A DNA stretch of 38,225 nucleotides from Acidobacteriaceae bacterium (GTDB lineage: Bacteria > Acidobacteriota > Terriglobia > Bryobacterales > Bryobacteraceae), in assembly GCA_020247055.1 (NCBI GenBank), contig JADCJL010000215.1, positions 1-38,225 on the forward strand, written 5' to 3'. Below are positions 1 to 38,225 of this stretch, in pieces. The translations under genes and the position numbers were made by a program. The notes below the pieces were generated by a model, which ran no database searches, had not been told where the DNA came from, and worked only from the letters and a program-made list of their open reading frames with translations. The number at the start of each line of letters is the position of its first letter. Positions within the stretch are counted from its first letter, which is position 1.

Positions 1-605
1 GATAGATCCGAAGGAATGTTGATCGTGTCGGCCCCGTGCTGTTCGAGCAGGCGCGCGCTCGCCGGGTTGGCCGGCGCCATCATCACCGAGGTTTTGATGA
101 TCAGATTGGCCGGCAGCTGCCCCTTGGCCCGCATGTTGGCGATCACGTCCAGCGTTCCGATGTCGCTCACCAGAATGCTGCGCAGCCCGGCTTCAACCCC
201 GCGCCGCACGTCTTCGAGACTCTGCGCCAGTTGGTTGGCCCCCCGCGCGGCGAGCGCAAACGCCTTGCCGGTGGGGGAGACGCTCTGCGCACCCGTGTCC
301 CACCCGGCCCGCGGTCCGAGAAACAGGTTCACCTCGACGTTCGCCCGGCGGCCAATCGCCAGCATCTCGCTCAACTCGGCGTTGGTCAGCAGCATGATGC
401 CGCTGCCCTGCGAAACCCGGTGCACGGGCACGTTGCGCTGGCCCGCTTCGTCCAGCACGGCGGCCAGCGCCTTGGGCCCCTCCGTTGAAGGGATCTCAAT
501 CCGGTACTCACCGCCATCGGGAAACCGGAGCAGGGAAGTGGGCGCTACCGCCGGGTCTTCGCCCGGCAGCCCCTGCGCCAGAAGAGCGTCTTTACTTTGT
601 TGCAT
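1..605 (-). CDS. U32-peptidase-like TIM-barrel protein, C-terminus outside window
   Basis: Reading minus from an ATG at 605 the frame is open to the window edge (about 201 codons), beginning MQQSKDALLAQGLPGE. Visible segments such as GEYRIEIPSTEGPKAL, RVSQGSGIMLLTNAEL and EAGLRSILVSDIGTLDVI alternate strand and helix like a TIM barrel. They recall the U32 peptidase family as annotated in Acidobacteriota; that family call is recollection and only moderately sure. A GGAG lies just upstream of the ATG (TATGGAGTCCC). The start overlaps the last 14 nt of thrB, so the two are probably translationally coupled in one operon. No catalytic residues can be assigned and the C-terminal half is not visible. 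It could equally be an uncharacterised (beta/alpha)8 enzyme. Confidence 0.6.
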   Translation of the reverse strand, partial: MQQSKDALLAQGLPGEDPAVAPTSLLRFPDGGEYRIEIPSTEGPKALAAVLDEAGQRNVPVHRVSQGSGIMLLTNAELSEMLAIGRRANVEVNLFLGPRAGWDTGAQSVSPTGKAFALAARGANQLAQSLEDVRRGVEAGLRSILVSDIGTLDVIANMRAKGQLPANLIIKTSVMMAPANPASARLLEQHGADTINIPSDL

Positions 606-1500
606 GGGACTCCATAATCGATAAACCGTCTTGCGCGACGGGCGCAAAACAGATCTCGGCCGCGTGGCCATGCAGCGCGAAAATCTGCCGGATCAGGTCG
701 CAAACCTCTTCGCTGCCGCGTTCAAAAAATACGAGAATCGACGGGCCCGCGCCCGACAACGCGCAGCCCAGCAGTCCGGGCGCCCGCAGTTTGAGCATCT
801 CGTCCAGGCCCGGGACCAGTTTGGCCCGGTAGGGCTGATGCAGCCGGTCTTCGAGCGCCGCCGGGAACGCCGAAACGTTGCCCGTGGCCAGGGCCGCTAT
901 CAGCAGCGCGCTTCGCTGCACGTTAAAAATACAGTCGGCCTTGGCGTACTGCTCCGGCAGCGCGGCCCGCGCCTCTTTGGTCGGCAGCACAAAATCCGGC
1001 ACGACCACCGCTACGCCGAACCGCGGCGGCATCTCAAGGCGCACGGCCCGCGCGACGCCGTGGCCGTCAATGGCGCTGGCGACAATCGAACCCAGCACAC
1101 ACGCCGCCACGTTGTCCGGATGGCCTTCAAGGCGCGCCGCTTCGTCCAGAATCCGGGTGATCGGCCAGCCCAGGCCCAGCATGCGGTCCGCAATCACCAC
1201 TCCCGCCGTCAGCGCCGCGGCGCTGGAACCCAGGCCTTTGCCGAGCGGAATATCGTTTTCAATCGTCAAGGCCACCGGCGGCAGCTCCCGGCCCAGGTCC
1301 GCCGCTACCCGTAGCGCCGTCTGCCAGATGAAGTTGTCTTCGCCGGTCGAGATCGCCGCCGCGTCCCGCCCCTGCACCGCAATCGACAGGCGCGGGGCGG
1401 GCGCAAACCGGCACGTCAGGTACAGGCCGAACGCCAATCCGAGAGCGTCAAAACCGGGTCCGAGATTCGCGCTCGAAGCCGGTACTCGCACTGTCCACAT
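592..1500 (-). CDS. thrB: Homoserine kinase ThrB
   Basis: GHMP-family kinase that phosphorylates L-homoserine with ATP in threonine synthesis, in the cytoplasm. At 302 aa it is the usual length. The N-terminal PASSANLGPGFD motif and the ATP-binding loop IPLGKGLGSSAA are both intact, as is a C-terminal GCALSGAGPSILVF segment typical of the GHMP C-domain. I start at the ATG at 1500 (MWTVRVPASSAN), not at the longer in-frame start at 1551. Family members begin about there, and 1500 lies 4 nt after the stop of the upstream gene. It is the middle gene of a minus-strand unit, between a Gfo/Idh oxidoreductase and the U32-like gene. No thrC or hom is visible here. Confidence 0.95.
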   Translation of the reverse strand: MWTVRVPASSANLGPGFDALGLAFGLYLTCRFAPAPRLSIAVQGRDAAAISTGEDNFIWQTALRVAADLGRELPPVALTIENDIPLGKGLGSSAAALTAGVVIADRMLGLGWPITRILDEAARLEGHPDNVAACVLGSIVASAIDGHGVARAVRLEMPPRFGVAVVVPDFVLPTKEARAALPEQYAKADCIFNVQRSALLIAALATGNVSAFPAALEDRLHQPYRAKLVPGLDEMLKLRAPGLLGCALSGAGPSILVFFERGSEEVCDLIRQIFALHGHAAEICFAPVAQDGLSIMESHATK

Positions 1501-1504
1501 CGGG

Positions 1505-2518
1505 TTATCCGATGACCACGCGGCGCTCTTCCCGGCAAGATTGATAGACACTCTGCACCAGTTCGAGCGCCTTCAATCCCTCCTCGCCCGAAACCGTCGG
1601 CGCCGTGCCATTCTGGCAGGCTTCGCCAAAGTCGCGGAACTGCCGTTCGAGCGGCGTCAGCGGAATCGCCATCGGGTCCGAAGCGCCCGAACTGGTTTTG
1701 CTCTCTACCGGGGCCGGTTCGCCGAAGTCATCGCGCACGTCCCACGTGGTCAGCTTGTCGCCGGTCATCACGGCCGTGCCCTTGGTCCCGTGCAGTTCGA
1801 CGCGTTCCGGGTAGCCGGGCCAAATGGCGGTCGAAGCCTGGATCACGCCCGTCGCCCCGTTTTCAAACCGGAGCAGGGCATTCACCACATCCTCCGATTC
1901 AATCTGGTGCAGCGCACCCAGTTGCCACGTACCCACCACATCCTTCACCCGCCCCGCCAGCGCCAGCAGAATATCCACCTGGTGAATCCCCTGGTTGATC
2001 AGCGCCCCGCCGCCCTCCACGTCCCAGGAACCCTTCACCGGCCGCGAGTAATACTCCGCCGACCGGTACCACTTCACATACGCATCGGCCTGCACCAGCT
2101 TGCCCAGCCGCCCGTCGGCGATGGCTTTCTTGAGGAACAGGGTGGAGTCGTCAAACCGGTGCTGGCTCACCACCCCGAGCGTGATACCCGCCTGCCGGGC
2201 TACCGTAATCATGCGCTGCGCCGTTTCTACACTCAACGCCATGGGCTTCTGCACCAGCACATGCTTCTTCGTCTGCGCGCACAGCTCGACGGCCTGCAGC
2301 CGGAAACTCGGGAAGGTGCAGACATCGACGTAGTCGACCTCCGGGTGGCGGCACACGTCCTCGTAGTTCCGCACGAACTCGGCCCCGTGAGCGTTGGCGA
2401 AAGCCTGGCCGCGCTCCTCGTTGCCGTTTGAGCAAACCGTGATCCTGTAACCGATCGCCTTGTAAGCGCGCGCGTGCATGTTTGCAATGGCGCCTGTGCC
2501 GATAATCCCTACTCGCAA
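1505..2518 (-). CDS. Gfo/Idh/MocA-family NAD(P)-dependent oxidoreductase (TTG start)
   Basis: 337 aa. The N-terminal Rossmann fold opens with VGIIGTGAIANMHARAY and contains the family's conserved Lys-Pro as HVLVQKPMAL (normally EKP). The C-terminal domain carries GGGALINQGIHQVDIL, with the histidine that usually helps catalysis. These enzymes oxidise or reduce sugars and cyclitols using NAD(P); the substrate here is unknown. The start is a TTG at 2518, chosen because an excellent AAGGAG lies 6 nt upstream and MRVGIIGTG is the normal family N-terminus. It is the first gene of a minus-strand unit with thrB 4 nt downstream, a pairing with no obvious metabolic logic. No signal peptide, so probably cytoplasmic. 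Confidence 0.9.
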   Translation of the reverse strand: MRVGIIGTGAIANMHARAYKAIGYRITVCSNGNEERGQAFANAHGAEFVRNYEDVCRHPEVDYVDVCTFPSFRLQAVELCAQTKKHVLVQKPMALSVETAQRMITVARQAGITLGVVSQHRFDDSTLFLKKAIADGRLGKLVQADAYVKWYRSAEYYSRPVKGSWDVEGGGALINQGIHQVDILLALAGRVKDVVGTWQLGALHQIESEDVVNALLRFENGATGVIQASTAIWPGYPERVELHGTKGTAVMTGDKLTTWDVRDDFGEPAPVESKTSSGASDPMAIPLTPLERQFRDFGEACQNGTAPTVSGEEGLKALELVQSVYQSCREERRVVIG

Positions 2519-2524
2519 TGCAGT

Positions 2525-2530
2525 CTCCTT
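2525..2530 (-). promoter_or_regulatory. Shine-Dalgarno deciding a TTG start
   Basis: On the minus strand AAGGAG, then a 6-nt spacer ACTGCA, then TTG at 2518. It is one of the strongest ribosome sites in the window and supports TTG as the true start of the Gfo/Idh gene. Confidence 0.75.
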
Positions 2531-2617
2531 AAACGCCCTAGTTTACCGTAACCGCGCTGGGGAAAGATTTACATTTCCCCTTTCGTCGATTTCCCGCGCC
2601 GGTCCGTCTCCCTCGGC

Positions 2618-3658
2618 ATGGGTTACCAGCTTAAAAAAGGCGCGCCGCTCCGCTGGGGCATAAACTACCGCCTGCACTACGGCTGGGACTTCGGCGCCTC
2701 GCCCGGCCCCCCGCTCCACCTCGCCGCGCCGGACCGGGCCGCCCTGCTCGACGCCGACTTCGCCACCCTCGCCGCCGCCGGCTGCCGCCTCGTCCGCTGG
2801 TTCGTATTCGGCGACGGCCGCAACGGCATCCGCTTTGTCGGCGAGAGGCCCGCCGGACTCGACCCGTGCGTGGCGCCGGCGCTGCGCGTCGCCCTCGAAG
2901 CGGCCGCCCGCCACGGCATCGCTATCCTCTTCGTCCTGCTCGACCACACCTTCTGCTTCCGGCCTCGCGGCATCCCCGGCACGGCGATGGTCATCCAGGG
3001 CCATGGCAGCCTGCTACGCCACGCGGACCTGTTTGAAGCCCTGCTCGGGAACGTCTTCGCGCCCTTCTGGGACCTCATCGACAACCATTCCCACGTGATC
3101 GGCTACGAGCTGCTCAACGAACCCGAGATGGTCATGCGAAGGCGCGATCACTGGCGCGGCCCACCGTCTGGCGTCGGCTGCCCTGCCGTGCCCGAGGAGC
3201 ACCAGCTGACCTTTGCCGCCATGGCCGACCGCCTCGGCCGGACCCGCACCGCCGTTCATCGCGCGACCCGCGCCCAGTTCTCCATCGGCAGCATGACCGC
3301 CCGCTGGATGGGCCGCTGGGCCCCGCTGCTCGATCCGGCCCGCGACCTCCTCACCTTCCACTACTATGGCGACGAGTACGACTTTGCTCGCCTGCTCGAC
3401 GAACGCGTGGCGCCCTACGCCGGCCGGCTCGCCGTCGGCATCGGCGAGTTTTATCCGCAAGGCGCTCGCGTGGTCCCGGCCGGCCACAGTGGCTGGCCCG
3501 ATATCCCGGCCGCTCAGTTTCTGCGTGCCGCCGCCGCCCATGGCCTCCAGGTGGCGATGCCCTGGGTGTGGCGTCCCGGTCCGCGCGACCCGGGTGAGGT
3601 GCCGCTTGCCGAATGCCGCGCGGCGGTTCCCGCTCAGGAGCATCGAACTGGAGCATAA
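2618..3658 (+). CDS. GH5/clan GH-A-like glycoside hydrolase, cytoplasmic
   Basis: 346 aa with a TIM-barrel pattern: GINYRLHYGWDFG at the N-terminus, RLVRWFVFGDGRNG, then GYELLNEPE (Glu168, the acid/base position of clan GH-A 'NEP' enzymes) and LAVGIGEFYPQG (Glu277, the expected nucleophile). This suggests a retaining beta-glycosidase related to the cellulase family. The substrate cannot be named. There is no signal peptide, so it would act in the cytoplasm. The ATG at 2618 has no Shine-Dalgarno or close -10 before it, and no better in-frame start is seen. The stop TAA overlaps the ATG of the DUF362 gene by one base (TAATG), which implies coupling. Divergent from the Gfo/Idh-thrB unit across a 99-nt gap. 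Confidence 0.7.
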   Translation: MGYQLKKGAPLRWGINYRLHYGWDFGASPGPPLHLAAPDRAALLDADFATLAAAGCRLVRWFVFGDGRNGIRFVGERPAGLDPCVAPALRVALEAAARHGIAILFVLLDHTFCFRPRGIPGTAMVIQGHGSLLRHADLFEALLGNVFAPFWDLIDNHSHVIGYELLNEPEMVMRRRDHWRGPPSGVGCPAVPEEHQLTFAAMADRLGRTRTAVHRATRAQFSIGSMTARWMGRWAPLLDPARDLLTFHYYGDEYDFARLLDERVAPYAGRLAVGIGEFYPQGARVVPAGHSGWPDIPAAQFLRAAAAHGLQVAMPWVWRPGPRDPGEVPLAECRAAVPAQEHRTGA

Positions 3659-4785
3659 TGACAGGCATGAACGCTCCACGCCTTTGCCTGCATCGTAGAA
3701 AGTTCCTGACGACTCTCGCCGGCGGACCCCTTCTGCTCTCCTCTTGCGTCTCTTCGAAGACCGAGTTGAGCCGGCTGGGCATCCCCGGCCTGTTCAAGGG
3801 CCGCGTGGTCTCCGTCGAACATCCTGGCTCTATCCTGGGCGGCGCCTACCAGGCCGAACCCGTGCGCGAGATGATCCGCCGCGGCATGGTGGGCCTCACC
3901 GGCGCGGGCGACTGGCAGGCCGCCTGGCGGCTGTTCTTCGAACCCGGCGATGTGGTGGGCATCAAGCTGAATCCGGTGGGCTACCCCCATGTGGCCTCCG
4001 CGCCGGAGGTGGTCCGCGAGATCATTGCCAGCCTCACGGCCATCGGCATCAAGCCGCAGGACATCGTCTGCTACGACCGCTACCGCGCGCAGTTCCTCAA
4101 TGCCGGCTTCGACAAATGGCTCCCCGAAAAAGTGCGTTGGACCCACGCCGCCGAAGACTACGAGACCTGGCAGCAGGGGATTGAAGGCTACGATCCGGAC
4201 CACTACATGGAGCTTCCGCTCGTACTGCCCGGCCAGGACCCGGCCTCGCTCACCGCCCGCCGCTCCTTCGCCGCCCGGTTCATCACCAGGGACGTCAACA
4301 AGCTCATCAATCTCTGCCTGCTCAAAGACCACCAGTCCGCCGGCATCACCATGGCGCTCAAAAACCTCTCGCACGGCCTCGTCAACAACGTCAACCGCAG
4401 CCACGCCACCAACACGATGAACTCCTGCAACTCGTTCATCCCCGCGTCGGTGTCGATTCCGGTGATCCGCAACAAGACCGTCCTCAACATCATGGATGGC
4501 ATCAAGGGTCTCTACCATGGCGGCCCCGGCGCCCGGCCCGAGTTTGTTTGGGAGCACAAGAAGATGTACTTTGCCACGGACCCGGTGGCCATGGATCACG
4601 TCGGCTGGCGCGTCATCGATGAAAAGCGGCTGGCGGTCGGCATGAAGAAACTGGTGGAAGACACTCCGGATGCATTCAGCCACTTCACGCATCGCCAGCC
4701 CGAACACGTAGAAATTGCGGGAGCGCTCGGACTCGGGGTCTTCGATTGGGCAAAAATCGATCGCCGGGAGATACGCTTAGCCTGA
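3658..4785 (+). CDS. DUF362-domain protein with Tat signal / lipobox
   Basis: 375 aa. The N-terminus carries a twin-arginine motif HRRKFLTTLAGG followed by a hydrophobic stretch ending LLLSSC, a possible lipobox. It would be exported folded and perhaps lipid-anchored. The body matches the DUF362 family: DVVGIKLNPVGYP, EVVREIIASLTAIGIKPQDIVCYDR, NKLINLCLLKDHQSAGITMALKNLSHGL and a late YFATDPVAMDHVGW. DUF362 function is not established; some members are fused to ferredoxin domains, which is not seen here. Start 3658 is chosen for the TAATG overlap with the hydrolase and a GGAG 4 nt upstream. An alternative ATG at 3667 has a CATAAT hexamer 7 nt before it. The longer frame from 3613 spoils the signal peptide. 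Confidence 0.8.
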   Translation: MTGMNAPRLCLHRRKFLTTLAGGPLLLSSCVSSKTELSRLGIPGLFKGRVVSVEHPGSILGGAYQAEPVREMIRRGMVGLTGAGDWQAAWRLFFEPGDVVGIKLNPVGYPHVASAPEVVREIIASLTAIGIKPQDIVCYDRYRAQFLNAGFDKWLPEKVRWTHAAEDYETWQQGIEGYDPDHYMELPLVLPGQDPASLTARRSFAARFITRDVNKLINLCLLKDHQSAGITMALKNLSHGLVNNVNRSHATNTMNSCNSFIPASVSIPVIRNKTVLNIMDGIKGLYHGGPGARPEFVWEHKKMYFATDPVAMDHVGWRVIDEKRLAVGMKKLVEDTPDAFSHFTHRQPEHVEIAGALGLGVFDWAKIDRREIRLA

Positions 4786-4794
4786 ACGTTTTGG

Positions 4795-4800
4795 TATTCT
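4795..4800 (+). promoter_or_regulatory. Possible -10 box for tRNA-Lys
   Basis: TATTCT ends 15 nt before the mature tRNA 5' end, giving a short leader if used. No convincing -35 is seen, so the call rests on position alone. Confidence 0.35.
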
Positions 4801-4815
4801 ATTGATTGAGCCCGT

Positions 4816-4891
4816 GAGTCGGTAGCTCAGTTGGTAGAGCATCGCACTTTTAATGCGGTGGTCCCGGGTTCGAGCCCCGGCCGACTCACCA
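4816..4891 (+). tRNA. tRNA-Lys (anticodon UUU), CCA encoded
   Basis: Full cloverleaf read directly. The acceptor stem GAGTCGG (4816-4822) pairs with CCGACTC (4881-4887). D-stem GCTC/GAGC; anticodon loop CTTTTAA (4847-4853) with anticodon TTT; T-stem CCGGG/CCCGG closing a TTCGAGC loop. Discriminator A at 4888 and genome-encoded CCA at 4889-4891. Only two bases separate the CCA end from the stop codon of the opposing gene at 4894. Confidence 0.97.
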
Positions 4892-4893
4892 CT

Positions 4894-5121
4894 TCAGTTC
4901 AGTTTGGCGATCTCGGCTTCGAGATGCTGAACCGCCCCGGCCAGCATCTCCCGGTGCCTCGGATGTTTCGCCGCGGCCAAATCCCGGCGCGCCGCCGTGA
5001 GCGAAAGTTCCAAACTCCGCCGTCGCCGTTCCCGCTCCGTTGGGGGAGCCGTCGGCCGCTCCCCCCACTCGCGCTCCGCCTGCTGGCTCTCCACATCCTT
5101 GCTCTCCCAACCGCGCGACAC
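4894..5121 (-). CDS. Small charged coiled-coil protein, conserved hypothetical
   Basis: 75 aa beginning MSRGWESKDVESQQAERE, very rich in Glu and Arg. The C-terminal helical half (RRRRSLELSLTAARRDLAA to MLAGAVQHLEAEIAKLN) has heptad-like leucine spacing. No known domain is recognised. It resembles small proteins I recall from Acidobacteriota beginning MSRxWESK, but that is memory and not a search. It starts 3 nt after the stop of the kinase-SUMF1 gene and so should be its operon partner. Its own stop lies 2 nt from the tRNA-Lys 3' end, tail to tail. It could be an accessory of the kinase-like protein or an independent housekeeping protein. Confidence 0.65.
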   Translation of the reverse strand: MSRGWESKDVESQQAEREWGERPTAPPTERERRRRSLELSLTAARRDLAAAKHPRHREMLAGAVQHLEAEIAKLN

Positions 5122-5124
5122 CTT

Positions 5125-6696
5125 CTACCTCCGCTCCCGCAGCACCCGGAAGCCAGTCCACGGATGCCGTGCCTCGGGCGATTCGACCGTGCGCCGGACG
5201 GCGGATAACTCTTCGGGGGCATTGCGAAAGCTGCCGCCCCGTACAATACGGCCGTTCAGGCTCTGGTCGGCTGTCCACTCGGCCACGTTGCCGATCGTAT
5301 CGAACAGTCCGAAGGGATTGGGCAGCCGCCCGGCGATCTCGTGCGCCGTCCCGCCGCTGTTACCCTGATGCCATGCGATATCGCCGGGATTCCCCGGCAA
5401 CTCCTCCGGCGAGTTTGCCCGCGCGGCGTATTCCCACTCCGCCTCGGTCGGCAACCGGTAGTGGAAGCCATCGTTGCGGGCGTTCAACCTGGACAGAAAC
5501 TCCTGCACCCCGTTCCAGGAAACGTCCACCTGCGGAAGGCTGCCGCCCGTGCCCCGGCCCGTCATCACCGCGTTCCACTGCGCGACGGTGACCTCGGTGC
5601 GACCCATTTGAAACGGCCGCATCGTCAGCAACTGTTGCCGCGGTCGCGCACCGGTGCCCGGACCCGGAGCGCCCATCATAAACTCACCGCCCGGCAATTG
5701 AGCGAAGTCCATTGGAATTCCGTCGACGATCAGCGCCAGCGACGTCCCGGCTGGCGCCGTAGTCTCCGGAGCCGCCAGCGACCGCAATGAGTTTACCGGT
5801 GCCGCGTTCTCCGCGGGACGCCGCAACTCCACTCCCGGTTCGAGTACCGCTTCCCGCGCCCGCCCGAGCATGCCGAATACAATCACCACTACCGTTGCGC
5901 CCAACGGCAGCAGAACCAACAGCTTTTTCCGCAGTGCCGCCGCTTGGTTTGGCCCCTTCGCCACGGTGGCCGCCAGGGCTTCGACAAAGTCTCCGCACCG
6001 CGGAAAGCGGGAGGCCGGATCCTTCGCGATCGCCCTCTCGATTGCCGCCTGCATCACCGGCGTGACCAGCGGATTGAACGACGATGCCGGCGTCGGCATC
6101 TCCTGCTCTACCTTCGCGAGCACCTCCGCCATGCCTCCGGCCTCAAAGGGCAGATTTCCCGTGAGCAGTTGGTAGGCGATGATGCCCAGCGCGTACTGGT
6201 CGGTCCGCGCGTCGGCCGCCTCGCCCCGCAGTCGCTCGGGAGCCCAGTAATGCCAGGACCACGCCTCCCGCCGCGCCCCGTGACCAAATCCGGTAACCTT
6301 CACCTCGCCCGTCGCCGCCAGCAGGATCTTGCCCGGTTCGAGGTCCCCATGCACCCGCCCCGCCGCGTGAGCCGCGTCGAGCGCCGTCGCCGCCTCTCGC
6401 AGGCTCCGGAGGATCATCCCGAGATTCTCCCGCTCTCCGGCTGCAATCATCGCCTCGAGGGTCACCCCCCGTACTAACTCCATGACGATGCACTCGCCGT
6501 CTCCGTTCGGGAAACGATCCAGCACCGGAACCACGTTCGGATGCCAGAACTCTCCATTCTCCTGCTCCCCGCCCGCGCCTTGCACTTGCTTAATGGCGAC
6601 CTCGCGCCCCTCCGCCGGGTCCCACGCGCGAAAAACCACACTCTCGCGGCCACGGCCCAACTCACCCCGCAACTCGTACCGGCCCAGGCTCTCCAT
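5125..6696 (-). CDS. Degenerate Ser/Thr protein kinase fused to a SUMF1-like domain
   Basis: 523 aa. An N-terminal PknB-like kinase domain (about 1-240) is followed by one transmembrane helix (about 258-278, KLLVLLPLGATVVVIVFGML) and an extracytoplasmic SUMF1/FGE-sulfatase domain (about 330-523, GGEFMMGAPGPG to GFRVLRE). Lys36 of VAIK, Asp118 of HGDLEP and APE (152-154) remain. The DFG Asp is Gly (GFG, 136-138), the catalytic-loop Asn is Lys123, the last Gly of the P-loop is lost, and the segment that should hold helix C (between residues 37 and 51) is much too short. It is probably a pseudokinase. The SUMF1 domain lacks the catalytic cysteines (RGGSFRNAPEEL). A TATCCT hexamer lies 6 nt before the ATG with no Shine-Dalgarno. 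Confidence 0.85.
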   Translation of the reverse strand: MESLGRYELRGELGRGRESVVFRAWDPAEGREVAIKQVQGAGGEQENGEFWHPNVVPVLDRFPNGDGECIVMELVRGVTLEAMIAAGERENLGMILRSLREAATALDAAHAAGRVHGDLEPGKILLAATGEVKVTGFGHGARREAWSWHYWAPERLRGEAADARTDQYALGIIAYQLLTGNLPFEAGGMAEVLAKVEQEMPTPASSFNPLVTPVMQAAIERAIAKDPASRFPRCGDFVEALAATVAKGPNQAAALRKKLLVLLPLGATVVVIVFGMLGRAREAVLEPGVELRRPAENAAPVNSLRSLAAPETTAPAGTSLALIVDGIPMDFAQLPGGEFMMGAPGPGTGARPRQQLLTMRPFQMGRTEVTVAQWNAVMTGRGTGGSLPQVDVSWNGVQEFLSRLNARNDGFHYRLPTEAEWEYAARANSPEELPGNPGDIAWHQGNSGGTAHEIAGRLPNPFGLFDTIGNVAEWTADQSLNGRIVRGGSFRNAPEELSAVRRTVESPEARHPWTGFRVLRERR

Positions 6697-6702
6697 GGCA
6701 TC

Positions 6703-6708
6703 AGGATA
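6703..6708 (-). promoter_or_regulatory. -10-like TATCCT, leaderless promoter candidate (kinase gene)
   Basis: On the minus strand TATCCT is followed by the 6-nt spacer GATGCC and then the ATG at 6696. The spacing puts transcription start at or next to the A of the start codon. No Shine-Dalgarno is present and no good -35 is seen. Confidence 0.45.
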
Positions 6709-6718
6709 TCGCGTGCGT

Positions 6719-6724
6719 TAAGCT
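6719..6724 (+). promoter_or_regulatory. -10-like TAAGCT, leaderless promoter candidate (aldolase gene)
   Basis: TAAGCT, then the 6-nt spacer ACCGGC, then ATG at 6731. Same geometry as the divergent kinase promoter; the two hexamers are only 10 nt apart. No Shine-Dalgarno precedes the ATG. Confidence 0.45.
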
Positions 6725-6730
6725 ACCGGC

Positions 6731-7909
6731 ATGGCCTCTATCCTGCAAACCAAAACCCGCTCCTGGGCCGAAGTCGAGCGGATGCTCGCCTCTGGCAACG
6801 TGCAGGGGAAGCTCTCGAAGGATGATTTGCCCACCCCGGCCCTCTGCGTCGATCTCGACGCCCTCGAAGGCAACATCGCCAAAATGGCCGCCTACGCCCG
6901 CGCCCAGGGCCGCGCTCTCCGCCCCCACGGCAAGTCTCACAAGTGCTCCGCCATCGCCCGGCTCACCCTCGCCGCCGGCGCCGTCGGCGCCTGTTCGGCC
7001 AAACTCAGCGAAGCCGAAGCCTTTGCCGCCGGGGGCATCGAAAGCGTCCTCGTCACCACCCCCATGGTCGGCCGCCACCGCGTCGAACGCGCCGTCGCTC
7101 TCGCCGCCCGTCTGCCCGGCCTCATCCTGGTCGTCGACCACGCCCAGAACGCGGACGACCTCAACGCCGCCGCCCACGCCGCGGGTATCTCGCTCCACGT
7201 CGCCATCGACCTCAACGTCACCAACCGCACCGGCGTCGCCCCCGGCCCCGAGGCCGTCGCCCTTGCCGAACACCTCACCCGCCTTCCCCACCTCTCCTTC
7301 CAGGGCATCCAGGCCTACGCCGGCCACACCGCCCACGTCGTCGGTTTCGCCGCACGCGCCGCCGCGAGCCAACAGGCCATGGCCCCCGCCATCGCCACCC
7401 GCCGCGCCCTCGAAGCCAAAGGCATCTCCTGCCCCTGGCTCTCCGGCGCCTCCACCGGGACCTACAACATCGATGGCGCCATGGACGGCGTCACGGAACT
7501 CCAGCCCGGCTCTTACCTGTTCATGGATCTCGATTACAACCGCATCGGCGGCCAATCCGGCCCCGTCTATGACGATTTCGCCAACTCCCTCACCGTTCTT
7601 TCCACCGTCTACAGCATGCCCGGCCGCGAGCAGGCCATCCTCGACGCCGGCCTCAAGGCCTTCGCCACGGACACCCCCTACCCGCCTCTCGTCCGCGGCC
7701 TCCCCGGCGCCGTCTACTCCTTCGCCGGCGACGAACACGCCCGCCTCGACATCCGCCGCGCCGCCCTCCCCGTCACCCTCGGCGACCGCCTCGAACTCGT
7801 CATCCCCCACTGCGATCCCACCGTCAACCTCTATGACCGCTTCTTCGCCACCCGCGGGGAGCAGGTCGAAGCCCTGTGGCGCATCGACGCCCGCGGCATG
7901 AGCACATGA
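6731..7909 (+). CDS. D-threonine aldolase / D-serine dehydratase-family PLP enzyme
   Basis: 392 aa, fold-type III (alanine-racemase-like) PLP enzyme. DLPTPALCVDLDALEGNI opens the barrel; RPHGKSHK (64-71) carries the PLP-binding lysine, probably Lys68. The C-terminal HCDPTVNLYD (His360, Cys361) is the usual metal-binding pair of the D-threonine aldolase/DSD1 family. Such enzymes cleave D-3-hydroxy-amino acids to glycine and an aldehyde, or dehydrate D-serine; the two cannot be separated by eye. No signal peptide, so cytoplasmic. Codon third positions are almost all C, even for this window. Divergent from the kinase-SUMF1 gene across 34 nt. Confidence 0.88.
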   Translation: MASILQTKTRSWAEVERMLASGNVQGKLSKDDLPTPALCVDLDALEGNIAKMAAYARAQGRALRPHGKSHKCSAIARLTLAAGAVGACSAKLSEAEAFAAGGIESVLVTTPMVGRHRVERAVALAARLPGLILVVDHAQNADDLNAAAHAAGISLHVAIDLNVTNRTGVAPGPEAVALAEHLTRLPHLSFQGIQAYAGHTAHVVGFAARAAASQQAMAPAIATRRALEAKGISCPWLSGASTGTYNIDGAMDGVTELQPGSYLFMDLDYNRIGGQSGPVYDDFANSLTVLSTVYSMPGREQAILDAGLKAFATDTPYPPLVRGLPGAVYSFAGDEHARLDIRRAALPVTLGDRLELVIPHCDPTVNLYDRFFATRGEQVEALWRIDARGMST

Positions 7910-7929
7910 GGTCCATAGAGCCTTTTTAT

Positions 7930-7959
7930 TTGACGCCCCCCGCTCCGGTTCCCTACGCT
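7930..7959 (+). promoter_or_regulatory. Sigma70-type promoter for the first Oar-like receptor
   Basis: TTGACG (7930-7935) and TACGCT (7954-7959) are separated by 18 nt. Start of transcription near 7966 would leave a leader of about 110 nt before the receptor gene. Confidence 0.5.
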
Positions 7960-7975
7960 TAAATTTCACTCATTA

Positions 7976-7988
7976 GGCTAAGTTAGCC
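7976..7988 (+). promoter_or_regulatory. Inverted repeat GGCTAA-G-TTAGCC in the receptor leader
   Basis: A perfect 6-bp inverted repeat around a single G, 17 nt downstream of the proposed -10. It could be an operator for a dimeric regulator. The rest of the 7910-8075 gap holds the promoter above and a GGAG ribosome site near 8066, but no gene that I can see. Confidence 0.4.
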
Positions 7989-8075
7989 GCCATTGAGTAA
8001 AGCCCAGTTGTACAAGCCAACGCTGGCGACCCTCCCACGACGGAGAAACAATTCTTTTCCACTGGAGAATCCGTC

Positions 8076-11000
8076 ATGCACAGACTCTTTTTGGGCCTTG
8101 GGTTGTTCATCCCGGCTTTCGCGCAAACCAGTTCCCTGTCGGGCGTTGTCCGCGACCACCAGTCCGGCGTCGTTGCTAACGCCGTCGTCGCCCTCACCAA
8201 CAACGACACCGCCGCTCCTCGCAAAACGCTCACCACCGCTACCGGCGACTTCGTCTTTCCCTCCGTTCCGCCCGGCAACTATACCCTCGAAACCCAGATG
8301 CCCGGCTTTCGCACCGCCAGCCAGCAGATCCGCCTGCAGGTCAATGTTCCTCTGAGCGTTGCCGTCCAACTCGAGGTTGGACAGGTCACCGAAACGATCA
8401 ACGTCGTCGGAGAATCCACGACCGTCAATACCCAGAACGCTACCATCGGCAACGCCTTTACCGAAACTCAGGTCCGCCAACTCCCCCTCCTCACCCGTAA
8501 CGTCGTCGAACTCCTGAGCCTCCAACCCGGCGTCACCTCCACGGGCGAAGTCATCGGCGCCCGCCGCGACCAGAACAACATCACCCTCGATGGCGTCGAC
8601 GTCAACGACAATCAGTCCGCCGGCACAAACAGCGCCGACCGCGGCTTCTTCGCCGCGCTGCCCGTCCCCCTCGACTCCGTCCAGGAGTTCCGCGTCACCA
8701 TCGCCGGCCAGGGCGCCGACCAGGGCCGCTCCTCCGGCGGCCAAGTCTCGCTGGTTACCAAGTCCGGCTCCAACCAGTGGCACGGCTCGCTCTACGAGTT
8801 TCATCGCAACAAATCCACCGCCGCCAACGACTGGTTCTCCAACCGCTCCGGGCTCAAACGCGAAAACCTCATTCGCAATCAGTTCGGCGCCTCCTTCGGC
8901 GGTCGCATCGTGAAGGACCGCGCCTTCTTCTTCCTAAACTGGGAGGAGCGGAAAGACCGGTCCGCCTCCGCCGTCCTGCGCACCGTTCCGACCGACTCCC
9001 TCAAAGCCGGCATCGTCACCTTCCGCACCAACTCCGGCGGTATCCAGACCCTGACCCCCGCCGAAGCCCGCCAGGTCGACCCGCTTGGCGTCGGCATCTC
9101 CTCCGCCATGCTGAGCCTGCTCAAGTCCTACCCCGCGCCCAACGACCCCTCCGCCGGCGGCGACCGCGGCCTCAACTTCGGCGGCTACCGCTTTAACGCG
9201 CCCCTCACCCGCAACGACCGCGCCTATGTCGCCAAGATGGACTTCAATCTCGACCGCGAGGCCCGCCATACACTGATGCTCCGGGGCACCCTCGGCGATA
9301 ACTCCCGCGATCAGGTCCTCGCCCAGTTCCCCGGCCAGGACCCCGCCGCCCGCACGCTCGATAACTCCAAGGGGCTCTCGGCCCGCTACACGGCCGTCCT
9401 CTCCCCCAGTCTCGTCAACGTCTTCACCTTCGGCTACACCCGGCTCGGCATCGCCCAGTCCGGCAACGGCAACCCCGCCCTCGCCTTCGGTGGCATCAGC
9501 AGCGTTGAAAACTTCACCCGCGGCTTCGGCCGCTTTATCCCCACCGCCAACTTCGTTAACGACCAGACCTGGACCAAAAACAAACACACCCTCCAGTACG
9601 GCGTGAACTTCCGCTTCATTCAGAACGACCGGAACTCCTTCGCCACCTCTTTTCCCAGTTACTCCTTCAGCCGGAACACCCTGCGCGGCCTTGGCGCCGA
9701 CCTGCAGGACTCCGTCAACTCCTACATCCGCCAGCGCAGCGGCAATAGCGCCCTCGCTATCTCGGAAGCGCTCCAGGTCGTCAACGCCTACGGTACCCTG
9801 TTTGGCGTCATCAACCAGTACAGCGGAACTTACAACTTCGGCATCGACGGCCAGGCCGTGCCGCTCGGACAATCCATTGATCGCGGCTTTCGCACCCGCG
9901 AACTGGATTTCTATATCCAGGACACTTACAAAGTCCGGCGCGATCTCACCCTCACCTACGGCCTCCGTTACTCCCTCTTCACCCCTCCCTTCGAGGTCAA
10001 CGGCGTTCAGGTCGTTCCCACCGTCCCCCTGCAGAATCTGTTTGCGGACCGCGTCGGCGCCTCCGCCCTCGGCATCCCCGGCCATCTGCTGCCCACCGCC
10101 CGCGTCACCTACGCCCCCGGCGGCCCGGTCAACAAAGGACCCGGCTGGTTCGGCTACGACACCAACAACTTCGCGCCCCGCCTCAACGTCGCCTGGGCGC
10201 CCGAGTTCAACGGCGCCGCCGGCCGCCTGTTCGGCAAAGGAAGCGTCATCCGCTTCGGCGCCTCCATGCTCTATGACCGTTATGGCTCGGACATGATCGT
10301 CAACTTCGACCAATCCGGATCCCCGGGTCTGGCCAGCCAGGTCACCCAGCCCCGCAATACCAACTTCTCGGACTCGTTCCGCTACTCCGGCGGCGGACTG
10401 CCCGCTCTCCCGCCCCCGCCGGCCGCCGGTCTGCCTTTCACCCCGCCCACCATCGTCGGCGGCTTCGGCTCCTTCACCGGCGTCGCCAGCAATCTCGTCG
10501 CCCCCTATTCCATCCTCCTGAACATGACCTACGCCCGCAACCTGCCGGGTAAGATGATGATCGAGGTGGGCTACGTCGGCCGCCTCTCCCGCAAAGGTCT
10601 CGTGCAGCAGGACTTCTTCCAGCCGCTGACCGAGTTCCGGGATCCCCGCTCCGGTGCCACCTGGGCCGAAGCCTCCGGGGTCCTGCGCGACCGCTTCGAA
10701 GCCGGCCTCACCCCGGCGCAGGTGCGTGCCAACCCCGCCCTGCTCACCCCCGTACCCTTCTTTGAAAACATGTTCCCCGGCGCCGCCAACCGTACCTTTC
10801 CCGGCTCCGCCACCGCCAACTACTTCTTCACCAACTACAGCACCTACGCCGGCAGCGACCTCGACACCCTGAACGACATGGACCGCGAACGCCTCCCCAA
10901 CGGCTCCTGCATCTCCGTGTTCGGCTGCAATACCTTCTTCGCCCTGCAAAACGCCGGCCTCCGCGCCTGGGTCAACGCCGCCAACGCCAACTTCCACGGC

Positions 11001-11744
11001 GGCCAGCTCGTCTTCCGCCGTCCCGTCACCGACGGGTGGGGGTTCGACTTCAACTACACCCTCTCCCACTCGCTCGATATCGTCTCGGCCGCCGAGTCCG
11101 GCGCCGGCAACGGTGGCGCCGTCATCCAGAACTCCTTCAACCCCAAAGCCTCCTACGCCTCCTCCGACTTTGATATCCGCCACAACATCACCGCCAATAC
11201 GGTTGTCGAACTCCCCTTCGGCAAAGGCAAACCCTTCCTCCACAGCGCTCCGGGCTGGGCGAATCGCCTCCTCGCCGGCTGGCAGATCACCGCGCTCACC
11301 CGCTACCGCTCCGGTCTGCCCTTCAACATCTCCACCGGCGGCATCTACCCCACCAATTACCTGTCCAGTTCCACCGCCATCCTACGCCCCGGCGCCGCTT
11401 TCCCGGTCTCCGGACCTGGTTTTGACCAGAACGGCAACCCCAGCATCTTCCGCAATACCAACGCCGTCCAGGCTTTCATGGGTCAGTATCCCGGACGCGT
11501 CGGCACCCGCAACCTCCTGCGCGGCGCGCCCCTGTTCAATACCGACATGTCCCTTGGCAAGTACTTCCCTCTCCCCTGGGAAGGACATCGGATCCAGGTA
11601 CGCGCCGAAGCGTTCAACGCTTTCAATAACGTCAACTGGGGCGAACCCACCCGCACCTTGGCCAACCCCGGTAACTTCGGCCAGATCACTGCGACCAGTG
11701 TCGCGGCCCGCGTCCTCCAATTCGCGCTTCGTTACGAATTCTAA
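8076..11744 (+). CDS. Oar-like TonB-dependent outer-membrane receptor (module A)
   Basis: 1222 aa. A signal peptide (MHRLFLGLGLFIPAFAQ) is followed by a carboxypeptidase-regulatory-like domain (about 20-100: SGVVRDHQSGVVANAVVALT, PPGNYTLETQMPGF). A plug-like segment follows (VTETINVVGESTTVNTQ, then ITLDGVDVNDNQSAGTN), and then a very long beta-barrel ending ALRYEF with the terminal Phe used for outer-membrane assembly. This is the architecture of the Oar/CarbD_reg TonB receptors expanded in Acidobacteriota, presumed to import oligosaccharides or other large ligands. No ligand can be inferred. ATG 8076 has GGAG about 9 nt upstream. The propeller gene starts 6 nt after its stop, so it heads an operon that may run into the PSCyt genes. 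Confidence 0.93.
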   Translation: MHRLFLGLGLFIPAFAQTSSLSGVVRDHQSGVVANAVVALTNNDTAAPRKTLTTATGDFVFPSVPPGNYTLETQMPGFRTASQQIRLQVNVPLSVAVQLEVGQVTETINVVGESTTVNTQNATIGNAFTETQVRQLPLLTRNVVELLSLQPGVTSTGEVIGARRDQNNITLDGVDVNDNQSAGTNSADRGFFAALPVPLDSVQEFRVTIAGQGADQGRSSGGQVSLVTKSGSNQWHGSLYEFHRNKSTAANDWFSNRSGLKRENLIRNQFGASFGGRIVKDRAFFFLNWEERKDRSASAVLRTVPTDSLKAGIVTFRTNSGGIQTLTPAEARQVDPLGVGISSAMLSLLKSYPAPNDPSAGGDRGLNFGGYRFNAPLTRNDRAYVAKMDFNLDREARHTLMLRGTLGDNSRDQVLAQFPGQDPAARTLDNSKGLSARYTAVLSPSLVNVFTFGYTRLGIAQSGNGNPALAFGGISSVENFTRGFGRFIPTANFVNDQTWTKNKHTLQYGVNFRFIQNDRNSFATSFPSYSFSRNTLRGLGADLQDSVNSYIRQRSGNSALAISEALQVVNAYGTLFGVINQYSGTYNFGIDGQAVPLGQSIDRGFRTRELDFYIQDTYKVRRDLTLTYGLRYSLFTPPFEVNGVQVVPTVPLQNLFADRVGASALGIPGHLLPTARVTYAPGGPVNKGPGWFGYDTNNFAPRLNVAWAPEFNGAAGRLFGKGSVIRFGASMLYDRYGSDMIVNFDQSGSPGLASQVTQPRNTNFSDSFRYSGGGLPALPPPPAAGLPFTPPTIVGGFGSFTGVASNLVAPYSILLNMTYARNLPGKMMIEVGYVGRLSRKGLVQQDFFQPLTEFRDPRSGATWAEASGVLRDRFEAGLTPAQVRANPALLTPVPFFENMFPGAANRTFPGSATANYFFTNYSTYAGSDLDTLNDMDRERLPNGSCISVFGCNTFFALQNAGLRAWVNAANANFHGGQLVFRRPVTDGWGFDFNYTLSHSLDIVSAAESGAGNGGAVIQNSFNPKASYASSDFDIRHNITANTVVELPFGKGKPFLHSAPGWANRLLAGWQITALTRYRSGLPFNISTGGIYPTNYLSSSTAILRPGAAFPVSGPGFDQNGNPSIFRNTNAVQAFMGQYPGRVGTRNLLRGAPLFNTDMSLGKYFPLPWEGHRIQVRAEAFNAFNNVNWGEPTRTLANPGNFGQITATSVAARVLQFALRYEF

Positions 11745-11750
11745 TCAACC

Positions 11751-12758
11751 ATGAAACCAGTTGCTTCTCTCCTCCTCTGCGCCGCGACTCTCCTCGAGGC
11801 GGAACCGCAGAAACCCGGCAAGAAAGGGGCCCCGCCCCCGGCCCCCGTCGCCGGCATCAAGACCCCGGGTATTCAACTGCCCTTCGCCAATCTTCCGGCC
11901 GAAGCGGAAATCCCCGTCCCTGGCCGCCCCAACGCCATCCACTTCGGCGAAATGGCCTTCCTCCCCAACGGACCCGAAAACGCCGTCACCCGCCTCGATA
12001 CCAAGACCAATAAGCTCAACGATCCCTGGACGGGTCTCAAAAACCCCTGTGGCGGCATCCTGAACGCTTTCCGCTCCCTTTGGATCCCTACCTGCGGCGA
12101 CCAGTCCCTCGCTCGCCTCGACCTCCGCTCCGGCAAACCTACCGCCACGGTCGCCATTGGCCCCGTCTCCGCCCATCGCGCCGTTGCCGCCAACCCCGAT
12201 AGCGTCTGGGTCCTCTCCGACAACAAAACTACCCTCTCCCGCATCGATCCCGAACAAAACGCGATCGTCAGCGAACTTCGCCTTCCCGCCAACTGCCATT
12301 CGCTCCAGTTCGCCGAATCCGCCCTTTGGGTCACCTGCCCCGGCGAGGACCGCTTGCTTCGCATCGATCCGAAAACCAACCTCGTCACGCAGCGCATCGA
12401 AATCTCCGAACCCGTGGCCCAAACCTTCGGCGAAGGCTCTCTCTGGGTCCTCTCGCGCAAGGAGGGCAAGGTGCACCGCATCGATCCCAAGACGAACAAG
12501 ATCAGCGCCACCATCGAAACCGGGATCCCCAACGCCGCCGGTTCCCTCGTCTTCGGCGAAGGCTCCCTCTGGCTCTCGGCCCCCGGCTTCCCGATCACCC
12601 GCATCAACCCGGCCACCGATAAAGTATCCCGTCAGTTTGCCGGCGCCGGCCACGGCGATCTGTTCACCGGAGCCTCCGCCCTCTGGCTTTATGACGAAAA
12701 CAAAAAAATGCTAAAACGTTTTGACCCGAAGCGGATTGCCGCCACCCTCCCCGAGTAA
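11751..12758 (+). CDS. Secreted Vgb/NHL-type beta-propeller protein
   Basis: 335 aa with a signal peptide (MKPVASLLLCAATLLEA) followed by a Lys/Pro-rich stretch. At least five blade repeats follow, built on motifs such as VTRLDTKTNKL, LLRIDPKTNLV, VHRIDPKTNKI and FGEGSLWVLS/FGEGSLWLSA. This pattern is shared by virginiamycin B lyase-like and YVTN/NHL propellers. Whether it is catalytic or only a binding scaffold cannot be told; the Vgb active-site residues were not identified. It follows the receptor by 6 nt and so is probably co-expressed, acting in the periplasm or on the surface with the receptor's ligand. Confidence 0.8.
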   Translation: MKPVASLLLCAATLLEAEPQKPGKKGAPPPAPVAGIKTPGIQLPFANLPAEAEIPVPGRPNAIHFGEMAFLPNGPENAVTRLDTKTNKLNDPWTGLKNPCGGILNAFRSLWIPTCGDQSLARLDLRSGKPTATVAIGPVSAHRAVAANPDSVWVLSDNKTTLSRIDPEQNAIVSELRLPANCHSLQFAESALWVTCPGEDRLLRIDPKTNLVTQRIEISEPVAQTFGEGSLWVLSRKEGKVHRIDPKTNKISATIETGIPNAAGSLVFGEGSLWLSAPGFPITRINPATDKVSRQFAGAGHGDLFTGASALWLYDENKKMLKRFDPKRIAATLPE

Positions 12759-12766
12759 CCTATAAT
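12736..12766 (+). promoter_or_regulatory. Possible promoter with perfect TATAAT before the PSCyt1 gene
   Basis: TATAAT at 12761-12766 is consensus. The best -35, TTGCCG (12736-12741), lies 19 nt away, which is long. It overlaps the end of the propeller gene and could give the PSCyt1-DUF1501 pair independent expression. Confidence 0.4.
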
Positions 12767-12790
12767 GGTGTTGGCCACGTCGTATCGCTA

Positions 12791-12802
12791 GGCTCTGTAG
12801 CC
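12791..12802 (+). promoter_or_regulatory. Small inverted repeat GGCT-CTGT-AGCC in leader
   Basis: A 4-bp inverted repeat 25 nt downstream of the TATAAT. It shares its outer TAGGCT/AGCC half-sites with the repeat at 7976-7988 in the receptor leader. It is short enough to be chance. Confidence 0.25.
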
Positions 12803-12854
12803 ACTCTTCGGGTTCCCTGTCTACCCTTCCGATTCTGCATTACCCCAGGATTCC

Positions 12855-15800
12855 ATGCGCTACAGTCTGGTTCTCTTTCTTTCTTTGGCCGGCTTCTCTG
12901 CCTCCGCGCAGAGCCCGAACTCCCCGGAGTTCTTCGAAAACAAGGTCCGCCCGCTGCTGGCGAAAAATTGCTATGCCTGTCATACCCAGTCCGCCCTCGG
13001 CGGCCTGCGGCTCGACAGCGGCGAAGCTCTCGCCAAAGGCGGCAAGCGAGGCCCCGCCGTCAACTCCGCCGACCCCGAAAAGAGCCCCCTGCTCATCGCC
13101 GTTCGCCATGCCGACCCCAGCTACAAGATGCCGATGGGCAACAAGCTGAAGGACGAAGAAATCCAGGTGTTCGAATCCTGGGTCAGGGCGGGAGCCAAAT
13201 GGCCGGTTGGCGCCAAGCTCCAGGAAGACACGAAGGCCGCCGGCAATGGCAAGTACGTCATTCGCCCGGAAGCCCGCCAGTTCTGGTCGCTGCAACCCCT
13301 GCGCGAACCCGCTATCCCAGCCGCAAAATGGGGCCAGACGCCCATCGACCGCTTTGTCGCCGCTCGCCTCGAAAAGGAGGGCCTGAAGCCGGTTCGCCCG
13401 GCCTCGAAACGCGATCTTCTCCGTCGCGCCACGCTCGACCTCACCGGCCTCCCCCCTACTTATGACGAAATCCAGGCCTTTGAGAAAGACACCTCGCCCA
13501 ACGCCTTCGCCAAGGTGGTTGACCGTCTCCTCGCCTCCCCGCACTACGGCGAACGCTGGGGCCGCTTCTGGCTCGACGTCGCCCGCTACGGCGAAGATGA
13601 CTATCGCAGTCTTGACCCGATGCGCCGCGGCCACAACCCTTACCCCAATGCCTTTAACTACCGCGATTGGGTGATCCAGGCCTTCCAGGACGACATGCCG
13701 TATGACCACTTCGTCAAGGCCCAGCTGGCCGGCGATTTACTCGACCCCAAATCCCGCCACAAAACCCTCCCCGGCACCGGTTTCCTCGGCCTTGGCCCCT
13801 GGTACTACGACAACGGCTCGACCGAAGTCACCCGCGCCGACGAGCGCCACGACCGCGTCGACGTCATCAGCCGCGGCTTCCTTGGCCTGACCGTCGGTTG
13901 CGCTCGCTGCCACGATCACAAGTACGACCCCATCCCCGCCACGGATTACTACGCCCTTGCCGGCGTCTTCTACAACACCATCTACGAAGAGCATCCCCTC
14001 GTCCCCAAAACCACCCTCGCCGAGTTCGAAAAAATCGAAGAGCACATCGACCTCAAACAGAAGATGCTCGCTGAAATCCAGCAGAACGTGGGTGCTAACC
14101 TGTCGAAGGCGCTCGCCCTCGAGACCGCCAACTACCTCCAGGGCGTCTGGGAGGTCAGCGGACCCCAAAAGAAAGAGAAGGCAACCGTCGTCGACGCCCG
14201 GCGCCTCGACTACGAAGTTCTCGACCGGTGGATCGCCTACATGGAGAAGTCCACCGACAAGTACAAGAACAAAGAGGCCTGGCAGGCGATGATGAAGAGG
14301 AAGGGTAGCACCGCCGCCGAAGCCAAGCGCCTGGCCGAAAAGTTCCAGGAAGGGGTCGTCGCCGTCATGCTCGCCCGCTACGATCTCGACGAGCAGAATA
14401 AGGTCATCCAGGCCAAAGCCATCGAAGGGACGAAAAAGAAGAAGCGGACCAACAAACCGAGTAACTTCGTCACCAACGACGACTTCTGCCCCGGCTGTAA
14501 CCTCACCCTGCTGCAGATGCCGGAAGCCGACACCGCCTTCTGGACCGAAATCTTCCAGCGCATGCTCAGTGATAGCGACGACCCCAACGCCATGATGGCC
14601 GCCGGCAATCGCTTCGGCAAGCCCGGCGTGCTCACTTTCCGCGGCTGGGGCCTCGAATCCCGCTCCGGCTCCGAGACCCAGGCGCAGATCGCCGCCATCC
14701 GCAAGGACATCGACGAAGCCCGCAAGAAACTGGAACCCGGCTTCCCCTACCTCCACGGCGTCAAGGACGCCCCCGAGGCCCGCAACATCCAGCTCGCCTT
14801 CCGCGGTGACCCGTTCGACCTGAAGCAGGAGGTGCCTCGCCACTTCTTGAGCATTCTCAGCCCCTCCGACCCCGCGCCTTTTTCGAAGGGCAGCGGCCGG
14901 CTCGAACTCGCCGAACAGATCGTCAAGCAGCCCATCGCCATGCGCGTCTTCGTCAACCGCATCTGGAAGGGCCACTTCGGTACCGGCATCGTCGATTCGC
15001 CCAGCAACTTCGGCATGACCGGCGAACGCCCCACCAACCCCGAGTTACTCGAATACCTGGCTTCTAACTTTGCCAAGAACGGCATGTCCGTCAAGAAACT
15101 CCACCGCGACATCATGCTCAGCGCTGTCTACCAGCTATCGACCGAGAATGATCCCGTCGCCCTTGCCAAAGACTCCGGCAACCGCCTCTACTGGCGCGCC
15201 GACAAAAAACGCCTGGACGCCGAACAGATCCGTGACTCGGTCCTCCAGGTCTCCGGCAAGCTTGATAAAGCCGTCGGCGGCCCGTCGGTCGAACTCACCC
15301 CGGCCGTCAACCGCCGCACCGTCTACGGCAAGGTCAGCCGCTACAAGCTCGACGAGTATCTCTCGCTGTTTGACTTCCCCACGCCGCTGATCAGCGCCGA
15401 AAAACGCTTCGTCACCACCGTGCCCACCCAACGCCTCTTCCTCATGAACAGCGACTTCATGCAGGTGCAGGCCGAAGCCCTCGTGGAACGCGTGGCCGCC
15501 GAACCGAACAATACGGCCCGCATCAGGAAGCTCTATCAGATAGTCTACGGCCGCGAAGCCACCCCGGAGGAGATCAGCCTCGGCCTTGAATACCTCAAGA
15601 CCGAACCGCTGCTCGAATACGAGGAAGGTAAAAAGAAGCCTGCCGCCGATTCTCCCCGCGGTCCCGGCCGCGCCCGCCGCCCCGAAGCCGTTTCCGCTGC
15701 CAGCAAACCCGCTCCTGACGAAGCCGACAAGCCCGTTCCCGATAAGGGCCTTGCCGAGGAAACCGCCCCGGCCGCTGCCGCTGCGGCGCCAGAAGCCGCT

Positions 15801-15956
15801 CCCCCGGCCGACGCCTTCGGCATGGGCATGATGGGCGGCATGGGCCGCCGCGGACCCGGCGGCGCTACCCCGCCAGCCGTGAAGTACGAACCGACCGTCT
15901 GGGGACGCTACGCCAAAGTCCTGCTCAGCGCCAGTGAATTCCTGTTCATCAACTAA
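12855..15956 (+). CDS. PSCyt1-PSCyt2(DUF1549)-PSD1(DUF1553) cytochrome-like protein (module A)
   Basis: 1033 aa, secreted (MRYSLVLFLSLAGFSASAQ). The PSCyt1 domain carries heme-type CYACH (Cys39, Cys42, His43). The DUF1549 region (about 150-370) includes IDRFVAARLEKEGL, RRATLDLTGLPPTYDEI and a second CxxCH, CARCH (349-353). A middle region holds an unusual CPGC pair (545, 548), and the C-terminal DUF1553 includes MRVFVNRIWKGHFGTGIV and PTQRLFLMNSDFM. The final strand of DUF1553 is split by an insertion of about 85 residues (roughly 925-1008) rich in Ala/Pro/Lys and then Gly/Met (FGMGMMGGMGRRGPGG). The family is assumed to be a periplasmic redox or substrate-handling protein; function is unproven. 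AGGA lies 5 nt before the ATG. The DUF1501 gene follows after 14 nt. Confidence 0.92.
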   Translation: MRYSLVLFLSLAGFSASAQSPNSPEFFENKVRPLLAKNCYACHTQSALGGLRLDSGEALAKGGKRGPAVNSADPEKSPLLIAVRHADPSYKMPMGNKLKDEEIQVFESWVRAGAKWPVGAKLQEDTKAAGNGKYVIRPEARQFWSLQPLREPAIPAAKWGQTPIDRFVAARLEKEGLKPVRPASKRDLLRRATLDLTGLPPTYDEIQAFEKDTSPNAFAKVVDRLLASPHYGERWGRFWLDVARYGEDDYRSLDPMRRGHNPYPNAFNYRDWVIQAFQDDMPYDHFVKAQLAGDLLDPKSRHKTLPGTGFLGLGPWYYDNGSTEVTRADERHDRVDVISRGFLGLTVGCARCHDHKYDPIPATDYYALAGVFYNTIYEEHPLVPKTTLAEFEKIEEHIDLKQKMLAEIQQNVGANLSKALALETANYLQGVWEVSGPQKKEKATVVDARRLDYEVLDRWIAYMEKSTDKYKNKEAWQAMMKRKGSTAAEAKRLAEKFQEGVVAVMLARYDLDEQNKVIQAKAIEGTKKKKRTNKPSNFVTNDDFCPGCNLTLLQMPEADTAFWTEIFQRMLSDSDDPNAMMAAGNRFGKPGVLTFRGWGLESRSGSETQAQIAAIRKDIDEARKKLEPGFPYLHGVKDAPEARNIQLAFRGDPFDLKQEVPRHFLSILSPSDPAPFSKGSGRLELAEQIVKQPIAMRVFVNRIWKGHFGTGIVDSPSNFGMTGERPTNPELLEYLASNFAKNGMSVKKLHRDIMLSAVYQLSTENDPVALAKDSGNRLYWRADKKRLDAEQIRDSVLQVSGKLDKAVGGPSVELTPAVNRRTVYGKVSRYKLDEYLSLFDFPTPLISAEKRFVTTVPTQRLFLMNSDFMQVQAEALVERVAAEPNNTARIRKLYQIVYGREATPEEISLGLEYLKTEPLLEYEEGKKKPAADSPRGPGRARRPEAVSAASKPAPDEADKPVPDKGLAEETAPAAAAAAPEAAPPADAFGMGMMGGMGRRGPGGATPPAVKYEPTVWGRYAKVLLSASEFLFIN

Positions 15957-15970
15957 CTAGGGAGAACCAC

Positions 15971-17497
15971 ATGTCTTTCCATAAGTCCACGAACCCTTCC
16001 ACCCGCCGCGAAGCTCTGCGCCGCATCGGCAACGGTTTCGGCATGATGGCCTTCGCTAGCCTGGTGAACCAGTCTGTTGCCCGAGCCGAAGGCCTCGTCG
16101 ACGGCGCCGGCCGCCCGCTCGGCGCCGCTACCCTCGATCACCCCCAGCGCGTCAAACGCGTCATCTTCCTGTTCATGAACGGCGGCCTGTCCACCATCGA
16201 CAGCTTCGACCCGAAGCCCATGCTCGATAAGTACGACGGCAAGCCTCTGCCCGGCGTCCAGATCAAAACCGAACGCGGCACCGGCGCCCTCATGCGCTCG
16301 CCCTTCAAGTTCAAGAAGTACGGCCAGTGCGGCATGGACATCTCCGAACTCTGGCCCCACCTCGGCGAGGTCGCCGACGACATCGCTTGGGTTCGTTCCG
16401 TCCACACCGAAATCCCCAACCACGAACCCTCCTGCCTCATGATGAACACCGGAGCCAACCAGGCCGGCCGCCCCTCGCTCGGCGCCTGGATGACCTACGG
16501 CCTCGGCACCGAAAACCAGAACCTCCCCGGCTACGTCGTGCTCTGTCCCGACGTCCCCACCACCGTTGGCCCGCCTCTGTGGAGCAACGGCTTCCTGCCC
16601 CCGGTCAACCAGGGCACCTTCATCTCCTCAAAGGTCAACACCCCGGAAGGCGAAGCCCCGCCGATGGAAATGCCCATGAAGGACAAGGACGGAAAAGAGA
16701 TCCCGAAAAAGGTGGAAGTTGAAAAGAGCTTCGATCCCAAAAAGCTCATCAGCTACGTCAACAATCCCAAGTTCGAACTCACCGAACAGCGTCGCGAACT
16801 CGACCTCCTCCAGAAGATCGAAAAGATGCGCCTCGCCCGCGAAGGCGGCGACGCCCAGGTCGAAGCCACCCTCAAGTCCATGGAAACCGCCTTCCGCATG
16901 CAGACCGAAGCTCCTCAGGTCTTCGACATCCGCAAGGAATCCGAGGCGACCCAGAAACTCTACGGTCCCGGCAGCACCGCCCGCGGCGCGCTCACGGCCG
17001 TCCGCCTCGTTGAAAAAGGCGTCCGGATGGTGCAGGTTTACTACGCCAAAGGCGACCCCTGGGACGCCCACGCCGACATCAACGCCCACAAGATCAACGC
17101 GAAGAACTCGGACCAGCCCTTCGCCGCCGTGATCAAAGACCTCAAGTCCCGCGGCCTGTGGAAAGACACGCTCGTCGTTTGCGGCTCCGAGTTCGGCCGT
17201 ACCCCCGTCCGCGAAGTCGGCGGCGGCGGCGGCCAGCTCAAAAAGGGCCGCGACCACAACCCCCACGGCTTCACCATGTGGCTCGCCGGCGGCGCCATCA
17301 AAGGCGGCGCCATCCACGGCGCTACCGATGACTTCGGCTTCAAGGCCGTCGAAAAGCCCGTTCACGTCCACGACATCCACGCCACCATTCTTTATTTGAT
17401 GGGCATCGACCACACCAAGCTGACCTACCGCTACAGCGGACGCGATTTCCGCCTCACCGACGTCAGCGGCGAAGTCCTGCACTCGATCATCGCCTAA
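15971..17497 (+). CDS. DUF1501 protein with Tat-type signal (module A)
   Basis: 508 aa. The N-terminus has TRREALRRIGNGFGMMAF, a twin-arginine-like signal, then RVKRVIFLFMNGGLSTIDSFDPKP. DUF1501 is distantly related to the alkaline phosphatase/sulfatase clan. Family motifs seen are GPGSTARGALTAVRLVEKGVR, DTLVVCGSEFGRTP and GRDHNPHGFTMWLAGG. A charged insertion (about 222-256, EMPMKDKDGKEIPKKVEVE) sits before the central helices. No sulfatase CxPxR motif is present. DUF1501 genes are habitually next to PSCyt/PSD1 genes in Planctomycetota, Verrucomicrobiota and Acidobacteriota, which fits the 14-nt spacing here. Biochemical role unknown. The start has a clear GGGAGA upstream. Confidence 0.92.
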   Translation: MSFHKSTNPSTRREALRRIGNGFGMMAFASLVNQSVARAEGLVDGAGRPLGAATLDHPQRVKRVIFLFMNGGLSTIDSFDPKPMLDKYDGKPLPGVQIKTERGTGALMRSPFKFKKYGQCGMDISELWPHLGEVADDIAWVRSVHTEIPNHEPSCLMMNTGANQAGRPSLGAWMTYGLGTENQNLPGYVVLCPDVPTTVGPPLWSNGFLPPVNQGTFISSKVNTPEGEAPPMEMPMKDKDGKEIPKKVEVEKSFDPKKLISYVNNPKFELTEQRRELDLLQKIEKMRLAREGGDAQVEATLKSMETAFRMQTEAPQVFDIRKESEATQKLYGPGSTARGALTAVRLVEKGVRMVQVYYAKGDPWDAHADINAHKINAKNSDQPFAAVIKDLKSRGLWKDTLVVCGSEFGRTPVREVGGGGGQLKKGRDHNPHGFTMWLAGGAIKGGAIHGATDDFGFKAVEKPVHVHDIHATILYLMGIDHTKLTYRYSGRDFRLTDVSGEVLHSIIA

Positions 17498-17520
17498 CCC
17501 GCCGCACCCCGCCGAAGTGA

Positions 17521-17526
17521 TAAAGT
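17521..17526 (+). promoter_or_regulatory. -10-like TAAAGT, leaderless promoter candidate
   Basis: TAAAGT is followed by 7 nt (GCCCAGC) and then ATG at 17534. No Shine-Dalgarno is seen. If real, the Gfo/Idh-DUF1080 pair has its own promoter within module A. Confidence 0.35.
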
Positions 17527-17533
17527 GCCCAGC

Positions 17534-18577
17534 ATGGCCCCCGTCAAAATCGCCATGCTCGGCTCCGGCTTCGTAGCCGACTTCTACCTCCAGGGTCTCG
17601 CCAACGTCGCCGGCCAGACGGTCGTCGCTAACTACTCGCGCGACCTCGCTAAGGCCGAATCCTTTGCCGCCCGTTGGGATATTCCAGAAGCCACCGACAG
17701 CCTCACCCACCTCATCAGCCGCGACGACATCGACCTCTACATCATCGCCCTTCCCAACGAAGCGCACCTCCCCGTCTCGCTCGCCCTCTCGGCCGCCCGT
17801 CGCCATCAGGTCTGCACCAAACCCCTCGGCCGCACCGCCGCCGAAGCCCTCCAGATGTGGCAGGCCGCCGAAGCCTCCGGCATGCTCCACGGCTACGCCG
17901 AAACCGAAGTCTTCGCCCCCTGCGTCGTCAAAGCCCGCGAGATGATCGAAAGCGGTGGCCTCGGCCGCGTCCTCTGGGTCCGCTCCCGCGAATCTCACTC
18001 GGGCCCCCACAGCCCCCACTTCTGGGACGTCGAAAAGACCGGCGGCGGCGCCATGAACGATCTCGGCTGCCACTGCATCTCCGCTGCCCGCTTCTTTTTC
18101 GGCAAAGACGATCCCATCGTCCGCGTCATGGCCTGGGGCAAACGCCTCGTGCATCACGACAAAACCGCCGGCGAAGACAACGCCCTGCTGCTTCTGCAAT
18201 TCGCCTCCGGCGGCCTCGGCCACTGCGAGCTTTCCTGGACCACCAAAGGCGGCCTCGACCTCCGCAACGAAATCCACGGCACCGAAGGCTCTCTGTTCAC
18301 CGACGTCACCCGCGGCACCCCCCTTACCGCCTTCACCACCCGCGACGCCGGCTACATCATCGAAAAGGCCGATACCGCCTCCGGCTGGACGCGTCCCCTG
18401 CCCGAAGAGGCCTTCGCCTACGGCTATCAGGCCGAAATGCGCCACTTCGTCGAGTGCGTCCGCCACGGCCGCACCCCCCGCGAAACCTATCACGACGGCT
18501 ATCTCGTCAACCGGATCCTCGACGCCGGCTACGCCTCCCTCCGCTCCGGCGCCTGGGTCGATCTCCCTCAGGAATAA
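17534..18577 (+). CDS. Gfo/Idh/MocA-family oxidoreductase (module A)
   Basis: 347 aa. The Rossmann start VKIAMLGSGFVADFYLQGL is followed by QVCTKPLGRTAAEAL in the position of the usual EKP, and GGGAMNDLGCHCISAARFFFG with the catalytic-region histidine. It has no signal peptide, so it is cytoplasmic or exported in a complex. I use ATG 17534. A GTG at 17525 would add three residues, but neither start has a Shine-Dalgarno. The DUF1080 gene follows after 6 nt. In characterised 3-keto-sugar pathways Gfo/Idh enzymes interconvert 3-keto-sugars and sugars, and this neighbour makes that role a reasonable inference. It shares little obvious sequence with the other Gfo/Idh protein at 1505-2518 beyond the fold. 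Confidence 0.9.
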   Translation: MAPVKIAMLGSGFVADFYLQGLANVAGQTVVANYSRDLAKAESFAARWDIPEATDSLTHLISRDDIDLYIIALPNEAHLPVSLALSAARRHQVCTKPLGRTAAEALQMWQAAEASGMLHGYAETEVFAPCVVKAREMIESGGLGRVLWVRSRESHSGPHSPHFWDVEKTGGGAMNDLGCHCISAARFFFGKDDPIVRVMAWGKRLVHHDKTAGEDNALLLLQFASGGLGHCELSWTTKGGLDLRNEIHGTEGSLFTDVTRGTPLTAFTTRDAGYIIEKADTASGWTRPLPEEAFAYGYQAEMRHFVECVRHGRTPRETYHDGYLVNRILDAGYASLRSGAWVDLPQE

Positions 18578-18583
18578 CTCACC

Positions 18584-19165
18584 ATGCGCCTGCTCTCTCT
18601 CTTGCTTTTCACCGTCTCCCTCGCCCCCGCCCAGTCCTGGACCACCCTCTTCGACGGGAAAACCCTCCAAGGCTGGCAGCCCCGCGCTACCTTCGCCCCG
18701 CCCGGCACCGGCGATTGGAAGGTCGCCGACGGCGCCATCCTCTGCGGCGGCGCCCAACCCGGCTGGCTCTCCACCAACGCCTCCTACCGCGACTTCCGGC
18801 TCCAACTCGAGTTCCGCGGCCCCGCCACGGTCAACAGCGGCGTCTTCCTCCGCAGTCAAAAAGAAGGCCAACCCCACGTCACCGGCTACGAACTCCAGAT
18901 CTGGGACATGCAACCGGCCGGCTACCTCACCGGCAGCCTCGTCGGCAGCGTGAAAGCCCAACCCACCAAAATCAAACCCGACGCCTGGAACCGCTTTGAC
19001 ATCACCGCCCGCGGCGACCACTTCCTCGTCAAACTGAATGGCCAAACCGTCCTCGACGCCCACGACGGCAAGCACGCCGAAGGCGTCATCGGCCTCCAGT
19101 GCCAGCCCCAGCAGAACATCGCCTTCCGGAACCTCCGGATTCAGCCGTTACCCCCGAAAAAATAA
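18584..19165 (+). CDS. DUF1080 (3-keto-disaccharide hydrolase-type) secreted protein
   Basis: 193 aa: signal peptide MRLLSLLLFTVSLAPAQ, then a single concanavalin-like jelly roll. Hallmarks are TTLFDGKTLQGWQPR, DFRLQLEFRGPATVNSGVFLRS, GYELQIWDM and DAWNRFDITARGDHFLVKLNGQTV. The family (PF06439) contains members shown to cleave 3-keto-glycosides; whether this one does is inference. It would act in the periplasm. It is probably translated from the same message as the preceding Gfo/Idh gene (6-nt gap; AGGA about 9 nt before the ATG). It is the last gene of module A; a new promoter region follows. Confidence 0.9.
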   Translation: MRLLSLLLFTVSLAPAQSWTTLFDGKTLQGWQPRATFAPPGTGDWKVADGAILCGGAQPGWLSTNASYRDFRLQLEFRGPATVNSGVFLRSQKEGQPHVTGYELQIWDMQPAGYLTGSLVGSVKAQPTKIKPDAWNRFDITARGDHFLVKLNGQTVLDAHDGKHAEGVIGLQCQPQQNIAFRNLRIQPLPPKK

Positions 19166-19176
19166 GGCGTTTCGCT

Positions 19177-19191
19177 CGTTAGGTTGTAACG
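19177..19191 (+). promoter_or_regulatory. Inverted repeat CGTTA-GGTTG-TAACG upstream of receptor B
   Basis: A perfect 5-bp inverted repeat with a 5-nt centre, just upstream of the proposed extended -10 box. It is a possible operator, but short. Confidence 0.3.
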
Positions 19192-19198
19192 CTGTCTG

Positions 19199-19207
19199 TG
19201 GTAGTCT
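19199..19207 (+). promoter_or_regulatory. Extended -10 promoter TGG-TAGTCT for receptor B
   Basis: TAGTCT (19202-19207) preceded by a TGn extension. The -35 at 17 nt (TTAGGT) is poor, as is common with extended -10 promoters. The leader would begin near 19214. Confidence 0.4.
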
Positions 19208-19212
19208 GATCA

Positions 19213-19241
19213 AACCGGGGGGCATAGTACCCCCGCTGGTT
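19213..19241 (+). promoter_or_regulatory. Leader hairpin AACC-GGGGG ... CCCCC-GCT-GGTT
   Basis: AACC and a G-run at 19213-19222 can pair with CCCCC and GGTT at 19230-19241 around the loop CATAGTA, with a GCT bulge. It lies at the very start of the proposed transcript, ahead of the weak TTG start. It may protect the mRNA or control translation. Confidence 0.4.
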
Positions 19242-19253
19242 ACTTACCTAGAC

Positions 19254-19257
19254 AGGA
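19254..19257 (+). promoter_or_regulatory. Ribosome site (AGGA) deciding a TTG start
   Basis: AGGA followed by 8 nt and TTG at 19266. The residues after the TTG form a clean signal peptide, while the reading frame upstream of it runs back through the DUF1080 gene. Confidence 0.6.
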
Positions 19258-19265
19258 ATACTGCA

Positions 19266-22200
19266 TTGCGAAGCCTTCTCCTCCGATCTTTCTGCATCCT
19301 CTTTTTTACCTCCGCCGCCCTCCTCGCCCAGGGCGACCGCGGCGCCATCACCGGCCTCATCACCGATAAATCCGGCGCCGCCGTTCCGAACGTCGCCGTC
19401 GAAGCGGTCAACACCGCCACCAACACCCGATTCGAAACGGTCTCTACCGGCACCGGAGCCTACCGCCTCGTCGGTCTGCCCATCGGGTTCTACGATGTCA
19501 GTGCGAAAGCCTCCGGCTTTAACACCTCTATCCAGCGCGGCGTCCAGATTCAAACCAACCAGACGGCCACTATCGACATCGGCCTCACCGTCGGCGCCGT
19601 CACCGAAAGCGTGACCGTCCAGGGCGGCGTCCCCATCATCCAAACCGAGTCCGCCGACATCGGCGTCGTCGTCGAGTCCAAACAGTTCCTCGACCTCCCC
19701 CTCACCCTCGGCGGCGGCATCCGCAACCCCTCCAACTTCATCAAGCTCGCCCCCGGCGTCAGCCCCACCGGCACCTGGACCAAGTCCATCTCCGGCGGCG
19801 GCGGCTTCCAGGATCAGATCTATTACGACGGTATCGCCCTCTCCCGCGGCGACCTGTCGAACGACGCCGAAGTCAACCCCTCCGTCGACGCCATCGCCGA
19901 GTTCAAGCTGATCACCAACAACTACTCGGCCGAATACGCCCACGCGATGGGCGGCGTCACCAGCTTCACCATGAAGAGCGGCACCAACCAGTTCCACGGC
20001 ACCGCCTTTGAATTCCTTCGCAACGAAAAACTGGACGCCCGCGGCTTCTTCCCCACCACCCGCGCTCCTTCGAAGCAAAACGAATGGGGCGGCACTCTCG
20101 GCGGCCCTGTCGTCATCCCGAAAATCTACAACGGCAAGGACCGTACCTTCTGGTTCTTCTCCTTCGATCAGTTCTATCGCCGCGGCGGCGCTTTGGGCGG
20201 CCTCAACACCCTCCCCACCTCCCGTATGGTGCAGGGCGACTTCAGCGAACTCGGCAGCCGGCTCATCTACGATCCCAACAGCTCCGGCGCCGCCGGCAGT
20301 CGCGTCCCCTTCGCGGGTAATCGCATCCCTTCCAACCGCCTCAGCAAGGTCTCCTCGGTGATGCTGCCCTTCATCCCGGCGCCCGAACTACCCGGCCTCG
20401 TCAACAACTCCATCGCTCCCCTCGGTAGCCCCCGCGCCGACGAGCGCACGGCCGGCTTCAAAATCGACCACACCTTCAGCCCGAAGAATCGCGTCAGCGG
20501 CATGTACAACGATACCTTCCGCCCCTCCATCAAGAGCCCTGGCCCCTCCCGCCTGCTCCCCGTCGGCGGCGAAGCGGCGACGCTCATTCTCAACTACAAC
20601 CTCCAGAAAGTGCGCACCAACGTGCTCCACTTGAATATCGACCAGAACCTCTCGCCCACCACCCTGAACCACATTGGCCTCGGCTACTCCCGGTTCCGCA
20701 ATCCGAACTTCTCGCTCGGCTTCAACCAGGGATGGACCCAGCCCAACGGGGGTAAACTCGGGCTCCGCGGCCTCCAGTTCGACCTCTCTCCCACGGTTTT
20801 GTTCGACACCGAAGGCTACACCCGCTTCGGCGACGACATCGCCAGCGACAACTACTTCCACACCTTCACCGCGCTCGACACCCTCACCATGATCCGCGGC
20901 AACCATACCCTGAAGTTCGGCGGCGAAGTCCAGCGCCATCGCGATAACTACCGCAACTTCGGCAATGGCGGCGGCACCTTCCGCTACCGCCGCGAAACCA
21001 CCGGCCTGCCCGGCGTAGCCGCCTCCGGCGACGCCTTCGCCAGCTTCCTGCTCGGCGAAACCTACTCTTCCAGCGCCTTCTTCCGCGATTCGCTACCCGG
21101 CGGCCGCTATACCGTCTTCGGCTTCTTCGCCGACGACACCTGGAAGGTCACCAACAAACTCACCCTCACCCTCGGTTTCCGTTGGGAACCGGTTGTACCC
21201 CATAGCGACCCCGCGGGCCGGATCTCCTATCTGGATATCGCCGCCCCGAACGCTCTGGCCGGCAATCTGCCCGGCGCCATGCGCTTCGGCAATACCGATG
21301 GCGTCAGCAACCGCTATCTCAACGTGCTCTGGAACAACTTCGCCCCGCGCCTCGGCATCGCATACCGCCTCACCAACCGCACCGTCATCCGCGGCGGCGC
21401 CGGCGTGTTTAACTCCAACTACATCAACCAGGGCCTCGGCCTGCCCGCCTTCGGTTACGCGACGACGGCCTCGTTTGCCTCCGCCGACGGCGGCACCACA
21501 GCCGCCTTCAACTGGGACGGCGGCTTCCCGCAGAACTTCCGCCGGCCTCCCGTCAAGGATGCCACCGCCGCCAACGGCCAGGCTGCCACCGCCGTCATCC
21601 CCTCCTCCTACCAACTGCCCTATAAGCTGCAGTGGAACCTCGCCATCGAGCATCAGTTTGCCGACGACATCTCGATGAGCTTTGCCTACGTTGCCAACGC
21701 CGGCCGGCACCTGTACAACTCGCAGCAGCTCAACCAGCTCCCGCAGCAGTACTGGAACCTGCCCGCTTCGCTGCTCACGGCCAACATCAACTCCGACGCC
21801 GCCCGCGCCGCCGGTATCCGCGAACCCTTCCCCGGTTTCGCTCAACTCTGGGGTGGGCTCGCTCGCGTCAACCAGGCGCTTCGCCCGTTCCCGCAGTATG
21901 CCAACGTGGGCATCTACGGCTCCACCTTCGGCAACTCCAACTATCACAGCTTCCAGTACAAGCTGGATAAACGCATGGCCCGCGGCTTGAGCGGCACCGT
22001 CGCCTACACCTGGTCCAAGTTCCTCACCGACGCGGCCATGTTCGACGACAACCCCGCCCAGCAGAATGCCCTGCAGCGCGAAAAGTCGTATCACCCCTCC
22101 GACTATCCGCACGTATTCACCTTCTCGCTGGTCTACAACGTGCCCTTCTCGAGCCAGAGCAAGGCCGTGAACTTCCTGCTCAAGGGCTGGCAGTTGGCCA

Positions 22201-22649
22201 CCGTCAACAGCTACAACTCGGGTGGCCGTCTCTTTCCGACCACCTCCAATGCGCTGCCCTTCTTCAACCTTGGCCTGCGGCCCAACATCGTAAACGCGAA
22301 CATGCGGTCCGATGTCTCGATGGATCAGTACGACCCGAACGATCCGGCCCGCAACACCTACATCCTGCGCTCAGCCTTTGCCAACCCGGCGCCCGGACAG
22401 TTGAGCACCGCGGCTCGCGGTCTCGAAGTCCGCGGCCCGATGCGGCAGGATGAGAGCCTCGCCTTCATGAAGCAGAACCGGATCGGCGAGCGCCTCTCGA
22501 CGCAATTCCGCGTCGAGATTCAGAACCCCCTCAACCGGACCGTCTTTGGCAATCCGATCATGGATTTCACCAACGCCGCCTTCGGTCGCATCAACTCTAC
22601 CCAGATCGGTCCGCGTAACATCCAACTCGGTCTCAAGTTGATGTTCTGA
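19266..22649 (+). CDS. Oar-like TonB-dependent outer-membrane receptor (module B, TTG start)
   Basis: 1127 aa. From TTG 19266 the protein begins with a signal peptide (MRSLLLRSFCILFFTSAALLAQG). A carboxypeptidase-regulatory-like domain follows (GAITGLITDKSGAAVPNVAV, YDVSAKASGF), then a plug-like segment (GAVTESVTVQGGVPIIQTES, IYYDGIALSRGDLSNDAE) and a long barrel ending LGLKLMF. There is no ATG until far inside the mature protein, so TTG is the only start that gives export. The frame's extension back to 19038 overlaps DUF1080 and is not credible. Same class as the receptor at 8076 but clearly divergent in sequence, so probably a different ligand. A strong terminator follows, so the gene may be monocistronic. 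Confidence 0.92.
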   Translation: MRSLLLRSFCILFFTSAALLAQGDRGAITGLITDKSGAAVPNVAVEAVNTATNTRFETVSTGTGAYRLVGLPIGFYDVSAKASGFNTSIQRGVQIQTNQTATIDIGLTVGAVTESVTVQGGVPIIQTESADIGVVVESKQFLDLPLTLGGGIRNPSNFIKLAPGVSPTGTWTKSISGGGGFQDQIYYDGIALSRGDLSNDAEVNPSVDAIAEFKLITNNYSAEYAHAMGGVTSFTMKSGTNQFHGTAFEFLRNEKLDARGFFPTTRAPSKQNEWGGTLGGPVVIPKIYNGKDRTFWFFSFDQFYRRGGALGGLNTLPTSRMVQGDFSELGSRLIYDPNSSGAAGSRVPFAGNRIPSNRLSKVSSVMLPFIPAPELPGLVNNSIAPLGSPRADERTAGFKIDHTFSPKNRVSGMYNDTFRPSIKSPGPSRLLPVGGEAATLILNYNLQKVRTNVLHLNIDQNLSPTTLNHIGLGYSRFRNPNFSLGFNQGWTQPNGGKLGLRGLQFDLSPTVLFDTEGYTRFGDDIASDNYFHTFTALDTLTMIRGNHTLKFGGEVQRHRDNYRNFGNGGGTFRYRRETTGLPGVAASGDAFASFLLGETYSSSAFFRDSLPGGRYTVFGFFADDTWKVTNKLTLTLGFRWEPVVPHSDPAGRISYLDIAAPNALAGNLPGAMRFGNTDGVSNRYLNVLWNNFAPRLGIAYRLTNRTVIRGGAGVFNSNYINQGLGLPAFGYATTASFASADGGTTAAFNWDGGFPQNFRRPPVKDATAANGQAATAVIPSSYQLPYKLQWNLAIEHQFADDISMSFAYVANAGRHLYNSQQLNQLPQQYWNLPASLLTANINSDAARAAGIREPFPGFAQLWGGLARVNQALRPFPQYANVGIYGSTFGNSNYHSFQYKLDKRMARGLSGTVAYTWSKFLTDAAMFDDNPAQQNALQREKSYHPSDYPHVFTFSLVYNVPFSSQSKAVNFLLKGWQLATVNSYNSGGRLFPTTSNALPFFNLGLRPNIVNANMRSDVSMDQYDPNDPARNTYILRSAFANPAPGQLSTAARGLEVRGPMRQDESLAFMKQNRIGERLSTQFRVEIQNPLNRTVFGNPIMDFTNAAFGRINSTQIGPRNIQLGLKLMF

Positions 22650-22669
22650 TCGCCCGCTGGCTTCCTGCC

Positions 22670-22715
22670 GCCGAAAGCCTCCCCCCTACCGGGCCGGGAG
22701 GCTTTCGGCTTTTCT
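22670..22715 (+). terminator. Rho-independent terminator after receptor B
   Basis: A perfect 14-bp stem, GCCGAAAGCCTCCC (22670-22683) with GGGAGGCTTTCGGC (22696-22709), a 12-nt loop, then TTTTCT. It lies 20 nt after the receptor stop and separates it from the PSCyt2 operon. Confidence 0.9.
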
Positions 22716-22731
22716 GGGTTGGCCTTTCCCG

Positions 22732-22769
22732 GTCGGCCCCCCCGTGTCGGCCCCCCTGTCGGCCCCCCC
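22732..22769 (+). repeat. Three tandem copies of GTCGGCCCCCC
   Basis: Copies begin at 22732, 22746 and 22758, separated by 1-2 nt, each GTCGG plus six or seven C. They lie between the terminator and the next promoter. It is a simple tandem repeat liable to slippage, not a CRISPR. Confidence 0.7.
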
Positions 22770-22798
22770 TTTACCCCGGAGTTCAATTCTGATATTTT
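22770..22798 (+). promoter_or_regulatory. Sigma70-type promoter for the PSCyt2-DUF1501-SUMF1 operon
   Basis: TTTACC (22770-22775) and TATTTT (22793-22798) with exactly 17 nt between. The -35 begins right where the GTCGGCCCCCC repeats end. Confidence 0.5.
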
Positions 22799-22805
22799 CT
22801 CCGCT

Positions 22806-22810
22806 GGAGG
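22806..22810 (+). promoter_or_regulatory. Shine-Dalgarno GGAGG deciding a GTG start
   Basis: GGAGG, 6-nt spacer, GTG at 22817. It is the strongest ribosome site in module B and fixes the start of the PSCyt2 gene. Confidence 0.75.
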
Positions 22811-22816
22811 TGTTGT

Positions 22817-24589
22817 GTGAAGACTCTGTGGTTTCTGCCTGTCCTTCTCCCGGTGTCCCTTTTGCTTGGCCAGACCCCGGCAGCATCCGACGCTCACGCA
22901 CCGCTGTTCCGTCCGAAGGCTAACACCGTAAGTCAGGATAGCGCCCGCCTCACTGCCCACCTGCCCAAACCGGCGGCCGGCCGGGTGGCCATCAAAGGCT
23001 TCATCGATGAAGAGATCCTCGGCAAGATGAAGCGGGATCAGATCCCCCACGCTCCGCTGGCAACCGATCTCGAGTTCCTCCGTCGCGTTCGCCTCGACCT
23101 GACCGGTAAAATTCCCACCGCGACCGAAGTGCGCGAGTTTCTCTCGAACCGCGCTCCAGATAAGCGCGCCCGCCTAATCGATCAGCTAATCGGTTCTCCC
23201 GAGTTTGTTGATAAATGGGCCTACTTCTTCATGGATGTCCTCCGCGCCAACGGCAAAATGGGCCGCGGACACAAACTCTTCCACTACGCCCTTAAAGAGA
23301 GCCTCGCCGCCGACCGGCCCTATGACGACTGGGTCCGTTCGCTCATCGCTGCTTCGGCCAAGAGTAATTATGTCGTTTCGGCGGTCAATCCCATCGTCCG
23401 CGAACACGTCGAAGGCAAACCCGGCGAAGCCGCCCACGGCGACGATCTGTCCAAGGTCAACCAACTCGACACCCACGACGAGCTGACGATTCTCTACGGC
23501 AAGGTCTTCCTCGGTATCAACCTTTCCTGTGTCTCCTGCCACAACGGACGCGGACATCTGGAGAAGGTGAACGCGCATCTGACTACGCTCCGCCGGTCGG
23601 ACTTCTTCCAGATGTCCGCCTTCCTGGGCGGCACCCGCTACATTCCGCACGTCGAAAAATCGGCCGCCGTCATGGGCCACTTCCTTGTCGATGACTTCGG
23701 CGGGCCCTACAACACCAAGTCCGAAAGTATGCTCCGCACCAAACGTTCGGGCGGCCCCAACACCCCGAAGTTTGTCCTCACCAACGCCGTCGTCCCGCCC
23801 GAAGCCGAGCCCCGCGCTGAACTGGGCCGCATGCTCACCAGCCATCCGCAGTTCGCCCGCGCCACCGTGAATATGTTCTGGGCCAAGCTGATGGGCATTG
23901 GCATAGTCGATCCCTACGACGAATTCGACCTGCTCCGCCTCGACCCCAACAACCTGCCCAAAGGCTGGGACCTGCAGCCTTCGCACCCGGCCCTGCTCGA
24001 GAAGCTAGCCGACTCCTTCCGCCAGAGCAATCACAGCATCCAAAGCCTGTTCCGGCTCATCTGCAACTCCTCGGCCTACCAGCTGTCCGCCCGCTTCCCG
24101 GGCGAATGGCAGGAGTCCTACGCCCGCTACTACGCCCGCAAGTACGTCCGCATGCTGACGGCTGAAGAGCTGCACGACGCCATCGCCGATGCCACCACGC
24201 GCCCCGGTTCCTACGTCGCCATGCAGGTCTCGGTGCCGCAGGCCAAGGGCGAGCTGAAGTCCTTCATGTCGGCCTTTGGCGAATCCAACCGCGGCGGCCC
24301 GCCCCGCACCCCGGCCCCGTCGCCGCTGCAGCCCATCACGATGATGCGTTCCCCCGTTGTGAACGATCGCGTCCTGGCCGCCAAGGATAGCCGCGTGCAG
24401 CGTCTACTCGACACCTATCCGGACAACGGTAAAGTCGTCGACGAGCTTTTCCTCGCCACCATTTCCCGTCTACCGCTGCCGGCCGAACGGGCCGTCGCGG
24501 TGGACGCGCTCAAGGCCAATCGCGTCGAAGGCGCCCAGAACCTGCAGTGGGCTCTTCTCAACCTCGTCGAGTTCCTCTATAACTTATGA
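22817..24589 (+). CDS. PSCyt2(DUF1549)-PSD1(DUF1553) protein (module B)
   Basis: 590 aa, secreted (MKTLWFLPVLLPVSLLLGQ). It begins DUF1549 at about residue 60 (FIDEEILGKMKRDQI, FLRRVRLDLTGKIPTATEV) and carries a single heme-type CVSCH (238-242) where the module A homologue has CARCH. The N-terminal PSCyt1 domain with CYACH is absent. DUF1553 follows (QFARATVNMFWAKLMGIGIV, SIQSLFRLICNSSAYQLS) and ends in VEFLYNL. It is a little over half the length of the module A protein and lacks its insertions, so it looks like the minimal form of the family. The stop overlaps the DUF1501 start by 4 nt (ATGA), so the pair is coupled. Function is unproven; periplasmic redox or sugar handling is the working guess. 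Confidence 0.9.
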   Translation: MKTLWFLPVLLPVSLLLGQTPAASDAHAPLFRPKANTVSQDSARLTAHLPKPAAGRVAIKGFIDEEILGKMKRDQIPHAPLATDLEFLRRVRLDLTGKIPTATEVREFLSNRAPDKRARLIDQLIGSPEFVDKWAYFFMDVLRANGKMGRGHKLFHYALKESLAADRPYDDWVRSLIAASAKSNYVVSAVNPIVREHVEGKPGEAAHGDDLSKVNQLDTHDELTILYGKVFLGINLSCVSCHNGRGHLEKVNAHLTTLRRSDFFQMSAFLGGTRYIPHVEKSAAVMGHFLVDDFGGPYNTKSESMLRTKRSGGPNTPKFVLTNAVVPPEAEPRAELGRMLTSHPQFARATVNMFWAKLMGIGIVDPYDEFDLLRLDPNNLPKGWDLQPSHPALLEKLADSFRQSNHSIQSLFRLICNSSAYQLSARFPGEWQESYARYYARKYVRMLTAEELHDAIADATTRPGSYVAMQVSVPQAKGELKSFMSAFGESNRGGPPRTPAPSPLQPITMMRSPVVNDRVLAAKDSRVQRLLDTYPDNGKVVDELFLATISRLPLPAERAVAVDALKANRVEGAQNLQWALLNLVEFLYNL

Positions 24590-25971
24590 AGATCCAGGAC
24601 CTGCTCCCCTCTCGCCGCGAACTCCTGCGCTTCGGCGGTCTCGGCATCCTCGGCGCCTCGGCCATCCCCCGCGTGCTGCGCGCCAACTCCACGGCGAAGA
24701 CCAAGCCCCGCGGCACCGCCCGCAACGTCATCTTCTTTGAACTCGCCGGTGCCCTCAGCCACGTCGATTCGTTCGACTTCAAAGAGAATCCGTCCACCCT
24801 CCCCGGCTTCGACGTCCGCAAGGCCTCGAATGGCATCTACGTCCCCTACGGCCTGTTCCCGCGCATGTTCCATGTGATGGACAAGGTGGCCCACGTCCGC
24901 TCCTTCGTCAGCCACGAAGAGGTACACCTGCGCGGCCAGTACTACATCCAGGCCGGTCGCCAGCTCAACGTCGCCTTCGCCCCGGAGATCCCGTCGATCG
25001 GCTCGGTCGTCGCCAGCGAACTCGAGCCGCAGCGGCGTCCGAACGACACCTTCCCCACCTACGTCTCCTTCAACCTGACCACGAATCAGGTCGGGGCTCT
25101 TTCCACCGGCTTCCTGCCGCCGCGCCACGCCGTCTTTGACCTCAACCCGGAAGAAGCCCTCTCCGGCATGCGCCTCGACCAGAAGGCCACCGAACTGCTC
25201 GAAGAGCGCTGGCGGCTGCTCTCGAAACTCCGCCAGGCGCAGGGCCAGCGTCAGGCCGGCCTCGACAAGTCCATCAACGGCTTTGAAGACTTCTCCCAAA
25301 CCGCCAAGCACCTGCTCTCCGACGGCCGCTGGCCCAAGGCGTTTGATATTCCGGAGGCCGACCGCAAGCGCTACGGCAACACCTCCGTGGGGCTGTCTGC
25401 CATCCTCACCCGGAACCTGCTCCAGCAGGACGGCGGCACCCGCTACATCCACATCTGCCATGACGGCTGGGACCACCACAAAGAGATCTGGACCAAAACG
25501 GCCGCAACCAATCACTACAAGCTGATCGCGGAGATGGATCCGGCCCTCGCCAGTCTGATTGAGGATCTCGCCGTCGCCAAGTCCCCCGTGCATCCCGGCA
25601 AAACCCTGCTCGACGATACGCTCGTTGTCTGCATGGGCGAGTTCGGCCGCACCCCGGGGCCGCTCAACTTCCAGCATGGCCGCGACCACCACAAACACTG
25701 CTTCCCGGCGATGTTCGCCGGCGCCGGCGTCAAGGGCGGCCGCGTCCTCGGCGCGAGCGACGCCGATGGCGTCAAGTGCATCGACACCGGCTGGGAGCAC
25801 TCCATGCAGCCCCGGATTGAAAACGTTGTGGCGACGATCTATTCCGCCCTCGGCATCGATTGGTCGAAGGAGGTCCACCACACCACCTCCGGCCGCGCCT
25901 ACGTCTACGTCGATCCGCTCGGCGCCAACTCGCTGATTCCGACCGACGAACTCAAAAACATCTATGCCTAG
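24586..25971 (+). CDS. DUF1501 protein with Tat signal (module B)
   Basis: 461 aa. The N-terminus LLPSRRELLRFGGLGILGASA is a clear twin-arginine signal. NVIFFELAGALSHVDSFDFKE, DTLVVCMGEFGRTPG and GRDHHKHCFPAMFAGAGVKGG are the DUF1501 family blocks. The HICHDGWDHH segment is rich in histidine and aspartate and may bind metal, as expected for a relative of the alkaline phosphatase clan. No CxPxR sulfatase motif is present. It overlaps the PSCyt2 gene by 4 nt and the SUMF1 gene by 8 nt, making a tightly coupled three-gene block. The charged insertion of the module A homologue is absent. Confidence 0.92.
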   Translation: MKIQDLLPSRRELLRFGGLGILGASAIPRVLRANSTAKTKPRGTARNVIFFELAGALSHVDSFDFKENPSTLPGFDVRKASNGIYVPYGLFPRMFHVMDKVAHVRSFVSHEEVHLRGQYYIQAGRQLNVAFAPEIPSIGSVVASELEPQRRPNDTFPTYVSFNLTTNQVGALSTGFLPPRHAVFDLNPEEALSGMRLDQKATELLEERWRLLSKLRQAQGQRQAGLDKSINGFEDFSQTAKHLLSDGRWPKAFDIPEADRKRYGNTSVGLSAILTRNLLQQDGGTRYIHICHDGWDHHKEIWTKTAATNHYKLIAEMDPALASLIEDLAVAKSPVHPGKTLLDDTLVVCMGEFGRTPGPLNFQHGRDHHKHCFPAMFAGAGVKGGRVLGASDADGVKCIDTGWEHSMQPRIENVVATIYSALGIDWSKEVHHTTSGRAYVYVDPLGANSLIPTDELKNIYA

Positions 25972-26704
25972 CTGGTGGGTCGCCCTCTATCTGCTGGCCG
26001 GCCCCGAAATGGTCTCCATTCCCGCCGGCGAGTTCGAACAGGGCCGCAGCTTTGCCTGGAAGGATTACGATGTACCCTGGTACCCCAATCCGGCCAAGGA
26101 CGATACCCCGGCCCGCCGCGTCAAACTGAAGGCCTATTCGCTGGATGTCGCCGAGGTAACCAACCAGCGCTACCACGCCTTCGTGAAAGCCACCCGCCAC
26201 GCCCCCCCCTACCATTGGAAGAAGGGCGTCCCGGACCCCGCCAAGCTCAATCATCCCGTCTACAACGTCAGCTACGACGATGCAGTGGCCTTCTGCGCCT
26301 GGGACGGCGGCAAGCGCCTGCCTACCGAAGCCGAATGGGAGCGCGCCGCCCGCGGCGCCGCCGAAGGCAAAATGTACCCCTGGGGCGACCGCGCCATCAC
26401 CCCGGCCGATGCCGTCTACGACGCCAAGGACGGCCCGCAGGCCGTATGCGGCAAGACGCGCAACGCCTTTGGCCTGTGCGACATGACCGGTAATGTCTGG
26501 GAGTGGTGCGCCGACTGGTACGGCCAGCGTTACTACGCCTCAGCGCCCGCCGAAAATCCCCCCGGCCCGCCCACGGGCATCTACCGCGTCCTGCGGGGCG
26601 GCAGCTGGTTCGATACGCCTCCGCTGTTCCTCTCGCTCCCCTACCGCAGTTGGGCCCGGCCCGCCGAGCGCAGCCCCACCATCGGCTTCCGCTGCGCGAA
26701 GTAA
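25964..26704 (+). CDS. SUMF1/FGE-like protein lacking the catalytic cysteines
   Basis: 246 aa, a single SUMF1 (formylglycine-generating enzyme-type) domain: MVSIPAGEFEQGR, LDVAEVTNQRYHAFV, KRLPTEAEWERAARG, GLCDMTGNVWEWCADWYG and RVLRGGSWFDTPPLF ending GFRCAK. In true FGE the RGGS block is followed by two cysteines five residues apart; here those places are Asp217 and Phe222. Sulfatase activation by the FGE mechanism is therefore unlikely, and a structural or binding role is more plausible. The first residues (MPSWWVALYLLAG) are a very short hydrophobic stretch that may or may not be a signal. It overlaps the DUF1501 gene by 8 nt. That the two proteins interact is inference from this coupling. 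Confidence 0.85.
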   Translation: MPSWWVALYLLAGPEMVSIPAGEFEQGRSFAWKDYDVPWYPNPAKDDTPARRVKLKAYSLDVAEVTNQRYHAFVKATRHAPPYHWKKGVPDPAKLNHPVYNVSYDDAVAFCAWDGGKRLPTEAEWERAARGAAEGKMYPWGDRAITPADAVYDAKDGPQAVCGKTRNAFGLCDMTGNVWEWCADWYGQRYYASAPAENPPGPPTGIYRVLRGGSWFDTPPLFLSLPYRSWARPAERSPTIGFRCAK

Positions 26705-26713
26705 CCCTCCTGT

Positions 26714-27574
26714 ATGCGACTGCTTCTTCTTTTCTGTCTCGTCTTCCCCTGCCTGGCGGAGGAGTGGCGACCGGTCCGCGGCAGCATCCTCGGCGGCCTC
26801 TCCGGCCTGGCACTCGTCGAAAGCACGGCCGCCCGGAGCACGTTCCTGATCGTGCATGACAACAAGGCGCCCACCGACCCGCGCCTCGCTCTGATCACCC
26901 TCGCCGGCCCGCAGCCGGTCGCCTACCGCCCGGTCGCCTGGAAGTTCGACGCCGACTGCATCGACCTGGAGGCCATCACCGCCATCCCTGGCCGCCCCGG
27001 CGAGTATCTCGCCCTCATCAGTCGCGGCCTGGTTTATCACATCCGCCTCGACGCCGCCCGGCAGTCGGCGGAAACCCTCGGCCGTTTCCCCCTGCCCGCC
27101 GTACCACCCAAGGCCAATTTCGAAGCGCTTTCGCTCCAGCGCCTCGACCATCGCTACCTGCTGGCCTGGGCCGACCGCGGCGATAGCGACCGCCCGGCCC
27201 GCCTCTTTTTCGCCGAACTGGGTCTGGACGGCTACCGGCTATCCGGCCTCGAGTCGGCGGACATTCGGGTTCCCTGGCCGGTGCAGAATGTGCGCCACGT
27301 CTCGGATCTCCGCATCGATGAAGGCGGCGTCCTCACTTTCGCCGCCGCCTCCGACACGGGCGACGACGGCCCGTTTTCTTCGGCCATCTATCTCGGCGGC
27401 GTCTTCCGCTTCGGGAAGAAGAAGCCCCGTCTGGCGGCCTATGCGCAACTGATCCGCCTGCGGACGTTCCCGGATCGTAAAATAGAGGGGATGGAGCTCG
27501 TCCCGGGCAGCGGAGGTTTCCTCTTCGCCACCGATGACGAGAACTTCGGCGGATGGGTACTCTCCACCTGGTAA
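26714..27574 (+). CDS. Secreted phytase/esterase-like beta-propeller protein
   Basis: 286 aa with signal peptide MRLLLLFCLVFPCLAEE. GLSGLALVESTAARSTFLIVHDN, CIDLEAITAIPGRPGEYLALIS, FEALSLQRLDHRYLLAWADRG and IEGMELVPGSGGFLFATDDENFGG resemble the SdiA-regulated / 'esterase-like activity of phytase' propellers. This is a fold-level recognition and enzyme activity is not shown. Its acidic loops (DCIDLEAI, DTGDDGPF, DDENFGG) would suit calcium binding. It lies 9 nt after the SUMF1 stop and overlaps the next gene by 22 nt, so it belongs to the module B operon. ATG 26714 has no clear ribosome site and may depend on coupling. Confidence 0.6.
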   Translation: MRLLLLFCLVFPCLAEEWRPVRGSILGGLSGLALVESTAARSTFLIVHDNKAPTDPRLALITLAGPQPVAYRPVAWKFDADCIDLEAITAIPGRPGEYLALISRGLVYHIRLDAARQSAETLGRFPLPAVPPKANFEALSLQRLDHRYLLAWADRGDSDRPARLFFAELGLDGYRLSGLESADIRVPWPVQNVRHVSDLRIDEGGVLTFAAASDTGDDGPFSSAIYLGGVFRFGKKKPRLAAYAQLIRLRTFPDRKIEGMELVPGSGGFLFATDDENFGGWVLSTW

Positions 27575-28611
27575 CGCTGCTGTGGGCGCAGGCCTTGTTG
27601 CCTGCCAGTTGGGCCTCTGCGTTCGAACGGACCGATGCCGGTGTCCTCGCCTGCGACGTCACCCCGACGCGGCCCTATCTGAACTTTGGCTTCCGCTTTC
27701 AGGCCGGCTACTTCTTCACGGTCCCGCTGGCACAGCTGGCCGGTCCCGGCCATCAGCTCCAGGTCGTCACCCGCGTAACCCCCGAGGCCGGACCGGCCGT
27801 CGTCCTCGGCCAACGCTTCGGTCTGCCGCCGGTACCCAAAACTTCGCAGTTGATCGAGGTGGCGGGTGGCTATCTGTTGGGGGAAGGGAAGTACCGCGTC
27901 GACTGGATCCTTTACGATGAACGCAACCGTGCCTGCCGGAAGTCCTGGAAGCTCAAAGTGGCGCGCTCGGGAGGCGAAAAGCGGGTCGACCTGGCGATGC
28001 CGCCCCATACCGTCACCGACTTCTCGCTCACCGGTCTGCCCCCGCCGCGCCTCGCCGCCAAAGCCGGAGGCCCCATCGCGATCCTGCTCAACGCCGCGCC
28101 CCTGTCGCTGCGCCGGCTGCGGCTTCGCGTTTCCGATGAGCTTCTGCTGGTTGGCGCCCTCTCTTCGCTCGTCGAACGCCTGGGTGGCCGTCCGATTCGG
28201 CTCGTTGTTTTCAATCTCGACAAGAGGCAGCAGCTCTACGAAAAGGACGATTTTGAGCCCGCGCAACTGAACGCGGTCAGCCAGGCCATCAACCAGCTCG
28301 AACTCGACGCGGTCGACCTCGCGGTGCTCCAAAGCCCCAAGGGCCACATCGACTTTCTCGCCGGTCTACTCAATCGCGAGACCGCGGAAACGGTCGTCCT
28401 GCTCGGGCCCACCACCCGCTACTTCGAATCGATGCCCGCCCATAAGATCGAAAAGGGAAGAAACCGGATCTTCAATCTCCAGTTCCTTCCCTTCTGGCGC
28501 TTGGGCGTGCCGCCGCCCGATCTGCTCGACTCCGCTACCCGCCGGCGCAAGGGCAAAACCATGCTCCTGCGGACCCCGGCCGACTTCGCCAAGGCCATCG
28601 CGGCGCTTTAA
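27553..28611 (+). CDS. Acidobacterial-type conserved hypothetical, probably secreted
   Basis: 352 aa, starting inside the previous gene (22-nt overlap) with a hydrophobic leader (MGTLHLVTLLWAQALLPASWASA). The following DVTPTRPYLNFGFRFQAGYFFTVPLAQL and LQVVTRVTPEAGPAVVL recall a family of long secreted proteins of unknown function common in Acidobacteriota; this is memory, with no named domain. The middle contains YRVDWILYDERNRACRKSWKLKV, a beta-sandwich-like segment. The C-terminal half (LLNAAPLSLRRLRLRVSDELLLVGALSSLVE) is helical. Its stop codon is directly followed, with no gap, by the stop of the opposing subunit-3 gene. Last gene of the module B operon. Confidence 0.6.
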   Translation: MGTLHLVTLLWAQALLPASWASAFERTDAGVLACDVTPTRPYLNFGFRFQAGYFFTVPLAQLAGPGHQLQVVTRVTPEAGPAVVLGQRFGLPPVPKTSQLIEVAGGYLLGEGKYRVDWILYDERNRACRKSWKLKVARSGGEKRVDLAMPPHTVTDFSLTGLPPPRLAAKAGGPIAILLNAAPLSLRRLRLRVSDELLLVGALSSLVERLGGRPIRLVVFNLDKRQQLYEKDDFEPAQLNAVSQAINQLELDAVDLAVLQSPKGHIDFLAGLLNRETAETVVLLGPTTRYFESMPAHKIEKGRNRIFNLQFLPFWRLGVPPPDLLDSATRRRKGKTMLLRTPADFAKAIAAL

Positions 28612-29322
28612 CTACGCAAACGGACTCCGCTTGAGCGCGTACTCCATTGCCTCGGCCGGCACCGTGTAGCGGCTCAACGCCCGGTTGCCGATGTAGTTCA
28701 GGTCCTTGAAACCCACCGGGCTCGTGTAGAACGCGTCCACCGTCATCTTCCGCACCCAATCAAAGAACGCGACGCCGGCGCCCAACTCGTTGGCCCGCCG
28801 CACGGTGTAACCCGTGAAGTCCTTGTAGACCGCCGATTTCTGATAGACCAGCTCTTCGTTCTGCCGTTCGGCCAACTCGCGGCCGGCTTCGACGAGAGCG
28901 TCGAGCATCTGCGTCTGCTGCTCCGGCTTGGCCGCGAGAAACGTGGCGTTGTAGCGCTTCCGCATCTCGGCGTCGAGCCAGGCAAAGCCGCCGTGGAAGA
29001 TGTTGGCAATCTGCTCGTTCTGGTGCGCGAGCGTGTCGATGAACTCCGGCGCCCCGGCATCGAGCGCGCTGCCCGAGACGTTATCGGCCGGCACGATCAG
29101 CACGGCCAGCCGTTGCAGCGTCTTGTACTCAGCCGCCGTGAACTCCTTGACACGGTAGGGGCCCTTCGCCTTCTCCGCCGCCGTCTCGGCGTGCACATGC
29201 TGGGCCGCCTCCACTTCGAGCGTTCCGAGCGTGGTCAGGCCCACCGCGATGGCCCGCAGCCACGACCGGCGGTCCAACGATTCAACCGGTAGCAATGATT
29301 CGAGCGGTACGAAGTTAGACAT
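28612..29322 (-). CDS. Gluconate 2-dehydrogenase subunit 3-like, Tat-exported partner of GMC enzyme
   Basis: 236 aa. A twin-arginine signal (DRRSWLRAIAVGLTTLG, near residue 20) precedes a helical domain containing EFTAAEYKTLQRLAVLIVPADNVSGSALDAGAPEFIDTL, typical of the gluconate 2-dehydrogenase subunit 3 family (LacC-like small subunits). In characterised three-part dehydrogenases this subunit carries the Tat signal, and the FAD-bearing GMC subunit is exported with it. The gene overlaps the end of the GMC gene by 8 nt, with AAAGG just before its ATG, so the two are translated together. The usual cytochrome c subunit is not adjacent. Confidence 0.88.
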   Translation of the reverse strand: MSNFVPLESLLPVESLDRRSWLRAIAVGLTTLGTLEVEAAQHVHAETAAEKAKGPYRVKEFTAAEYKTLQRLAVLIVPADNVSGSALDAGAPEFIDTLAHQNEQIANIFHGGFAWLDAEMRKRYNATFLAAKPEQQTQMLDALVEAGRELAERQNEELVYQKSAVYKDFTGYTVRRANELGAGVAFFDWVRKMTVDAFYTSPVGFKDLNYIGNRALSRYTVPAEAMEYALKRSPFA

Positions 29323-31036
29323 TGCCTTTCTTCATCTCCTCGGCCAGGTAGTCGCATGCGCGCCAGGCCAGTGCGTTAATGGTTAAGGTCGGGTTCTTGT
29401 CCGGGTTCGACGCAAAGCTCGCGCCGTCCACCACAAACAGGTTCTTCATCTCGTGCGCCTGGCAGTAGCCGTTGAGAATGGAGTCCTTGGCGGACTTGCC
29501 CATCCGCGCGCCGCCCACTTCGTGAATAATCGTGCCGGGAATCGAAATCCCCTGCGATTCGCGCTGCGCCGCGCTCAGCCCGCTCACCTTGCCGCCCATC
29601 GCCGTGATGATCTCGGCAAAGGTCTTCTCCATGTGCCGCGCCTGCTTCCACTCATAGTCGGTCCACTTGAAGTGGAACTTCAGCACCGGAATGCCCCACT
29701 TATCGACGACGTTCGGGTCGAGTTCGCAGTAGGAGTGGATGTTGGGAATCATCTCGCCGCGGCCGGCAAAGCCGATCGAGGTGCCGTAGCTTTCGCGAAT
29801 CTTCGCCTTCATGTTGGCGCCGTAGCCCCAGCGCCGGGCCGCGCCGTGGTAGCCGCCCACGCTCGGCATACCGTAACCGCCGCCGATTTCAATGTGGTAC
29901 CCGCGCGGAAAATCGAGCTTATTGTGCTTATCCCACAGCCACCACGGCATGAACAGGTGCGCCCCGCCGTAGCCATCGGTGTTGTAGTGCGGCATCCCTT
30001 CAAGCGCCGGCACCGTGCCGGAGAGCCCGAAGCCCACCGTATCCATCAGATAGCGCCCGAGCAGCCCCGACCCGTTGGCCAGGCCGTTCGGAAACTCTTT
30101 GGTCTTCGAGTTCAACAGGATGCGCGTGGACTCGCAGGCGCTCGCCGCCAGCACCACGACCTTAGCCTTGATGATCTTCTCGGTGCGCGTCTTCTTGTCG
30201 ATGTAGAGAACGCCGGTCGCCTTGCCGTTGTTATCGGTCAGCACCTCGCGCGCCATCGCCAGATCAAACACCTTCAGACGCCCGGTCTTCATCGCCGGGA
30301 ACACCTGCACCTGCGCCGAACTGTAGGCCGACGCCGTCTGGCAGCCGCGGCCGCACTGCCCGCAATAGTGGCACGCCGCCCGGCCGTTCAGGTTCTTGGT
30401 GATCACCGCGCGCCGGTTGGCAATGCAGATGATGCCCAGCTTGTCGCAGGCCTTCTTCACCAGCATCTCGTGCACCTTCGGCGGCGGCGCGGGCAGAAAC
30501 TTGCCATCCGGGCACGACGGCACATTCTCGCGCGTGCCCGCAATGCCGATGAACTCCTCGGCCTTGTCGTAGTAGGGCGAAATGTCCTGATAGGAGACCG
30601 GCCAGTTGAACCCCAGCCCGTCCTTGTCGTACGGCTTGAAATCGTACTCGGCAAACCGGAACGACATGCGTCCATAGTGATTGGTGCGGCCGCCCAGAAT
30701 GCGGGACCGGAACCATTGAAACTGGCTCCCCTCACCCACCGTGTACGGCTCGCCTTCCAGTTGCCAGCCGCCGCTCGTCGTCGAAAAGAATCCGAACGGC
30801 TTCCCTTGGCCGAAGTACGCCTTGCCGCCCTCCTCGGCGCCCCGGTGCTCGTAATCGGCCGGCACCTTATGCTCTTTAAATTCTGTGGCGACGTCCAGCA
30901 TCGGACCCGCTTCAAGCAGCGCCACTTTGAGGCCTTTCGCCGTCAACACATGCACCGCGGTCCCGCCGCCGGCGCCCGAGCCGACCACGACGGCGTCAAA
31001 AACTTCCTGACTACTGGTGTTCTGAGGCATTGGCAT
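29315..31036 (-). CDS. GMC-family FAD-dependent sugar/alcohol dehydrogenase
   Basis: 573 aa from ATG 31036. The FAD-binding fold opens VFDAVVVGSGAGGGTAVHVL and KVALLEAG. A cysteine-rich stretch (ACHYCGQCGRGCQTASAYSS) follows mid-protein. The C-terminal GMC block has EVGGARMGKSAKDS and NLFVVDGASFASNPDKNP followed by TLTINALAWRA, with the catalytic His and Asn contexts. It has no signal of its own, consistent with piggy-back Tat export with the subunit 3-like partner. Such pairs oxidise sugars or glycosides, often at C3, and pass electrons to a cytochrome. I prefer ATG 31036 over the in-frame ATG 31066 because a TATGAT lies 6 nt before it. Adjacent to module B but on the other strand. Confidence 0.92.
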   Translation of the reverse strand: MPMPQNTSSQEVFDAVVVGSGAGGGTAVHVLTAKGLKVALLEAGPMLDVATEFKEHKVPADYEHRGAEEGGKAYFGQGKPFGFFSTTSGGWQLEGEPYTVGEGSQFQWFRSRILGGRTNHYGRMSFRFAEYDFKPYDKDGLGFNWPVSYQDISPYYDKAEEFIGIAGTRENVPSCPDGKFLPAPPPKVHEMLVKKACDKLGIICIANRRAVITKNLNGRAACHYCGQCGRGCQTASAYSSAQVQVFPAMKTGRLKVFDLAMAREVLTDNNGKATGVLYIDKKTRTEKIIKAKVVVLAASACESTRILLNSKTKEFPNGLANGSGLLGRYLMDTVGFGLSGTVPALEGMPHYNTDGYGGAHLFMPWWLWDKHNKLDFPRGYHIEIGGGYGMPSVGGYHGAARRWGYGANMKAKIRESYGTSIGFAGRGEMIPNIHSYCELDPNVVDKWGIPVLKFHFKWTDYEWKQARHMEKTFAEIITAMGGKVSGLSAAQRESQGISIPGTIIHEVGGARMGKSAKDSILNGYCQAHEMKNLFVVDGASFASNPDKNPTLTINALAWRACDYLAEEMKKGNV

Positions 31037-31042
31037 TATTCC

Positions 31043-31048
31043 ATCATA
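31043..31048 (-). promoter_or_regulatory. -10-like TATGAT, leaderless promoter candidate (GMC gene)
   Basis: On the minus strand TATGAT (one mismatch from TATAAT), then the 6-nt spacer GGAATA, then ATG at 31036. If used, transcription would begin at the start codon. The GGA could also serve as a weak ribosome site on a longer message. Confidence 0.5.
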
Positions 31049-31089
31049 TCTGCGCGCCGGCTCCAAACGTGGTGTAATACGCCAAAGTG

Positions 31090-31992
31090 ATGATCACCCG
31101 CCGCCGCTTCCTCGCTGCCTCCGCCGCCGCGCCCCTCTTGGCGCAAAACCCCTGGCCCTCGCCCGTCATTGATATCCATCTGCACCCCCGCCGCGACTCC
31201 GTCTCCTCGCTCGACCACGTCACCGGCGCCGGGATGGAAAAGGCCGTCCTGCTCACCCACATCCGCGACGCCGCCCGCGCCAAAGAGCAGATCGCCAAAC
31301 ATCCCGGCCGCTTCCACTGGTTCGTCGCCGCCGACCCCGCCCAACCCGGCGGCTTCGAGGGCGTCGCCCAGGCGCTCAAGGACGGCGCCATCGGCATCGG
31401 CGAAATGAAAACGCACACCCGCGCCGACGCCAAGGCCATGCGCCGCCTCTACGACCTCGCCGCCGACCACCGGGTCCCCGTCCTGCTCCACTTCCAGCAA
31501 GCCGCCCCCTTCGACCCCGAAGCGCTCTGGAACACCGGCTTTCCCGACTTCCACAAAATCCTCCAAGCCCACAAGAAAACCAACTTCATCGGTCACGCCA
31601 ACTTCTTCTGGGCCTCCATCAGCGCCAACCCTCCGTCCGGCGAAGAGTACCCCGCCGGACCCGTACAGGCCCGCGGCCTTACCGACCGCTGGCTCGCCGA
31701 CTACCCCAACCTCTACGGCGACCTCTCGGCGAACTCCGGCAACAACGCCCTCAGCCGCGATCCGGCCTTTGCAAGGGCATTCCTCACGCGGCATCAGAAT
31801 AAACTGATGTTTGGCAGCGACTGTAGCTGTAAAGATGGAATTGGCACCGGAGGTAGCCCCCTCCTGGCTCGCCTCAAGGGAAAATGCGTCGGTCGCGATA
31901 CCCTCAGCCTCCTCAAGGAACTCACCTCCCCGGATGTGTTTCGTAAGGTGTGTTGGGGGAATGCCCACCTCCTTTTGCGGGTATCCGCCTAG
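31090..31992 (+). CDS. Amidohydrolase-family TIM-barrel hydrolase with Tat signal
   Basis: 300 aa. A twin-arginine signal (ITRRRFLAASAAAPLLAQN) leads into VIDIHLHPRRD, the first metal-binding HxH of the amidohydrolase-2 superfamily. LLHFQQAAPF, NFIGHANFFWAS and KLMFGSDCSCKDG supply the later His and Asp positions. The substrate is unknown; relatives act on carboxylic acids and lactones. A GTG directly before the ATG (31087) is an alternative start. No Shine-Dalgarno is present; TAATAC ends 6 nt before the GTG, so leaderless initiation is possible. Divergent from the GMC gene across about 50 nt and perhaps co-regulated with it. Confidence 0.8.
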   Translation: MITRRRFLAASAAAPLLAQNPWPSPVIDIHLHPRRDSVSSLDHVTGAGMEKAVLLTHIRDAARAKEQIAKHPGRFHWFVAADPAQPGGFEGVAQALKDGAIGIGEMKTHTRADAKAMRRLYDLAADHRVPVLLHFQQAAPFDPEALWNTGFPDFHKILQAHKKTNFIGHANFFWASISANPPSGEEYPAGPVQARGLTDRWLADYPNLYGDLSANSGNNALSRDPAFARAFLTRHQNKLMFGSDCSCKDGIGTGGSPLLARLKGKCVGRDTLSLLKELTSPDVFRKVCWGNAHLLLRVSA

Positions 31993-32105
31993 TCCGGTCC
32001 TTCGCTATTTCCGTAAAACAAATAGCCGAGATTATTCTCCACCCGCCGACACTTGTTTAGCGTGGGTGAAGGAATACCCCCAATTGAGTGGAACGGAGAA
32101 TCGGA

Positions 32106-32735
32106 GTGCCAAAATCATCAATCCAACACATTACAGAAGAAAAACTGGAACAGTATCATCTGCAGCAGCTGGCTGAACCGGCGGCGGAGGCCGTCGAAGA
32201 GCATTTGCTGGTCTGTGAACACTGCCGAACGCAACTGGAAGAGTTAGAAGTTTTTACGAAGACATTTCGCGCCGTGGCGCCCATCCTCGGGCGCGAAGAC
32301 GCGCTGGCGGAACGCGGAGGGCTGCGGGAGTGGCTACGCCGGCAGTTCCGAAACCCGATTCCCGCTCTCGCGTTTGGCGCCGTTGCCGCTCTGGCGCTCT
32401 TCGTGGGCCCCATGGCCTGGCGCACAGGTCCGGCCATGGGTCCGGTCGCGGTGGTTCAGCTCGAAGCGATCCGGGCAAACGCCTTTCCGGAGGCTCCCGC
32501 CGGCCGTCCGTTGCAGTTCGGTCTGGAGTTGACCGGTCTGGCGCCTTCGCCCTCGTTCCGGGCCGAAATCACCAACGAGAACGGTCAGTCCCTGTTTACG
32601 CAAACTGTCACCCCGGCCGGCCCTGCCGCCCGTCTCGAACTCGCCGAAGGGTTGCGCGCCGGCCGCTACTGGCTCCGGCTCTACGGCCGCGAGGACAAAG
32701 AACCCGTCCGGGAGTTCGGCTTCACCGTTCGCTAA
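32106..32735 (+). CDS. Orphan zinc-finger anti-sigma-like membrane protein
   Basis: 209 aa from GTG 32106, chosen for the GGAG about 8 nt upstream and the family-like N-terminus SIQHITEEKLEQYHL. His33-x3-Cys37-x2-Cys40 (EHLLVCEHC) is the zf-HC2 anti-sigma zinc motif. A single membrane span follows (about 85-103, ALAFGAVAALALFVGPMAW). The periplasmic part (about 110-209) looks like a beta-sandwich (PLQFGLELTGLAPSPSFRAEI to EFGFTVR). Anti-sigma factors of this type normally sit beside an ECF sigma gene. None is adjacent here, and the 113-nt gap upstream holds only a possible promoter (TATTCT near 32033). It could sense an envelope signal for a distant sigma factor, or be a zf-HC2 protein of another kind. 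Confidence 0.75.
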   Translation: MPKSSIQHITEEKLEQYHLQQLAEPAAEAVEEHLLVCEHCRTQLEELEVFTKTFRAVAPILGREDALAERGGLREWLRRQFRNPIPALAFGAVAALALFVGPMAWRTGPAMGPVAVVQLEAIRANAFPEAPAGRPLQFGLELTGLAPSPSFRAEITNENGQSLFTQTVTPAGPAARLELAEGLRAGRYWLRLYGREDKEPVREFGFTVR

Positions 32736-32738
32736 GCG

Positions 32739-33218
32739 TCACGGTACCGGACCGCTCGCAATCCTCTCCATGAATCGGATCACCCGCAGCGGGTACTGCT
32801 TCCGGGTGGGGTTGTAGGCCCGGAGAATCTCCCGGCTGGTCCGGCCCCGATAAATCGGCGAGTGCGCCAAACGGCTCGCCACGTAGTCAATTCCGGCCGC
32901 AACCGAAGAAAATCGGGTGCGGCCGGAGTTCCATCCGAAGATGTTATTGCGCCGGGCGTGCCGCCCGCCGCCGCTCTCCACCATCGCCAGGGCCGGCAGC
33001 AGCCGCCAGTCAAGACCATACTGGTCCGCCTTTTCGACAAACGCCTGCGCCGAAGCCCCCAGCGGGCTCCCCTGACTGGCGAAGAACGTTCGGAGCGTCT
33101 CGCAGCGGGCGTCTTTCTCGCAATCAACCGGCTCTGCGCCGGCGGCGCCTCCCGCCCCGGCCATCGCCAGGAAGGCGAAACCGGCCGCGAACGCCCGGGT
33201 CGGTAGCAATCCTTCCAT
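32739..33218 (-). CDS. Lysozyme-like/glucosaminidase-family secreted protein
   Basis: 159 aa from ATG 33218. A signal-like N-terminus (LLPTRAFAAGFAFLAMAGAGGAAGA) is followed by a short cysteine-bearing segment (CEKDARCETL). The catalytic-type domain has YGLDWRLLPALAMVESGGGRHARRNNIFGW, with the Glu of AMVESG expected for lysozyme-fold and glucosaminidase enzymes that cut the glycan strand of murein. It is small for a peptidoglycan hydrolase but complete through the C-terminal RVIRFMERIA. A TTG at 33224 is an alternative start. TACTCT lies 7 nt before the ATG. Convergent with the anti-sigma-like gene (3 nt between stops). Confidence 0.7.
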   Translation of the reverse strand: MEGLLPTRAFAAGFAFLAMAGAGGAAGAEPVDCEKDARCETLRTFFASQGSPLGASAQAFVEKADQYGLDWRLLPALAMVESGGGRHARRNNIFGWNSGRTRFSSVAAGIDYVASRLAHSPIYRGRTSREILRAYNPTRKQYPLRVIRFMERIASGPVP

Positions 33219-33225
33219 CCCCAAT

Positions 33226-33231
33226 AGAGTA
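33226..33231 (-). promoter_or_regulatory. -10-like TACTCT, leaderless promoter candidate
   Basis: TACTCT, then 7 nt (ATTGGGG), then ATG at 33218 on the minus strand. The GGGG touching the ATG is too close to be a good Shine-Dalgarno. Confidence 0.35.
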
Positions 33232-33306
33232 CCCCACTAGGAGTACCTCTGTCGGTCCTGGGGCTCCGGCTCCGGCTGCGTGGTACCCTGCGGGTGTAAG
33301 ACCCCT

Positions 33307-34260
33307 ATGGCTCGACTGTTGCCTCTTCTCCTTGCCGCCGCTCTCCCGCTGGCGGCCCAGCTCGTCGTCGTCCTCAACTCGGGCGACGAAATGATCTCGC
33401 TGATCGACCAGAAAACCCGCCGCGAAACCAAGCGCTTCCGCATCGGCAAAGAGCCGCACCACCTGATGGCCACCCCTGACGACAACTACCTCATCGTCGC
33501 CAACGCCGCGTCCAACGACCTCGTCTTCCTCGACCGTGCCACTGGCGACATCAAGAACCGCCTTCGCGATATCGCCGACCCCTATCAGATCGGTTTCAGC
33601 CCCAACGGCCAGTACTTCGTCTCCTGCTCGCTCCGCCTCCACCGGGTCGATCTCTATTCGGGCAAAGACTTCAAACTGCTGCAGCGCCTGCCGGCGAGCA
33701 AAACCCCCAGCCACCTGGCCTACGACAAGGACTCCTCCTTTGTCTTCATCACCCTGCAGGACTCCAACGAACTCCTCGCGATTGACCTCAAAGCCCGGAA
33801 AGAGGCCTGGCGCATGCCCATCGGCCCGCTCCCCTCCGGCATCTGGATGACCCCGGACAACAAACACCTGCTCATCGGCATCATGGGCCGCGACTACGTC
33901 GAAGTCATCGACTGGCGCACCCGCAAGCAGGTCAAGAAGATCGTCACCGGCAAAGGCGCCCACAATTTCATCTCCGCCGGCGACGGTCGCCATGTCTACC
34001 AGTCCAACCGCGTCGACGCCGTCATCACCAAAATCGACCAGGATACCCTCACCGTCGTCGATCGATACCGAGCCCCCGGTGGGCCTGACTGCATGGAACT
34101 CTCCGCCGATAAGAAGGAGCTCTGGTTCACCTCCCGCTTCGCCCGCAAGGTCTCCATCCTCGACCTCGCCACGAAAAAGGTGATCCACCAGATCCCGGTC
34201 GGCAAGTCGCCCCACGGTATCTACCTCGCCAACCACGGCCCCCGGCAGACCTTCCGATGA
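33307..34260 (+). CDS. Secreted YVTN-type beta-propeller protein
   Basis: 317 aa from ATG 33307, which gives a clean signal peptide (MARLLPLLLAAALPLAAQ); the longer frame from 33280 adds residues that do not fit one. The blades have the YVTN pattern: ISLIDQKTRRETKRFRIGKEPHHLMATPD, LVFLDRATGDIKNRLRDI, LLAIDLKARKEAWRMPIGPLPSGIWMTPD and VSILDLATKKVIHQIPVGKSPHGIYLA. These propellers usually act as periplasmic binding or scaffold proteins. The stop overlaps the deacetylase start by 4 nt (ATGA), so a joint role in cell-wall or polysaccharide handling is possible. Confidence 0.8.
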   Translation: MARLLPLLLAAALPLAAQLVVVLNSGDEMISLIDQKTRRETKRFRIGKEPHHLMATPDDNYLIVANAASNDLVFLDRATGDIKNRLRDIADPYQIGFSPNGQYFVSCSLRLHRVDLYSGKDFKLLQRLPASKTPSHLAYDKDSSFVFITLQDSNELLAIDLKARKEAWRMPIGPLPSGIWMTPDNKHLLIGIMGRDYVEVIDWRTRKQVKKIVTGKGAHNFISAGDGRHVYQSNRVDAVITKIDQDTLTVVDRYRAPGGPDCMELSADKKELWFTSRFARKVSILDLATKKVIHQIPVGKSPHGIYLANHGPRQTFR

Positions 34261-34928
34261 GCTTATTGATCCTCGCCGCCACGGTCTACCTCACCATCGA
34301 CACCGGCAACATGGAGCCGGCCGAACAGATCGCCGCCATCCTGCGCAAACACCAGGTAAAGGCCACATTTTTCCTCGCCGACGAAAAGACCAAACGCGGC
34401 GATACCTCGCTCGACCCCGCCTGGGCTCCCTTCTGGCGCGCCCTCGCCGCCGATGGCCACAAGTTCGGCAGCCACACATGGAAACACTCCTACTTCCGCC
34501 GTGATCTCCCCAACGGCAAAGTAGCCTACGTAGCCAAAGCAGGCCCCACCGAACAACTCGACCAAGCCGGCGTCTGCGCCGAACTCCGCCGCGTCGACAC
34601 CCGCTTCCATGAAATGACCGGCCGCCATCTCGACCCCCTCTGGCGTGCCCCCGGCGGCCGCACTACCCCCCGCGTCCTCGCCTTCGCCCAAAAATGCGGC
34701 TTCCGCCACGTCGGCTGGACCGCGCACGGCTTTCTCGGCGACGAACTATCGAGTAAAACCCATCCCAACCGCCGCCTGCTCGCCGATTCGCTCCGCCAGA
34801 TTCAGGATGGCGAGATTCTGCTCCTCCACCTCGGCATCTGGTCCCGCCAGGATCCCTACTGGCCCATGCTCGATCCGCTGCTCGCCGGGCTCAAAAAACG
34901 CGGCTTCCAGTTCGCACTCCTGCCCTAA
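34257..34928 (+). CDS. NodB-type polysaccharide deacetylase with altered motif 1
   Basis: 223 aa. Motif 1 is TIDTG (13-17) where the family has TFDDG: the catalytic-base Asp15 stays, but the metal-binding Asp is Thr16. Motif 2 SHTWKH gives His73 and His77. Motif 3 is WRAPGG (Arg130) and the last motif is LLLHLG. The fold starts almost at residue 10 with only a short hydrophobic lead (MSLLILAATVY), so export is doubtful. NodB enzymes remove acetyl groups from GlcNAc polymers using Zn or Co; the changed metal ligand makes activity uncertain. It overlaps the propeller gene by 4 nt. A start of translation further inside would destroy motif 1. Confidence 0.8.
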   Translation: MSLLILAATVYLTIDTGNMEPAEQIAAILRKHQVKATFFLADEKTKRGDTSLDPAWAPFWRALAADGHKFGSHTWKHSYFRRDLPNGKVAYVAKAGPTEQLDQAGVCAELRRVDTRFHEMTGRHLDPLWRAPGGRTTPRVLAFAQKCGFRHVGWTAHGFLGDELSSKTHPNRRLLADSLRQIQDGEILLLHLGIWSRQDPYWPMLDPLLAGLKKRGFQFALLP

Positions 34929-34953
34929 ACCGGGCCGCGCGCAGCGAAAGAAC

Positions 34954-35043
34954 TGGCGGAGAAGGTGAGATTCGAACTCACGGTACCCTTTCAGGTACGA
35001 CGGTTTTCAAGACCGGTGCCTTAAACCGCTCGGCCACTTCTCC
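34954..35043 (-). tRNA. tRNA-Ser (anticodon UGA), CCA encoded
   Basis: Minus strand. The acceptor GGAGAAG (35043-35037) pairs with CTTCTCC (34964-34958); discriminator G at 34957; CCA at 34956-34954. The anticodon loop CTTGAAAAC contains TGA. A long variable arm (GTACCTGAAAGGGTAC) marks a class II tRNA. Possible -10 box TAAACT ends 18 nt upstream of the mature 5' end. Confidence 0.96.
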
Positions 35044-35063
35044 CCGCCATGAACTTTCTTCAG

Positions 35064-35080
35064 TTTACCCTAATTTACCC
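35064..35080 (+). repeat. Direct repeat TTTACCC x2 between tRNA-Ser and ttcA
   Basis: TTTACCC at 35064-35070 and 35074-35080, 10 nt apart (one helical turn), directly upstream of a perfect TATAAT on the plus strand and over the tRNA-Ser promoter region on the other. Possible activator or repressor half-sites. Confidence 0.35.
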
Positions 35081-35083
35081 AGG

Positions 35084-35089
35084 TATAAT
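35084..35089 (+). promoter_or_regulatory. Consensus -10 TATAAT immediately before ttcA
   Basis: TATAAT ends 8 nt before the TTG start at 35098. The 5' leader would be one or two bases at most. AAAGGG lies too close to the TTG to be an ordinary ribosome site. No good -35 is seen at 17 nt. Confidence 0.55.
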
Positions 35090-35097
35090 AAAAGGGC

Positions 35098-35895
35098 TTG
35101 GAACTCGAAAAGACGCTGCTGCGGAAAGTTGGCGAGGCGATCCGGAAGTACGACATGATTCGCGAAGGCGATCGCGTCGCCGTGGGGCTTTCGGGGGGCA
35201 AGGATTCGGTCACCCTCCTCGAGGCCCTGCTGCTGCTCCAGAAACGGGCTCCGATCCGGTTCGAAGTGGCGGCCTTCACCATTGAGCAGGGCAAGTTTCT
35301 GGCCTCCATTCAGCCGTTTGGCGAGTATCTGCGCTCGCGTGGCGTCGCCTGGGAGTATTTTGAAGATGGTCCCAGTTTCCGCCTGCTCGAGGAGCAGCCG
35401 GATCATGGCTGCGATCTCTGCAGCCGCTTCCGCCGCCGGGCCGTCTACGAAGTCGGCAAGCGCATGGGGGCCAACGTGATCGCCCTTGGTCATACTGCCG
35501 ACGATTTCTGCGAGTCGCTCCTGCGCAACGCCATGTTCACTGGCCGCATGGCCGCCCTGCCCGCCGTCACCTGGAGCGCTGAACGGGATTTCCGGCTCAT
35601 CCGGCCGCTGGTCTTCGTCAGCGAGGAGATCACCACCGCCTACGCCGCCAAACTGACCGCACCGGTCATCCCCTGCGGTTGCTCCCAAAAGACCGGTACG
35701 GTACGCCGCACGCTCCGCGATATCTTCAAGGATCTCGAAGCCGAACACCCGTTTCTAAAGGAAAATTTGCTCTCCGCCATGGGTAACCTCGAGACGTCGC
35801 GTCTGCTCGATCCCCGCTATCTTCCCGCCGACAGCGGCGGTCAGCCTGCCGCTCCCCCGGCTCCGAACCCCTTCCCGATTGTCATGGAGATGTAA
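35098..35895 (+). CDS. ttcA: tRNA 2-thiocytidine synthetase TtcA-like protein (TTG start)
   Basis: 265 aa. The PP-loop SGGKDS (32-37) binds ATP. CDLC (Cys105, Cys108) and the PCGC segment (Cys193) match the cysteines that hold the Fe-S cluster in TtcA, which thiolates C32 of certain tRNAs. GHTADDFCESLLRN and TVRRTLRDIFKDLE are further family blocks. The TTG start is favoured because the residues it adds (MELEKTLLRKVGEAIRKYDM) look like the normal N-terminus, whereas the next ATG at 35155 would remove it. The gene faces away from tRNA-Ser(UGA). Cytoplasmic. The C-terminal tail (GGQPAAPPAPNPFPIV) is a Pro-rich extension. Confidence 0.9.
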   Translation: MELEKTLLRKVGEAIRKYDMIREGDRVAVGLSGGKDSVTLLEALLLLQKRAPIRFEVAAFTIEQGKFLASIQPFGEYLRSRGVAWEYFEDGPSFRLLEEQPDHGCDLCSRFRRRAVYEVGKRMGANVIALGHTADDFCESLLRNAMFTGRMAALPAVTWSAERDFRLIRPLVFVSEEITTAYAAKLTAPVIPCGCSQKTGTVRRTLRDIFKDLEAEHPFLKENLLSAMGNLETSRLLDPRYLPADSGGQPAAPPAPNPFPIVMEM

Positions 35896-36004
35896 CCAAC
35901 TACACGTTGCGGTTCGGGCAACCCTTTGCGACACTAGGGTTTCTTCGATCTCCGTTAAGCCTTTTCTCTGAATCCGATTGCCAAGTAGCACGAACTGAGG
36001 CGCT

Positions 36005-36619
36005 ATGAGATTTCTTCCCAAGGAAGAGAAGTTTTTTGCACAATTCAACAGTCAAACCCGGGCGATAGCCCAGGCCGCGGTCGTTCTCGCCGAAGGCGTC
36101 AGCCAGGGCAACTCTCAACTGAAGCTGATGGCTCCCCGGATCGAGCAGCTTGAGGAAGAGGCCGACGAGGTCCTTCATGAGGTCTTCACCCGGCTCAACC
36201 AGACCTTCATCACTCCGTTCGATCCGGAGGATATTCACTCGCTCTGTTCCCACCTCGATGATGTGATGGACGGCCTTGAAGACGTGGCCCACCGGATCGT
36301 CTCCTACCGGATCGACCCCATCCCGCAGCCGGTCAAGGAGATCTGCCGCCTTTTGCAGGAGTGCTCGGCTGAGGTGAGCAAAGCTGTTGAGGCGCTCGAA
36401 AACATGCCGAACATCCACCGGCACTGCATCGAGATCAACCGACTCGAGGGACAGATCGATACGCTCGTCCGGCAGGCGATCGTCGATCTGTTTGATAACG
36501 AGCCGAACTCGGTGCAGGTCATCAAACTCAAAGAGATTTACGACTATCTCGAAAGCACCGCCGATGCGTGCGAAGATGTCGCCGATGTCCTCCAGGGCAT
36601 CGTTGTAAAGAACAGCTGA
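36005..36619 (+). CDS. DUF47/PhoU-like regulator of PiT transporter
   Basis: 204 aa, all-helical DUF47 (PhoU-related) protein: MRFLPKEEKFFAQFNSQTRAIA, RIEQLEEEADEVLHEVFTRLNQTFITPFDPEDIHSLCSHLDDVMDGLEDVAHRI and IYDYLESTADACEDVADVLQGIVVKNS. This set of blocks is highly characteristic. DUF47 genes almost always precede a PiT phosphate transporter gene, as here (8 nt before pit), and are thought to modulate it. GAGG lies about 5 nt before the ATG. The 109-nt upstream gap contains a weak inverted repeat (AACCCT...AGGGTT, 35920-35941) but no Pho box that I can see. Confidence 0.93.
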   Translation: MRFLPKEEKFFAQFNSQTRAIAQAAVVLAEGVSQGNSQLKLMAPRIEQLEEEADEVLHEVFTRLNQTFITPFDPEDIHSLCSHLDDVMDGLEDVAHRIVSYRIDPIPQPVKEICRLLQECSAEVSKAVEALENMPNIHRHCIEINRLEGQIDTLVRQAIVDLFDNEPNSVQVIKLKEIYDYLESTADACEDVADVLQGIVVKNS

Positions 36620-36627
36620 CGGCCGGC

Positions 36628-37656
36628 ATGGATACCACCCTCGTTCTGGTAGCCCTGATTATCGCGGTCGCGCTGGCCTTTGACTTCATCAACGGTTTTC
36701 ATGACGCGGCCAACTCGGTCGCCACCATTGTCGCCACCCGCGTCCTCAGCCCCTTCCGCGCCGTGGCCTGGGCCGCCTTCTGGAACTTCATCGCGGCGTT
36801 TGCTTTTGAAACCGGCGTGGCCAGCACGGTCGGCAAGGGCATGGTCGACCTCAAGTTCGTGACGCCCTACGTCATCCTCGCCGGACTGGTCGGCGCCATT
36901 GTCTGGGATCTGATTACCTGGTATTGGGGCCTGCCCACCAGCTCCTCGCACGCCCTGCTCGGCGGCTACGGCGGCGCCGCGATGGCCAAGGTCGCCATGA
37001 CGGCCGGCATCGCCCACAGCTTCGATGCGCTCATCTTCAGCGGCTGGTCGAAGACCATCGCCTTCATCCTCATCTCCCCGCTGCTTGGCATGTTGCTTGC
37101 CTACGGCCTGATGATCGCCATCTTCTGGATCTTCCGCAACGCCTCTCCGGTCCGGATGGACCGGTGGTTTTGTACCCTCCAACTGCTCAGTTCCGCCATC
37201 TTCTCCTTCGCCCATGGCACCAACGATGCCCAGAAGACGATGGGCATCATCACGGGTGTCCTGGTCACGGCCGGTTATCTGAACACCTTCGTCGTCCCGG
37301 TGCCGATCATCTTCGCCGCCCACCTCGCCATCGGCCTCGGTACCCTAAGCGGCGGCTGGCGCATCATTAAGACGATGGGTGGCCGCCTGACGCGCCTTCG
37401 CCCCCGCGGCGGCTTCAGCGCCGAAACGGCAGCGGCGATGTCGATCCTGTTCGCCACCTATCTGAAGATGCCGGTCTCGACCACCCACGTCATCGCCGGC
37501 GCCATCGCCGGGGTCGGTTCCATTCAGCGCCTCAAAGCCGTCCGTTGGGGTCTGGCCACCAACATCGTCTGGGCCTGGGTGATGACCATTCCCGCCTCCG
37601 CTCTCGTCGGGGCGCTCGTAATGATCCTTATCCGCGTCCTCGCCGGCAAAGACTGA
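36628..37656 (+). CDS. pit: PiT-family inorganic phosphate transporter
   Basis: 342 aa from ATG 36628 (MDTTLVLVALIIAVALAFD); the longer frame from 36568 overlaps the DUF47 gene and adds only charged residues. The two PiT signature repeats are present: GFHDAANSVATIVATR near residue 23 and FAHGTNDAQKTMGI in the second half. They lie in inverted halves of about five membrane helices each. It imports phosphate (metal-phosphate with cation) across the inner membrane. It forms an operon with the DUF47 gene. Its last 29 nt overlap the end of the convergent YfhO-like gene. Confidence 0.95.
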   Translation: MDTTLVLVALIIAVALAFDFINGFHDAANSVATIVATRVLSPFRAVAWAAFWNFIAAFAFETGVASTVGKGMVDLKFVTPYVILAGLVGAIVWDLITWYWGLPTSSSHALLGGYGGAAMAKVAMTAGIAHSFDALIFSGWSKTIAFILISPLLGMLLAYGLMIAIFWIFRNASPVRMDRWFCTLQLLSSAIFSFAHGTNDAQKTMGIITGVLVTAGYLNTFVVPVPIIFAAHLAIGLGTLSGGWRIIKTMGGRLTRLRPRGGFSAETAAAMSILFATYLKMPVSTTHVIAGAIAGVGSIQRLKAVRWGLATNIVWAWVMTIPASALVGALVMILIRVLAGKD

Positions 37657-38225
37657 CGGCCGCTACCAGGCCGATCACCGTCACCACCAACCCCGCCGTC
37701 AGACTCCACGGCCAGAACCGCATGCTGATCTCGTGGTCGCCCGCGGTCTCGACAAACACCCCCCGCATGCAGCCGTTCACGATCTCGATCCGCGCCGGCC
37801 GCCCGTCCACCGTCGCCGTCCAGCCCGGAAACCAGGTATCGGCCACCACCAAAAGCGCCCGCCCCGCAGTCGCCACCCGCCACGATAACGCCGTGTTCTC
37901 GACGCGCTCGGCCACAATCCGCCCCGCAGCCAGCGGCGTCCGCCCCGTCATCCCCTCCACCATCGCCGCCCCCGCCGCATCAAACCCCGCGGCCCACGCC
38001 CGCTCCGCCGCCGCCAAATCGGCCACCCCCACCGCCTCGCGCACAAAGCGAAACCGCGGCAGTACCCCCGGGTTTTCAAACACCGTCACCCCCTCCCGCG
38101 ACGCGGCCAGCTCCCGATACCCCTTCGCCCCCCGCACCGCCGCCACGCTCTCCGGCTCCTTCGTCAGCAGAAACCGCACCCCCAGCGCCGAAAGCAGCTT
38201 CTGCCGCCCGGCCAGCGCCGCGCCC
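37628..38225 (-). CDS. YfhO-like membrane protein, C-terminal part only
   Basis: Minus frame open to the window edge; about 199 codons visible. The segment near the edge (LLSALGVRFLLTKEPESVAA) is already inside the periplasmic domain. LLVVADTWFPGWTATVDGRPARIEIVN, VFVETAGDHEISMRFWPWS and a final membrane helix (LTAGLVVTVIGLVAAVSLC) match the end of YfhO-family integral membrane proteins, thought to help glycosylate envelope polymers. The possible GTG at 38179 is an internal Val, not a start. The stop lies within the end of pit, a 29-nt convergent overlap. Confidence 0.75.
   Translation of the reverse strand, partial: GAALAGRQKLLSALGVRFLLTKEPESVAAVRGAKGYRELAASREGVTVFENPGVLPRFRFVREAVGVADLAAAERAWAAGFDAAGAAMVEGMTGRTPLAAGRIVAERVENTALSWRVATAGRALLVVADTWFPGWTATVDGRPARIEIVNGCMRGVFVETAGDHEISMRFWPWSLTAGLVVTVIGLVAAVSLCRRGRG

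Follow-up and report, generated by a model that had tools for sequence, protein, structure and literature searches.

Positions 8076 to 28611 of the window, the whole stretch of 38,225 nucleotides that was analysed, carry two sets of genes that an initial annotation read as receptor, PSCyt2-PSD1 protein and DUF1501 protein, twice in tandem. Pfam confirms these genes, but in the first set BP1, which that annotation does not mention, lies between REC1 and PSD1a. All genes from REC1 to H352 are on the + strand, and the gene caller reproduces the earlier starts at 8076 and 19266. REC1 (8076-11744) is an outer-membrane beta-barrel receptor, Oar/TonB-dependent-like, with PF25183 (OMP_b-brl_4, E 7e-138) and an N-terminal carboxypeptidase-regulatory domain (PF13620, CarboxypepD_reg). 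It is followed by BP1 (11751-12758), a beta-propeller-like protein of 335 residues with an exported-looking leader (by eye), whose YVTN/YncE-like propeller matches in Pfam, PDB sequences and NCBIfam are weak. PSD1a (12855-15956) is, from Pfam, a motif scan and an alignment, a PSCyt1-PSCyt2-PSD1 protein with CxxCH haem-c motifs at residues 39 and 349. Near its C-terminus there is a methionine-rich low-complexity stretch, GMGMMGGM-like with variants in an 18-row alignment. DUF1501a (15971-17497; PF07394, E 9e-137) has an N-terminal twin-arginine-type leader, judged by eye.

A Gfo/Idh/MocA oxidoreductase (17534-18577, Pfam) and a DUF1080/3-keto-disaccharide hydrolase family protein (18584-19165; PF06439, E 9e-43) separate this first set, module 1, from a second outer-membrane receptor, REC2 (19266-22649; CarboxypepD_reg and PF25183, E 8e-182 when scanned from 19038). 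The beta-barrel call is based on PF25183 in both receptors and additionally on PF00593 in REC2; no Pfam model of a plug domain was found in either at E 0.001. Among the 26 window proteins scanned with Pfam there is no SusD-like protein or glycoside hydrolase beside the receptors.

Downstream of REC2, PSD1b (22817-24589, Pfam) is a short PSCyt2-PSD1 protein without PSCyt1. Thus, PSCyt2-PSD1 is indeed present in both sets, with the correction that the first also contains PSCyt1 and two CxxCH motifs, and the second a single CxxCH. In both pairs the two domains share one protein with a haem-c motif, and the DUF1501 gene is directly downstream on the same strand. DUF1501b (24586-25971; Pfam E 4e-57) overlaps PSD1b by four bases, and its leader contains SRRELLRFG, Tat-type by eye. 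Next come a SUMF1/FGE-fold protein (25964-26704, Pfam), H286 (26714-27574) and H352 (27553-28611); H352 has no Pfam match at E 0.001, and of 121 genomes, 117 contain a match to its family (E <=1e-10). Of the tail genes named earlier, Gfo/Idh, DUF1080 and SUMF1 are confirmed by Pfam, while the phytase-like similarity of H286, taken for a propeller, is weak and below the cut-off (E 0.0068). Aligned to the FGE chains 6muj and 2q17, the SUMF1-fold protein lacks the paired catalytic cysteines of the active site, and in 18/18 sequences (the window and 17 relatives) GGSW is not followed by a cysteine.

The genes of module 1 are conserved together in relatives. Of 101 loci, 90 were kept after removal of 11 redundant ones; 28 non-redundant PSD1a loci have at least 60% identity and three readable genes on each side. 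Within three genes of PSD1a, and always on the same strand, DUF1501 is found in 28/28, BP1 in 22/28 and REC1 (at least 45% identity) in 19/28, although most linked loci were retrieved through PSD1a, which favours the REC1-PSD1a link. The proposed receptor adjacency thus holds for the REC1 and PSD1a clades. Near more distant PSD1a relatives REC1 (at least 45%) is found in 0/12 loci at 50-60% identity and 0/32 below 50%, so REC1 lies outside the old core. An inner-membrane SSF (sodium:solute) symporter and a second propeller are adjacent to REC1 in six non-redundant loci, five of them with PSD1a; Pfam confirms three of these symporters, and in NCBIfam the REC1-linked symporter matches the sss superfamily model and those for proline and pantothenate, in each case below the model's cut-off.

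Across 121 genomes PSD1a is present in 29, REC1 in 29 and both in 28, and BP1 is found in all 29 PSD1a genomes; at most six or five candidates were scored per genome, so an absence may be a miss. The sets were compiled by hand from listings (PSD1a at least 60% identity, REC1 at least 50%, BP1 all 34 at E <=1e-50; PSD1b at least 55%, REC2 at least 47%, Gfo at least 71%), with the 60% and 50% thresholds chosen after inspection of the match lists. REC1 is missing within 6 kb at 9/31 PSD1a places, and PSD1a (at least 60%) at 18/40 REC1 places, some of them at contig ends.

The REC1 tree shows at least three changes of side, with the link kept in the main clade. In this fully supported clade of 34 rows, 30 are linked, 2 are not and 2 are undetermined; without the 11 rows from named genomes, which were fetched through PSD1a, the numbers are 19, 2 and 2 of 23. 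In a sister clade of 12 rows, 3 are linked and 8 unlinked. The link label changes five times on the tree versus 9.1 times when shuffled, and 0 to 1 of 500 shuffles are as low. Distances correlate at 0.72 between REC1 and PSD1a (n=26) and at 0.88 between BP1 and PSD1a (n=19), with 0/2000 permutations as high in either case. Matching receptor and PSD1 trees, which the initial annotation had set as a test, are therefore found for the REC1 and PSD1a clades; this agreement, like the co-occurrence, is partly shared descent. In two genomes with two cassettes each, REC1 distances are 0.08-0.09 between genomes versus 0.65-0.69 within, and PSD1a distances 0.09-0.10 versus 0.72-0.74; the cassettes match according to type rather than genome. 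The genes for receptor, propeller, PSCyt/PSD1 and DUF1501 thus tend to stay linked and to co-occur across genera of the family (Bryobacteraceae, by the named members).

As a rule for all PSD1/DUF1501 pairs of this genome, the proposed coupling to a receptor fails. The genome is full of matches, 78 to PSD1, 74 to PSCyt2 and 77 to DUF1501 (some are fragments of one gene and two DUF1501 are below cut-off), so two nearby pairs are not rare in themselves; further loci with two pairs inside 20 kb exist. The neighbourhoods retrieved hold 66 same-strand PSD1-DUF1501 pairs. A receptor is immediately upstream on the same strand in 1/55 pairs, versus 5/269 and 0/99 for other gene pairs. Within three genes of the pairs receptors are mildly enriched, as sought with a profile grown from REC1 and REC2 that divergent receptors may escape.

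By gene order, the second set does not hold up as one module. Between REC2 and PSD1b lies a synteny breakpoint (22648-22764, no strand), defined by the ends of blastn blocks and with C-rich repeats, and inside it a hairpin (22670-22709) followed by TTTT; the segment 22660-22725 folds at -37.4 kcal/mol (z -3.4). Among the top PSD1b matches (27 genomes at >=55%), 20 regions were chosen, and a receptor is directly upstream in 0/20; the SUMF1-fold gene follows in 17/19. PSD1b, DUF1501b and the SUMF1-fold gene are a conserved unit of their own. REC2 is syntenic with Gfo-DUF1080 within the genus (L146, L147, L166), not with PSD1b, and REC2 relatives elsewhere are on contigs other than those of PSD1b or Gfo. 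The Gfo/Idh-DUF1080 genes are in turn a separate, genus-level neighbour of module 1. In L146 and L147 two opposite-strand genes lie between DUF1501a and Gfo, and Gfo immediately follows DUF1501a only in the window and L166 among the relative loci examined (20, and the best 80 of 560 confirmed relatives; several end earlier), which lends no support to the idea that these tail genes set the chemistry of module 1.

PSD1b and REC2 occur together in 11 of the 121 genomes, versus 3.3 expected (p 8e-6, from a Fisher test that ignores kinship of genomes), the one result on the side of the initial annotation for module 2. Gfo has the same pattern (PSD1b-Gfo 17 versus 6.9, REC2-Gfo 11 versus 3.8), so lineage may account for it.

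The DUF1501 family may have an alkaline-phosphatase/sulfatase-like fold. Of the eight PDB entries that its profile matches with E no higher than 5, seven are LtaS or sulfatases, all sub-threshold (E 0.12-2.2), and Pfam Sulfatase is matched at E 0.029. Residues D80, H151, D365, H367, E407, D428, H429 and D468 are conserved to at least 90% across 71 paralogues; the D468 position is Asn in DUF1501b. In a by-eye alignment to the sulfatase signature, the nucleophile position would be His151 (70/71). The PSD1a profile has a single PDB match at E <0.01, FoxE (E 1.7e-5, covering the PSCyt1 part), an iron-oxidising cytochrome; in a fold comparison, the PSD1a model matched mainly helix pairs.

The two modules are not equivalent: module 1 is a conserved cassette, and module 2 is not as drawn. 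We lean towards module 1 being a cassette dedicated to the uptake and processing of one ligand, and module 2 as described a composite, in which rearrangement or assembly has put the REC2/Gfo/Idh-DUF1080 block upstream of the PSD1b unit. The proposal of uptake and periplasmic processing of one ligand, made for both sets, thus fits module 1 but, by gene order, not module 2. In soil Acidobacteriota one receptor, one beta-propeller and one PSCyt/PSD1-DUF1501 pair tend to be co-inherited, probably for uptake and processing of one compound, and the look-alike set beside module 1 is mostly a chance neighbour. REC1 would carry the ligand across the outer membrane and the propeller would bind it in the periplasm. 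PSD1a could, through its two haem motifs, oxidise (or reduce) it and pass electrons to a periplasmic cytochrome c. Tat-exported DUF1501 would cleave or modify it, perhaps with an alkaline-phosphatase/sulfatase-like fold and a changed nucleophile site, and the product might enter by the SSF-type symporter, where present. It can be speculated further, and only tentatively, that the pairs (about 70 copies here) form an all-purpose machinery for periplasmic processing. Their substrate would be determined by the partners inherited with them, here a single clade of receptors together with propellers and, in part of the genera, an SSF symporter. DUF1501 would then be an enzyme of the sulfatase superfamily with histidine, unusually, at the nucleophile position, and the redox partner to which it is coupled would be the protein with two haem motifs.

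The side-by-side arrangement could instead be a chimera created when the genome was assembled from metagenome data, which we regard as a serious possibility though not the favoured one. One block gives way to the other abruptly, the sequence at the join is C-rich and of low complexity, and none of the relatives examined has the join (G004 and G078 lack it, and the L166 contig stops at REC2). However, DNA identity to relatives is similar on both sides, 80-87%, so both blocks plausibly belong to this species. That both receptors and both pairs work as one functional system across the whole run, as the title of the initial annotation suggests, is very improbable. The genes share one strand, no gap between them exceeds 167 bases, and genomes combine the families of PSD1b, REC2 and Gfo more often than expected, but the breakpoint and hairpin interrupt the run, its halves are on different contigs in G004 and G078, and across the 121 genomes no significant excess is seen between {REC1, BP1, PSD1a} and {PSD1b, REC2} (p 0.15 to 0.66).

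For module 1 itself, the link of receptor and pair might be passive, inherited gene order in a receptor-rich genome (160 candidates at first look, 65 scored) without shared function. The lack of excess immediately upstream of pairs and the 8/12 unlinked sister-clade rows fit this, and module 2 is an example of such adjacency arising without conservation. We consider it unlikely, however, as the main REC1 clade stays linked across the changes of side and unlinked REC1 copies are almost solely in genomes with PSD1a (28/29). A somewhat less probable reading is that module 1 handles a metal or metal complex, imported by the receptor, with the haem protein changing the metal's redox state for release and the methionine-rich stretch of PSD1a binding it. 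TonB-dependent receptors commonly carry metal chelates, and the FoxE match points the same way; however, this match may reflect the generic cytochrome c fold alone, and the SSF-type symporter, sub-cut-off in NCBIfam, suggests an organic solute.

PSCyt/PSD1 and DUF1501 are unexplained families, of which both this genome and Planctomycetes have tens of copies. With a subfamily that has descended together with one receptor, propellers and a symporter, the question of substrate becomes a defined one, and the REC1 ligand may reveal the role of the pair. Module 2 shows that receptor adjacency alone misleads in receptor-rich genomes.

For the PSCyt/PSD1-DUF1501 gene pairs of Planctomycetes and Verrucomicrobia, Kamneva et al. 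2012 reportedly described a 'DUF1501 genetic module'. SUMF1 formylglycine-generating enzymes are of the same sequence family as the protein at 25964-26704, which lacks their paired catalytic cysteines. The GMC and Gluconate_2-dh3 pair at 28612-31030 consists of proteins of the LacA and LacC kinds. Together with the DUF1080 protein this pair resembles the 3-keto-glycoside pathway of LacABC and DUF1080, as outlined in the sections seen of PMC9007349; here, however, DUF1080 and the GMC pair are in different synteny blocks, and there is no LacB-like cytochrome among the Pfam-scanned neighbours. The pairs are like those of Planctomycetes and Verrucomicrobia in paired domains, haem-c motifs, export signals and many copies per genome, in the excerpts available of PMC4960237, PMC4452313 and PMC5615132; the last describes PSCyt domain groups, and R. 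baltica has 41 copies each of PSD1 and PSCyt2, according to the part consulted of PMC2754498. Those pairs are described with carbohydrate-binding domains and sulfatase or WD40 neighbours (PMC5587647, in extract), and module 1 differs in its co-inherited outer-membrane receptor, propeller and SSF symporter. Module 1 shares with the TonB-dependent CUT loci, as presented in the accessible portion of PMC5615132, an outer-membrane receptor, periplasmic proteins and sometimes an inner-membrane transporter, but it has no glycoside hydrolase, and its processing part consists of PSCyt/PSD1 and DUF1501.

The genome that carries the window (6.56 Mb in 358 contigs, the window being contig C130) has 78 PSD1, 74 PSCyt2 and 77 DUF1501 matches, some of which are fragments of one gene. 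The initial annotation described two parallel modules, at 8076-17497 and 19266-25971, each with a receptor, a PSD1 protein and a DUF1501 protein in that order. Its families are borne out by Pfam and its gene starts are reproduced by a codon-model gene caller; however, in the first module the receptor REC1 (8076-11744) and PSD1a (12855-15956) do not directly adjoin, as a propeller-like gene overlooked by that annotation, BP1 (11751-12758), intervenes. PSD1a contains PSCyt1, PSCyt2 and PSD1 domains and two CxxCH motifs, while PSD1b (22817-24589) is short, lacks PSCyt1 and has a single CxxCH. The N-terminal leaders of DUF1501a (15971-17497) and DUF1501b (24586-25971) have, judged by eye, a twin-arginine look. 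Near the C-terminus of PSD1a, at about residues 985-1000, an 18-row alignment shows a Met-rich low-complexity stretch, GMGMMGGM-like with variants, which could possibly be a metal site.

Relatives of PSD1a were gathered from 20 loci and from 80 loci of named genomes, the best of 560 confirmed, and redundancy removal reduced the set from 101 to 90, the window included. In the 28 loci with a PSD1a of at least 60% identity and at least three genes on each side, DUF1501a is found within three genes in all 28, BP1 in 22 and REC1 (at least 45% identity) in 19. REC1 is on the same strand as PSD1a every time, at position -2, -1, +2 or +3. At 50-60% identity BP1 is still present in 10/12 loci but REC1 in 0/12, and below 50% identity the counts are 1/32 and 0/32. 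BP1 thus seems to have joined PSD1a earlier than REC1 did. Some loci below 60% have other, more distant receptors nearby. The closest named relative among the loci compared is 'Bryobacteraceae bacterium CoA2 C42' (L166), with a 95% identical PSD1a, which places the window very probably in the Bryobacteraceae of the Acidobacteriota.

The trees agree with a shared history of receptor and PSD1a, as the initial annotation had expected: the distances of REC1 and PSD1a correlate (r 0.72, n=26), and 0/2000 permutations reach as high a value. In the two genomes with two cassettes each (G004 and G078), both proteins group by cassette type and not by genome. Among the 46 proteins of the REC1 tree, 33 are linked, i.e. 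near PSD1a, 10 are unlinked and 3 undetermined. In a fully supported clade of 34 receptors, 30 are linked, 2 are unlinked and 2 undetermined; these numbers become 19, 2 and 2 of 23 without its 11 rows from named genomes, which were collected through PSD1a. The sister clade of 12 holds 3, 8 and 1, respectively. Across the 121 family genomes, PSD1a (at least 60%) occurs in 29, REC1 (at least 50%) in 29 and both in 28, and BP1 is present in all 29 PSD1a genomes. Counting against a tight link, no REC1 lies within 6 kb at 9/31 PSD1a places and no PSD1a within 6 kb at 18/40 REC1 places. The side of PSD1a on which REC1 sits has changed at least three times across the REC1 tree. The link thus survives rearrangement, which argues for function rather than inertia. 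The initial observation is partly right, in that module 1 is a real, conserved cassette of putative uptake type.

Six non-redundant loci (L149, L150, L155, L159, L267 and L273) have, head-to-head with REC1, a sodium:solute symporter together with a second propeller; PSD1a is beside REC1 in all of these except L267. PF00474 was found in each of the three symporters that were scanned against Pfam. A seventh symporter is found in L184, at a distance of three genes from PSD1a and with no REC1. In the window, no symporter of the sodium:solute type was found near the module 1 cassette. Where both occur, REC1 and the symporter could together form an outer-to-inner membrane route.

The wider claim, that receptors stand directly upstream of PSD1/DUF1501 pairs beyond background, fails in this genome. 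Neighbourhoods around PSD1 matches and above-cut-off DUF1501 matches (L001-L075) were compared together with 20 control contig starts. They contain 66 adjoining same-strand PSD1-DUF1501 pairs, and the immediate same-strand upstream gene is a receptor in 1 of the 55 readable pairs, the sole case being PSD1b of the window, versus 5/269 for other gene pairs in the same loci and 0/99 on the control contigs. In L028, a receptor is upstream of a PSD1 gene at the contig end, where DUF1501 is not readable. When both strands and a distance of up to three genes are counted, 10/32 pairs with complete flanks have a receptor, versus 11/121 and 5/55 in the controls (Fisher p 0.003 and 0.016). Nearby receptors are therefore mildly enriched, without a receptor-first rule. 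Other genes also recur beside such pairs. GMC oxidoreductase and Gluconate_2-dh3 pairs are near them in the window (28612-31030), L006 and L027, directly upstream in the last. A large-protein family (L053, L054 and relatives in the same genome) directly adjoins five pairs on the same strand, with a PPC domain in both of two scanned proteins. Apart from these neighbours, H352 (27553-28611 in the window) has no Pfam match at E 0.001 and has matches at E <= 1e-10 in 117/121 genomes, many near 30% identity.

Module 2 does not hold together as one set by gene order. A receptor is directly upstream in 0/20 of the PSD1b relatives in the family (L126-L145), while a SUMF1-fold gene follows DUF1501b in 17/19 readable ones; in L132 and L134 a receptor is just downstream of that gene. 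PSD1b, DUF1501b and the SUMF1-fold gene (22817-26704 in the window) form a conserved three-gene unit, even though the paired cysteines of FGE are missing from its SUMF1-fold protein. In two loci from the same genus as the window (L126 5501-9285 and L127 1172-4956), PSD1b has in its neighbourhood a divergent pair belonging to the other planctomycete type, which in L126, the locus scanned, consists of a PSCyt3/PSD2-5 protein and DUF1552.

G004 and G078 carry the PSD1b block (L126, L127) and the REC1-to-REC2 block (L146, L147) on separate contigs. DNA similarity to the upstream block stops at 22647 (L146) and to the downstream block starts at 22765 (L126) or 22766 (L127), leaving 117 bases with a hairpin (22670-22709) followed by TTTT. 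The folding energy of the segment 22660-22725 is -37.4 kcal/mol (z -3.4; 0/200 shuffles as good); a simple terminator scan with a narrow loop rule did not list the hairpin, and the region has no terminator excess (18 found versus 17.6 expected). C-rich repeats, TCGGCCCCCC-like, lie at the synteny break (repeats at 22730-22770), and a search of 1.26 Mb from elsewhere in the genome did not find their doubled pattern. REC2 (19266-22649) adjoins Gfo-DUF1080 (17534-18577 and 18584-19165) in the window, G004, G078 and L166; elsewhere, no listed REC2 relative (at least 47%) shares a contig with a listed Gfo or PSD1b relative. The join at 22648-22764 may be a rearrangement or an assembly error. The PSD1b, REC2 and Gfo families do co-occur in genomes (observed versus expected: PSD1b-REC2 11 versus 3.3, PSD1b-Gfo 17 versus 6.9, REC2-Gfo 11 versus 3.8), which speaks for the view of the initial annotation; since all three pairs co-occur alike, lineage could be the cause. 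By gene order module 2 is a composite, and the adjacency of its receptor and pair is a neighbour effect.

As for the chemistry of the cytochrome/DUF1501 pair, what we infer comes from profile matches and conserved residues. The PSCyt1 part of PSD1a has a cytochrome c match in Pfam, and FoxE is the single significant PDB profile match of PSD1a; its predicted model is helical (pTM 0.70) and in the structure comparison matched mainly pairs of helices. For the DUF1501 profile, LtaS and sulfatases come first in the PDB, below threshold. Residues D80, H151, D365, H367, E407, D428, H429 and D468 each show a conservation of at least 90% across 71 paralogues, position 151 being His in 70/71. In the His-x8-Thr-Gly motif of DUF1501a (H151-x8-T160-G161), aligned by eye to the sulfatase signature, the His takes what we presume to be the position of the sulfatase Cys/Ser nucleophile. 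In DUF1501b this His is retained, whereas positions 160 and 468 are Ala and Asn, respectively. A sulfatase-like site with His in the nucleophile's place may be offered as a lead.

The listed titles and abstract openings of the indexed literature on the DUF1501, PSCyt and DUF1549 families (with TonB, Acidobacteria and the 3-keto pathway), an index covering few subscription journals, do not mention a co-inherited receptor-propeller-PSD1-DUF1501 set. According to an excerpt of one study, DUF1501 adjoins WD40 genes in Planctomycetes (PMC5587647), which agrees with the propeller link found here.
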